Source of the DNA: Panopea generosa
Taxonomy: Eukaryota; Mollusca; Bivalvia; Adapedonta; Hiatellidae
NCBI GenBank assembly: GCA_029582155.1
Contig: CM055898.1
Location: 30,011,745 to 30,075,744 of the forward strand
Length of the DNA stretch: 64,000 nucleotides
Reading direction: 5' to 3'
Made by a program: the position numbers and the translations under genes. Positions 1-64,000 of the stretch are shown here, piece after piece (position 1 is the stretch's first letter; every line of letters starts with the position of its first letter). The notes beneath the pieces were generated by a model, which was not told where the DNA came from, ran no database searches, and worked only from the letters and a program-made list of their open reading frames with translations.

Positions 1-369
1 ATCTTTATTGCAATACTTTTAAAACAGCAAAAATAAATACGAGATTAATGCATTATTTCATCAATTTTATACACTATTCAAAATTATATTAAGCAGTCGG
101 TGGCATTTAGTGAAATAATATATCTCTTTATTTGCGGTAGATCTACATTCAGAACGACTTTGAAAAGTGCTTATCCGTTACGAATCAGTAGTGGTACAGA
201 ACTACAAATAGATAAACGGAAATTTGTTTGTATAGTCTATTAAAATTATGACAACAGTGCACTATTTACATTGAACAACTGTATAGATGATTTATGAAAC
301 AGTTTTGAACCCCATATTTAGGGAGTTATAAGTTGTTTCCCTTTGCTTTTAGAAACCAATAAAAACACG

Positions 370-737
370 TGCTTACTGGCAATGTTGTAAAACTCTCTCT
401 GAACGTCTGCTATCTCGGGCGGGAAATTTACGTATCTTTTGATGCATAAGCAAAGTCCGTTGGTAGTTTTTTCACAGCTCTACAAACTGATGACTTTGAA
501 AGGCCATGGACATCTCTAATAATGACATAGTGAGCTCCGCTCGCAAAACACTGCAAAGTTACGAGGATGCTCAGAAATGGCGGTTTCGTTGGTGAACAGC
601 ATCCTCACGATGAAATAAATGCCTTAAAATTTGTAACGATCCCGAATTTCCGACCGAGACAAAATTACTCAAGAAGGTTGTTTTAATCATAGGTTCTCGT
701 TACGCAGGCGTTCAAGGCGTCGGCGAAAGTCGGCCAT
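370..737 (-). pseudogene. PIF/Harbinger transposase relic (HARBI1-like)
   Basis: Broken minus-strand coding: MADFRRRLERLRN near 737, then after stops and shifts DVHGLSKSSVCRAVKKLP and, one frame over, YVNFPPEIADVQREFYNIA. This matches the helix-turn-helix region and the following FP.....FY.IA stretch of Harbinger transposases. Several stops and a frameshift show it is dead. The catalytic DDE part is not seen. Confidence 0.6.
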
Positions 738-1037
738 ATTTGAGTCGTTTATTCACTTTGAGTTCACTATTTTTCGTGAAACGCTTCTCAAATATCTTAC
801 TCAACTTCAGTCAGAAATTGAGCACGTTAGACGAGTTAAATAAATTACAGACTTAAGTAGTTTCGTGAAACTGGGGCCAGAGAGTCTGCATTATCAGGTG
901 TTCACCTGTTTTTCTGTAACTGCCCACCATTGATTTTTTTATTCTGTATTAACTAAAAAGGTTTTTCACCAAGTGAAACTTACATTCTACTGTTTGTCAA
1001 CCTCTGCACTACCAAAATATGATGAGAAATTAAGGAG

Positions 1038-1110
1038 TCAAATACAAATACAAAACTTTATTGCGATGAAGGCCTCCAGCCCTAAACACATTACAAATGG
1101 ATATGTTATA
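1038..1110 (-). mobile_element. 3' tail of a non-LTR retroelement
   Basis: Reverse strand reads ...GGCTGGAGGCCTTCATCGCAATAAAGTTTTGTATTTG, a retroelement-like 3' end with a short repeated tail. No coding part is seen next to it. Confidence 0.4.
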
Positions 1111-1679
1111 AACAGTGTACACGTGTGAAATTTATAACAAATATAAATGTTATAGTCACGAATAATAATAGATTAAGAAATTAAGACAACATCAGTCTGT
1201 TAAGTAAATAATTGCTTAACTATCGACCTACATTTTAAATCATAATTATAGGTTGGTGTTCTTGACTAGGTTGAAAATCACATATTATATGTATAAATAT
1301 GACGTAATCTACTTTAACAATAATTCACTGCGTATAATAAAATCATTGTAAACAAACAATTCAAAGGTGTGAACAATTTTTCATTTTTGCATTAATGACA
1401 TTAATATGTTGAACTTGTTGATGTTTGGATCACGCCAAAACTAACGAGGCAAAAAATGTTCTCTCAGATGGACATAGCCTATAGCCCATAGAATGATAAT
1501 TCCACATATGTGAAGTTATGTGTTATCCAATATATTTTGTTGACAAAGAAAAAAGGACACTCTCGATATCATCTATTCATACTCCATTTTACAAGCATCA
1601 ACTCTTTTTTCTTAACACGACAATGTTTTCAGAGTTTTTAAAATGAATCAATAGACCCATTCAAACAAACACTTACCAT

Positions 1680-1800
1680 TAAAAAAAAAATTTGTATTTT
1701 AAAATAAAACTAATAATAATACATGTAATAATAATAATAATGATGATAATAAAATCTTTATTTTCTGAGGATAACATATTTGGCTATGTATTCTACAGCA
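1680..1800 (-). mobile_element. Retroelement tail with (ATT)-rich repeat
   Basis: The stretch AATAATAATAATAATGATGATAATAAAATCTTTATTTTCTGAGGATAAC is, on the minus strand, an AATAAAGATTTTATTAT tail followed by ATT repeats, as left by a LINE or SINE inserted on the minus strand. Confidence 0.35.
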
Positions 1801-2536
1801 CATCTTAACATAAAATTAACATATCAAATATATAAAAGTTCTTTGGTCTAGAATCTTAATAATTGCACATGTAATTAAAATTATGTGTATAGACGTAATT
1901 TTATGAATATTTGTAGTAAATGCTACTCTGTATTAAAGATCATTTATTTAAACAAATTTAAAATTATGTTTATAAATTCAAATATAATGGGTAAAAGAAA
2001 GATAACTCAGATATTAGAAAATTGTATTCAAATTGATAGTTTAAAAGTATTTAAAATATGTTTTATTGCACGATATTTTATATGTGCTCATGATGTACCA
2101 GCCAGCAAAAAACAAAACATTGCAGTACAAAGCCCTGAAAAAAGAAGAAAAAGAGAACTAAAGTTTTATTTCTACCTCCTTCATCTGGAGTACTGAATGG
2201 AGATAATAGTGGTGTGAGTCCTTCTAAGGCTTTCCTTACCAAAACTGTTGAAAATTTCGTATCAATTTGTTTTCATAAATAGCAAACGTTCACATATTAT
2301 TGGAATCTACTCCAATAGGTTTAAACTACGGGGTGTTGATTGCATTTGGCATGTATTAATGGTACACCAAATCTTTTTTTTAAAGTCAATAAATGGCCGA
2401 AACTATACTTTGATGTGTTACATAATTGTGTTTACATTAATTGCAGATGTCATCGGAACGTTTGCTGGTGGTGCCGATGTCTCCCGTGATTGTTCCCACT
2501 ACAATTCCTATGATTGGAAGGCTTCCCTGTCATATC

Positions 2537-2730
2537 TCGTTCTGGAGGTTAATAGAAATTAGCAAATGTATAGCTGAATTTAGTACAGCCAAACCCATCT
2601 CGCTCTGGAGGTAAATAAAAATTAGCAAATGTATAGCTGAATTTAGTACAGCCAAACCCATCTCGCTCTGGAGGTAAATAAAAATTAGCAAATTTATAAC
2701 TGAATTCAATACAGCCAAACCCATCACAAC
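2537..2730. repeat. 63-bp tandem repeat, 3 copies
   Basis: Units beginning near 2539, 2602 and 2665, each containing CTGGAGGTAAATAAAAATTAGCAAAT-type sequence and GTACAGCCAAACCCATC. The first two are almost identical and the third is more diverged. Confidence 0.8.
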
Positions 2731-3639
2731 CAGTCACAAGGAACGAGGATTGACCCCTAACACAGGTTTTTAACATTTGACATGTCTTATATTGCTGATG
2801 AATACAAGCAGTCTGTATTTACTTGTATATATACAACCCTTGCATCATACTTTTTAGACAAAAAAATCACTTTTCGTTCGTTCGTCCGTCCGTCCGTTCA
2901 TGCCCAGGCTACATTTTGGGGTTCTTTGTGAGTACAGAATGCCATATTTGGGTTGAGTTGAGTTTGTGGGGTTAAAAATATTAACCCCACAATGTCATAT
3001 CTGTATAGAATGCCATTGTTGGTTAATTCCTTTTTTTTATTCGCCCGTCACACTTATTTATTTATTCAATACTCATTTATAGTTTCATATCTGAAGCAGT
3101 GTTTTTTCTTGGTAAAATAGATTTGGTTTAATTAATTAGGAGCATGGAGTTCCCTAAAGGGTCCGATGGACGCCGAAAGGGCTGACATTGTTAAATTTCT
3201 AAAATCTGCCTCTCAATAATCTTTCTGTCGAACACAGTCGAACTTGTTCTCATGTGATATAAATTATCCTTACATCAGCAAGGGATAGGCGGTTCTGCTA
3301 ATCAAGGATATACAGGGAACGTGTAAGGTGACTTTTACAAAGGAATTTTATAGGGGGATTTTTTTTTCTTATTTTCGAATCAAATTGTACAAAAACATAT
3401 ATATTTGAAATCCAAAGCATTGTCTGCTCATAGCAAATCCCTATGAATTGGGTGATTTAGATTTTGACCAATTACGGATAGGTATTTATAAGGGTTCTGT
3501 ACGTTAGATTTATAATTTTTTATAAATAAATGATATGGGAATATAATAAAGTATTTTCTTTTCATAGTAATTAACTTTTTGTTCAGTAAGGGTGTGGTGG
3601 GGGCCATTCACAAAGTTTTACAAAGACATATGCCAAAGA

Positions 3640-4015
3640 CAATACATATTGTAATAAACATATACAAAAAAATACACAAATAACAACACATCACATGTAC
3701 ATTAATCTTGCGGAACATTTATATTTTCTTATTACAACAGCTCCTTCAATAAATTTTGAAAATTTTAACATTTTTTTCATTCTTAGACGACACGAATCTG
3801 TAAATTTATTGAGTGTAGGCCAAGCCATGCGGCCTAAGTATTTAGAAGGAACATCACCGTATTTAGTACAACTCAGTTAGAAATGATATTCGGACTCAAT
3901 AACATTATGGTTGCAAAGTTTACATAATATATTAGCACAATCATTATATAGTCCGGTCTCAATTTCAAGAGAATGTGGACTTAATCTTAAGCACGAAAAT
4001 TGCTTTCGTAGAGAA

Positions 4016-4046
<31 letters not shown>

Positions 4047-5220
4047 ATAATTTGTCAAAATCTTCATAAAAAGAAATGTTTTTGAATTTTACATTATCAA
4101 GTTACGGTGAGTTATGTATACTCATACTCCATTCTTGGACAAACTGGTCTCGTAATCTCCCTTTTAAGTAAAGGGAACTAATTGGCATTGGTCACAAAAC
4201 TGTTAGTTAAATTCGAATCACCAAGATTGTCAATAATAGTTCTAATCCGATTTGCCAAGTAACTCCCATTTATTTTACCAATTGTATTTACTATATTAAT
4301 GTAATCCCTCGATAGTTAGAAGGGTTACCAATAGCTCCCTTTTTATGTACAATAAGACCGTCACACCAAGCCTTGGGGTAAATACCCGAGTCAAAGATAA
4401 TATTAAACATCGTAAACAAATAAGGAATTACAAAATCATTGCTTCAATAAAGAAATTGGACGCATTGTCGTGATAATCGGCGCTTTTGTTTATATTCAAT
4501 GAAGATATCGTTTTTCGTATTTCTTTGATACTAAACTGAGCAGCTAACATTCCAATGCTTACCGTCTCATCGTTTGAATGGCCATGCGATGCGGTGTATT
4601 AGAAATTGACGTTAAATGATTAACAAAGTCGTTCATACTAATATCGTTTTGGTTATTATTTTTCTTGTTAATAAACGTTTTTTATATATATTTATAGAAA
4701 TGTTTGGGTATGTTCTTTACTTAAATTAGATAGATTACGTTTCTCTTTCATATCAAAGGCACATTTGGCATTTCGTTTTACATATGCAGATTTACGACGA
4801 TTTGATTAAAATAACAGTTTATTTTCCTCGGAGGCCTATTCGGCAAGACTGCGTTTACATTTAAGAAACTCTGATTAAGATTTACGGACATTTTTATTAA
4901 ACCACGGCGTTTTCTTGTTTTTTGTATGTTGTTATGGTGAGTAAGATTTACCAAAACATTGAAAAAAAAAACGCATTTTACTCTATGTCTGACAATAAAT
5001 CAATACTTCAATTTACATCGCATTCACCGGATAAAAGTTGATCTGGTATATCGTCGAAAACGTATTTTTTTCGAGTTAAGTATGTTTAAAAAACTCTACG
5101 ACACTGCAGGGTTCCATACTATTTTATCGACATTACGGCGGTTTGTTTGTACATTACTACTTGACATATAGTTTAAAGAAAATGTAATGGGACAATGATC
5201 AGAAAATTCTGTCGTATCAT
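3640..5220 (-). pseudogene. Decayed non-LTR retrotransposon (APE endonuclease - reverse transcriptase)
   Basis: On the minus strand from high to low coordinates: SDHCPITFSL (end of an APE-type endonuclease, about 5180), KKTPWFNKNVRK and CAFDMKEKRNLSN (linker, about 4890-4720), then YLFTMFNIIFDSGIYPKAW..GLIVHKKG...NPSNYRGITLI (start of the reverse transcriptase, about 4440-4290) and later fragments to about 4000. Many stops come from C-to-T changes. Clade not resolved (Jockey/CR1/I-like order). An (ATT)n run lies at about 4019-4046. Confidence 0.75.
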
Positions 5221-5575
5221 AAACAAAGTAGCTCCGGTTCATAGAGGTACTTTCATATACAAAAATACACAAATATGCTAAAATGTGTCTGATTTACGGA
5301 ATAGAAATGTTCAAGTTTATTCTACTATAGAAAAAGAAGGAAAACGGTTTATACCTGGTATGGCGGTTTATAGAATGTCCGGTTTACAGAAGTTACATAC
5401 TGTACATACTAATCTATGTAGTCTCTGAAAATGGGTTTATTTATTTGTTGTATAATTAATGTTTAACCCTGTTGTTGGTACATTTTGTTGTTGAGGTCCC
5501 CAGTGAAGGTCGGTCTTCGTCCAATTGAGTTTTCTCGTCAAATAAAGTCATTGTTATTATCATTATCAAGGATAT

Positions 5576-5581
5576 ATATAC

Positions 5582-5623
<42 letters not shown>
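5576..5623. repeat. (AT)n microsatellite
   Basis: Near-pure alternating TA over about 48 bp. Confidence 0.95.
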
Positions 5624-5628
<5 letters not shown>

Positions 5629-5629
5629 T

Positions 5630-5960
5630 GCTTTCTCCCTTAGGCAGACTTACACTTATAACCATCATAAGGCAGACATATATTAGATCCGTCAAATATC
5701 AACACAGCTCAGCGAGTTTTTTCCTTTTCTACATAAAATGTGATAAAAGAACAAAATACCTAAATTGTTTTTATTAAATATGTAAAACAACAAATATATT
5801 TTTTCTGAGGTCTGCCTAAATTTTACACACTGATCTCATAAACCTTAGGCAGACATTGACCATCGTCATCATTAGGCAGACTGTATATTACCTATATACG
5901 TTAACGACATTTGGCAGACCTAAATCAATACCACTGCGATATTTCATATTTTAACCAAAA
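5630..5960. repeat. TTAGGCAGAC repeat cluster
   Basis: Five or more copies of (TT)AGGCAGAC or close variants lie in about 330 bp, next to an AT microsatellite. The same motif occurs in every mini-exon unit (21.8-27.3 kb) and in an inverted pair at 41853-41880. Confidence 0.6.
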
Positions 5961-6699
5961 GTTTTTATTTTTCTAGTTTTGCCTTTAGTATTTTAAACAA
6001 TAAGGAAACCAGCCATGCCATATAAATCATTTCACAAAAGAAATCACCTAAAATTCAAAGGGCTGGTTCATATCATCTATTTAATTTCTCCCTATATCGT
6101 TTTAAGAGCAATCGTGTTGCTTTGACATAGGCATGGCTGTTTCTGTTTAAATGACATTTTCATTTCATTTATCATACCATTTAGAATTATAAGGGGTGAA
6201 TTAAGTTTTGCTACCGTGATAATTATTTTGAAACAGAATGGTTTGACATAAAGCTGTATTAATCAGGTTCAATAATATCAATTCATTTGTGATTGTTTGA
6301 ATTCAATACATGTACATTTTGACGGGCTTCGCAGCCCATAGTTTCCCTCAAAGCCACTGTGGAATCGCATGGTTGTCGCGCATGTCATGCGACAATTCCT
6401 TCTTCCGATTTCGTTCAGTCCAGATAACACTGACATATAACAACATCTGCCGCGTTGCGAGGGTGTCTTTGGAGACTTAACAACTTATGAAGTTCCTCGC
6501 GAGTCCTCAGCCGCCCAGCATCAGACACCAAGCGGCGCCCCTCCACGCCAATGAACTTTGGCATGTATGCTGCGATTGAAAACAACAGACACACGAAGTG
6601 GGACTAGTTCCGGGCGCGAGTGAATATTCTAGACAGCATGCTAGGAGATCATTTACATGCCTGACAGCTCTTACTGTGGCATAGTGGTGTAATGTGAAG

Positions 6700-7095
6700 G
6701 TTTTTAATTATTTTGTGGGAACGAGATACTAACTCGTGGGAACGACAAAGTAAGTCGTGCGAACGAGATACTCACTCGTGGGAACAACATAATTAAGTCG
6801 TGCGCATGACATACTAACTCATGGGAACGAGATATTAGCTCGTGGGAACGACATAGTAACTCGTGGAAACGAGATACTATCTCGTGGGAACGACATAATT
6901 AAGTCGTGCGCACGACATAGTAACTCGTAGGAACGAGATATTAACTCGTGAAACGACATAGTAACTCGTGGAAACGAGATACTAACTCGTGGGAACGAGA
7001 TACTAACTCGTGGGAACGACATAATTAAGTCGTGCGCACGACATAGTAACTCGTGGAACGACATAGTAACTCGTGGGAACTTCGCTTTCGTGTAA
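6700..7095. repeat. CTCGTGGGAACGAG minisatellite
   Basis: Irregular tandem array of short blocks such as AACTCGTGGGAACGAGATACT and AAGTCGTGCGCACGACATA. Blocks are palindromic or nearly so (GTCGTGCGCACGAC is a perfect 14-bp palindrome). Locally GC-richer than the surroundings. The minus-strand open frame through it is repeat-driven. Confidence 0.8.
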
Positions 7096-7249
7096 CGAGA
7101 ATCACCAAAGGCTGCAGTAAACCTGCCATAATAGTTCTGGTGTCGTGACTGTGAACTACTACATAAATCTACGTGTATGCGTAATACAAGACAACATACA
7201 GTTTGTTTCTTACTACTCACACTATAATATGTATTTTTTTCTTTTTACG

Positions 7250-7402
7250 AGTTCACATATTTTGGTATGTGAATATGCTCTTTGTTTTCCCTAAATCCTT
7301 CATAATTACTATGTGCTTATGTATGTTTATATTTACCGTTTTTTGTATACATGAATATCTCCAATAAGTGGAGGAAATAAAGAACAACAACAACATTGTA
7401 GA
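7250..7402 (+). mobile_element. Possible retroelement 3' end with (AAC)n tail
   Basis: ...CCAATAAGTGGAGGAAATAAAGAACAACAACAAC ends in an AAC repeat directly after a poly(A)-signal-like AATAAA. This fits a retroelement tail; the 5' limit is unclear. Confidence 0.35.
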
Positions 7403-7844
7403 TAGCAAATATGGCGTTCTCACATATCCGTAAGATGAAAGACTACTTAACAAAGTTACTACGCAATCACTAGCTTTGCACGGTACGCCAAGAATAAGTA
7501 TCATCAAACACTTATTTTTGCAATACATTAAGCAGTGTTCATGCGCTATTTTAAGCTTTCGTAAATAAGACATTTCTTTTCATTTTTATGTTGGTGAAAA
7601 TCGGGAGTTAATAATCATGAAACACGATCAATTTAAGTAAAATTATTTATTTTCTAAAATATCTGAACATACAATTTTAGTGTACATTGAACAGATTCAC
7701 TTTGTAAAATCAACCACAGTAGTGACTCCTAAAAATTCACGTTCCATTCATCAATTACCAAACCAATTGACCCTCTACCGTTTGTAATCTTAACCGCCTA
7801 ATTACTTGTAAAACATTAATTTTCTCTGCTGCAAAACCAGGGGC

Positions 7845-8100
7845 CATATCCACAAAGCTTCTTAGGGAAATCTTAACTAAAGGTGAAAATTTCATATATT
7901 AATTTCTATAGAAAGCCAATATTATTTATGCAATATAAGGTTATATAAGAACGTCAGTTAATACGTTAATAGAAGAAAGCATTTAGAGCAGTTAAATACT
8001 AAATAAACTTCTTGTGAAGCAACTACGGACTTAAGAAAAAAAAACTTGATTTTAAGAAAATAACTTTAGTTTTCAGTTAGAAATTTTGTGGATAAGGGTA
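7845..8100. mobile_element. Possible small inverted-repeat element
   Basis: Begins TATCCACAAAGCTTCTTAG and ends GAAATTTTGTGGATAAG, so the ends are imperfect inverted repeats (ATCCACAAA / TTTGTGGAT). About 255 bp, no coding. Boundaries approximate. Confidence 0.35.
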
Positions 8101-8389
8101 CTGGGCTAATACTTGTATAATACTGTTCGTCAGTAATTTATCCACTATTAAACAATTTTAAGCAAAGATTCATGTTTACAATGAAGACATGAAATAATTC
8201 TAACCCTCAAGGCATTAGAGCGAGGGTTACGCAAGAAACATTTCAAACTATTTTAAAATCAAGCCAGCCTCATCTCATATACTCTCTGAATAAAATAAAT
8301 GTGTAGGTTAAAAAATACTCAAGTTTACCACAGCAAAATGGAAGTGTCAATGGACGTCACAAATAACGTCAAAAGAAACTTGAAAATAG

Positions 8390-9245
8390 GGTAAAATGAC
8401 CGTGACCTTTTACCCCAAAATGTATAGTTGTTATCTTAACATAATATTCTACATTTGTACAAAGTAAAATATCTGTAGGTTAAAAGTTGTTTGAGAAGAT
8501 ACAGCAAGAGACCAAAGCAATGGGCGTTATTAAAATTAAATAAAAACAAAATATATAGACCATAATAGTAAATACCCATGTTAACAGTTAAGGGGGTCAT
8601 CTACAGATCACAACCTAAACCCTTACTATGTTTAATGATTCTAGTCCAAATTGCCCAAAAATCTGTTTAGCATTAAAAGTCATAGTGACAAGCACCTTTG
8701 ACCTTGTAACCCCCAAATCAATAGGGATCATCAGCATGTCACAACCTAACTCCCTATTAAGTTGGTGACTGTAGGTCAAAGCTTTCTTTAGATACTGCAC
8801 AAAAATTGTTTTTACATTGAAGGTCAAAGTTTTCTCTCTAGATATTGAAGGTCACTGTGACCTTGACTTTTGACCTAGTGACCCTAAAATCTACAGGGTC
8901 ATAAACATGTCACAACCTAACTCCCAACCAAGTTTGGTGTTATAAGACCAAGCGCTCTCTAGATATCGCATGGAAACCGTTTTTGTAATTGAAAGTCACA
9001 GTGACCTTGACCTTGTAACCATATCAACACTGTGCCAAGTTTCATCAAAACCTCTCCATGTGTATGGAAGATATGCTCCAGACAAAGTTGGACACACGCA
9101 CCCACGCATTAACGCGCATACACCGAACAGCCATTGTGGCAGTTATGTTTCGCTTTCTGCAAGTGGGCTCAACAAAAAATTGTTAACAATACAGTTATAC
9201 AATTCTTGTGCACTGCATGCTGCCCCCCCTCTGGGGAGCATAAAA
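8390..9245. repeat. TGACCT-rich dispersed element
   Basis: Diverged tandem units of roughly 140 bp containing CAGTGACCTTGACC-type cores and a 'TCACAACCTAACTCCC' block. It ends with a CCCCCCCTCTGGGGAGCATAAAA hairpin, a terminus shared with elements at 10718, 31430 and 39230. No coding. Confidence 0.6.
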
Positions 9246-9794
9246 CTATGCATACAAGGTAACATGCCACATGTTTATATGCATGCACACGTGTTATATT
9301 TCATATGTATATGATAGTCATTACAGATGCATCTACATCCTTTAAACTAGTAACTAAATACCAAGTGTACAATATCTCTTGACACATACAAAGTGTAATA
9401 ATAATATGCCTTTTTTGACAAGTGTGCATGTCTCCCCCATTTATGTGACATTTATCACCATAATATATCACCTACCGACTCCTAGCAGGTCATGTCCAAA
9501 CAAGAAGCCACAGACAGCAACATCCCCCGCCCCGGGAATACAGTTGTTGAACAGCTTAATAGGAAAAAGAAATATAGGAAATAGAACAAGAGACTACTTT
9601 TGAAAAAAGTGCATGCCCCCCATACTGCTTCTTTTTAAACAATGTGGCCTTGACCTAGACAAAATATATTTAAAATGGCATTTCTTATCAGAAAAACAAA
9701 GAAAAAAAATTGATTAAAGTAGGATTTGAACCGACCCCCTTCTGTCCCATTGACTTAAAATACACTTTTGGTCTAACACTTTGGACCATTGAAC

Positions 9795-10740
9795 CACTGT
9801 GGAATTTAAGTGTAACCTTGACCTTGGAGCTAGGGGTCTGGGTCTTGCACATGACACATCATCTCATTATGGTGAAAATCTATGCCAAGTAATTTCAAAT
9901 TCCCTTTACTGATGACAAAGTTACAGAGCAGACACAAAACAGACCCTGTTAACATTTGACCTCTAAGTGTGACCTTGACCTTGGAGCTAGGGTTCTGGGT
10001 CTTGCGCATGACACATCGTCTCATTATGGTGAACATTTATGCCAAGTTATTTCAAATTCAATTTATCGATGACAATGTTACAGAGCGGACAGGAAACAGA
10101 CCCTGCTTACCTTTGACCCCTAAGTGTGACCTTAACCTTAGAGTTAGGGGTGTGCGTCTTGCGCTTGACACATCGTCTCATTATGGTGAACATTTATTGC
10201 AAGTAATTTCAACTTCCCTTTATCGATGACAACATTACAGACCCTGTTAACCTTTGACCTATAAGTGTGACCTTGGAGCTAGAGGTCTGAGTCTTGTGCA
10301 TGAATCGTCGTCCCATTCTGGTGAACAATTATGCCAGGTTATTTCAAAATCCAATTATCAATGACAAAATTACAGAGCGGACACGAAAGACCCTGTTAAC
10401 CTTTGACCTTTAAGTGTGACCTTGACCTTTGAGCTAGGGGTCTGGTTCTTGTGCATGACACGTCATCTCATTATGGTTAACATTTATGCCAAATTACTTC
10501 AAAATCCCTTTATCCATGACAAAGTTACAGAGCTGACACGAAACCGACCCTGTTAACCTTTGACCTCTAAGTGTGACCTTGACCTTTGAGCTAGGGGTCT
10601 GGTTCTTGGGCATGACACGTCGTCTCATTATGGTGAACATTTATCCCAAGTTATTTCAAAATCCCTTTTTTGATGACAAAGTTACAGTAACAAAGGAACG
10701 GACACTGCAATCACTATATGCCGCCCCAAATGGGAGGGGG
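9795..10740. repeat. About 150-bp tandem repeat with TGACCTTGACCTT cores, six units
   Basis: Units start near 9813, 9969, 10121, 10267, 10417 and 10573, each with GTGACCTTGACCTTGGAGCTAGGGGTCTG, CATTATGGTGAACATTTATGCCAAGT and GATGACAAAGTTACAGAG segments. It closes with GCCGCCCCAAATGGGAGGGGGGATAAAA. The surrounding 9245-9795 stretch holds nothing I can identify. Confidence 0.75.
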
Positions 10741-11478
10741 GGATAAAAACTCTGAAAATAATGAAAACAAACACTAATAATATGCACAGCAGCACTTGGT
10801 GACAATCATTCTGTGAAAGATTTTACCAATTCCATTGAGGAATGAAGGAGTTGCGCACAGAAACTTCAAAGTGCAAATTTCATCAAAGGGCAATTAAAAA
10901 TAAAACTTTGTGATGAAAGGCTCTCATGAAACTGAGAGGAAACCAATTTTATATGAATGACCTGTGACTTTGGCCTACTGACCCCAAAAACATGAGTCTT
11001 GTACTCATCAAGAACAATGAACATGTGAAGTATGAAGTCTCTGTGATGAATGGTTCTCAAGGTATTGATCAGAATCAAAGTGTGACAGTGGACCAATGGA
11101 CAGGTCAAAAACAATATGTCTCTATTAAGTTGTGGGGGGACATAATAACTGAATAGCCTGAAAATACTGCCTAAAAACTCCTGCATTTCAACGAAACTTT
11201 GCATGCTTTAACAGTTTCTTTTTTTAAACAATAGTACCTCCACTTCCCCAACCCCTTCAAAAAACAGTTCATAATGCTGAAAGGAACAATTCAAATGAAA
11301 TTTTGTCAATATGGTGCATCAATGCAAATGAAAACACATGTTCATCTCAGGTAATAAGACTTGTATTATCAGCGATAAATTATCCTTGAAGGATCAGATA
11401 TAGAAATGTCTATGTTGAACACTGGAGGCCAAAGCTCTCCAAGGTATCATAACTTTGTTGAAGGGTCCTTAATATATC

Positions 11479-11615
11479 TTAGCCCTGAAGCTTTTTCATT
11501 TTCTTTTCTACAATTTTTCTATGTTTGTTTTGTTCATTCATTATTTTTGTTCGAAGCTGTAAAACTCTGCATCCCAAGCTGTTCTCTACTGTGTACTTCT
11601 CCAAATCCTTCTTTG
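11479..11615 (-). CDS. Exon 17: terminal exon, end of C-terminal module and stop
   Basis: 137-nt terminal coding exon, acceptor CATTTCAG, phase 1 in, ending in TAA at 11481-11479. It encodes 44 residues, including KKDLEKYTVENSLGCRVLQL and RTKIMNEQNKHRKIV, and finishes with a lysine-rich helix. This completes the Myb/SANT-like module. I see no clear AATAAA within the next few hundred bases on the minus strand. AATACA at about 11367-11362 is a weak candidate poly(A) signal. Confidence 0.65.
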
Positions 11616-14600
11616 CTGAAATGACAAGGCAACATATTTCCCTCATTGTTTTGTATTATTTAAATCCCAATATCTAGAAATTAATAAATTTATTCAACTT
11701 TTAGTTTATACCAATTTATTTTAGCTTGATTGTGGAGGAAGCTCTTTAAGCTTATTTAAACCACTTTCGAGTTCGCTTCCTGGAACCAACTAGTACTGGT
11801 GTCATATGAGATGTCATGACCGTTGACCCCAGTGAGGCTCAAACTCACGACCTCGGGATTGAGCGGCCGACACCTTATCCACTACACCACCGCTCCCCTT
11901 ATAAGAACAGTGACAAAGATAATACATGTCTTTAAATACTATGTAAAATAGTACACATCGTCAGATATTTAATATTTTAAATGTAAGCTTCTTTTAAGTA
12001 GTTCTTGTTACAACTGAAGTCTGTTAAGTAATTAGTGAGCAGCATTTAATTATATATAAACACATGCAATAATTTTGCATCCAGTAGAATTAATAAATTG
12101 CCAGTTCAACAAAAAGAGGCACCACTGAGTGTGTGCCAACGCTTGGCTGTTATATACATATAAAAACAAAATCTGTCAGGTTTGGCTAACATATAAGATA
12201 TTCAATGAAACAGTGATCAATATCAAGGTAATGCGAAGTCAGTGTCAAATGTCACATCTCCCTGGAAAACTATTGTCATAAAGAACATTTGTGCAAGTAT
12301 GCATTAAAATGTGTTTTGTTTTTTTTTAATCAAATTATGTTTATACGTTAACTCTTGAGATAAATCGATAGTTCATTCCATAGATTTTGAATTTGGGAAC
12401 ATTCGTAAAATAAGTGTTGTATAGGCTCGACATTGCTCATACAAAAGTCACACAGACTCAAACCAACAAGTACAGGGAATTATATATTGAATGAATTTGT
12501 ATTGGTAATTTCGGGCGTTGTTTTCGATGGTTGCTTTCTATGGAATGCAATAAGTTTGCTTCCAATCAATTTAAGTTTTCCCATTTTATTTCTGGTTTTG
12601 GTTTAGGACAGTTATTCGTTTTAAGTTGAATATAACTACTGTATACTAATTTATTTGTTTTTTACGTTTTTATATCATACACAAGTGGTCAATATATATT
12701 GTTAATAAATGGTGTTTGCGTTAATACAACCTTGTAGTTTTCCGGAATATTTTTTACTAAAATATAATATTTTAAACAGTCCCTATTTGGTACATCATAC
12801 AGATTTTAAAAGTCTTCAAATTTGTAAAATGAATTATTAGTGTAATCAAATATATGCTTCTGTTCTATCTTCAAGCTAATATTTAAGCTAATATTTTTCA
12901 AATACCTGAATATAATTCAGTCCATTTATCCAAAACTTATTGAAATTTCAGCCCTTCTTTATGCAAAAAAAAATCACTTTTTACCAGAGTCGAGAAATAA
13001 ACGACTGCCATTCAAAGGGAAGTCACTTGTTAAAATGTAAGTTAATAACCAAAGAATAGTCTCAAAAGTTCCAACAAAACATTCAGGGTATGGAAATGGT
13101 TTAATAAACCGAAATTTACTGGATTAAGCTGACCTTGCCCAAGAATTCATATAAGCAAACAGCAGGTCAAACTAACAACTTATAAGAACCTGAATTCTAC
13201 AACTAAAACCACTTACAAACTAAACCCCTTTGTAAATATACCTAAGCTTGTCAAACATATCTGAATGCTTAACCTTTAAGATAATGAATAATGACAGACC
13301 CAAGTAAATTCACATTACATACCAGGCAGTCTGTTCCCTTTTGGAAGATGGATCCATGTTCTGAAATCATCTTTTATTTTTTCTGTTAAATCTGTATTCC
13401 AGCGAAATGAGGCTGAAATATTGTTAACTATTAATTAACCATCAATGTAAACAAATCACTTCATTGAAATGTTTAAAGATTTACGTGTGATCATACATTA
13501 GCAAAACCATTATGAATAAAGTTGTAGAAATAAAGCTTAGAGGTACCAATTAAATGCAATGAATAATACTTTAAAGAGACCAAGGTTATCATGCTCAAAG
13601 ATGTAATTCTATTTTGTACATGAAACTCTATACTGTATAAATCAACACTGGAACAACTGCAAAATGTTTTACATGTATAATTTAGATGATAGAACATTTT
13701 CGTCTCTGCCTCTGCCCTTCTCTTTACATAGAGACATTTTCTTTTTTTTCTCCAAATTCCATACAGCTTCTTGTTTGGTTGTATTGTTTATGCCTATATC
13801 ACATGTTAGGTACTGAGTGCATTATATAAACTTGAAACAATGTCAAGTTTGATTTTTATATCTCTGGTATTGGCAGTACCTTACAGAGATGGAACTAAAT
13901 TGAATGAGCTATATTTGGTTTTGGAAAACACTGAAAGATACTTATAAGTAGTCGTGGAGCAGAGCTGAACTGAATTTGAGCGTACATATTAATCGAGGGT
14001 CAGTTCATTACTTAATAGATTTATAGCCATGAAATGTTTTTGGTAACCTACTTTTCACACCTGTTTCCTGCAGCTATGCCACAGGCATTGTTTTTAAACT
14101 TGACAAAATACATCCCTGAACCCACCGCCAAGAAATTCAGTAACATAACCTCTTTACACTAACATTTTTATTTAAATACTTTATGCACTTGCAGAACTGC
14201 AATAACTTTGTACCTTTTCTGACTTGATTGCAGCTCTTTTTTCTCTCCATCTTGTTAGATGCATGTCCATCATCTGATAAATAAATTTTAGGAACATTAA
14301 AGCAACACATCCACGTTTAAACTTTTTTAAAAAAATTTTCAGTTGAGTTGTGAGCACATTTCCCATACATAAATATATGGTCAGTGAGCTGTATATGTGC
14401 TAACAAACACTATCCAGAACGCTTTAGAATTATAAAAAAAGATATTCAAATTATAAAGCGTGACAAACGCTTTATAAATTATTTTTAAATTGCCGAGGAT
14501 TCCAACTTGGCTTCAAATTGAATTATGCGAGTCGTATTAAAAAAACTTCACGTTTTAGTGCATAGTGTATTTTACCTGCCTTGAAAGTCATTTTGACCAT

Positions 14601-17600
14601 TTTTTTTTACTTGTGCGAGTTACAGGCTTGTTTTATAAAGTGTTAGTCATGCATTATAATTTGGGCATCATTTTGTTTGGGATTGTGTTTATATGCTCAT
14701 ATACAGCTAATTGATCATATGTTTGTATGGGAAATGTGCTCATAACTCAATTAAATTTTTTTTTTTAAAAGTTCAAACGTGGATGTGTTGCTTTAACTTG
14801 ATATATTAATTCTCAAACTAGTTTTTTTCTAACATAAGGGGACTGGGGCCAGGGCTCTTCAAGATGGGAAAATAAGCCAAAAAGGGGAATATTTAAGTAA
14901 AGACATAGCATAATATGTGTATTTCGTAACTGTAAGAATGTTAATTTATGTGTCAAATACATATTAAATTATTTTGTCTAAAATTGGACAAAATATATAC
15001 CTTTTTGACACATGGAAAAAACCCATAAGAGTGTGGAATATGTTCTTGTTTGGTTGAAGTCTTGTTTTTATATGACACAGGTCTTTAACTAAGATTTATA
15101 AAGTGTACATACAATGTAAATCAATTTATTTCTGTAGGACATACCCATATCTGCAGGACTTTCTGCCAGAATACATTCAAAGCTTTCTGTGGTTTGACTT
15201 TGGTCAGAGCCATATGTTTTTTGACTTGAGACAACACTGTCTGCAATACAGTTCTGGTTCATGCTCTGGTCAACTTGGCTCTGGTTACAGCAATCTTGGT
15301 CTGTTGAGCTGCAGTCGTTTACTCCTTAAATTTAAGATACAAATAGTAGAATATTGTAAACTAGATGAGTCTGTAGCACGTAGATACCTCAGCCAAACAT
15401 GCACAAGTGGTATGGGAAAGAATAAAAGTGCCCAAATTGCGTACTATGACATTGACTTTTGAGATAAAAGTACGATTTTTGAATGAGGCATGTACATGTA
15501 TTTATCCTTTAAGAGGGCCCTGAAGGCCCTGGATTGCTCACCTGACATCACCAGATAACCTAGTACCTAATATGCATAGATTTCATAAATAAAACCAGCT
15601 TTTCTTTTGATTTGACCTGGGGACCTATTTTTTAAACAGAAATGACCCAGATTTAAATTTGACCTACAAATCATCAAAATAAACATTCTGGCCAAGTTTT
15701 AAGAAGATACATACATAAATGTAACCTCTGGAGCATTAACGAGCTTTTCCTTCAATTTGACCTTGTGACCTAGTTTTCAAACAGAAATTAACTAGATTCA
15801 AATTTCACCTAGAGACCATCTAAATAAACATTCTGACCAAGGTTTGAAAAGATACATATATAAATGTGACCTCTACAGCATTAAGAAGTTTTTCCTTTGA
15901 TTTAACCTGGTGACCTAGTCTTTGAACAGAAATGACCCAGATTCGAACTTAACATAGAGATCATCAAAATAAACATTCTGACCAAGTTTTATAAAGATAC
16001 ATACATAAATGTGACCTCTAGAGTGTTAACAAGCTTTTCCTTTGATTTGACCTGGTGACCTAGTTTTTGACTGGAAATGACCCAGACTCATACTTGACCT
16101 AAAGATCATCGAAATAAACATTCTGAGCAAGTTTCATAAAGATGCATACATAAATGTGAAAACTAGTGTTAACAAGCTTTTCATTTGATTTGACCAAAAA
16201 GACCTAGTTTTTCACCGGAAATGACCCATATTCCAATTTGACTTAGAGATCATCAAAATAAACATTCTGACCAAGTTTTATAAAGATACATAAATAAATG
16301 TGACCTCTTGGGAGTTAACAAGCTTTTCCTTTGTTTTGACCTGGTGACATAGTTTTTGACCAGAAATGATCCAGATTCAAACTTGACCTTAAGATCATCA
16401 AAATAAACATTCTGACCAAGTTTTATAAAGATACATACATGTGTTAACAAGCTTTTCCTTTGATTTGACCTGGTGACCTAGATTTTCACTGGAAATGACC
16501 TAGATTTGCAAGTGACTTAGAGATCTTCAAGATAAATATTTTGACCAAGTTTTATAAAGATACATACATAAATGTGACCTCTAGAGTGTTAACAAGCTTT
16601 TCCTTTGATTTGACCTATTGACCTAGTTTATGATCCAAGATGACCCAGTATCGAACTCATTCGAGATTTTATTGAGGATAACAATCTGAGCAAGTTTCAT
16701 AAAGATTGGACTAAAATTGTGACCTCTAGAGTGTTAACAGTCAAATTGTTGACGACGGACGACATACGATGACAGACACAGGGCCATCACAAGAGCTCAC
16801 CTTGAGCACCCCCCTCACCCAACCCCAAAAGCAATTCCAATTAATCTTTACAATTAAAACTTTCCATAAAATGGTCACCGCAAATGTAACCAAACTTAAG
16901 CAAAAATACATAATGTAAATCAACACTGAATAAACAAGAAACCGTGGGAGAATGGGTGTTTTGAAAGCAATTATGTAACGCATAATGTTCTTGCGCAATG
17001 CACCATCAATAAGATATATCCACCTATGAAGTTTGAAGATGATAGCTGTCATGCTTTAGGAGTAATGCTTCATAGAACATTCAAACATGAAAAGTAAAGG
17101 GAAATGTCTCAAACTTTGAAGTGCAGAGTTATGGTTCTTATGCATTGCAAACCTCCTCAATGAAATATATCCACCTTTGAAGTAAAGGACAGTTTTTTGC
17201 CATTTTTTTGCAATAGCAGAATTTCTTCATACTTTGTAATAAGTTAGTTCACACTATAACTGGTTGATTTGTGAAATAAAAATGATAGGTTACCGATCTT
17301 ATTTTTTTTCTATTTGCCTGTCAGTACTAGAAATTTCGTATGAAATGATGTACCCAAGTTCTCCTCCACTTCCGTTCCATTCCAGAATTCAGCATTAATT
17401 TTCAAATTGTAGTGTTTAAAATTATTACCAGTCCTATTAAGTTTTGAGGTAACAAACATTCCCTTCCTTGGATTCATAAGGAATTTAAAAGTTGTCGTTC
17501 TCATTTATTTTTTATCAGAACCAGTGCTGGTAGCAAAAAACACCCTGTGACATTTAACTGTCACATACGTCTTTAATAGCTGTTATAGTATAGGAGTAAT

Positions 17601-20600
17601 GCTCTAATGCCCTATGAAGTTTCAAATTGATTGCGGTTCTGGTTTAGGATTAATGCTCCAGACAAAATTTAAGTATGAACAGGAGCTGTCACAGACGACA
17701 GTTATGCCCCCCTTGAGGCCTTGTCAGATTTTCTTTTTGGACCTCAACTGTGTTTTTGACCTTAAAACAAAATTAACATTAAGGGTCACAGTTACCTTGA
17801 CATTTGATAAATGGGCAAGCTGATGTTTGCAACACATTGCCTGGTCCCAATGGTAACTTGTACCAAAAGATATTGAAATCAGTTGATGAGTAGACATGTG
17901 ACAGTAACTTTGACCTTCAACCTTTGAGCATTGTAATTGTTTGCCACACAGTCTGGTATGTTGAAATCTGATGATCCATAGCAAAGTTATTAAGTTGAAA
18001 TGAATTTTTAATTTTAAAGGTCACAGTGACCTTGACCTTTGACCTATTGGTGTGGAAAATGTTTGCAATTCATTTGCTGGTTGACCCATGAACCTGTATG
18101 TTGTGCAATACACATTGTCATGTTCCAATGGTCACTTTTGTCAAAGTATTTTGAAATCTAATGGTCCACAGTAAAGTTATTGAACTGAAAAAAAATTACA
18201 ATAAAGGTAACAATGACCTTGACCTTTTGGGGTGGTTGTTGTTCACGACACATTGACTGGTCCCAGTGGTAATTTGTGCCAAAGCATTTTGAAATCCGAT
18301 GATTCATAGAAATGTTGAGCAAAAACAAATTTTACACTTGTAAGGTCACATTGACCTTGATCTTTGACCTACAGGTGTGGCTAAAGGTCGCATCACATCA
18401 CCTGGTCCCAGTGGTCACTCGGCCGGCTCCAGTAGTCAATTGCACCAAAGCATTTTGAAATCTGATATTTCATAGCTATGCTATTGAGCTGCAACAATTT
18501 TTAAATTCAAGGTCACAGTGACCATGACCTTTGACCTAAAGGCATGGCTCTTGTTCACGACACATCGCCTGTTCATTCACAGTGGTCACTTGTCCAAAGG
18601 ATGTTGAAATCTGATAATGCATGGTGAGGTTATTGACTGGAAACAAAATGGGACAGACAGACAGACGGACAATGCAATTACTATAAAAAAAACACAAAAA
18701 AACAACAAACACTTCGAAGTACATATTCACATACCATCCAAATTTCTTAGGAATTTGCCCATGACTTTTATTGTTCTGACTCCAGGCGGACACTGGTAGT
18801 TTTCTTTGTTGATCATTTCATCATGGCCCATATGGTCAAAGAATATTCTCCGATCTATCTCTGACATGTCCAGACTTGCGAAGACTGTTGAGGCTCGGTG
18901 CCTGTTCTTTGTTGCATTAATGGATACACCAGCTGCATTGCACACATCTGATACAGCATGCCAGCCTGAGCAAGGGTATTGAGAACTCTTTGTAGCAAAC
19001 AAAAATGGATTCCTTGCGGAAATTTTGAAATTCACCCTATTGTCCAGCAAAATTTTAACAACATCAACAAGGTCTAGCGGTATAAGAACTGGCACATACT
19101 TTTTGCCTTTCCCAGCCAAGTACGCTAGTTTGAATTGTCCAACCAGGAACTTTTCTGCTGGATCTTTAATACTCTCTACAGACTCTGGTGGTACCCAAAC
19201 ATCATTCATTGCGTCGTTCCATTCTTCAATCAGAATTCTGCAACCTTCCTCGCCTCTTCGTGCATTGTATAAAGTTAATCGAGCAACAACAAGAGATCTT
19301 AGCCAAGAATACTCTTTGATTGTGAAATTCTTCACCAAATGTGTAATTTCTCCATGGATGTATGATTTGATATGAGCTATGTGGCTTTTTTCTGGCAGGT
19401 TCTTTGGCATTCGGGCTTTTTTCAATGAGTTTTTGTTAGTTACATACCTAGCTTTTGCCAAAAATTCTGCGGTTCTGTCTGAATAAGCCTCACTGAATTT
19501 TTTCAACTCTTTATGCTTTTCATCAGCACATATCCCAGAATAATGTTTTTTCAATGTTTTGATGCTTTTCTGGAAAATGCCATTGAGACTGACTTTTAGA
19601 CCAGATTTCTCTCCATCTTCTTCCTCACTTTCATATGCACACAATTTGTTAAATCCTTCTACCAGCAAGTCTAAATTTTTCCTGTCATACATATCTTCAA
19701 AACAACAAGGATCATCCTTTAAGTCTTTAAAAGTCAAGAACAGTCTTGCTAATTCTCTCATTTCCATCATGATTTCACGTTTTACTTCCTTACTCTTACT
19801 GATTTCAACTTTTCTGGAAACATAATGTTTGTAGCCGATCATTTGAATTGTTTCATCTTCCCGGATAAAGTCTCCAGCTTTTCCATCTCTGAAATTGTTC
19901 AAGATTTCTTGTACGAATTCAGAATCTTTGTGTGTAAGTAAAGGCATTATTGCATTTCTTTTAATTGGCTCACTGTCCACACACTTTCTTTTATGTTTAT
20001 AAAATGTTCTGTTAGAAAAAAAACCTTTGCATTCATTACACATCCTAACTTCATCTTTGTTCTTTGGTTTTTTTTCCCGCATCATTTGCTCATCACTCAA
20101 GGTAACTATGTTAGCTGTGTTGTACTTGTATATTCCTTCAATTCTCATGCGTTCAAACCATTTATTTTGTTCCTGGACCGTTTTTTTCAACATTTCGGCA
20201 ACTTCTTCATGACTTTTCCGATGACTTTTAATATGGCGTTTGAGCTTGCCTCCTGTTATTATCTTATCGCAGAAGACACACATGCGATTTGGCCTCTGAA
20301 AGAGAAAAAGTTTTTGTTATTCTATTCCTTTATTTCAAAACTGAAGGAAGATAAAAATATGTAGTTAAAAACAAGAGCACCGCTGAGCAGGTGCTACACT
20401 TGACTGTCTGTTTCAACTAAAAGTAAAATTTTTCAATGAGATAGTGACAAATGTCAAAGTCATATTGAAGGTTAAGGTCGCAGTGACACAACTTACTAGA
20501 ATGATGTTGTTATGGATCTTTGTGGGTAAGTATTGTGCGTAAGGTTTAACCTGGCACCTCATGAATATTCCATTTTAGTCTAGGTCAAGGTCATTTGGAG

Positions 20601-23600
20601 GTCAAGGTCACAGTTTTATACATCACTGTAAAGGTGTTGTTCTAAGGAACAATGTGTGCAAGTATGAACAAATTGTTAAAAAAAAGTTTTTGCCAATATT
20701 TAGTATTTCAATTAAAAATTGACCAAGATCAAGGTTATTTGGGGGTTAATGTTAATTTATCATACCTTGTATAGGTGTTGTCCAAAGGAACAATGTAAGC
20801 AAGTATAAACAAAATCTGTCAAGAAATAAAGAAGTTTTGACCACTATTAAAGTTTTTCTATTAAATATTGATCATTTGGAAGTCAAGGTCATAGTATCGT
20901 ACCTTACTGAAAGGTGTGGTTCTAATGAAAATTGTGTGCAAGTATGAACAAAAAAGAATTTATGGCCAATAAAGTTTTTTTCTATGACAAGACGCAGACG
21001 CTGCCAAGGCGAAGACAATAATTCAAATTTTTCATCGAAACAGCCGAGCTAAAAATGACAAACAAAAAACAACACCAAGTTATGACAATAATTACAGCAA
21101 TTTAGATAAATTCAACAGGCCAGAGGTGTTTATTAGGTAACGGGGAAGACGCTGGGTGCTGGTCAAAGAAAAAAACAATCACACGAAATAGGAATATTTG
21201 GGAATTTTTTTTTTTTTTATGTTATATAGGTGTCATACAACATTTTTATGGGTCAAGAAGTCTGCACTTGTCAAAATAATGACTGCATTGCTTGTGTAAT
21301 AAGACAACTAAGTATCAAGCAATAATAAAAATATGTTGATCTTCGACAATTTTTTCCCAACACCTTTGCTTACTGCCTGAGGAAACTGACTTTAAAAGGA
21401 AAAAATTAAGACACAGACTAGGTCACTTTCTTCGCAAGAAAAAACATGCCGTCACCTCTTTCTTTCCTTTTTTATTCTTTTCATTCTTCTCCTCTTCATT
21501 GTCCTCTTGCCTACATGTTAGTCCATTTTTTCCAGTAGATGCACTTGCCTAAATAAAGTACTTAACAGTTAACTATAGCAATTAAAAAAGCCATGAACAT
21601 ACATAAAATTATATGACTGTAACACATTTTATTACAGTCCTGTCAATCTAGACATGTGTCCATAGAATACAGATGCCATGCTTTTTGCAACACAAAGAGA
21701 TTGGGACAGACAGCAGACGAACAAATGATTAAACAAGGGCAAATCTAAATGCCGCCCACCAGGTGGGGACACAAAACATACTTCCATAATAGGAATGTGC
21801 CTTTTATAAGCTGAGCTGACATACACACAAATATTCAAACTTAGGCAGACACTTAAGACATCATCTTTATTTTATACATACAAATAACCATCATTATGCA
21901 GACATTTATAGCAGTTCAATTTTTTGTTCAGTCTGCAGTATGATTTGTTCAGTCTATAGCATTGTTTATCTTTCTCTAGGTTTAATTGTTCAACTGTGTT
22001 TCATATACTACTGAAATTTTGTCTGAATGTTATTTTACTTGTGATTTATTTAATGCATCACTAGTAGTGTGACTGTGTCATTTCACAAATGAGTCTTTAT
22101 CAACTTTACAGGTCACTTAATTACCTTAGTCCCTTCTTCCATCTCTATTTTGTCATCATCATCATCATCATGGATCTGTTCTTGCTGAAATCATATGCAA
22201 TTATTTGAATCTTATGCAACATCAAAGAAGGTATTGCACAACACAACAAACTTTGAAATAAAAGAATACATAGTTAATACTTTTTTTCAGCTGCAATATG
22301 ATGTAGACAATGCTCAGCTGACATCCATATAAATATACCTACTTAGGCAGACAACAATACATTTTCTTTATTCCACACATACAAATGACCATCATTATGC
22401 AGACAAAAATCACGAAGGATTTTAATTGTTTGTTCAGTCTATATTATTGCTTATCTTTCTCTAGGTTTAACTGTTTAACTAGGTTTCATATGCTACTGAA
22501 TTTTTGTCTAAATTTTATTTTACATGTAATTATAAACAAGAGGGCCACAATGGCCCTAAATCGCTCACCTGAGCAAAACTATAGGTTACACTGAAGGTCA
22601 TGGTAAAGGTCATTGAGTTACCATTTATGACAATAGAGTAAGTAGAAAGATCTGACCTACTATCATAGCAAAATATCCAATGTATTGGTAAAGGATTTCC
22701 AACGGAACAATTTTATCATGTTTTAATCAAGATAAACATTCTAAGTTTTATAAAGATACAATCATAAACGTGACCTAGACTGTTAACAAGGTTATCCTTT
22801 GATTTGATTTGTTGACCTAGTTTTTAACTTCATATGACCCAGATTCGAACTTGACCTAGAGATCATCAAGATAAACATTCTGATGAGGTTTTATGAAGAT
22901 ACACTCATAAGTGTGACTTCTAGAGCGTTCGTTAACAAGGTTTTCCTTTGATTTGACTTGGTGACCTAGTTTTTAATTTCACATGACCCAGATTTGAACT
23001 TGACCTACAGATATCAAGATAAACATTCTGACTAAGTTTTATGAAGATACAATCAAAAATGTGACCACTTGAGTGTTAAAAAGGTTTTCCTTTGATTTGA
23101 ATTAGTGACCTAGTTTTTAACTTCACATGACCCAGATTCGAACTTGACCTTATAATAATCAAAATAAAGATTCTGACAAAGTTTCAAGAAGATACAGTCA
23201 TAAATGTGACCTCTAGAGTGTTAACAAGCTTTTCCTTTGATATGTCCTGGCAACCTAGTTTTTGTACTTCTCCTTACTATTGTTAAGATGAACATTCACA
23301 CCAAATTTCAGGAAGATTCCATGAAAAATATGGTCTCCAGAGTGAAAAAAAGGTTTTCACATTTTTGGACCCTGTGACCTAGTTTTTGACCCAATTTCAT
23401 CCAATTTCGAACTCATCAGAGCTTTCATGGCAGTCGACAATCTTACCAAGTTTAATGAAGTTCCAATCAAAATTGTGACCTCTAGAGTGTTAACGAGGCA
23501 AATGTTGACAGACAGACGACTGATGCTGGACAGAGGGTGCTCACAATAGCTCACCCTGAGCATACACTCAGGTGAGCTAAAAATGCATTTATTTAATGCA

Positions 23601-26600
23601 CCACTGTCCAATTTGAAGAGCAGTAGTGTAACTGTGTCATTTCACAAATGAGTCTTTATCAACTTTACAGGTCACTTAATTACCTTAGTCCCTTCTTCCA
23701 GCTCTTTTTCGTCATCATCATCATCATGGATCTGTTCTCGCTGAAATCATATGAAATTATTTGAATCTTTTGCAACGTCAAAAAAGGTGTTGCACAACAC
23801 AACAAACTTTGAAATAAAAGAATACATGGTTAATACATGTTTTAAGCTGCAATATGATGTAGACAATGCTCAGCTGACATCCATATAAAATATACCTACT
23901 TAGGCAGACACACAATACATTGTCTTTATTTCACACATACAAATGACCATCATTATGCAGACAAAAATCACGAAGGATTCTAATTGTTTGTTCAGTCTAT
24001 AATATTGCTTACCTTTCTCTAGGTTTAACTGATTAACTAGGTTTCATATTCTATTGAATTTTTGTCTAAATCTTATTTTACATGTAGTTATATTTATTTT
24101 AATATTTTGTTGGGTTTAACGTCGCACCAACACAATTTAGGTCATATGGCGACATTCCAGCTTTAGTGGTGTAGGAAGACCCCAGATGCCCCTCCGTGCA
24201 TTATTTCATCACGAGCGGGCACCTGGGTAGAACCACCGACCTTCCGTAAGCTAGCTGGATAGCTTCCTCACATGAAAGAATTCGACTACCCTGACGGGAT
24301 TCGAACCCACAGTGGTGAGGGGCCTGTGATTCTTGGTCAGCGACCTTAACCACTCGGCCACAGAGGCCCCCATATGTAGTTATAAAAAATGCATTTATTT
24401 AATGCACCAATGTTCAATTTAAAGAGCAGTAGTTTGTGTCATTTGACAAATAAGTCTTTATCAACTTTACAGGTCACTTAATTACCTTAGCCCCTTCTTC
24501 CATCTCTATTTCGTCATCATCATCATCATCATGGATCTATTCTTGCTGAAATCGTATGCAATTATTTGAATTTTTTGCAACATCAAAGAAGGTATTGCAC
24601 AACACAACAAAATAAAAGAATACATGGTTAATACTTTTTTTCAGCTGCAATATGATGTAGACAATGCTCAGCTGACATCCATATAAATATACCTACTAAG
24701 GCAGACACACAATACATTGTCTTTATTTCACACATACAATCGACTATCATTATGCAGACAAAAATCACGAAGAATTTTAATTGTTTGTTAGGACTATATT
24801 ATTGCTTATCTTTCTCTAGGTTTAACTGTTTAACTAGGTTTCATATGCTACTGAATTTTTGTCTAAATCTTATTTTTCATGTAATTATAAAAAATGCATT
24901 TATTTAATGCACCACTGTTCAATTTAAAGAGCAGTAGTTTTGACTGTGTCATTTCACAAATAAGTCATTATCAACTTTACAGGTCACTTAATTACCTAAG
25001 TCCTTTCTTCCATCTCTTTTTCGTCATCATCATCATCATGGATCTGTTCTCGCTGAAATCATATGCAATTATTTTAATCTTTTGCAACATCAAAGAAGGT
25101 ATTGCACAATACAAAAAACTTTGAAATAAAAGAATACATGGTTAATACTTTTTTCAGCTGCAATATGATGTTGAGACAATGCTCAGCTGACATCCATATA
25201 ATTATACCTACTTAGGCAGACACACAATACATTGTCTTTATTCCACACATACAAATGACCATCATTATGCAAACAAAATTCAAGAAGTATTGCAATTGTT
25301 TCTTCTATCTTCTAGGTTTAATTTTTCAATTGTGTTGCATATTCTACTTTAATTTTGTCTGAATGTTATTTTACATGTTATTATAACAAAAGCAGTTTGA
25401 AAAACCACATGCTCGACTATTCTCAGTGCTTGATAGTTATGCTTAACACAACTCAGTTCTTAATGTAATAAGGGCAGATAACTCTGGATAGGCATGTCAC
25501 AGGGTTATCAGCCTTTTCAGTATGGACTCCTCTTGTGATTCTTGTGATAGTGAATAACTATTCCGAGTTTCAAGTAGATATTTTTGATAGTATATGAGAA
25601 ATTGACTATTTGGTAGTCATAAAAAAGGGAAATAACTCTTATATAAAGCTTAATAGTGTTGTCTCCTCATGTCAACAGAAGTAGGTCAAAACATTTTACA
25701 AGTGTATTGAGTTTCAAGTTGAAAGCTTTGATAGTGTTTGAGAGTAAAGTCAGCCAACATATGGATGTCATTATGATAAACAAGAGTTCAAAGTTTCAAA
25801 GCCAGATGTCAAATAGTTTTGACAAAATTTTGACTTGTATGAAATTTTAACCAATTTTATGTTTAAAAGGGGCCATAATTCAGCCAAAATAGTTAACAGA
25901 GTTATGTACTCTTGTCTACTAGTGGATACTGTGATAATTTACAAGTGTTGAAAGTTTCAAAGCCATAGGTGAAATAGTTATAACAAAATATTGCATTGTA
26001 TAACATTTGTACCATTTTTTAAGTTCAAAAAGGGCCATAATTCAGCTAAAATCCTTGCAAGAGTTACCTCCTCTTGTCTGGATGTAGCCATGGTGATGGT
26101 TAACAAGTGGTGAAAGTTTCAAAGCTTTATCTCAAAAGACTGATACGAAAAATTTAACTAATTAAACCAAGATTTCTAAGTAAAAAAGGGCCATAATTCA
26201 GCCAAAATCATTGATAGAGTTATCTCCTCTTGTTTAGATTTTACTATGTTGATGATAAACAAGCGTTGAAAGTTTCATTTAAATATCTTTACTAATAAAG
26301 AAGATATTGGACTTTATAAAAAACTTTAATCAACGCAGATGCCGGCGCCAGGGTGAGTGCAATAGCTCTCCTTATTCTTCGAATAGTCAAGCTAAAAAAT
26401 GCATTTATTTAATGCATCACTGTTCCATTTGAAGAGCAGTAGTGTGATTGTGTCATTTCACAAATAAGTCTTTGTCAACTTAACAGGTCACTTAATTACC
26501 TTAGTCCCTTCTTCCATCTCTATTTTGCCATTGTCCTCATCATGGATCTGTCCTTGCTGAAATTATATGCAATTATTTGAATCTTTTGCAACATCGAAGA

Positions 26601-29600
26601 AGGTATTGCACAACACAACAATTTTTGAAATAAAAGAATACAGTTATTATACTTTTTTAGCTACAATGTGATGAAGATTGAAATATTATCCATGGTGTGG
26701 TCTTTTTTAAGCTCAGCTGACATCCATATATAAATATTCCTACTTTGGCAGACATATAATGCACAGTCTTTTTATTTTACACATGCATATAACCATTATT
26801 ATGCAAACAAAAAACATTCAGTATTTATAGCAGTTCAGTTTTTAGCTCAGTCTTATAGTGTCATTTTCTTTTTTGAACATTTAACTGTTCAAGCAGGTTT
26901 CATATGCCTCTCAGTCTAACATTTTACTTTAGATATGATTATAAAAATACACTCATTCAATGCATCAACGTCTATTAGTAGAACAACTACTAGACTAGTG
27001 TCATTTCACAAACAAGCCACTGTCTATGTTTACTTTACAGCTCACTAAATTACCTTATTCCCTTCTTCTATCTTCTTTTCATTATGATGGATCTGTCCCT
27101 GCTGAAATCATATGCAATTATTTAAATCTTTTGCAACATCAAACAAGATGAGACACAACACAACAAACATTGATCTAAAATGAAATAATACCCATGGTGT
27201 GGCCTTTTATAAGCTCAGCTGACATCCATATTAATATTCCTACTTAGGCAGACATATAATACACTGCCTTTACTTTACACATACAAATGACCATCATTAG
27301 GCAGACAGATATATACTGATCATGAATAAGAAACAGGCTGTTGTATTATATTTTGAATAAGAAAAATGTAATAAATTATTCATATTTCAAAATTTAAAAA
27401 ATAAATAAATGAAATTGTGATTAATCAGGCTGTCTGAAAATAGTCTAGGAAACAAGTTATTATATTTACCTGTGATATATTTAATATAATTGTGCTTAGG
27501 CCACTTTCTTCTGAATCAGTTAAGTAACTGTCATCAGATGAGTTATCTGTAAAATATATGCTGCTTTTGAGCAAATATCACAAAAATACATAATGTACAA
27601 TCTTGTGACGATACAAAAAATAAAAAAAACAAAAATGAGTGTCAAAATGTCACAAAATATGCCCGTTTGGGTTACACTGAATGGTAAAGGATGTGTTTAT
27701 TTCTGGTAAAATTTTTAAGGAAAACAAGTTATTGACAGGAATACTGCGTTGAGAAATTATGCCAAACAATCAAGTTTGATGGCGAAATAATAAAAACTAT
27801 TTAAATAAGAGAGCGGACAAGGTTATTTGAGGCAATTTTAGATAATTCAAGGGCCACAATTCGGAAGTGGTTGACCCGATCTGGCTAATTATCGAACTTG
27901 ACCGAGATTTTAAGCCCACAAACATTGTCATCAAGTTTGAAGATGGTACATAAAAGTATTTGAGTTAGAGACAGGACAAAGTTAATTTGGCCAATTTTGG
28001 GCAATTCAAGGGCCATAATTCCAACATACTTAAGCTAATCTGGCTGGTTAATGAATTTGACTAAGATATTATGCCAACAAACATTGTCACCACCTCTGAG
28101 GATGATACAATTAAAACTATTCGAGTTAAGAGAGTAGACAAGGTTAATTTGGCCAATTTTGGGCAATTCAATGGCCATAATTCCAAAGTGCTTCAGCAGA
28201 TCTGGCTGGTTATCGAACTTGACAGAGATATTATGCCCACAAACATTGTCATCAAGTTTGAAGATGATACATAAAAGTATTTGAGTTAGAAAGCAGACAA
28301 GGTTAATTTGGCCAATTTTGGGCAATTCAATGGCCATAATTCAGACGTGCTTCAGCGGATTTGGCTGGTTATCAAACTTGACCGAGATATTATGCCCAAA
28401 AACATTGTCACCAATATTGGAGATGATTCAATAAAAACTATTTGAATGAGAGAGCAAACATCATTTTATGGACACGGCCCACCCGTTGCAGGTGTTCACG
28501 TAATACTTCCCGTTTTTCAAAGGGGCGTATGAAAATATACCTTTAAGATCATTGGAATTAAATGGCAGAACAATTTTGATATGTAATAAAGTTTGAGACA
28601 TTACAAGTCCAAAAAATGACAAAAGATTAACTGTTGTTAATCCAACCACTGACATTTGCATCAAAGTTTCACAATGCCTGTAGTAGTACATGTAATTACC
28701 AAAAAAATATTTCAATTTACCATTTTCAAAATACATACAAGTACAATCAAAATCAGACGTAAAAACTGCACATACCTGATATATTTCCAATATCAAAGGG
28801 ATCATCATCGTCATCGTCATTGTTGTTGTAGGAAAGATGATCTGTTGAATGTAAATTAAACACTACAAGCACTGAGATCATTGAGATGCTAATTATTTCC
28901 TGATGTTAAAGAAATGAAGTGTAAATGTCTAACACAGCGACAGCCTTGTGCAATAAAATACAGAAGGGAAGTTTAAATGTAAATATAATATGCTGTATAG
29001 TGAAAAAAAGCACAAATTCCCATAGCTAATAAAGATAGCCCATTTCCAAGGCAGTGATCATGATCAAAATCCCCAGCCAATAAACAACCTTTCCAGAATT
29101 TTTCTGCGAATCCTTGCACAATTTTCATATAAATATTGTAACATACAAACAGCACAACAAACAGAAGAGAAACAATACCCCCTTTGCACAGGTATTAAGA
29201 ACATTAAAATATTGTTTTAAAAGAAACATAACATGAACAAGTTAAAATTACCATATTTCTTCTCAAGCTGTGATAATTAAAAATTGCATCTGTTGCAGTA
29301 ACAGTATTTTTCAATCATGTGTTTTATTTTATACTTTGTTCCTCTGGTTTGAAATTGATCAAATACTTTGATTACTCATGATGCCTGTATACCTAGCTAT
29401 ATACTTAAAACTTATATAATGGAATTCTATTAAAATTATACACTTTCAACCAAACAGAAATATTTGTTAAATTTATTAGCCTACTTTGTTAAAGGCCGTA
29501 ACATCAGTGAAGAATAAAAAATTCTTTTTTTAGCTGGTTTCACTACATCAGCCTGCATGTATGTTCTAAAGCAGCATTTTTTGTTCTGACGAAGAATTTA

Positions 29601-32600
29601 ATATTACTTCTATAAAACGTAAAACTTCTATGAAACACATTGGTAACTAACATGACAAAAATAAGAGCTGTTTGTAAAACACATATGCCCCACATGATGG
29701 CCTGTCGGAGGAAAGAGGTAAGTCAACAAATATTACAAGATCCTTATGTGGTAGATAAAGGTCAAAATAAACCAAAAATTCTAGGTAACATCCGTGTCTT
29801 ACTACAGAAAAAGTGGTTTCAGTTTTCCATTATGACCAATAATAAAAAAAAGTTGCTACTTACAGTAACAACCAAGGGAAGTAATTTTAAAAAAAAATCA
29901 GAGTAATCTCCCTTAGCAAATCAAGTAATCTGATTTATTTATATCGAAAATGTAAACAAATATCTATTGTTCACAAGCAATCATCAGTTTCAGTTTAATG
30001 ACCTTGACCATTGACCTAACAACAATAGAAGGTCATCTACTGACCGCAGCCAATCATCCTATAAAATCTAACCAATATAGGTCTAAGCATATGCCACTTA
30101 TTAAACAGAAACCATTTTCAGTAATGAGGTCACTGTGACCTTGACCTTTGACATGCTGAAACCAAAATATTAGGGGTCATCTACTGACAACAGGCAATCA
30201 TCCTACAAAGTTTGACAGCTGTAGGGCCAAACGTTTTCTAGTTACTCGGCGAAAACCATTGCCAGTAATGAGGTCACTGTGACCTTGACCTTTGACATGC
30301 TGAAACCAAAACAATAGGGGTCATCTACTGACTATTGGCAATCATCCTATAAAGTAGAAACGATTTTCAGTTTTGTGGTCACTGTGACCTTGATCTTCAA
30401 CCTTCTGACCCAAAAGAAGATAGGGGTCATCTACTGACTAAAGGCAATCACCATTTAAAGTTTGACTGCTGTATGCCCAACCATTCTCTAGCTATTAAGC
30501 GGAAACAATTTTCAATTTTGAGGGCACTGTGACCATGACCTTTAACCTACTGATCCTCAAACCAATAGGGGTCATCTGCTGACCACAGGCAATCATCCTA
30601 TAAAGATTAGAACCTGTAGGCCCAAGTGTTCTCTAGTTATTCACCGGAAACCATTTTCAATTTAGAGGTTACTGTGACCTTGACCTTTGACCTACTGACC
30701 TCAAAATCAATAGGGGTATTCTGCTGGTTATGGCCATCCTCTACAACAAGTTTCAAGATGGTAGGCCAAAGCGTTCTAAAGTTATTATCCAGAAACGGTT
30801 TTATTATTCTGGGTCACTGTGGCCTTGACCTTTAATGTACTGGCCTCAAAATCAATAGGGGTCATCTGCTGGTCAATACCAACCTCCATATCAAGTTTCA
30901 AGATGGTTGGCCATAGTGTTCTAAAGTTATTGTCGGGAAACGGTTTTATTATTCTGGGTCACTGTGACCTTGACCTTTGACCTCAAAATCAATAGGGGTC
31001 ATCTGCTGGTCCTGACCAACCTCCACAATAAGTTTCAAAACAGTAGACCAAAGCGTTCTAAAGTTATTGTCCGGAAACCGTTTTAATATTCTGGGTCACT
31101 GTGACCTTGACCTTTGACGTACTGACCTCAAAATCAATAGGGGTCATCTGCTGGTCATGACCAACCTCCATATCAAGTTTCAAGACAGTAGGCCAAAGCG
31201 TTCTAAAGTTATTTTCCGGACACTGTTTTATTATTCTGAGTCACTGTGACCTTGACCTTTGACGTACTGACCTCAAAATGAATAGGGGTCATCTGCTGGT
31301 CATTATCAACCTCCACATCAAGTTTCAAGATTGTAGGCCAAAGCATTCTCAAGTTATCATCCGGAAACCACTTGGTAGACAGACAGACAGACGGACCTAC
31401 CAACCGACGGACCGACATCTGCAAAACAATATACCCCTCTTCTTCAAAGGGGGGCATAGTGAAAATGTTGTTTTGAATCTTGAAAATTGCTTTTTATTCG
31501 AATTGTCCATTTCAAATTAAACAATGTTGAAAAGCAGTCTTTTGTTACAAAGCTTTCAAAATGTGTATTTCTTTCATAAATGGTCACATTTGACAAGTTT
31601 AGTACACTAAATACTAAAATGTACAGGTCTTGTTTTCTATTCACTTCGTATTCATCCGTGATTTTGTGGCTTTTAAAAAGTTGCTTACCACATGTTACTT
31701 TGTAAGATTGTTCCTTTTTCATGGGGTTAAAGCAGGGGACAAACAAAAAATGTTCTTATGAAACTTAAAATAGGCTGAATTGCCTTAATGTATATTAAGA
31801 TACTGTTATTTTGATGTTCTGTAATGACAATTTCTTTGACAGATACATTGAAAACTGTAAATTTACATTTAAATTAATTTTTGTCACTGGTTAGAATGAA
31901 ACCTTTTATGTTAACTTTAAAGATACAAGACTAGTGAAAAAGTCATTTTTACACAAAATAGTTATCACTAATCAGGAAAAACTCCTTTAAAAATACCATT
32001 ATTTGATGATCTCAAGTCAACCGAATAAGAACAAAAACTAGAACTGTCACTGAAAGCACTTTGAGTCCAACTGGATTCAGAACAAAAACAAAGCTGAAGT
32101 TCAACTCTACTGTGACAGATTTTTATGAAAATTATGTCATTAAAAAAAATAATGTATGCTGACTCCTATACACCTCCCTTCAAACATAGTTTGTTATTGT
32201 ACATGTATATATAATACCTGTTTTGTGTTATGCCTCCACCATAAATTGCTGCTGTCGCCGTAATCATACAGGAGTTCTTGCCCTGGATCAATATGTTTCA
32301 AAGCAAACAAACACAGTTTCGGGGTGTTATTTACAATTTTCAATTTCATCACACAGTTTGCTTCCTTACTAGGTGCGTCGTTTACAAAGTGGCATACATG
32401 GCCTTGTGTACTGCTGGCATCAATGCTGAAATAAATTTTATTTACTTTTTACTTCATTTTGTTTTCACGCACCTACTTCAAGCAACAAGAGGCCCATGAG
32501 GGCCAGATGCTCTACTGACTTCTATCACCTATAATTAACATAGCTGAAAATGGGTGGGGCGGGCCAATAGGCCAATATTGACCACTGCAGCATCGGGAAG

Positions 32601-35600
32601 GGGGGGGGGGGGGACAATACTGACCCCAGGGGCATGATTTGAATAAACTTGGTAAAAGACCTTAAGACAATGTCTCATATCAAGTATGAAAGCTGTGGGC
32701 CTAGTGGTTTTGGAGAAGATTTTCAAAGTCTTTCTTAAATAACTCTATGTAAACATGAGGGCCATAATGGCCCTATATCACTCACCTGTCTAATACTCAC
32801 CAGATTGTTTTTCGATTTGACCTGGTGACCTAGTTTTTGACTGGAAATGACCCAGATTCAAACTTGACCTAGAGATCATCAAAATAAACATTCTGACCAT
32901 GTTTTAAGTAGATACATACATAAATGTGAGCTCTAGATTGTTAACAAGCTTTTTCTTCAATGTGACCTGGTGACCTAGTTTTTGACTGGAAATGACCCAG
33001 ATTTAAAACTGACCTAAAGATCAACAAAATAAACATTCTGACCAAGTTTTACGAAGACACATACATAAATGTGACCTCTAGACCGTTTTACCTTCAATCT
33101 GACCTGTTGGCCTAGTTTTTGACCAGAAATGACCCAGATTCTGATTCAACCTAGAAATTATCAAAATAAACACGTTGACAACCTTTTAAGAAGATATATA
33201 CATAAATGTGACCTCTAGAGCATTAACAAGCTTTTCTTTGAATTTGATCTGGTGACCTAGTTTTTGACCTGAAATGACCCAGATTCAAACTTGACCCAGA
33301 TTAAGCGCCAAAGATGATTTCTGACCAAAACTGTGGCCTCTATCGTGTTTACAAGCTAATTGTGGACGGACGGATGGATGAAGAGTGATCACAAAAGCTC
33401 ACCCTGTCACTATGTGACAGGTGAGCTAAAAAGATAACCCCCTTGGGTGGGGGCCAATAATGACCCAAGGGCCATGACTTTAACAAGCTTAGTATAGGAC
33501 CATTAAAAAATGTTACATACCAAATATGAAAGCTCTGGGCTCAGTGTGTCTGGAGAAGATTTTCAGAGTTTTTCCTATATAACTCTATGTAAAACATATT
33601 AGCCCCAGGGCGGGACCTATACTGACCCTAGGGCAATGATTTAAACAAACTTGGTAGAGGACCATTAGACAATGTTACACACCAAATATGAAAGCTCTGG
33701 GTCTAGTGGTTCTGGAAAAGAAAAAATTTCAAAGATTCCAATTTTAAAATCTATTTTAGCCCTGTGACCTGCATATGCAACAGACTGGAACCATTTGAAC
33801 AATTTTGAAAGAGGACCACATAAGGATCATTAAGATGAAGTTTGGTCAAATTTGGCCAAGTGGTTTAGGAGATGTTGTTTAAATGAAAGGTTAACTCACA
33901 GTCGAACGCAAATGTACAATTCTAAGTCCCCTTACAGGGCCCCTATATATTTTAGCCCCTAAATTCGTAAAGACATAGGAACCCAGTCATTTTTACAAAT
34001 CTTAACCTCCTTCAACAATGCTTTAGTGAAAATATAGGCAAAATCATTTCCAAAAAAATAAATAAAAATATTTTATTGACATGTGTCCCCTAATTGAACT
34101 CTCGGGGCAGGGTCATTTTTAACCCTAGGGACACCATTTGAACAAATGTAACAGAACTATAGATGGTCATTATTACTACATAAACATTTTGAAAATCTGT
34201 TGGGCCGTTCATGAGAAGAAGATTTTTTAAGTTTTGGACTATGTTTAGTAATGGCGGCCATCTTGAATTTCAGATTGAAAAAAAAAAATCTTCGGTTTAG
34301 TCTCCTATGCAATAGAAACACCCATGTGAAGTTTCAGTTTAACTGGCCTAGCGGTTTCAGAACAGATGAAAGAAAAAGAGAATTTTCTGTTTTCATGTGT
34401 CTCCTAATTGAACCCTCGGGACAGGATCATATTTAACCCTAGGGACACCATTTGAACAAATCTAACAAAACTATAGTTGGTCATCATTTCTATATAAACA
34501 TTTTGAAAATCTGTTCGGCCATTCATGAGAAGAAGATTTTTTAAGTTTTAGACTATTTTTAGTAATGGCGGCCATCTTGAATTTCAGATCGAAAAAATAA
34601 AATCTTCTGTATAGTCTCCTATGCAATAGAAACACCCATGTGAAGTTTCAGTTTAATTGGCCTTGTGGTTTCAGAGAAAGTGCTGCTAACAGACGACAGA
34701 CGACAGACAACGCGCCATCGCATAAGCACTTCTGGTCAGTAGAGCTAAAAATCAATCTTTTATCTTTAATTTGATACCAAAAACATTTTTCGGAACCTAT
34801 TCTAAGTATACCGCATTTTGATTTGAAAAGTAAGACCATTGACCGGAATCGCAAATATCTGTCAAAATGGCGGCCGATTAAATTTCCAAATAGCAGTACT
34901 CGATAAAAAGCTTCGTCCTGAAGGCAAACAATGTAAGAACATCATTGTCGACATGAATCAACTGGTAAGTAAATTATTTTATACTGGAATATTTATTTTT
35001 TAACAAAATACGACAAAAAATGCAGCAGAATGGGAATTTTTGGCTCAGTATGCATTAATAAAATTATATGTCAGAGACATCAGGACATAGTACAGTTCGC
35101 CGAGTATTTTCCACTCCAAAATGAAAATTTTTGCTTGTTGCATATAAAAAGCGATGTGTATATAGATGGAAAATCATTTTCGGAAACATTTGTAGAATAA
35201 AAGTAATTATTTGCGTTTGTTTTATCACTTAATTTATGTTATGTTGTTGTCGCTATTTTCTTGTGCGTCTACTTTCGTTATTGAGTGTTGTGAATATTCG
35301 GATAGAAGGATTCGGATATCCGGCAAGCAGTGTAATATTTTCAGATGATAAACATATTATTTTTTTGGTGTCATCCACATGTCTGCTGTTGATACCATTG
35401 TTGAATATGAAAATGATTATAAAATAAATTATTTACATTAATATCATTTTGTATTTTCAGACAATGGATGGCGAAACTTGGACCATTCTGTCATTCTATA
35501 GGGCTGACAGAAACCTCAGCTGCTGAAGGAGATATACCAGTTTTTAACAGTATATCAAACGGTGTGGCTCTTGAACTGAAACCTTATTGTGATGCTAAGA

Positions 35601-38600
35601 ATTTGACTTATGAACAGTTCATTAACATCCTGTCAAAACTTGATCCAGACTTTAGTGCCATCAACCCAAAATCTGTTGCCTCAAAATTAAACCGTCTCAA
35701 AGACCATAAAAAGTGTCTCACATCCAAGAAGAAAGTAAAGGGCAATACATGAAATAACTGTGATGCTGTAATGCAGTAGGTCTTGGCCATTTTAATATTT
35801 ATTAACACATTTCCATATGTATGTATGATGATATTTTTTTTATAAAATCAAAAACTTATTCCAAACATTTTAGTCAGATTATAGTAATATTTTAAACTAA
35901 ATGATATTTTTATACTGAGTATATGCAATATATTGGTATTAAAAACATTATACTATGATTGATGACCATTTGTAACATTGCATTATCATACTATATGTTC
36001 AAATTTACTATATTATGCTGAGATTGACGAAAGAAAAATAAAATGTATTCTTTTTTACTTAATTTTGTTGTGTTTTTCCTGTGTTGTGGCAGTGTCTGCT
36101 CTACACAAAAACTAATGACAGAAATGGATTCTACAGGAAAAAACCTATCAGACTGTGAAGTTTCACGAGTATAGCATAAAGAATAAAATAGTTACGAACA
36201 TTTGAAGTGAAAATTTTCCTTTTCTTGGGTCCGCGAACGCGACTCGATTTCCTATATAATATACTAGTAAAAATTTCCAGGAAAACGCGACTTAGTCCAA
36301 ACTTCAATTCTTCATAACTTTTTTAATTTTAAAGATATTTCAAAAATTTAAACTGTTCTGGATTAGGCAAACAAAGCTCTTTAAGTTTTATTTGTTTAAT
36401 GTACAATATTTGGATCATGAAAATTTAGCTGGGGTTGCTACCATTAAGCCTTTTATGAGAAGCTTACAAGGTGTATTCAACTAAAACCATCAAAATTTAC
36501 CTTAAATTAAATTATCTCTTTAAATTTTCAACAATCTCTTGAATTAAATTACCTAAATTAAATTAAATTATCTATACTCATGCAATGTGTGCAAGGAATC
36601 TATGTCAGAAAAAAAGGCATAACAATATTTTAAATGAAGTCAATGCAATGGTATTCCAGGAATTAAAGGATGTCAGGGCTGAGATGCCTTATTTGTCTGT
36701 GGAAAGCCCAGTATGAAACCCCAAACCCTCCCTGCTATACCTTTGCTACTCTACATACCACAGTTTTTTCCGATTAAATGTGAAGAACATTTTGTTTTCG
36801 GCATATTTCTTTTCTCGCCTCTCCCCCTCTTCCTCTGTTAATCTTTCTCCTACATATTCTAGTAGGAAGTCACCTTTCCGGTGGTCAACTGTGGTAAAAA
36901 CTCCAAACCCTATAAATAAAGCCAAAACAATTACCAGTAGCGGCATATAGCAGTACAACAGTTACTAGCAACTAAACTAGAACACTTTGGTATTCAGGTA
37001 GAACTTATACTGAACATGAGCAGTCAGAATAGCTCAGGTAGTTAAGTGTCAGTGCAAATATTTATTACCGGCAATAAAAAGTGATCCTGTGACATTGACC
37101 TTTGACCATAAAACAATAGTGGTCTACTACTATGATCAAGACCAATCATCATATTTGATAAGAAGTTTGTATAATGAATGGTTCTCCCGATAATAAGCCA
37201 TTTTGCAATTAAGTAACCCTGTGATATTGACCTTTGAAAAGTGACTCAAAAATCAATAGGGGTCATCTACACATCAAGACTATCATCATATGAAGTATGA
37301 TGTCTGAGTGTATGGCCCCTTGATATGCCAGTCTGTCTGCGCTACATGTATGTGTCATTAGCTTGTGTTATTAACGCGACCAAGTAACAAAGAAAAGCCA
37401 GCAACAAGTTTTACTATTTGTAAGTTTAGTAAACAAACACAATTTCATTTGCTCAATGTATTATTCAATTAGTAAATACGAGCGAATGAGTGTAATTTTA
37501 CACCCCCAAATTATATCATATTCATGGTTACAATAGCATTGCGCTAAGAAACTGTCGACATTTGCTAGATGCTATGTTATATTGGAGCTCTACTTAAATT
37601 TCATGATATGAACAGATAATGCATCCACAAAGAAATCTACCAAGAAAATCTGTCAATGTTTACAACTTCTGCTCTGCATGCATCTTTCTTACCTTTGAAA
37701 TCAGACACATATTTTACTTTAAACCCCTCCTTGTCAATCCCTGCTGAGCAGTAGTGCAGCATATCCATCTCTGGTGTTCTTTGCTAGAATTAGAAGAAAA
37801 ACAAATTAACTTTATAATGAAATATTCCCTGGGTAACAACTTTTTTTTGGGGTTAACATTTTTTGGGTGGAAAACTGTTCCATAGGTGGTGGGTAATGAA
37901 GAAAAGTTTACCTCTTATTATTTTTGTACAATATTAAATTAAGTGCACAATTCTTACTGTTAAATGCATTTTATTATTATAAGCCAGTATAAAAAAATAC
38001 TAGTGCTGAAACAGTTGAAATTACTAACCGGTTATTAAACATACCCAACCGGTTAACCACAATTTGTTTGCCTTAAATTGACGTAATTTGAGTGTGAACG
38101 TGCATGCATTTGTTTTTAACACATTGTGTTTTTTTTCAGCTGTTTTTGGAGAAAAACACAGAAACTTTCAAATGCACAATGGTAGACTTATTAATTATGT
38201 GCTTAACTACAAAACTCTGTGACACACAATTTCACTAACCCAGTTTGGGTCGTTTTTGTTATTTTCACTATAGTCTGTGTGCACTTGATGACTACATCAA
38301 CGCAGCAATTTTAAAGACGCAACGTAGGCCTATTTCATAAATGTGTTCCTTTGAATATTTTATGTGCTTCGTCACAAATCGCATATGACTAATTCTCTGT
38401 GTTTACTGCAACACATAAGAAATATAATGGCTTAAAGGAATAGAAACGGTTAAAAGGTTGCCGTCAACAAAACGAAAAACAAATATCTTCTATATCTATA
38501 GTTATAAACCACTGGCCTTTCTGCCTCTTGGTGCGGCAAGTTTGTTTTTAAAAAAAAAATATACGTCTTGACTATTGACAATTTAGATTGTTTAATGGCG

Positions 38601-41435
38601 TATAAGCAAACAGCAATAATTAAACCAGTCATTAGCTTTGCAGAAAATTTTTAATGAAATGTTGTTAATGTAGCCAGTATTTATGTACTACAATTTACAA
38701 TAGTGACAAACTAGTGCTTATAATAATCTGGCATACGTTTCCTAAGGCATAGGTATTCCTCGGCCATTTAAAATGTACCACGCAACATACACTGCATGAA
38801 GGTCACCATGCCATTCCTTAGTCTAAGCAGCTATAGACTATGCATTTGGCATGCAGTTTAAAATAATCTGATGCAAAATTACTAAAAACTGTATTAAACA
38901 TACTACACAAGAAACATCAATTTTATTAATTTACTAAAGAAGAGTAACTTAAACTATAAACCAGTTAGTGAAAAAACTAACTGGGTACTGTTGAACTACC
39001 GGGGTAACCATTTAACAGACTAATCTTTTCAGCAATAAAAAATACAAAGAGCTATAACTTAAAAACATTGTAGTGCGGATTAACGGGTCTTGTGCACTGC
39101 ACACCTCAATAAGGTCTATCCACCTGTGACCTTTCACGATACCTCTTACAGTTTAGGAATAATAATGCAGAAAAAAACAGACGGACCAACGGATGGACGC
39201 ACAGACAAAGCGGCAACTACCAGTATATGCTCCCCCCTTTGTGAAGTATAAAAAAACAGGATGCAAATTGAAAGTGGCGCAGGCATTCTGGCAATTATTT
39301 TATTGTGAATTTAGGAAAAAGAGAAAATCATACTTGGCCATTGCAATCCATATTCTGCAGAACAGCTTTCAACTGGAAGAAAAATTAAATATTATGTTAT
39401 ACATTACACCCTTATTCATCTTGATAAAAGATCTATTTCCTAAATAAAATCTGGTTTCAATATTAGAAAATGATTTTTGTTCCCATTATTACTTATGTTT
39501 TAAAGTCTGGATAAAGCACACCAATCCAACAAGTGTGACTAAGCTACTTTCCTGTCTGATGACATCATGTTAAAAAATGTGTTACTTTTAAACAGTAAAA
39601 CTCGAATAAACAAGAGCACCGTCAAAGCGAAGCTGTCTTAATTTTTTATCAACTAATGTCAATGCCAACCTTGGTCATCTGAAGGTCAAGTTTTTTTCTG
39701 TGTTTTTCTAGCTTAAAATGCTGGAAATTAAAGTAACATACAAGGTGATATGTTAAACCGAATTAGGTGGAAATTTTCCAATAATACAGAAGATAAATAA
39801 TAGCAAATAATTTAATTTACGTGCTATCAATAAAGGCAGATGAGCTAGCTTAAAAACCGTAACTTTGACCAGTAAAGCCCTGTTTACACTGTCCTGGTTT
39901 GGTACCCAGGTTAGTCCAACTAATTGTACGAGAGAGTCAAGATATTGTGATAATTTTCGTATAGGTCAATATCTCTACTCCACGTACAACACAGAAAGTA
40001 CCTTTTTAATGGTGAACCCAGCGCAACAAATTTTATGCGCACATTTAACTTGCATAATTTTAACTAACAAAGTATAAAATCATTATTAAAATTTTATGAT
40101 ACCTGGAAAGAATATCCATTTTCACACAAAAGTAAACTAAAATTTATGTGAATCATTTCCAAATATTTCCTATTTAAACAACATATCACCGAGATTACAT
40201 GTTTTCTACACGCTACTGATTCATGTCACGTAATCAATAACTACACTATTAGCGGTAGTGTACTGTATTTATTTTCACCACACAAAAGGTACTTTCTGGT
40301 TTTGACGTTAAGGGATGGATTCTGCTCTATCATGAAAATATCTTCAATCAATCAATTCATGTACGTCAATTTATTTTGACTATGTTCACTTAAATTATAT
40401 TTTTTTTCTTTATGACTACTTTCACAGTGTATGTTATTTTTTTAAATTAGGCTTAATATTTGATTTTTAGTATTGTTTGGAACACTGGTTTTAGAACAAT
40501 GAAAAGCATACTGTTGCCAGGGCTTTTTCTAGGGTATTCACAGGCCCGGTTTTCAGGCAGGCCCCTTGAAGGCTTCCCAATGCATAAGATGGTTTTTTCC
40601 CCAATCAATTCATGAAAAATGTCAATATATTAGTTTGTTTTCAGTTTCTTGAAAACGTAAATACAGGGTTAAACAATTGTGACTTTTACAAAACAATATT
40701 TTTACTATGTCTATTCATCTAATCTGCAGATCATACTCATCAAAATTAGGAACTACATAACCTCTTGGCTTAACAAAGTGTTAGTAATTTATAGTCTTAT
40801 TTGTATTGTGATTCAATAAAAATATTTGCAACATAATACTGAATAATATTGCTAAATTTGTAGGAATAGGAAACATTGCCCCAATTAATACAAACAATAT
40901 TTCAATGCAGCGATTTTTTTGCCATATTTTACAGCTGAATATTGGCAGTTTTCCCAAAAAATTGTCCATTTTTCCCAAAAATTAAGATATAATTCCCCCC
41001 TCAAATCAAAACATTTCAAGTATGAAATGTAACAGTGAGATTCGCAATAATAACATGAACATTTGGCAGGAATAACATCAGAAACTTCTTTTTAAGACCA
41101 AAATCGTATTTAGGTTATGGTCACGAAAACTTGTGACAAACGAAAACAATGGTAGTCTCAAAAGAAATGACGACTTCAGTCAGTTAGAATACATGTACAT
41201 TTTACCATGCAGATTCATCATTTATGGTCACTGAAAATGACAATACCTAACTTAAAACCATTTCAACACTGCTCAACACAAATATAATAAGTTTAGTTGA
41301 TTATTTTATAGCTTTGTCCTGCATGCAACACAAGGTAGGCTACTATTTCATCATCAACCTCCAGGTCTACACAAATATAAAAATATGTAGCCAAGAAAAA
41401 CTCACACAGCGCTTTCCATACGATAGTGCCGCCAT
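11479..41435 (-). CDS. SET methyltransferase / zinc finger / Crypton-type tyrosine recombinase fusion gene (17 coding exons)
   Basis: Spliced gene rebuilt by hand on the minus strand. Coding exons, 5' to 3': 41435-41406, 37783-37693, 36909-36759, 32425-32218, 29267-29252, 28841-28776, 27546-27470, 27101-27054, 26556-26500, 23740-23684, 22184-22125, 21548-21456, 20295-18735, 15324-15145, 14273-14214, 13412-13323, 11615-11479. They total 2,982 nt, or 993 codons plus TAA. Every intron is GT-AG and every junction keeps phase. Predicted protein: SET domain about residues 11-155; acidic linker 156-318, partly from duplicated mini-exons; zinc fingers near 324-343 and 404-423; tyrosine recombinase domain about 640-825; Ser/Gln-rich linker 840-898; helical, Myb/SANT-like module 917-985. 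The likely role is nuclear: histone or protein lysine methylation combined with DNA binding or recombination. This is inferred from domains only. The gene may be a domesticated Crypton-derived fusion or a multicopy element-borne gene. Mini-exon use could vary between transcripts. Confidence 0.8.
11712..11898 (-). mobile_element. tRNA-derived SINE
   Basis: On the minus strand the head reads GGGGAGCGGTGGTGTAGTGGATAAGG (A-box-like) and GTGAGTTTGAGCCTCAC (B-box-like). It is followed by a tail region ending AAGAGCTTCCTCCACAATCAAGCTAAAA that is shared with the copy at 46690. It sits just upstream of exon 17, in the same orientation as the host gene. Confidence 0.75.
12340..12960 (-). pseudogene. 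LINE C-terminal relic
   Basis: Minus strand gives fragments ..FWINGLNYI.. and KLIAFHRKQPSKTTPEI..., then LCDFCMSNVEPIQHLFYECSQ and IQNLWNEL. This is the C..C....H..C...W knuckle typical of the end of LINE reverse transcriptase proteins. Stops and shifts throughout. It lies in the last intron of the SET-recombinase gene. Confidence 0.6.
13323..13412 (-). CDS. Exon 16: first half of C-terminal Myb/SANT-like module
   Basis: 90-nt exon, acceptor AATATTTCAG, donor GTATGT, phase 1/1. It encodes SFRWNTDLTEKIKDDF and RTWIHLPKGNRLP. A Trp-led helix, a second helix with F..WI, and a 'LP.K' turn completed by exon 17 resemble small trihelix/Myb-SANT-like domains found at the ends of transposase-related proteins (inference by pattern). 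Confidence 0.65.
14214..14273 (-). CDS. Exon 15: basic linker
   Basis: 60-nt exon, acceptor TTATTTATCAG, donor GTACAA, phase 1/1. It encodes DGHASNKMERKKSCNQVRK. The other open frame would run into a stop in the next exon. A 500-bp MITE begins only about 22 bp upstream of its acceptor. Confidence 0.6.
14297..14796. mobile_element. 500-bp MITE with about 105-bp terminal inverted repeats and TTAA ends
   Basis: The left arm (14297-14405) starting TTAAAGCAACACATCCACGT matches the reverse complement of the right arm (about 14690-14796) with few differences. TTAA at both ends suggests a TTAA target duplication as made by piggyBac or Kolobok elements. The centre is AT-rich and non-coding. It lies in the intron upstream of exon 15, ending about 22 bp from the acceptor. 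Confidence 0.75.
15145..15324 (-). CDS. Exon 14: Ser/Gln/Asp-rich linker
   Basis: 180-nt exon, acceptor AAATTTAAG (poor pyrimidine tract), donor GTATGT, phase 1 in and out. It encodes 59 residues such as VNDCSSTDQDCCNQSQVDQ and ILAESPADM, low in complexity and probably unstructured. It is placed after exon 13 because both its phase and those of the next three exons fit only that way. Confidence 0.6.
15507..16815. mobile_element. CAAGAG/AGCT-type repeat element with about 150-bp internal units
   Basis: Begins near AAGAGGGCCCTGAAGGCCCTGG (palindromic GGGCC..GGCCC) and TGCTCACCTGA. It then has about seven tandem units containing TTTGATTTGACCTGGTGACCTAG, AAATGACCCAGATT, and CATAAATGTGACCTCTAGAG, and ends AGAGCTCACCTTGAGCAC. 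Non-coding; same family as 22531-23573 and 32745-33431. Confidence 0.75.
17740..18690. repeat. About 165-bp tandem repeat with perfect ERE/DR1-like cores
   Basis: Units near 17786, 17908, 18018, 18205, 18343 and 18510, each containing variants of AGGTCACAGTGACCTTGACC and TTTGACCT plus AAGTTATTGAGCTGAAA. It ends in GACAGACAGACAGACGGACAATGCAATTACTATA. At 18018-18032 the sequence AGGTCACAGTGACCT is a perfect palindrome. The region 16820-17740 contains fragments of related repeats and nothing coding that I can support. Confidence 0.7.
18018..18045. promoter_or_regulatory. Perfect ERE-type palindrome with overlapping ERR/SF-1 and DR1 half-sites
   Basis: AGGTCACAGTGACCT (18018-18032) equals the consensus inverted repeat with 3-bp spacer. 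The continuation TGACCTTGACCTTTGACCT reads on the other strand AGGTCAAAGGTCAAGGTCA, a DR1 followed by an extended TCAAGGTCA half-site. This is a sequence match only; the site is inside a repeat and binding is not shown. Confidence 0.5.
18735..20295 (-). CDS. Exon 13: zinc fingers and Crypton-type tyrosine recombinase domain
   Basis: 1,561-nt exon, acceptor TTTTTCTCTTTCAG at 20296-20297, donor GTATGT at 18734. The open frame continues to a stop at 18727, but the donor gives a phase-1 exit that fits exon 14. Numbering from the internal Met at 20283: C2H2 finger C2-x2-C5-x11-H17-x3-H21; C2HC finger C82-x2-C85-x11-H97-x3-C101; a charged helical region at 110-300; then a tyrosine recombinase C-terminal domain. 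Visible motifs are NARRGEE (catalytic Arg about 342), a beta-strand lysine in GKGKKYVPVLIP, NPFLFA, TKNRHRAST (Arg 461), and FFDHMGHDEMINKENY, where His 487 and Tyr 496 have the nine-residue spacing seen in Xer-type enzymes. The first His of HxxR is Thr. No stop or frameshift interrupts it. The recombinase call is firm; present activity is unknown. Confidence 0.9.
20371..21055. mobile_element. CAAGAGCACC...GAGCTAAAAA element
   Basis: Opens AAAAACAAGAGCACCGCTGAGCAGG (GCACC..GGTGC hairpin). It has diverged internal units with GTCAAGGTCA and TAGGTGTTGTCCAAAGGAACAATG, then closes GACGCTGCCAAGGCGAAGAC...CAGCCGAGCTAAAAATG. A fragment of the same family lies at 39608-39860. It is in the intron between exons 13 and 12. 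Confidence 0.65.
21456..21548 (-). CDS. Exon 12: charged linker before the zinc fingers
   Basis: 93-nt exon, acceptor TTTATTTAG, donor GTGACG, phase 0/0. It encodes ASASTGKNGLTCRQEDNEEEK followed by a lysine-rich tail ending KKGKKE. The basic tail could act as a nuclear localisation signal (inference). It joins exon 13 in frame. Confidence 0.6.
22125..22184 (-). CDS. Exon 11: acidic mini-exon, copy 6
   Basis: 60-nt open mini-exon, phase 0/0, acceptor TGATTTCAG, donor GTAATT. It encodes QEQIHDDDDDDKIEMEEG-TK. The aspartate run comes from an (ATC)n-like trinucleotide stretch on the plus strand, so its length is likely to vary between individuals. Confidence 0.6.
22531..23573. mobile_element. 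CAAGAGGGCC...GGTGAGCT element inserted in a mini-exon unit
   Basis: Starts CAAGAGGGCCACAATGGCCC then TCGCTCACCTGAGC. Internal units of about 150 bp contain TGACCTAGTTTTTAACTTC and GACCCAGATTCGAACTTGACC. Ends GCTCACCCTGAGCATACACTCAGGTGAGCT, a hairpin, followed by AAAAA. The empty site is visible in sister units (TTATAAAAAATGCATTT at about 24882-24898), so the boundaries are well defined. Non-coding. Confidence 0.8.
23684..23740 (-). CDS. Exon 10: acidic mini-exon, copy 5
   Basis: 57-nt open mini-exon, phase 0/0, acceptor TGATTTCAG, donor GTAATT. It encodes REQIHDDDDDEKELEEGTK. A tRNA-derived SINE (24092-24373) is inserted in the unit upstream of it, and a CAAGAG...AGCTAA element lies in the intron downstream. 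Confidence 0.6.
24092..24373 (-). mobile_element. tRNA-derived SINE with 10-bp target duplication
   Basis: Flanked by ATGTAGTTAT at 24082-24091 and 24374-24383. On the minus strand it begins GGGGGCCTCTGTGGCCGAGTGGTTAAGG (A box) and GTGGGTTCGAATCCCGTC (B box). The central block includes GTCGCCATATGACCTAAATT and GTTAAACCCAACAAAATATT at the end. The A and B boxes are intact, but this is a SINE head rather than a tRNA gene, since it lacks a full cloverleaf and continues into the SINE body. Confidence 0.85.
24486..24545 (-). pseudogene. Acidic mini-exon copy 4, early stop
   Basis: 60-nt copy with intact splice signals. Its third codon is TAG instead of CAG (a C-to-T change), followed by IHDDDDDDEIEMEEGAK. 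As for copy 3, inclusion would end translation. The change is independent of the one in copy 3. Confidence 0.6.
24996..25052 (-). pseudogene. Acidic mini-exon copy 3, last codon is a stop
   Basis: 57-nt copy with intact acceptor and donor. It encodes REQIHDDDDDEKEMEERT and then TAG where its sister copies have AAG, through one base change beside the donor. If spliced in, it would truncate the protein before the zinc fingers. It is either a dead exon or a stop-introducing cassette exon. Confidence 0.6.
25389..26393. mobile_element. CAAAAGCAG...GTCAAGCT element inserted in a mini-exon unit
   Basis: About 1 kb, with four diverged internal units of about 160 bp containing GGGCCATAATTCAGCCAAAAT, GAGTTATCTCCTCTTGT and GTTGAAAGTTTCAAAGCC. 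It is inserted in the same A-run of the unit as the element at 22531. Non-coding. Confidence 0.7.
26500..26556 (-). CDS. Exon 9: acidic mini-exon, copy 2
   Basis: 57-nt open mini-exon, phase 0/0, acceptor ATAATTTCAG, donor GTAATT. It encodes QGQIHDEDNGKIEMEEGTK. Same acidic peptide family as the other copies. The unit is separated from copy 3 by a 1-kb repeat insertion at about 25389-26393. Confidence 0.6.
27054..27101 (-). CDS. Exon 8: acidic mini-exon, copy 1 (most diverged)
   Basis: 48-nt open mini-exon, phase 0/0, acceptor TGATTTCAG, donor GTAATT. It encodes QGQIHHNEKKIEEGNK. It is the most diverged and shortest member of six copies spread over 22.1-27.1 kb, having lost the poly-aspartate stretch. 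Flanking intron sequence is duplicated with it. Confidence 0.6.
27470..27546 (-). CDS. Exon 7: acidic/serine-rich linker exon
   Basis: 77-nt exon, acceptor ATTTTACAG, donor GTAAAT, phase 1 in and phase 0 out. It encodes NSSDDSYLTDSEESG followed by a short hydrophobic stretch. It contains many serines next to acidic residues (casein-kinase-2-like context, inference only). It leads into the array of duplicated mini-exons, all of which are phase 0 to phase 0 and so can be added or skipped without shifting the frame. Confidence 0.65.
27815..28450. repeat. About 160-bp tandem repeat, four units
   Basis: Units start near 27817, 27972, 28137 and 28297 with ACAAGGTTAATTTGGCCAATTTTGGGCAATTCAAGGGCCATAATTC-type sequence and ACAAACATTGTCATCAAGTTTGA. 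It lies between exons 7 and 6. Open frames in it are repeat artefacts. Confidence 0.8.
28776..28841 (-). CDS. Exon 6: acidic linker exon
   Basis: 66-nt exon, acceptor CATTCAACAG, donor GTATGT, phase 1 in and phase 1 out. It encodes HLSYNNNDDDDDDPFDIGNIS. The poly-aspartate run suggests a flexible, negatively charged linker with no fold. Reading in the other open phase gives a methionine/threonine-rich peptide that runs into a stop in the next exon, so this phase is preferred. Confidence 0.65.
29252..29267 (-). CDS. Exon 5: 16-nt micro-exon
   Basis: A 16-nt exon (CTTGAGAAGAAATATG) lies between TTATCACAG and GTAATT and encodes LEKKY plus the first base of an aspartate codon. It is required by phase: exon 4 ends in phase 0 and exon 6 must be entered in phase 1. 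Without it exon 7 would meet a stop. It marks the passage from the SET domain to the acidic linker. Confidence 0.6.
29650..31460. mobile_element. Element with about 145-bp units rich in nuclear-receptor-like half-sites
   Basis: Starts near ATAAGAGCTGTTTGTAAAACACATATGCCCCACATGATGGCC. Nine units between about 30000 and 31370 carry GGTCACTGTGACCTTGACCTTTGAC and CAATAGGGGTCATCTGCTGGTC. It ends GACAGACAGACAGACGGACC...CCCCTCTTCTTCAAAGGGGGGCATAG. AGGTCACTGTGACCT at 30126-30140 is a perfect palindromic ERE-type site. It lies in the intron between exons 5 and 4. Confidence 0.7.
32218..32425 (-). CDS. Exon 4: SET domain catalytic half
   Basis: 208-nt exon, acceptor TTATTTCAG, donor GTATTA, phase 2 in and phase 0 out. 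It reads (C)IDASS...CHFVNDAPS...NCVMKL...KLCLFALKHIDPGQELLYDYGD...WW. This matches the C-terminal SET motifs: the CIDA turn, the asparagine of the NHS-type motif, and G.ELLYDYGD with the two active-site-lining tyrosines (about residues 144 and 146 of the predicted protein). As in KMT5A there is no cysteine-rich post-SET domain. One oddity is that the usual NHS motif is NDA here. The exon is separated from exon 3 by a 4.3-kb intron holding the nested plus-strand gene and repeats. Confidence 0.85.
32484..34748. mobile_element. CAAGAGGCCC...GTAGAGCT element, interrupted by a nested insertion
   Basis: Opens CAAGAGGCCCATGAGGGCCAGATGCTCTACTGAC and closes GGTCAGTAGAGCTAAAAA, so GCTCTACTGAC is a terminal inverted repeat. 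It includes a poly-G run (about 32598-32613) and two copies of a roughly 310-bp unit (34080-34390, 34390-34700) with AATGGCGGCCATCTTGAATTTCAG. A second element (32745-33431) sits inside it. Non-coding. Confidence 0.7.
32745..33431. mobile_element. Nested CATGAGGGCC...GGTGAGCT element
   Basis: Begins CATGAGGGCCATAATGGCCC then TCACTCACCTG, has about four 150-bp units (GACCTAGTTTTTGACTGG, GACCCAGATTC), and ends CTCACCCTGTCACTATGTGACAGGTGAGCTAAAAA, a long perfect-looking hairpin. Host-element sequence resumes on both sides, so it inserted second. Confidence 0.75.
34867..36060 (+). CDS. Small two-exon gene nested in the SET-recombinase gene, 94-codon frame of unknown function
   Basis: Exon 1 begins near 34867 with AAAATGGCGGCC (YY1-like) and ends at donor GTAAGT (34965). 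The intron ends TTTGTATTTTCAG at 35460. Exon 2 carries a 94-codon open frame, 35468-35752, then AATAAA at 36037-36042 and a GT-rich downstream stretch. I do not recognise the protein. Its C-terminal half (LTYEQFINILSKLDPDF, KSVASKLNRLKDHKKC) is helical and lysine-rich. The start is uncertain: the main ATG at 35468 is in a weak context, and a spliced upstream frame (34953-34964 joined to 35461-35526, 25 codons) overlaps it in another frame. Signals for a real transcript are good; the coding assignment is less sure. It could be a young or decaying gene. Confidence 0.5.
36061..36758. other. Intron sequence without recognised features
   Basis: AT-rich sequence between the nested plus-strand gene and exon 3. 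It includes a run of AAATTAAATTA-type simple sequence at about 36500-36580. I see no coding or structured element. Confidence 0.5.
36759..36909 (-). CDS. Exon 3: SET domain core, cofactor-binding GxG motif
   Basis: 151-nt exon from acceptor ...TTTATAG to donor GTATGT, phase 1 in and phase 2 out. With the split glycine codon it reads G-FGVFTT then KGDFLLEYVGERL, the classic SET opening (GxGVF, KGDF..EY.GE), followed by a charged helix ERREKKYAENK and FFTFNRKKL. In family terms this is the S-adenosylmethionine-binding half of the SET fold. If the exon is read straight through the donor, the frame hits a stop at 36746, so the single-exon ORF hides the real splice. Confidence 0.85.
37060..37340. 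repeat. TGACCT-type repeat fragment
   Basis: Two diverged units with CCTGTGATATTGACCTTTGA and CAATAGGGGTCATCTAC, related to the 30-31 kb element. It lies in intron 2 upstream of exon 3. Confidence 0.5.
37693..37783 (-). CDS. Exon 2: N-terminal part of SET domain
   Basis: 91-nt exon between acceptor ...AATTCTAG and donor GTAAGA, entering in phase 0 and leaving in phase 1. It encodes 30 residues including HYCSAGIDKEGF and KVKYVSDFK. This corresponds to the start of KMT5A-like SET domains, where a '...GF.vky...KGrGVF' stretch leads into the cofactor-binding glycine motif. The glycine motif itself is completed across the junction with exon 3. Confidence 0.75.
37784..41405. other. First intron of the SET-recombinase gene
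   Basis: 3.6 kb, AT-rich. It contains the tail of a TGACCT-type element at about 39030-39250 (ending CAGACGGACCAACGG and GCTCCCCCCTTTGTGAAG) and a fragment of the CAAGAGCACC family at 39608-39860. I see no extra exon that would keep the frame, but a small one could be missed. Confidence 0.5.
41406..41435 (-). CDS. Exon 1: start codon and first ten residues of the SET-recombinase gene
   Basis: The ATG sits in a strong context (CCAACATGGCGGC) and opens ten codons, MAALSYGKRC, ending at a consensus donor GTGAGT (41405-41400). The exon ends in phase 0, matching the phase-0 entry of the next exon. An upstream ATG about 13 nt earlier lies in another frame, so it would make a short upstream ORF. 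The ATGGCGGC core also matches a YY1-type promoter element. An extra exon inside the 3.6-kb first intron cannot be excluded, but none is needed to keep the frame. Confidence 0.65.
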
Positions 41436-41639
41436 GTTGGATCGTCTGCATGATGAATACCGAAGCATTCCGAAACCTTCCCTTTCCGAAATATATTTTT
41501 AAATCCCAACGGAAGGAAAGAAAAAAATTGATTTTTATATTTATGCGTTTTTTGCACAACAAAGAGTGACATGATGAAGAGTTTGGACAAAAATATAGTA
41601 AATAATTTTAAAAGTTGAAACATATCGACTTTTTCCATA

Positions 41640-41960
41640 GTTTATTCAATATTGAAATATGTCTGCCCAAGTGGTATATTACATATATTCTAAAATATAC
41701 GCCACAAGTTTTAATGATGTAAAAAATGGTAATTAAAACAAAAAAAAGCAAAAAAAGTTTGTAATGTTAAAAAGAGAACACTAAATTTAACTAGACTGCC
41801 AATACAAAGTGTAAAAATATTCTTTACGTTAATAGTGAGAATAGTCAAAACATTAGGCAGACTGAATTTTGTCTGCCTAAATTTTGAGTCTGCCTAATGA
41901 TTATTTATTTATACTTGACGTCTGCCTTATATGTATGATATATATATATATATCAAAGTA
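41640..41960. repeat. TTAGGCAGAC inverted pairs next to an AT microsatellite
   Basis: TTAGGCAGAC at 41853-41862 and its perfect complement GTCTGCCTAA at 41871-41880 form a 10-bp stem with an 8-base loop. Two further CTGCCT(A/T)A copies follow, then an (AT)n tract near 41937. Same association as at 5576-5960. Confidence 0.65.
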
Positions 41961-42129
41961 TGTGAAATGAGATGACTGCCCATAGCAGACCCCTATTTAT
42001 CAGGTATCTGAACTGAGGTTGCTGAGGCCTTTATAAACATCAGGAAGGTGAACCTAACACCTATAGTAGACCTTTAACATTCAAAACAATTAAAACAACT
42101 TTGTACTGTAGTTATAAACAAACATATAA

Positions 42130-43835
42130 GTTGTGCTCTATTCATAAAGTAACCTGTCTCTTGAATTTAACGACACTTATAACCCCATTTAGTCCATGGG
42201 GATGTTGATACATGCTTGGCATCAATGAGGCATCATCAGTTTTAAATAATTACGCATTCAAAAACTATTTAAAAACAACTTTGGACTGAATGTATAAACA
42301 AGAGTAGAATGTGTGCTCTATTTATATAGTAACCTGTCTCTGGTAGTTAACGCCAATTTTAACCACATAATGTCCCTTGGTAAGTTGATACATGCATGAT
42401 ATATTTGAGGCTTTGTCAGTTTAAAGTATTTACACATTTAAAAACTATTTAAAAATAACATTGGACTGAATGTATAAAAAAGCATAGAATGTACGCTTTA
42501 TTTATATAGTAACCTGTCTCTGGTAGTTAATGCCAATTTTAACCACATAAAGACCCTTAATAACGTGATACATGAATTCTTTCATTGAGGCATCGTCAGT
42601 TTTAAGTATGTACACATTTAAAACTATTTAAAAACAACTTTGGACTGAATGTATAAACAAATGTAGAATGTATGCTCTATTTATAATAGTAACCTGTCTC
42701 TGGTAGTTAACGCCAATCTTAACCCCAATATGTCACTTGGTAAGTTGATACATGCATGATATCATAGAGGCGTCATCAGTTCTAAGTATTTACACATTCA
42801 AAAACAATTTAAAACACATTGGACTGAATGTATAAACAAATGTAGAATTTGCACTCTATCTATATAGTAACCTGTCTCTGGTAGTTAACGCCAATTTTAA
42901 CCCCATGTGTCCCTTGGCAAGTTTATACATGCATGATATCATTGACCTATCGTCAGTTTTAAGTATGTTCACATTCAAAACTATTTAAAAACACTTTGGA
43001 CTGAATGTTTAAACAAATGTAGAATGTACACTCTATTTATATAGTGACCTGTCTCTGGTAGTTAACGCCAATTTTAACCCCAATGTGTCCATTGGTAAGC
43101 TGATACATGCATGATATCATTGAGCCATCATCAGTTTTAAGTATGCACACATTCAAAACTATTTAAAAACACTTTGGACCGAATGTTTAAACAAATGTAG
43201 AATGTACGCTCTATTTATATAGTAACCTGTCTCTGGTAGTTAACGCCAATCTTAACCCCAATATGTCCCTTGGTAAGTTGATACATGCATGATACCATAG
43301 AGGCGTCATCAGTTCTAGGTATTTGCACATTCAAAAACAATTAAAAACACGTTGGACTGAATGTATAAACAAATGTAGAATTTGCACTCCATTTATATAG
43401 TAACCTGTCTCTGGTAGTTAACGCAAATTTTGATCCCATTAAGTCCCTTGGCAAGTTTATACATGCATGATATCATTGAGCTATCGTCAGTTTTAAGTTT
43501 TTACACATTTAAAAACTATTTAAATCTCGTTGGACTGAATGTATAAACAAATGTAGAATTTACACTTTATTGATATAGTAACCTGTCTCTGGTAGTTAAC
43601 GCAAATTTTTACCCCATTAACTCCCTTGGTAAGTTCATACATGCATGGTAGGCCTATCATTGAGGCTTTATCAGTTATCAGTATTTACACATTTAAAAAA
43701 AATATTTAAAAACACTTTGGACTGAATGTATATACAAATGTATCATTTACCCTCTATTTATATAGTAACCTGTCTCTTGTATGTAACGTTAATGTAAAAC
43801 CCCAATAAGTCCCTTGATAAGATGATACAGTTATA
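42130..43835. repeat. 178-180 bp satellite, about 10 copies
   Basis: The block AACCTGTCTCTGGTAGTTAACGCC recurs near 42151, 42331, 42511, 42691, 42869, 43046, 43224, 43402, 43580 and 43767. Each unit also has TTGATACATGCATGATATCATTGAGG and TTTGGACTGAATGTATAAAC. Outer copies are more diverged. Confidence 0.95.
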
Positions 43836-44514
43836 ACGAATCACATGATTGCTATCGGAAGTTTTTTTTCCTCTTCTTTTCCTACCATTCATTTTATTTA
43901 TGCATAGATTGAGAATCCCAACAAATCGTACTTCTACACGTACAGATGACAACAATATCATTTTAAGTATTCGGAAAGTGTATTAAGAATGTGTCAATCA
44001 TTACACCTCATGCATATGTAATACCTGTCTCAGAAAGTTGTCATTTATCCTTCGAGTTTTCAAACATTCAACTTATCTTAATCATATGCGACGCTTGCGA
44101 ATTGAAACGCAGCCCTGGTAACCTGGCAACAGGCTCCCATAATGCATTACTACAACAACAACAACAAAACAAGGCTGCTGAAACCAATCTGATCATCTCG
44201 GCCTTTATGCTATGCAATAGACCTCTGACATAATAAGGCGCCATTTTGAAACTATTTTCAGTCACATGATAAAATAAAATGGCGGCCCCCTTATGTCACC
44301 TTATATACATGTACGTTGAAAATATAAACATTGGTTAATCAAGACTGATATTTTGAATTTCCCTATAAACATGACCCATGTCGAGTGTATAAATAAAAAA
44401 ATCGATATAGTAACGCCATATATTCAACTTAATGACGGATACATAATTTGTTACTTTCACGCGAATGAACACAGACTTGTAACACAGGCGAATAGCGTTG
44501 GTGTATTCTAGAGC
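43836..44514. other. Unassigned sequence upstream of the TIR element
   Basis: Contains a short (CAA)n run at about 44151-44170 and an AAAATGGCGGCC motif at 44276-44287. The open frames here are short and unlike known proteins. Confidence 0.4.
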
Positions 44515-47500
44515 TACAGACCCTAAACAGCTCAAGTACCCCATAATTGCACTCCGTTTGCGCTCAGTTTGCACTCCGTTCGCGCTCCGTTCGCGCTTAG
44601 TTCGCGCTCCGTTTGCGTGCACTCGATTAAACGCGGTTAATTTAATGCACTCACAAACGCAAGTATTCGCTCATGAGCGCTGTATAGCTGAGTGCTCTAT
44701 ATTATTACTCCTCTTAGCGTTCGCTTCGTTCAGCGTTCACTCAACGTTCAGTTTGCTCAGTTCGGTTTCCGGCCCATAACCAATCGCAACATCTCAACTC
44801 TTTAAAATGATTATATATTGACTTTTTAATTTAATCTGTTCCCATGGAGCAATAAAATGTACCCATAGGATTTAGTCAAGGTAAATTAATTCATAATCCG
44901 ATTGTTTGTCTACATATTATGTCACCCGCTGGGCGAAAGGTTGAACTAGTATCGATAGTAGGCATGTTTAACGGAAGTGTCTATGTTTTGATATGTGATC
45001 AGTGGTCTGGGCGATCAAAGAATATCGCACGTTATACCGGCTTCTGTTATCCAGACTGACATGTGTTTGCGTCAGTATCTTCTTTGATATACAGTAAGCC
45101 GTTTGTTACAGGAAAGCAATAAAGTTTGTCCACACAATTTACATATACATCATCAACATAAACTAAATAATATATATTGTTATTAATAATTAAATTTAAT
45201 TAATAATTCTATACTGTTGATACCTCGTTGGCCTTATAATAATCCATAAATCTGCTCAGTGTAAGCAGTGACTAATCAACATGTGGATATATCACTGGTT
45301 TTGTTAATGTTCAAACTAAAATAAGCTTTATTATCAATACTATGCACTGCATGGGTGATGAAAAATTTATTATAATCCGTGCGATGCAATTTGACATTAT
45401 AATAAATGATTTTTGAAAAATAATAATCTTGTAGTGTTTTTCTCGATTTGGGTCCAAATGTGGCTTTACTAAACTTAAAAAAGATATTCTGTTATTTTAA
45501 GTTTTTATAATTATTTTCGTCATCATTATGTATATAAATATACTTGCAATGAACTTTTTTCAGTGGGTTTCTCAAATTATTCTTTTACTGATAGTATGCT
45601 TTATGTTAATATATTATTTAAAATGACAAACTATATTAAACTTGTTTGAAACTACACCCACTGTGCTATACCGCTAATTATATGACATGCAACAACACAC
45701 CCGTGGTGTTAATTACGTTATGTCACATGCCAGTGAGAGCCGTGTCAATTAAGTTATATGCTAAAGCGGTGACTTATCGGTCTATTGACCATGGAAGATA
45801 TGTATGATTTCATTTTGATTGTAATTCGTGCCAGATGGATGATTCTAAATTGAGCCAACATTATGTGATTGAAAAGAAAATATAAAAAAGAAAAACTGCC
45901 AGCCAATTAACAACAAATACAAAAATCATTTAAAATATTTGTTATTCGAAGTTTCAGAACGCTTTAGTATGTAAATATCATGATGTTAATATCATTAAAT
46001 TAACGAACCGAAAACCCCACGCCAGTTCTGAATGAATGGTAGAAAGTGTGACATACACGTATTAAGGGATGTGTATTCAGGGCTGTCATTTTACCACAGC
46101 TGCCATACCGATTTCGTATAAAAAAACGGATCAAAATTGTTAATTTACAAAATAAAACAATCCTACAATTTTAAAACTAATAAAAATTAAAGACATGTCT
46201 CTAAATAATTCCTTGTAAAAATGTAGTATTTTATTTGTATTATTTTTTACTTTCATTATTTTTTTTTTATTTTTTTAAATATTATTATCATTGGAGCTGT
46301 TATTATAATATACATGTACATATTGACTAATTGATTTGTCACAGTTTTTATACTGGATACGTGCGTACGTGCATCTGGTCAGTCGTTCACAATTAATATA
46401 ACAATTTAATTACTATTATGAAGGCAGAGTTGCATGGCAATCATCAAAACAGATACCCATGGTGAGAACCACATGTGTGTCAATAAATAGTTAATTTGTG
46501 ATTTATCGGTCCATTGATCACGAAGAAGTTTATTTAAACCTTCCTCATGATCAAAAGCTGTTCTTTAGTCAATATAAAATCACAACCTCAAAAAGGTCAC
46601 CTAGAAATTTACGTTTACTAGTTTTTATTTCCTGTGTCTAATGTGTTATTTCGGTCTGTCGTGTTAATCTGGCATACATACATTTATTTTACATTAATTT
46701 AATTTAGCTTCATTGTGAAGTAAGCTCGGAGCTTATGCATTCTCCAGTGCATTCCCTTATTAGATCTGGTACTGAATTGTGTTTCGAGAGGTCGGGTAGA
46801 GCCTGGGTCAAACTCGCGACCTCTGCCGTCTGAAGCCAGCACCCTATCCGCTGTACTACTGACCCACTTTATATTTTAGAATACAATTAATTTATTACTA
46901 TTATTTTAATGAGATGTGCACGAGTATAATGTTTTCACTTTAATTACAATATAACAGATTAACGTAGATTTGTTCACAACTAAGCACAAACTCAGTGTAA
47001 CTATGTTTGGGGAAAATATAAAACTAAAGTCCAAGTTAAATTGAAAATTTGTAATTTTTATTTTGCCGAAATACCCAAACAAACAGAATCATAATCATAT
47101 AATTTTCCGCATATCTATGTTTTGTTTGATTCACGCATGCTTTGTTATTTTTGTATCTGAAGCAGTATACGCTTAAATCGAAATAAAGTACATGTTTTGT
47201 ATGTTCTATAACTAATTTATATCGAAATAACACGGCAAATATTGAATTCATATTACATCTTTTCGAATTGTTATTTACACAATATATATAATTATTTAAT
47301 ATATTTTTGTTGCGCAAACCACATCATGCTTAAACATGCAACTAAATTAGCCTTGAAACCGTAGATAACCATTGATGTGTCATCTATTGTATGATAGGTA
47401 TTGTAAACATTATTGTATTGATCAGCTAAATATTGATATTTATGTTATAATTGATAAATTATTGACCAAAATAAGTTTTATCATGCGTCTTACAATAAAA

Positions 47501-47934
47501 CATTTATATACACTACATGGTTTATATTTATGTGAAAGAACATTTCTTTGTTATCTCGATTTTAAGTATCGACTTCACGATCAAATAATGAAAAAGAGTG
47601 TATCCGAATGAACGAGTGCACTCAGTAGCGCACGAATATTTCTGTTATCAGTTATCTTACTGTGTCTAGCGTATACTGCATATACTGCGCATATGAGTGC
47701 ACTCAGCGTATCTGAGAGCATTCAGCGTGTCTGAGTGCACTCGATCTATTTCATGCGTTCAGGAGTGCGTTTATTATTTAAAATCCAGCGTTTGCTTACG
47801 GTCCAAGTCCGCTCCGTCAGCGCTCAATCTGCGCTCCGTTTGCGCTCCGTCTGCGCTACGCTCGCGCTCCGCTTACGCTCTTAGTGCACTCCATTTGCGT
47901 GCATTTGGGGTACTAGAGCGGTTTAGGGTCTGTA
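44515..47934. mobile_element. 3.4-kb DNA element with 29-bp terminal inverted repeats, no transposase seen
   Basis: Left end TACAGACCCTAAACAGCTCA.. (44515-44543) is the reverse complement, with two mismatches, of the right end ..AGCGGTTTAGGGTCTGTA (47906-47934). Flanking or included TA suggests a TA target site. Both ends carry sub-terminal GCGCTCCGTTTGCGCTC repeats in the same direction (44560-44635 and 47815-47885). The 44,800-47,640 interior is AT-rich, with a SINE at 46690 and no recognisable transposase, so it is probably non-autonomous. Confidence 0.7.
46690..46865 (-). mobile_element. tRNA-derived SINE
   Basis: Minus strand head GGGTCAGTAGTACAGCGGATAGGG and GTCGCGAGTTTGACCC give A- and B-box-like blocks. 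The tail (TTAGCTTCATTGTGAAG on the plus strand) matches the family member at 11712. It is inserted inside the 44.5-47.9 kb element. Confidence 0.7.
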
Positions 47935-48827
47935 TACACAAGGTGTATTATGGACTTAGACCAGAAACCAGGGGGTCAAAATGGTCGTACCATAGAAAAT
48001 TGACAGTGGTCGTTCAAGATGGTGTGAGTGTGAAAATGCACTTGACAGGTACTATTGCAATGTGAAATTGTGAAGGGAATATATTTTCCCAGAGAATGGT
48101 GCAGAATTGAGTGGACTGGTAGCTATAACACACAGACGGGACTATTTCTTAGACGGTAAGAATTTTGCATAATTTGGCTGATTTGACCCCTGTATGTGAA
48201 ATAGGGACACCTACTTTCGCTTTGAGCAAAATTGTGAAATTGGAAGCAGTTAATGCCCATGTTTTTAACTGTTTTTTGTATTCTGCTTGAACTAAATATG
48301 AATTCTGGAAATTCTCATTGAGTTTGAAGCACAACTGTAAGTGTGACAGTCTACTGTGCTAATATTACGGTCTATGTGAAATTAATAGTGGGCCAGTTTC
48401 TGTATACGGAGGATACGGAAATACCCGATGTTTCACGATTGTGCTGAAACAAGGACAGGTGCTCGTTTGCTATTAAAAAGTAATGGAGGAACAAAGTTTC
48501 AAATCATTTAATGGTGGCAATTTCTTACAATTTAATGGTGGCATTTTATTGCAACAATGTTGAATTGTGAGAGGGATTTTTGAGGCCCTCACGGGGGTTT
48601 TGGAGATCTGGAGAACATGGACATTTATTTTCAGAAATCAGGGGAACATTGGTCATTACTTTCAGAGATCCAATGATCAAAGGCCTAATTTTACAGATCT
48701 AGGGATATTGTCCTTAATGAAAAAGTACCTTATTTGATCAATTTATCAGACATATAATCAAAGATAGGCAACTGGAGGAACTTGTCTAGATTTCAGGTGG
48801 CACATTTTGGCTTTTTCTAGTTTAGTT

Positions 48828-49015
48828 TGAACTTATTTATTTTACTTCGATTTTGAAAGAAGTTCTTACGACTTCGACAAATCACGCTCAAAGTCTTCCT
48901 TAAGTACTAAGCATATGTGAAAAAAGTGTCTTGCTCAAGGACACCACACGTTGTTATGGCGAAGGATTGAAATACCCACGACCCTCTGATCACGGGTTCT
49001 GTGTTTTACCGTTTT
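48828..49015 (-). mobile_element. Degenerate SINE-like copy
   Basis: Plus strand carries TTTTACTTCGATTTTGAAAGAAG, GTGTCTTGCTCAAGGACACCACACG and CACGACCCTCTGATCACGGG, the tail, body and head blocks seen in the copies at 46690 and 63660. The promoter boxes are damaged. Confidence 0.5.
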
Positions 49016-50516
49016 CTAAATCATGGAAACACACATCCTCCAGAATCAAACTACGTATTTTTGTGATTATGGCATCAAAACAAAGGGCTTGATTTGGATT
49101 ATTTTTTTATTTTTTAAATTTAAAGAAATGAATAATTTTACGCTTAAGTTTTTTTTTGTGTGATCATTTTCTCTTTTTAAGCACATTTTTGAAATAAGAT
49201 ATAAGAAAAACGACTTCAATAAATATTAAATGAAACTTTCGCCACCGATGGTAAACTTACTGCTTCATCTTTCTACCTAATATTTCTATTTTTATTGTGT
49301 TTTGTTTAAACGTACATGGTATTTGTTAAAACAAGACTACCGTTTTTTTGTTTAAAAATCTTTTTTTCTCGTGAAATTTCAACATATTTCCATTTCAATC
49401 CGTAATAATTTAAATTCAGACGAAAAATATTAAATAATTGATAATTGGAAAACTATAGTAACACATACCAATCATCAACTGTTTCATGGGGACACCACTT
49501 CGTGGGGAGTATCAGACGTTTTGTGGGGTTTACTAGACAACAAAACGGGGTTTATCGGATATTGAAATCTTGTGGTGTTCATCGGACAGCTTATTGAAAT
49601 ATTCATCAGGGGTTTATCGAATATATTTATTTTCATTCAAATAGTTGTTTATAATAAAATAAAGCATATATTTGTATTAATTAATTATTCAACACAATTT
49701 ATTTCATCAAATAAATGCAAAATTGACAACTAGTTTAACATTTGTGCTTTAAATGCAATATAAAAAAATTGTCGCCAGTCTGTCTGGGTGAAAACTTGAG
49801 AGGAACAGTGTTTACAAAACTGATCTCTTCCAATCAGATATCACCTCATATATCGTCACAGTACATAACACCTATATGTTACCCATGATGTGTATTGGCT
49901 GCTTTGATAGGGTCTAAAAACAAGTGTGGTACATGCAGAACACTGAAAATAGTACATATAAACATAATATCTCGGACAAGTTCTTGAACTTGCCAAAATC
50001 GGATTATTAATGTCGGAGTTATGACACTTGAAACATAAAAAATTACACTATTTGTAGTCTGAGAAAAAGCATGTAAATTAAAGTAATTTAGTGTGATTTT
50101 CTGCGGTAACACTTGCTCATTTTGAAAAGGTTGTGTTTATAATGTGTTTCTATAAACAGTTGTTTTATTTGTTACATCTTTCATTTGTGGAGTTAAAACA
50201 CAATTACATTTTTGTAGGAATCTTTTGGTCTGGCAATATACCTGGATATATATGGTAAATTGCAATCAGGCTATAACAATGACTCGGGGCCATGACAGTT
50301 ATTTCATTTTGGAAAGAGCTCAGTTATTTTGATAAACTACCAACAATATTCTCAAAACGCCACAAGGAAAGTCAGATGAACGATCAATTTAAGATCTTAG
50401 ACAACCCTTGTTTCTGGAGTAGAGAGTATAAAAAGCTTATTTTTCAATAAATACAACACATCTTAATTCATGTGTTTTTTAATAAAGCTATATCTACACC
50501 ATGAAGCAGGAAAAAT
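49016..50516. other. Unassigned AT-rich sequence before the satellite
   Basis: No gene or element recognised. A short degenerate set of GTGGGG..TATC(A/G)GA motifs at 49490-49620 may be an old minisatellite. Confidence 0.4.
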
Positions 50517-53500
50517 GATTATGTTAACTGATTGTCTTTATGCTGAAACATATATGATCTTTATAATAGAAAACGGCGTAGTCAATGCGATGCTGAAACC
50601 TAAGTGGTCTCTACAATAGAACACGGCAGAGTCAACGCTGTATTTAAACATATTAGGTCTCTACATTAGATCACGGCGTAGAAAACGCTATGCTTAAACC
50701 TAAGTGGTCTCTACTATAACGCTATGCTGAAACCTAAGTGGTCTCTACAATAGAGCACGGTGTAGTCAACGCTGTATTTAAACATATGTGGTCTCTATAT
50801 TAGATCACGGCATAGAAAACGCTATGCTTAAACCTAAGTGGTCTCTACGTTAACGCTATGCTGAAACCTAAGTGTTTTCTACAATAGAGCACGGCGTAGT
50901 CAACGCTGAAAATAAACATATGTGGTCTCTTCATTAGATCAGGGCGTAGAAAACGCTATGCTTAAACCTAAGTGGTCTCTACTATAACGCTATGCTGAAA
51001 TCTAAGTGGTCTCTACAATAGAGCACGACGTAGTCAACGCTATACTGAAACCTAAGTGGTCTCTACAATAGATCACGGCGTAGTCAACGCTATGCTGAAA
51101 CACATATGGTCTCTACAATAGATAACGGCGTAGTCAACGCTATGCTGAAACCTAAGCGGTCTCTACGATAGATCACGGCGTAGTCAACGTTATGCTGAAA
51201 CATATATGGTCTTTATAATAGATAACGGCATAGTCAACGCTTTGCTGAAACCTAAGTGGTCTCTACAATAGAACACGGCGTAGTCAACGCTGTATTTAAA
51301 CATATGTGGTCTCTACATTAGATCACGGCGTAGAAAACGCTATGCTTAAACCTAAGTGGTCTCTACTATAACGCTATGCTGAAACCTAAGTGGTCTCTAC
51401 AATAGAGCACGGCGTAGTCAACGCTGTATTTAAACTTATGTGGTCTCTACATTAGATCACGGCGAATAAAAGCCATGCTTAAACCTAAGTGGTCTCTACT
51501 ATAACGCTATGCTTAAACCTAAGTGGTCTCTACAATAGAGCACGGCGTAGTCAACGCTATGCTGAAACCTTAGAGTGGTCTCTACTATAATGCTATGCTG
51601 AAACCTAAGTGGTGTTATAATAGAGCACAGCGTAGTCAACGCTATGCTGAAACCTAAGTGGTCTCTAAAATAGATAACGGCGTAGTCAACGCTATGCTGA
51701 AACATATGTGGTCTCTACAATAGATCACGGCGTTGTCCATTCTATGCTGAAACATATATGGTCTCTACAATCGATCACTGCGTAGTCAACGTTATGCTTA
51801 AACCTAAGTGGTCTCCACTTTATACCACGGAGTAGTCAACACTATGCTGAAACCTAAGTGGTCTCTACAATAGATCACGGCATAGTCAACGCTATGCTGA
51901 AACACATATGGTCTCTACAATAGATAACGGCGTAGTCAACGCTATGCTGAAACCTAAGCGGTCTCTACAATAGATCACGGCGTAGTCAACGCTATGCTGA
52001 AACATATATGGTCTTTATAATAGATAACGGCTTAGTCAACGCTTTGCTGAAACCTAAGTGGTCTCTACAATAGAACACGGCGTAGTCAACGCTGTATTTA
52101 AACATATGTGGTCTCTACATTAGATCACGGCGTAGAAAACGCTGTGCTTAAACCTAAGTGGTCTCTACTATAACGCTATGCTGAAACCTAAGTGGTCTCT
52201 ACAATAGAGCACGGCGTAGTCAACGCTGTATTTAAACTTATGTGGTCTCTACATTAGATCACGGCGAATAAAAGCCATGCTTAAACCTAAGTGGTCTCTA
52301 CTATAACGCTATGCTTAAACCTAAGTGGTCTCTACAATAGAGCACAGCGTAGTCAACGCTATGCTGAAACCTAAGTGGTCTCTACTATAACGCTATGCTG
52401 AAACCTAAGTGGTTTCTACAATAGAGCACAGCGTAGTAAATGCTATGCTGAAACCTAAGTGGTCTCTACAATAGATAACAGCGTAGTCAACGCTATGCTG
52501 AAACATATGTGGTCTCTACAATAGATCACGGCGTTGTCAACTCTATGCTGAAACATATATGGTCTCTACAATCGATCACTGCGTAGTCAACGTTATGCTT
52601 AAACCTAAGTGGTCTCCACTTTATACCACGGAGTAGTCAACGCTATCCTGAAACCTAAGTGGTCTCTATAATAGATCACGGCGTAGTCAACGCTATGCTG
52701 AAACACATATGGTCTCTACAATAGATAACGGCGTAGTCAACGCTATGCTGAAACCTAAGCGGTCTCTACAATAGATCACGGCGTAGTCAACGCTATGCTG
52801 AAACATATATGGTCTTTATAATAGATAACGGCGTAGTCAACGCTTTGCTGAAACCTAAGTGGTCTCTACAATAGAACACGGCGTAGTCAACGCTGTATTT
52901 AAACATATGTGGTCTCTACATTAGATCACAGCGTAGAAAACGCTGTGCTTAAACCTAAGTGGTCTCTACTATAACGCTATGCTGAAACCTAAGTGGTCTC
53001 TACAATAGAGCACGGCGTAGTCAACGCTGTATTTAAACTTATGTGGTCTCTACATTAGATCACGGCGAATAAAAGCCATGCTTAAACCTAAGTGGTCTCT
53101 ACTATAACGCTATGCTTAAACCTAAGTGGTCTCTACAATAGAGCACAGCGTAGTCAACGCTATGCTGAAACCTAAGTGGTCTCTACTATAACGCTATGCT
53201 GAAACCTTAGTGGTTTTTACAATAGAGCACAGCGTAGTAAATGCTATGCTGAAACCTAAGTGGTCTCTACAATAGATAACGGCGTAGTCAAAGCTATGCT
53301 GAAACATATGTGGTCTCTACAATAGATCACGGTGTTGTCAACTCTATGCTGAAACATATATGGTCTCTACAATCGATCACTGCGTAGTCAACGTTATGCT
53401 TAAACCTAAGTGGTCTCCACTTTATACTACGGAGTAGTCAACGCTATGCTGAAACCTAAGTGGTCTCTACAATAGATCACGGCGTAGTCAACGCTATGCT

Positions 53501-56500
53501 GAAACACATATGGTCTCTACAATAGATAACGGCGTAGTCAACGCTATGCTGAAACCTAAGCGGTCTCTACAATAGATCACGGCGTAGTCAACGCTATGCT
53601 GAAACATATATGGTCTTTATAATAGATAACGGCGTAGTCAACGCTTTGCTGAAACCTAAGTGGTCTCTACAATAGAACACGGCGTAGTCAACGCTGTATT
53701 TAAACATATGTGGTCTCTACAATAGATCATGGCGTTATCAACGCTATGCTGAAACATATATGGTCTTTATAATAGATAACGGCGTAGTCAACGCTTTGCT
53801 GAAACCTAAGTGGTCTCTACAATAGAACACGGCGTAGTCAACGCTGTATTTAAACATATGTGGTCTCTACATTAGATCACGGCGTAGAAAACGCTGTGCT
53901 TAAACCTAAGTGGTCTCTACTATAACGTTATGCTGAAACCTAAGTGGTCTCTACAATAGAGCACGGAGTAGTCAAAGCTGTATTTAAACTTATGTGGTCT
54001 CTACATTAGATCACGGCGAATAAAAGCCATTCTTAAACCTAAGTGGTCTCTACTATAACGCTATGCTTAAACCTAAGTGGTCTCTACAATAGAGCACAGC
54101 ATAGTCAACGCTATGCTGAAACCTAAGTGGTCTCTACTATAACGCTATGCTGAAACCTAAGTGGTTTCTACAATAGAGCACAGCGTAGTAAATGCTATGC
54201 TGAAACCTAAGTGGTCTCTACAATAGATAACGGCGTAGTCAACGCTATGCTGAAACATATGTGGTCTCTACAATAGATCACGGCATTGTCAACTCTATGC
54301 TGAAACATATATGGTCTCTACAATCGATCACTGCGTAGTCAACGTTATGCTTAAACCTAAGTGGTCTCCACTTTATACCACGGAGTAGTCAACGCTATGC
54401 TGAAACCTAAGTGGTCTCTACAATAGATCACGGCGTAGTCAATGCTATGCTGAAACACATATGGTCTCTACAATAGATAACGGCGTAGTCAACGCTATGC
54501 TGAAAACTAAGCGGTCTCTACAATAGATCACTGCGTAGTCAACGCTATGCTGAAACATATATGGTCTTTATAATAGATAACGGCGTAGTCAACGCTTTGC
54601 TGAAACCTAAGTGGTCTCTACAATAGAACACGGCGTAGTCAACGCTGTATTTAAATATATGTGGTCTCTACATTAGATCACGGCGTAGAAAACGCTATGC
54701 TTAAACCTAAGTAGTCTCTACTATAACGCTATGCTGAAACCTAAGTGGTCTCTACAATAGAACACGGCGTAGTCAACGCTGTATTTAAACTTATGTGGTA
54801 TCTACATTAGATCACGGCGAATAAAAGCCATGCTTAAACCTAAGTGGTCTCTACTATAATGCTATGCTTAAACCTAAGTGGTCTCTACAATAGAGCACAG
54901 CGTAGTCAATGCTATGCTGAAACCTAAGTGGTCTCTACTATAACGCTATGCTGAAACCTAAGTGGTTTCTACAATAGAGCACATCGTAGTCAATGCTATG
55001 CTGAAACCTAAGTGGTCTCTACAATAGATAACGGCGTAGTCAACGCTATGCTGAAACATATGTGGTCTCTACAATAGATCACGGCGTTGTCAACTCTATG
55101 CTGAAACATATATGGTCTCTACAATCGATCACTGCGTAGTCAACGTTATGCTTAAACCTAAGTGGTCTCCACTTTATACCACGGAGTAGTCAACGCTATA
55201 CTGAAACCTAAGTGGTCTCTATAATAGATCACGGCGTAGTCAACGCTATGCTGAAACACATATGGTCTCTACAATAGATAACGGCGTAGTCAACGCTATG
55301 CTGAAACCTAAGCGGTCTCTACAATAGATCACTGCGTAGTCAACGCTATGCTGAAACATATATGGTCTTTATAATAGATAACGGCGTAGTCAATGCTTTG
55401 CTGAAACCTAAGTGGTCTCTACAATAGAACATGGCATAGTCAACGCTGTATTTAAACATATGTGGTCTCTACATTAGATCACGGCGTAAAAAAAGCTATG
55501 CTTAAACCTAAGTGGTCTCTACTATAACGCTATGCTGAAACCTAAGTGGTCTCTACAATAGAACACGGCGTAGTCAACGCTGTATTTAAACTTATGTGGT
55601 CTCTACATTAGATCACGGCGAATAAAAGCCATGCTTAAACCTAAGTGGTCTCTACTATAACGCTATGCTTAAACCTAAGTGGTCTCTACAATAGAGCACG
55701 GCGTAGTCAACGCTATGCTGAAACCTAAGTGGTCTCTACTATAACGCTATGCTGAAACCTAAGTGGTTTCTACAATAAAGCACAGCGTAGTCAACGCTAT
55801 GCTGAAACCTAAGTGGTTTCTACAATAGATAACGGCGTAGTCAACGCTATGCTGAAACATATGTGGTCTCTACAATAGATCACGTCGTTGTCAACTCTAT
55901 GCTGAAACATATATGGTCTCTACAATCGATCACTGCATAGTCAATGTTATGCTTAAACCTAAGTGGTCTCCACTTTATACCAGGGAGTAGTCAACGCTAT
56001 GCTGAAACCTAAGTGGTCTCTACAATAGAACACGGCGTAGTCAACGCTGTATTTAAACATATGTGGTCTCTACATTAGATCACGGCGTAGAAAACGCTGT
56101 GCTTAAACCTAAGTGGTCTCTACTATAACGCTATGCTGAAACCTAAGTGGTCTCTACAATAGAGCACGGCGTAGTCAACGCTGTATTTAAACTTATGTGG
56201 TCTCTACATTAGATCACGGCGAATAAAAGCCATGCTTAATCCTAAGTGGTCTCTACTATAACGCTATGCTTAAACCTAAGTGGTCTCTACAATAGAGCAC
56301 AGCGTAGTCAACGCTATGCTGAAACCTAAGTGGTCTCTACTATAACGCTATGCTGAAACCTAAGTGGTTTCTACAATAGAGCACAGCGTAGTAAATGCTA
56401 TGCTGAAACCTAAGTGGTCTCTACAATAGATAACAGCGTAGTCAACGCTATGCTGAAACATATGTGGTCTCTACAATAGATCACGGCGTTGTCAACTCTA

Positions 56501-59500
56501 TGCTGAAACATATATGGTCTCTACAATCGATCACTGCGTAGTCAACGTTATGCTTAAACCTAAGTGGTCTCCACTTTATACCACGGAGTAGTCAACGCTA
56601 TCCTGAACCCTAAGTGGTCTCTATAATAGATCACGGCGTAGTCAACGCTATGCTGAAACACATATGGTCTCTACAATAGATAACGGCGTAGTCAACGCTA
56701 TGCTGAAACCTAAGCGGTCTCTACAATAGATCATGGCGTAGTCAACGCTATGCTGAAACATATATGGTCTTTATAATAGATAACGGCGTAGTCAACGCTT
56801 TGCTGAAACCTAAGTGGTCTCTACAATAGAACACGGCGTAGTCAACGCTGTATTTAAACATATGTGGTCTCTACATTAGATCACAGCGTAGAAAACGCTG
56901 TGCTTAAACCTAAGTGGTCTCTACTATAACGCTATGCTGAAACCTAAGTGGTCTCTACAATAGAGCACGGCGTAGTCAACGCTGTATTTAAACTTATGTG
57001 GTCTCTACATTAGATCACGGCGAATAAAAGCCATGCTTAAACCTAAGTGGTCTCTACTATAACGCTATGCTTAAACCTAAGTGGTCTCTACAATAGAGCA
57101 CAGCGTAGTCAACGCTATGCTGAAACCTAAGTGGTCTCTACTATAACGCTATGCTGAAACCTTAGTGGTTTTTACAATAGAGCACAGCGTAGTAAATGCT
57201 ATGCTGAAACCTAAGTGGTCTCTACAATAGATAACGGCGTAGTCAACGCTATGCTGAAACATATGTGGTCTCTACAATAGATCACGGTGTTGTCAACTCT
57301 ATGCTGAAACATATATGGTCTCTACAATCGATCACTGCGTAGTCAACGTTATGCTTAAACCTAAGTGGTCTCCACTTTATACTACGGAGTAGTCAACGCT
57401 ATGCTGAAACCTAAGTGGTCTCTACAATAGATCACGGCGTAGTCAACGCTATGCTGAAACACATATGGTCTCTACAATAGATAACGGCGTAGTCAACGCT
57501 ATGCTGAAACCTAAGCGGTCTCTACAATAGATCACGGCGTAGTCAACGCTATGCTGAAACATATATGGTCTTTATAATAGATAACGGCGTAGTCAACGCT
57601 TTGCTGAAACCTAAGTGGTCTCTACAATAGAACACGGCGTAGTCAACGCTGTATTTAAACATATGTGGTCTCTACAATAGATCATGGCGTTGTCAACGCT
57701 ATGCTGAAACATATATGGTCTTTATAATAGATAACGGCGTAGTCAACGCTTTGCTGAAACCTAAGTGGTCTCTACAATAGAACACGGCGTAGTCAACGCT
57801 GTATTTAAACATATGTGGTCTCTACATTAGATCACGGCGTAGAAAACGCTGTGCTTAAACCTAAGTGGTCTCTACTATAACGTTATGCTGAAACCTAAGT
57901 GGTCTCTACAATAGAGCACGGAGTAGTCAAAGCTGTATTTAAACTTATGTGGTCTCTACATTAGATCACGGCGAATAAAAGCCATTCTTAAACCTAAGTG
58001 GTCTCTACTATAACGCTATGCTTAAACCTAAGTGGTCTCTACAATAGAGCACAGCATAGTCAACGCTATGCTGAAACCTAAGTGGTCTCTACTATAACGC
58101 TATGCTGAAACCTAAGTGGTTTCTACAATAGAGCACAGCGTAGTAAATGCTATGCTGAAACCTAAGTGGTCTCTACAATAGATAACGGCGTAGTCAACGC
58201 TATGCTGAAACATATGTGGTCTCTACAATAGATCACGGCATTGTCAACTCTATGCTGAAACATATATGGTCTCTACAATCGATCACTGCGTAGTCAACGT
58301 TATGCTTAAACCTAAGTGGTCTCCACTTTATACCACGGAGTAGTCAACGCTATGCTGAAACCTAAGTGGTCTCTACAATAGATCACGGCGTAGTCAATGC
58401 TATGCTGAAACACATATGGTCTCTACAATAGATAACGGCGTAGTCAACGCTATGCTGAAACCTAAGCGGTCTCTACAATAGATCACTGCGTAGTCAACGC
58501 TATGCTGAAACATATATGGTCTTTATAATAGATAACGGCGTAGTCAACGCTTTGCTGAAACCTAAGTGGTCTCTACAATAGAACACGGCGTAGTCAACGC
58601 TGTATTTAAATATATGTGGTCTCTACATTAGATCACGGCGTAGAAAACGCTATGCTTAAACCTAAGTGGTCTCTACTATAACGCTATGCTGAAACCTAAG
58701 TGGTCTCTACAATAGAACACGGCGTAGTCAACGCTGTATTTAAACTTATGTGGTATCTACATTAGATCACGGCGAATAAAAGCCATGCTTAAACCTAAGT
58801 GGTCTCTACTATAATGCTATGCTTAAACCTAAGTGGTCTCTACAATAGAGCACAGCATAGTCAATGCTATGCTGAAACCTAAGTGGTCTCTACTATAACG
58901 CTATGCTGAAACCTAAGTGGTTTCTACAATAGAGCACATCGTAGTCAATGCTATGCTGAAACCTAAGTGGTCTCTACAATAGATAACGGCGTAGTCAACG
59001 CTATGCTGAAACATATGTGGTCTCTACAATAGATCACGGCGTTGTCAACTCTATGCTGAAACATATATGGTCTCTACAATCGATCACTGCGTAGTCAACG
59101 TTATGCTTAAACCTAAGTGGTCTCCACTTTATACCACGGAGTAGTCAACGCTATACTGAAACCTAAGTGGTCTCTATAATAGATCACGGCGTAGTCAACG
59201 CTATGCTGAAACACATATGGTCTCTACAATAGATAACGGCGTAGTCAACGCTATGCTGAAACCTAAGCGGTCTCTACAATAGATCACTGCGTAGTCAACG
59301 CTATGCTGAAACATATATGGTCTTTATAATAGATAACGGCGTAGTCAATGCTTTGCTGAAACCTAAGTGGTCTCTACAATAGAACATGGCATAGTCAACG
59401 CTGTATTTAAACATATGTGGTCTCTACATTAGATCACGGCGTAAAAAAAGCTATGCTTAAACCTAAGTGGTCTCTACTATAACGCTATGCTGAAACCTAA

Positions 59501-60355
59501 GTGGTCTCTACAATAGAACACGGCGTAGTCAACGCTGTATTTAAACTTATGTGGTCTCTACATTAGATCACGGCGAATAAAAGCCATGCTTAAACCTAAG
59601 TGGTCTCTACTATAACGCTATGCTTAAACATAAGTGGTCTCTACAATAGAGCACGGCGTAGTCAACGCTATGCTGAAACCTAAGTGGTCTCTACTATAAC
59701 GCTATGCTGAAACCTAAGTGGTTTCTACAATAAAGCACAGCGTAGTCAACGCTATGCTGAAACCTAAGTGGTTTCTACAATAGATAACGGCGTAGTCAAC
59801 GCTATGCTGAAACATATGTGGTCTCTACAATAGATCACGTCGTTGTCAACTCTATGCTGAAACATATATGGTCTCTACAATCGATCACTGCATAGTCAAT
59901 GTTATGCTTAAACCTAAGTGGTCTCCACTTTATACCAGGGAGTAGTCAACGCTATGCTGAAACCTAAGTAGTCTCTACAATAGATCACTGCGTAGTCAGC
60001 GCTATGCTTAAACCTAAGTGGTCTCCACTATATACCACGGAGTAGTCAGCGCTATGCTGAAACCTAAGTAGTCTCTACAATAGAGCACGGTGTAGTCAGC
60101 GCTATGCTGAAACCTAAGTAGTCTCTACAATAGAGCACGGCGTAGTCAGCGCTATGCTGAAACCTAAGTAGTCTCTACAATAGAGCACGGTGTAGTCAGC
60201 GCTATGCTGAAACCTAAGTAGTCTCTACAATAGAGCACGGCGTAGTCAGCGCTATGCTTAAACCTAAGTGGTCTCTACTGTATACCATGTCGTAGTCAGC
60301 GCTGTATTTAAACACATGTTGTCTTTACGACAGATCACGGCGTATTAAATGCAAT
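50517..60355. repeat. 50-bp satellite with 801-bp higher-order repeats (about 9.8 kb)
   Basis: Monomer of 50 bp: ACCTAAGTGGTCTCTACAAT followed by AGAGCACGGCGTAGTCAACG and CTATGCTGAA. A 34-bp short form (TCTCTACTATAACGCTATGC core) and a 49-bp form (GGCGAATAAAAGCCATGCTT) also occur. The diagnostic block GGTCTCCACTTTATA recurs at 51810, 52611, 53412, 54363, 55164, 55965, 56566, 57367, 58318, 59119 and 59920. The basic spacing is 801 bp (13x50 + 49 + 3x34), with 951- and 601-bp variants. Edges (50517-51200, 59970-60355) are monomeric and more diverged. No open frame in it is meaningful. Confidence 0.97.
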
Positions 60356-61484
60356 GTGGTTTGAACAATTTTTTCAATATGATAGAGTCTTAATTAAACT
60401 GTTATAGAAATGTTATTATCTTGCAGAATATGAGTTCATGACTTAGACACATACAGACATACGAACGGACGGATGGACAATTATAACTTATATACTAACA
60501 CTGACGTATGGAGATGGAATTAAGAAGTTCGACCTAAAACAAAAAAATCTTTTAAAAGACAGATTTGATTAATATAAGGTTCAGCTCGTTATCTAAAATG
60601 TTAAACTAATATTACCTGTTATGGATAGTACAATAACTACGTCTGATTGTAATTATATTTGAAAACTCGAACTAATTTATTTTTTTCGTTAAATGAACGG
60701 CTTTGTAATACAGAAAACAATATTTAATAATTCTATATATAAAATATACCAAAATAAGATTGTCATAATGTATCAGTTTGCATAGCAATATTAGAATATT
60801 TCAACGTTGTTAAAATTTAGAACAAACTATTTTAAGACGAACTGAGACGAATTTTCCTGCTTTTTGTCGCATATTACGTTTTACGATCACACAAAGGAAT
60901 AAAACCAGTTTTATTTATAACAGTGAAATATAGACAAAATTAGCTATGTTTAGCTATTAACCAACATTATAAAAAAAACATTTTCCATCTTAAGGTTTAA
61001 AGTTGCAGGTACAGGTGGCAGCTTTATGCGTCAAATATACACATCAAATTTAAAACGGGTCTGACATTTTGTCGCATAGAGCTTCCGAATTTAAAATGAT
61101 AGTCATATTGACTGTAACGCTTGACCTCGCAAAGTCCTTTTTTGGTTTCACAATTTCTGTAGAATACATTCCATATATGCTACCATATACGGCATATCTA
61201 ACAAACAAGTACCACAAAAACTAGCTCAGTTTAGTTTTGTGGACAAATTTCTGATCGACAATTTTCGGTTACAATTCCAGAATTACACGAAAAGTTACAG
61301 TTGCCAGTCGATAGGATCTTTCTATTTTTTAAATTTTAAATTTTAAAAGGTAGTTAGATATTGCGAATCTCATTTTTATCTGCTTTTCGCACAGTCTCCG
61401 TGATGACCGACATACGACCTTGTGTCTCATTGTTTTCATTTCTCATCGCTGATTCACGTGGGTGTTACCTCCGAGTACCCCCAG
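60356..61484. other. Unassigned AT-rich sequence
   Basis: Includes CATACAGACATACGAACGGACGGATGGAC at 60450-60478, the usual end of a TGACCT-type element, but no body of one. No genes seen. Confidence 0.4.
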
Positions 61485-62135
61485 AGCAGATAACTGACGA
61501 GGTGTATTACAGTGATATGTGTACTGGCAGCTACCTGACGATGTGTATTTAAGTGATATATGAACTAGCAGATAACTGACGAGGTGTATTTAAGTGATAT
61601 GTGTACTGGCAGCTAACTGACGAGGTGTATTTAAGTGATATATGTACTGGCAGCTACCTGACGAGGTGTATATAAGTGATATATGTACCGGCAGCTAACT
61701 GACGAGGTGTATTTAAGTGATATATGTACTGGCAGCTACCTGACGAGGTGTATATAAGTGATATATGTACTGGCAGCTACCTGACGAGGTGTATTTAAGT
61801 GATATAAGTACCAGCAGCAACCTGACGAGTTGTATTTTAGTGATATATGTACCGGCAGCTACCTGACGAGGTGTATTTAAGTGATATAAGTACCAACAGA
61901 TACCTGACAAAGTGTATGTAAGTGATATATGTACCAGCTACCTGACGAGGTGTATTTAAGTGAAAAATGTAACAGCAACTACCTGACGACATGTATTTAA
62001 GTGATATATGTACCAGCAGCTACCTGACGACATGTATTTAAGTGATAAATGTACCAGCATCTACCTGACGACGTGTATTTAAGTGATAAATATGTACTAG
62101 CAGATACCTGAAGAGGTGTATTTAAGTGATAAATG
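61485..62135. repeat. 41-bp minisatellite, about 16 copies
   Basis: Unit CAGCTACCTGACGAGGTGTA then TTTAAGTGATATATGTACCGG, spaced 41 bp (for example 61578, 61619, 61660). Later copies carry small changes. Confidence 0.95.
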
Positions 62136-63284
62136 GTTTCTAACTTATACAATTACCTGCTTTTTACTTGTAGCATCGGTAAATTATCGGTAAACCATGG
62201 GCTAAAATATTGAAACTGGTGTTCAGATCTCATGCTTCAGAAAAAGGTTTTTTGGCTTTAATTAATACAGGTATAGTTCCACAAATAGAGAAATTGACCA
62301 TTTTTTTGTGGTAAATAAAACATTTTCACAGCATCGGCAGAATCTTATTTTAAACGAGACAAATTAATGCAAATTTAGTTTTTACATCAACAAATGTTTG
62401 GATGTAGAACATAATACATATTATATATATATTGCAATAACTTTTGATAAACTTTCAGCTTTTCTTTATACTTTTATTTGACACATATTCAATCAAGTCT
62501 TAATATAAGTTTTCATTTAAAACTGTTTTACGCCATCACTATGCATTGAAATTTCAATTGAAATTAGCGTTTTCATTTTTTTTTTCAAAAGTATTCAACC
62601 GATTTTGACCGAATGTTTTATTTATATACAGTTCATGTTTTTTACTTCTTAACTTTTGTTGAGGAAATAAAATAAAACTTTAGCTGAAAAAAAAGAGTCC
62701 TGGACAATACAGTGAATTGTAATCAGCTTGATGTGCGTCTTTTAATGTGGACATGTTCTCTAGTAAACTATTAAACAACCGTATTAAACTGCTTCGCAAA
62801 GCATACTACATCAAGAGTCCATAATATTTCACAAACACTGCTTCGACGTTTAACGAAATGTTTTGATGACAAAACGGTGACATGAGATTAACATAAATTA
62901 GCTCGCTAATCCCGAAGTAAAATACATTTCTGTACATGTCAGAGAAATGATCTGCCGGCTGTCACATAAGTGTCGCCATTGAGCAAATATCGATATGCCC
63001 CAATATGACATAGACCCTTCCTGCCAGTTTCAAAGAGACCTAATATGCAAAATATGTTGTTTGAAATATTTGAATTATATATTCTCTGTTTTCAGTTTTC
63101 AAATATTGATTGTTTTGATGTTCAACGAAACTGTGATAGACACTAACATCTCTATTCTGGTTGGAAAATTTTGTAGGAACTACCTTCATTAATTTAAAAA
63201 TGCTGTATATTTTTTTATTTTGTCTTAAAATAAATGTTTCACTAAAAGGAAAATATTTTACTTTTCTGTGTTTCTCTGTAATCC
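62136..63284. other. Unassigned sequence
   Basis: AT-rich, with no recognised gene or repeat family. The 65- and 123-codon frames at 62995-63411 are short or run into simple repeats. Confidence 0.4.
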
Positions 63285-63412
63285 TATAAATAAATAAATA
63301 AAATAAATAAAAAAGTAAATAAATAAATAAATAAATAAATAAAAAAATTAAAAAAGAATGAATGAATGAATGAATGAATGAATGAATGAATGAATGAATA
63401 AATAAATACATA
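63285..63412. repeat. (AAAT)n and (GAAT)n microsatellites
   Basis: AAATAAATAAAT runs at 63285-63350 followed by pure GAATGAATGAAT at about 63357-63398 and a short AAAT/ACAT end. Confidence 0.95.
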
Positions 63413-63659
63413 AATGGTTGGTTACAAACACCTCCGAATTAATTATCAAATGTGTCCTCATTGGTTCGATGCTTTGCAATCTTGTAACTACAGTACAAAT
63501 GAGATTTCAGTGACTCGCCAAAACATTACGTACAGTTTCAATATTGTTTGTTATTATAAGTTGGACAATAGTGTTCGTCAATATTGTTTAGCGGAACAAC
63601 TGCTTTGGGTAAATTCTTTGTCTCAACTGCTGTTTTAAACTGATTTATTTTTACATTGA

Positions 63660-63823
63660 ATTTACAACTTAGACAAATCTCACTGGAAGTGTTCCGGGGT
63701 AGAACCAGTAGTAAGCATATGTGGATAAAGTGTCTTGCTCAGTACACATCACATAGCCGTGGCGGAACCCATAACTTCCTGATCCTGGGTCGGATACTCT
63801 ACTACTGGACCACGTGCCCTATA
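63660..63823 (-). mobile_element. tRNA-derived SINE
   Basis: Minus strand: GGCACGTGGTCCAGTAGTAGAGTATCC (A-box-like) and TATGGGTTCCGCCAC (B-box-like), then GAGCAAGACACTTTATCCACATATGCTTAC, the body block shared with 48828-49015. Confidence 0.65.
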
Positions 63824-64000
63824 CAAACTGCTAAATGATATTTATATATTTGTATATTATGTGCATTTCCATTCATGAATTAATAGTCAATAATGTGTTA
63901 TATTTAGGTTACTGGTAAACAAACGCAGTTGGTGGCTTCCTTAATAGGATACAGCGTGCTTTTTTTATAATTTTAGTTCAGTTTATATTAAATTCCTAGA

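Follow-up and report, generated by a model that had tools for sequence, protein, structure and literature searches.

The window, a 64,000-nucleotide stretch of the Panopea generosa genome (assembly GCA_029582155.1, contig CM055898.1, positions 30,011,745 to 30,075,744), carries on its minus strand a long spliced gene at 11479-41435. From a minus-strand reading and scripted junction tests, we assembled 17 exons, in order of transcription and numbered from the start of the window: exon 1 at 41435-41406 (30 nt), exon 2 at 37783-37693 (91 nt), exon 3 at 36909-36759 (151 nt), exon 4 at 32425-32218 (208 nt), exon 5, a microexon, at 29267-29252 (16 nt), exon 6 at 28841-28776 (66 nt), exon 7 at 27546-27470 (77 nt), exon 8 at 27101-27054 (48 nt), exon 9 at 26556-26500 (57 nt), exon 10 at 23740-23684 (57 nt), exon 11 at 22184-22125 (60 nt), exon 12 at 21548-21456 (93 nt), exon 13 at 20295-18735 (1561 nt), exon 14 at 15324-15145 (180 nt), exon 15 at 14273-14214 (60 nt), exon 16 at 13412-13323 (90 nt), and exon 17 at 11615-11479 (137 nt). 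Together they amount to 2,982 nt, equal to 993 codons and a stop, and are separated by 16 GT-AG introns. A preliminary description had joined 17 minus-strand exons into 993 codons with no phase conflict, and we were able to rebuild that model; in two further copies on contig C7, here called C7a and C7b, the frame and 32 of 32 splice dinucleotides are preserved, and exons change in length by 3 nt only.

Exons 2 to 4 (32218-37783, minus strand) encode a predicted SET methyltransferase domain that is KMT5A-like, as had been proposed. The Pfam SET model matches residues 41-147 with 64.8 bits and was the only model above cut-off in a Pfam scan of the 993-aa protein, and KMT5A (SETD8) is the top solved-structure match (E 2.1e-18), above EZH2 and others. 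The asparagine of the NHS motif and the YDYGD motif are retained; the domain differs from KMT5A in being joined to a recombinase and in having VND with two extra residues as its NHS motif.

Between this domain and the large exon 13 lies an acidic linker (exons 5-12, 21456-29267, minus strand). Its presence had been described correctly, but it is in part a tandem array of six exon units, two of which (25052-24996 and 24545-24486) contain in-frame stops and are omitted from the 17-exon model. The two stop-bearing units may be skipped, or the window copy may have suffered slight damage; of the units found, those that are open number 4 of 6 in the window, 5 of 5 in C7a, and 6 of 6 in C7b. The end of exon 4 and the starts of the acidic units and of exon 13 are all in phase 0, so that the chain stays open with varying sets of open acidic units. 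Within the array (22125-27101, minus strand), which thus has six, five, and six units in the window, C7a, and C7b, each unit has an intron and nearly each has a GGCAGAC motif.

Exon 13 (18735-20295, minus strand) encodes two zinc-finger-like motifs and a domain that is likely a tyrosine recombinase. The motifs can be read in the sequence as the preliminary description had it, but their Pfam scores fall under the cut-off. For the domain, no Pfam match above cut-off was found in the exon or in four of its relatives; the profile matches are weak but controlled. A profile of six relatives, compared with the sequences of the PDB, ranks the recombinase XerA (5hxy) first with a weak E value of 6e-4. 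A 13-sequence profile aligned with 81 XerD proteins scored 39.6 (P 2e-4, weak at an hhalign probability of 46), against 15.2 for the reversed profile and about 22 at most for 20 column shuffles; the core of the alignment extends from the lysine of the hairpin to the arginine of box II. Judged by the catalytic residues of tyrosine recombinases, R-K-HxxR-H-Y, candidates stand in place for the arginine (R664/R665), the lysine (K716/K717), the box II arginine (R783), the histidine (H809), and the tyrosine (Y818). The histidine of the HxxR box II aligns with a threonine, which is common to all five alignment rows that reach the site. We also observed that residues 42-223 of the recombinase exon of a diverged lineage, B (L017 1465-3186), match TniQ (30ga) with E 6.5e-4 in a single-sequence search of the PDB.

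The C-terminal tail (exons 14-17, 11479-15324, minus strand) is without a Pfam match, and the Myb/SANT-like end once read there has no Pfam model to back it in the scan of the 993-aa protein. The gene at 11479-41435 is best described, from an open and splice-consistent frame, as encoding a KMT5A-like SET domain and, downstream of it, a likely tyrosine-recombinase domain; this much of the proposed SET-recombinase gene is supported, and its assignment as Crypton-type is not. DUF3504 is a Pfam family that Kojima and Jurka derived from Crypton recombinases, according to the portions of PMC3212892 available to us, in which animal Cryptons are described as being without a C-terminal domain or terminal repeats (section 8) and no SET domain is named. 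The genome contains 86 DUF3504 matches and at least 114 Phage_integrase matches (149 of 275 candidates scored); neither model matches within 10 kb of any of the 57 recombinase loci that we count below, and hmmscan found no DUF3504 in the protein. Four exons follow the recombinase exon, and motif clusters stand at both ends of the unit in which the gene lies. Having considered membership of the Cryptons, we reject it on these grounds, as far as DUF3504 and the available Crypton descriptions set the two apart. The likeness to Cryptons (CryptonA/CryptonI, DUF3504 genes) is that in both a tyrosine recombinase carries a DNA element lacking long terminal repeats, whereas here the element is 36-46 kb long, the gene has 17 exons and encodes a SET domain as well as zinc-finger-like motifs and a C-terminal tail, and the loci are unmarked by DUF3504.

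This gene is the principal one in a mobile unit of 36-46 kb that is dispersed in the genome. When 80 kb around each C7 copy was compared with the window, the match ran from about 5597 to 41953 (36.4 kb, oriented on the minus strand by the main gene), with sharp ends, unrelated flanks, and only repeats matching outside. Within these limits, long aligned stretches are about 95-99% identical across exons, introns, and nested repeats alike. The element measures 36.4 kb in the window, 37.0 kb in C7a, and 36.7 kb in C7b, and, from paired ends, about 38.7 kb on C18 and 45.6 kb on C16. Genome-wide searches with the two ends found six left and six right ends; the two kinds were found together at five places, which lie on four contigs. 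A search with exon 13 counted 27 paralogous matches, five of them near-identical and full-length (C5, which is the window, two on C7, C16, and C18), with one stop each in the C16 and C18 copies; fragments lie on C1 and C12, and there are further weaker matches. C12 retains a left end with decayed pieces of the recombinase, and C1 a right end with SET exons and a recombinase fragment. Lineage B, about 34-35% identical to the window, consists of four near-identical copies (C2, C4, C17, and C19). The element is a bounded unit at unrelated sites, as expected of a DNA transposon, and because the whole unit is dispersed, a single host fusion gene is rejected. No empty site was seen for the window copy: its flanks lie in repeats, and among the matches listed, out of 438 to the window flanks, none spans both halves.

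The ends of the element are distinctive. At each of the 11 ends read, two for each of five copies plus the right end on C1, it adjoins (TA)n, in the window at 5585-5622 on the left and 41939-41952 on the right, and 13 (TA) tracts of at least 12 bp, those of the element ends included, occur in the 224 kb examined. Just inside are two clusters of a GGCAGAC motif: six, mostly in the form TTAGGCAGAC, at 5643-5919 on the left, and five, four of them in the opposite orientation, at 41661-41926 on the right. All 19 GGCAGAC occurrences in the window (usually TTAGGCAGAC) lie inside the element; in the C7a region all 18 do, and in the C7b region 20 of the 21. In the window, the left 323 bp contain six (five on the plus strand), and the right 293 bp five (four on the minus strand); the other eight lie among the acidic exons. 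In the right cluster, at about 41855-41880, two of the motifs are paired in inverted orientation over 10 bp, with 8 bp between them; an inverted pair around a short spacer is a shape known from tyrosine recombinase sites. No long terminal inverted repeat was seen at the element ends.

Beyond the near-identical copies, the two domains keep company across the 1.47-Gb genome. Leaving out matches to loci already counted, we found at least 62 SET loci and at least 57 recombinase loci, and 21 of the 57 have a same-strand SET match no more than 60 kb upstream, against 0.07 expected under uniform placement. At two recombinase loci a SET match lies within 60 kb downstream. The 21 loci fall into about eight lineages by manual grouping, and copies of the same lineage are not independent; the association is still far from chance. 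SET and recombinase therefore appear to be an old association of several lineages. Exon structure, read by eye, points the same way: the window shares the first acceptor of the SET exons, phase included, with lineages B, F, and D and with C16:918804; it shares the donor with B, F, and D, and the next acceptor with B and F, with C16, and with C18:43930647 and C14:47690494. We infer that the two domains are fused in other lineages as well. The remaining 36 of the 57 recombinase loci, short fragments among them, have no SET match in range; SET may have been lost there or be too diverged to find. At one locus (L026, G000:C12:25400056-25414322, minus strand), a diverged recombinase, 23% identical, has a 637-aa open frame with a SET exon about 12.5 kb upstream.

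Differences between the copies bear on constraint. The window and C7a differ at 23 of 2,982 exon positions (0.77%) and at 306 of 26,936 elsewhere (1.14%), a lower exon divergence that is only suggestive and not significant (Fisher p 0.08). Nei-Gojobori (NG86) estimates, each based on few changes, gave dS 0.0124 and dN 0.0067 for the window and C7a, dS 0.0071 and dN 0.0004 for C7a and C7b, and dS 0.009-0.031 and dN 0.002-0.009 within lineage B; the window and C16 run in the opposite direction (dS 0.0033, dN 0.0129). Exon indels relative to the window number one in C7a and two in C7b, all of 3 nt; outside the exons C7a has 42, with 5 multiples of three among them, and C7b has 40, with 7.

Taken together, we consider that the window probably contains a recent copy of a giant (36-46 kb) tyrosine-recombinase DNA transposon in which recombinase and SET methyltransferase are fused, a reading to which we assign a probability of about 0.7. 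The start of the main gene lies about 520 bp in from the right end, and the 17 exons of this gene would yield a protein of the order SET, acidic linker, zinc-finger-like motifs, and recombinase. This protein would bind the GGCAGAC clusters and pair the element ends. Strand exchange would then take place within (TA)n, and the element would therefore join a genomic (TA)n tract, which could provide the core match required by a tyrosine recombinase. The SET domain on the same chain might methylate a histone or another protein at the element or its target. Such methylation could open or prepare the target, restrain the element, or help it to persist and mark new insertions; the data favor none of these roles.

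It is unlikely that SET and recombinase are instead two separate proteins of the same element, made from neighboring or alternative transcripts. The large introns and the 16-nt microexon that separate the halves would suit that arrangement, as would the two window acidic units with stops, which would cut the chain if included; yet all junctions are in frame and conserved in three copies, the phase-0 boundaries of exon 4, the acidic units, and exon 13 keep the chain open whichever open units are used, and C7a and C7b have only open acidic units, 11 of 11 among those found. Slightly less likely still is that another enzyme moves the element, for instance a TA-targeting transposase supplied from elsewhere, with the SET-recombinase gene as cargo or regulator. 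Targets of (TA)n and inward-facing subterminal motifs suit cut-and-paste transposases too, and the box II histidine is replaced; against this, a long terminal inverted repeat is lacking, no mobility-type domain was found besides the recombinase, which retains its other key residues, and the recombinase is common to diverged, dispersed lineages. Spread of an ordinary host fusion gene by segmental duplication could account for few copies whose introns and nested repeats are copied along with the exons, and is very improbable given that five places spread over four contigs share the same pair of (TA)n end points, that the flanks read there are unrelated, and that a second lineage (about 34% identical) likewise consists of four near-identical dispersed copies.

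More tentatively, and with somewhat less than even confidence, the fused transposon may represent a so far unrecognised superfamily of giant transposons of animals, one whose protein combines a histone-type methyltransferase with a tyrosine recombinase, with the writing of chromatin marks as part of the transposition cycle and (TA)n microsatellites as the targets. Uncharacterised proteins of similar appearance are presumably present in other animals and offer a lead. Chromatin silencing is usually directed against transposons; a recombinase with a histone-methyltransferase domain of its own would, if confirmed, allow a direct test of whether a transposon writes marks for site choice, self-restraint, or persistence. 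It would, moreover, place a giant tyrosine-recombinase element outside the fungi. Since the recombinase is missed by the DUF3504 and Phage_integrase models, which do mark other recombinases of this genome, such elements could easily be misannotated as host KMT5A-like genes.

As far as the accessible descriptions go, the nearest analogues would be Starships by size and SETMAR by fusion. Starship elements of fungi are likewise giant and carry a tyrosine recombinase, whereas here the genome is of animal type, the recombinase is fused to SET, the targets are (TA)n, and no cargo genes were recognised except one small antisense frame. SETMAR (Metnase) similarly joins a SET methyltransferase to a transposon enzyme; in the descriptions available it is a lone primate gene that was domesticated and contains a mariner transposase, in contrast to a tyrosine recombinase fusion in dispersed mobile copies. 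A SET domain in a tyrosine-recombinase element is not described among the literature matches listed, a scope that leaves most subscription papers, preprints, and Repbase outside, and nothing on such an element was found in the searched passages of PMC6431247, PMC10294476, and PMC8905726, the last of which names Crypton among clam repeats.

The ten frames tested gave no Pfam match above cut-off and no further transposase or polymerase domain. Viral contigs scanned with the recombinase alignment yielded 26 pattern matches and no relative, and a PHROGs search with two proteins gave no credible match. The small antisense frame lies in intron 3 (35423-35752, plus strand) and is possibly a second gene of the element; it is present in all five full-length copies, with 293 bp identical to C7a and C7b, and has three weak relatives (C2, C8, and C17) and no Pfam match. 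Two intronic stretches, at about 24290-24371 and 11840-11900 on the minus strand, look tRNA-like and SINE-like by eye; ARAGORN called no tRNA in the window. Directly outside the right end is a tandem array with a 178-bp unit (42073-43829), which belongs to a repeat present at many places, and farther out, at 50986-60344, lies a 9.4-kb satellite with a 50-bp unit and a longer-period substructure.
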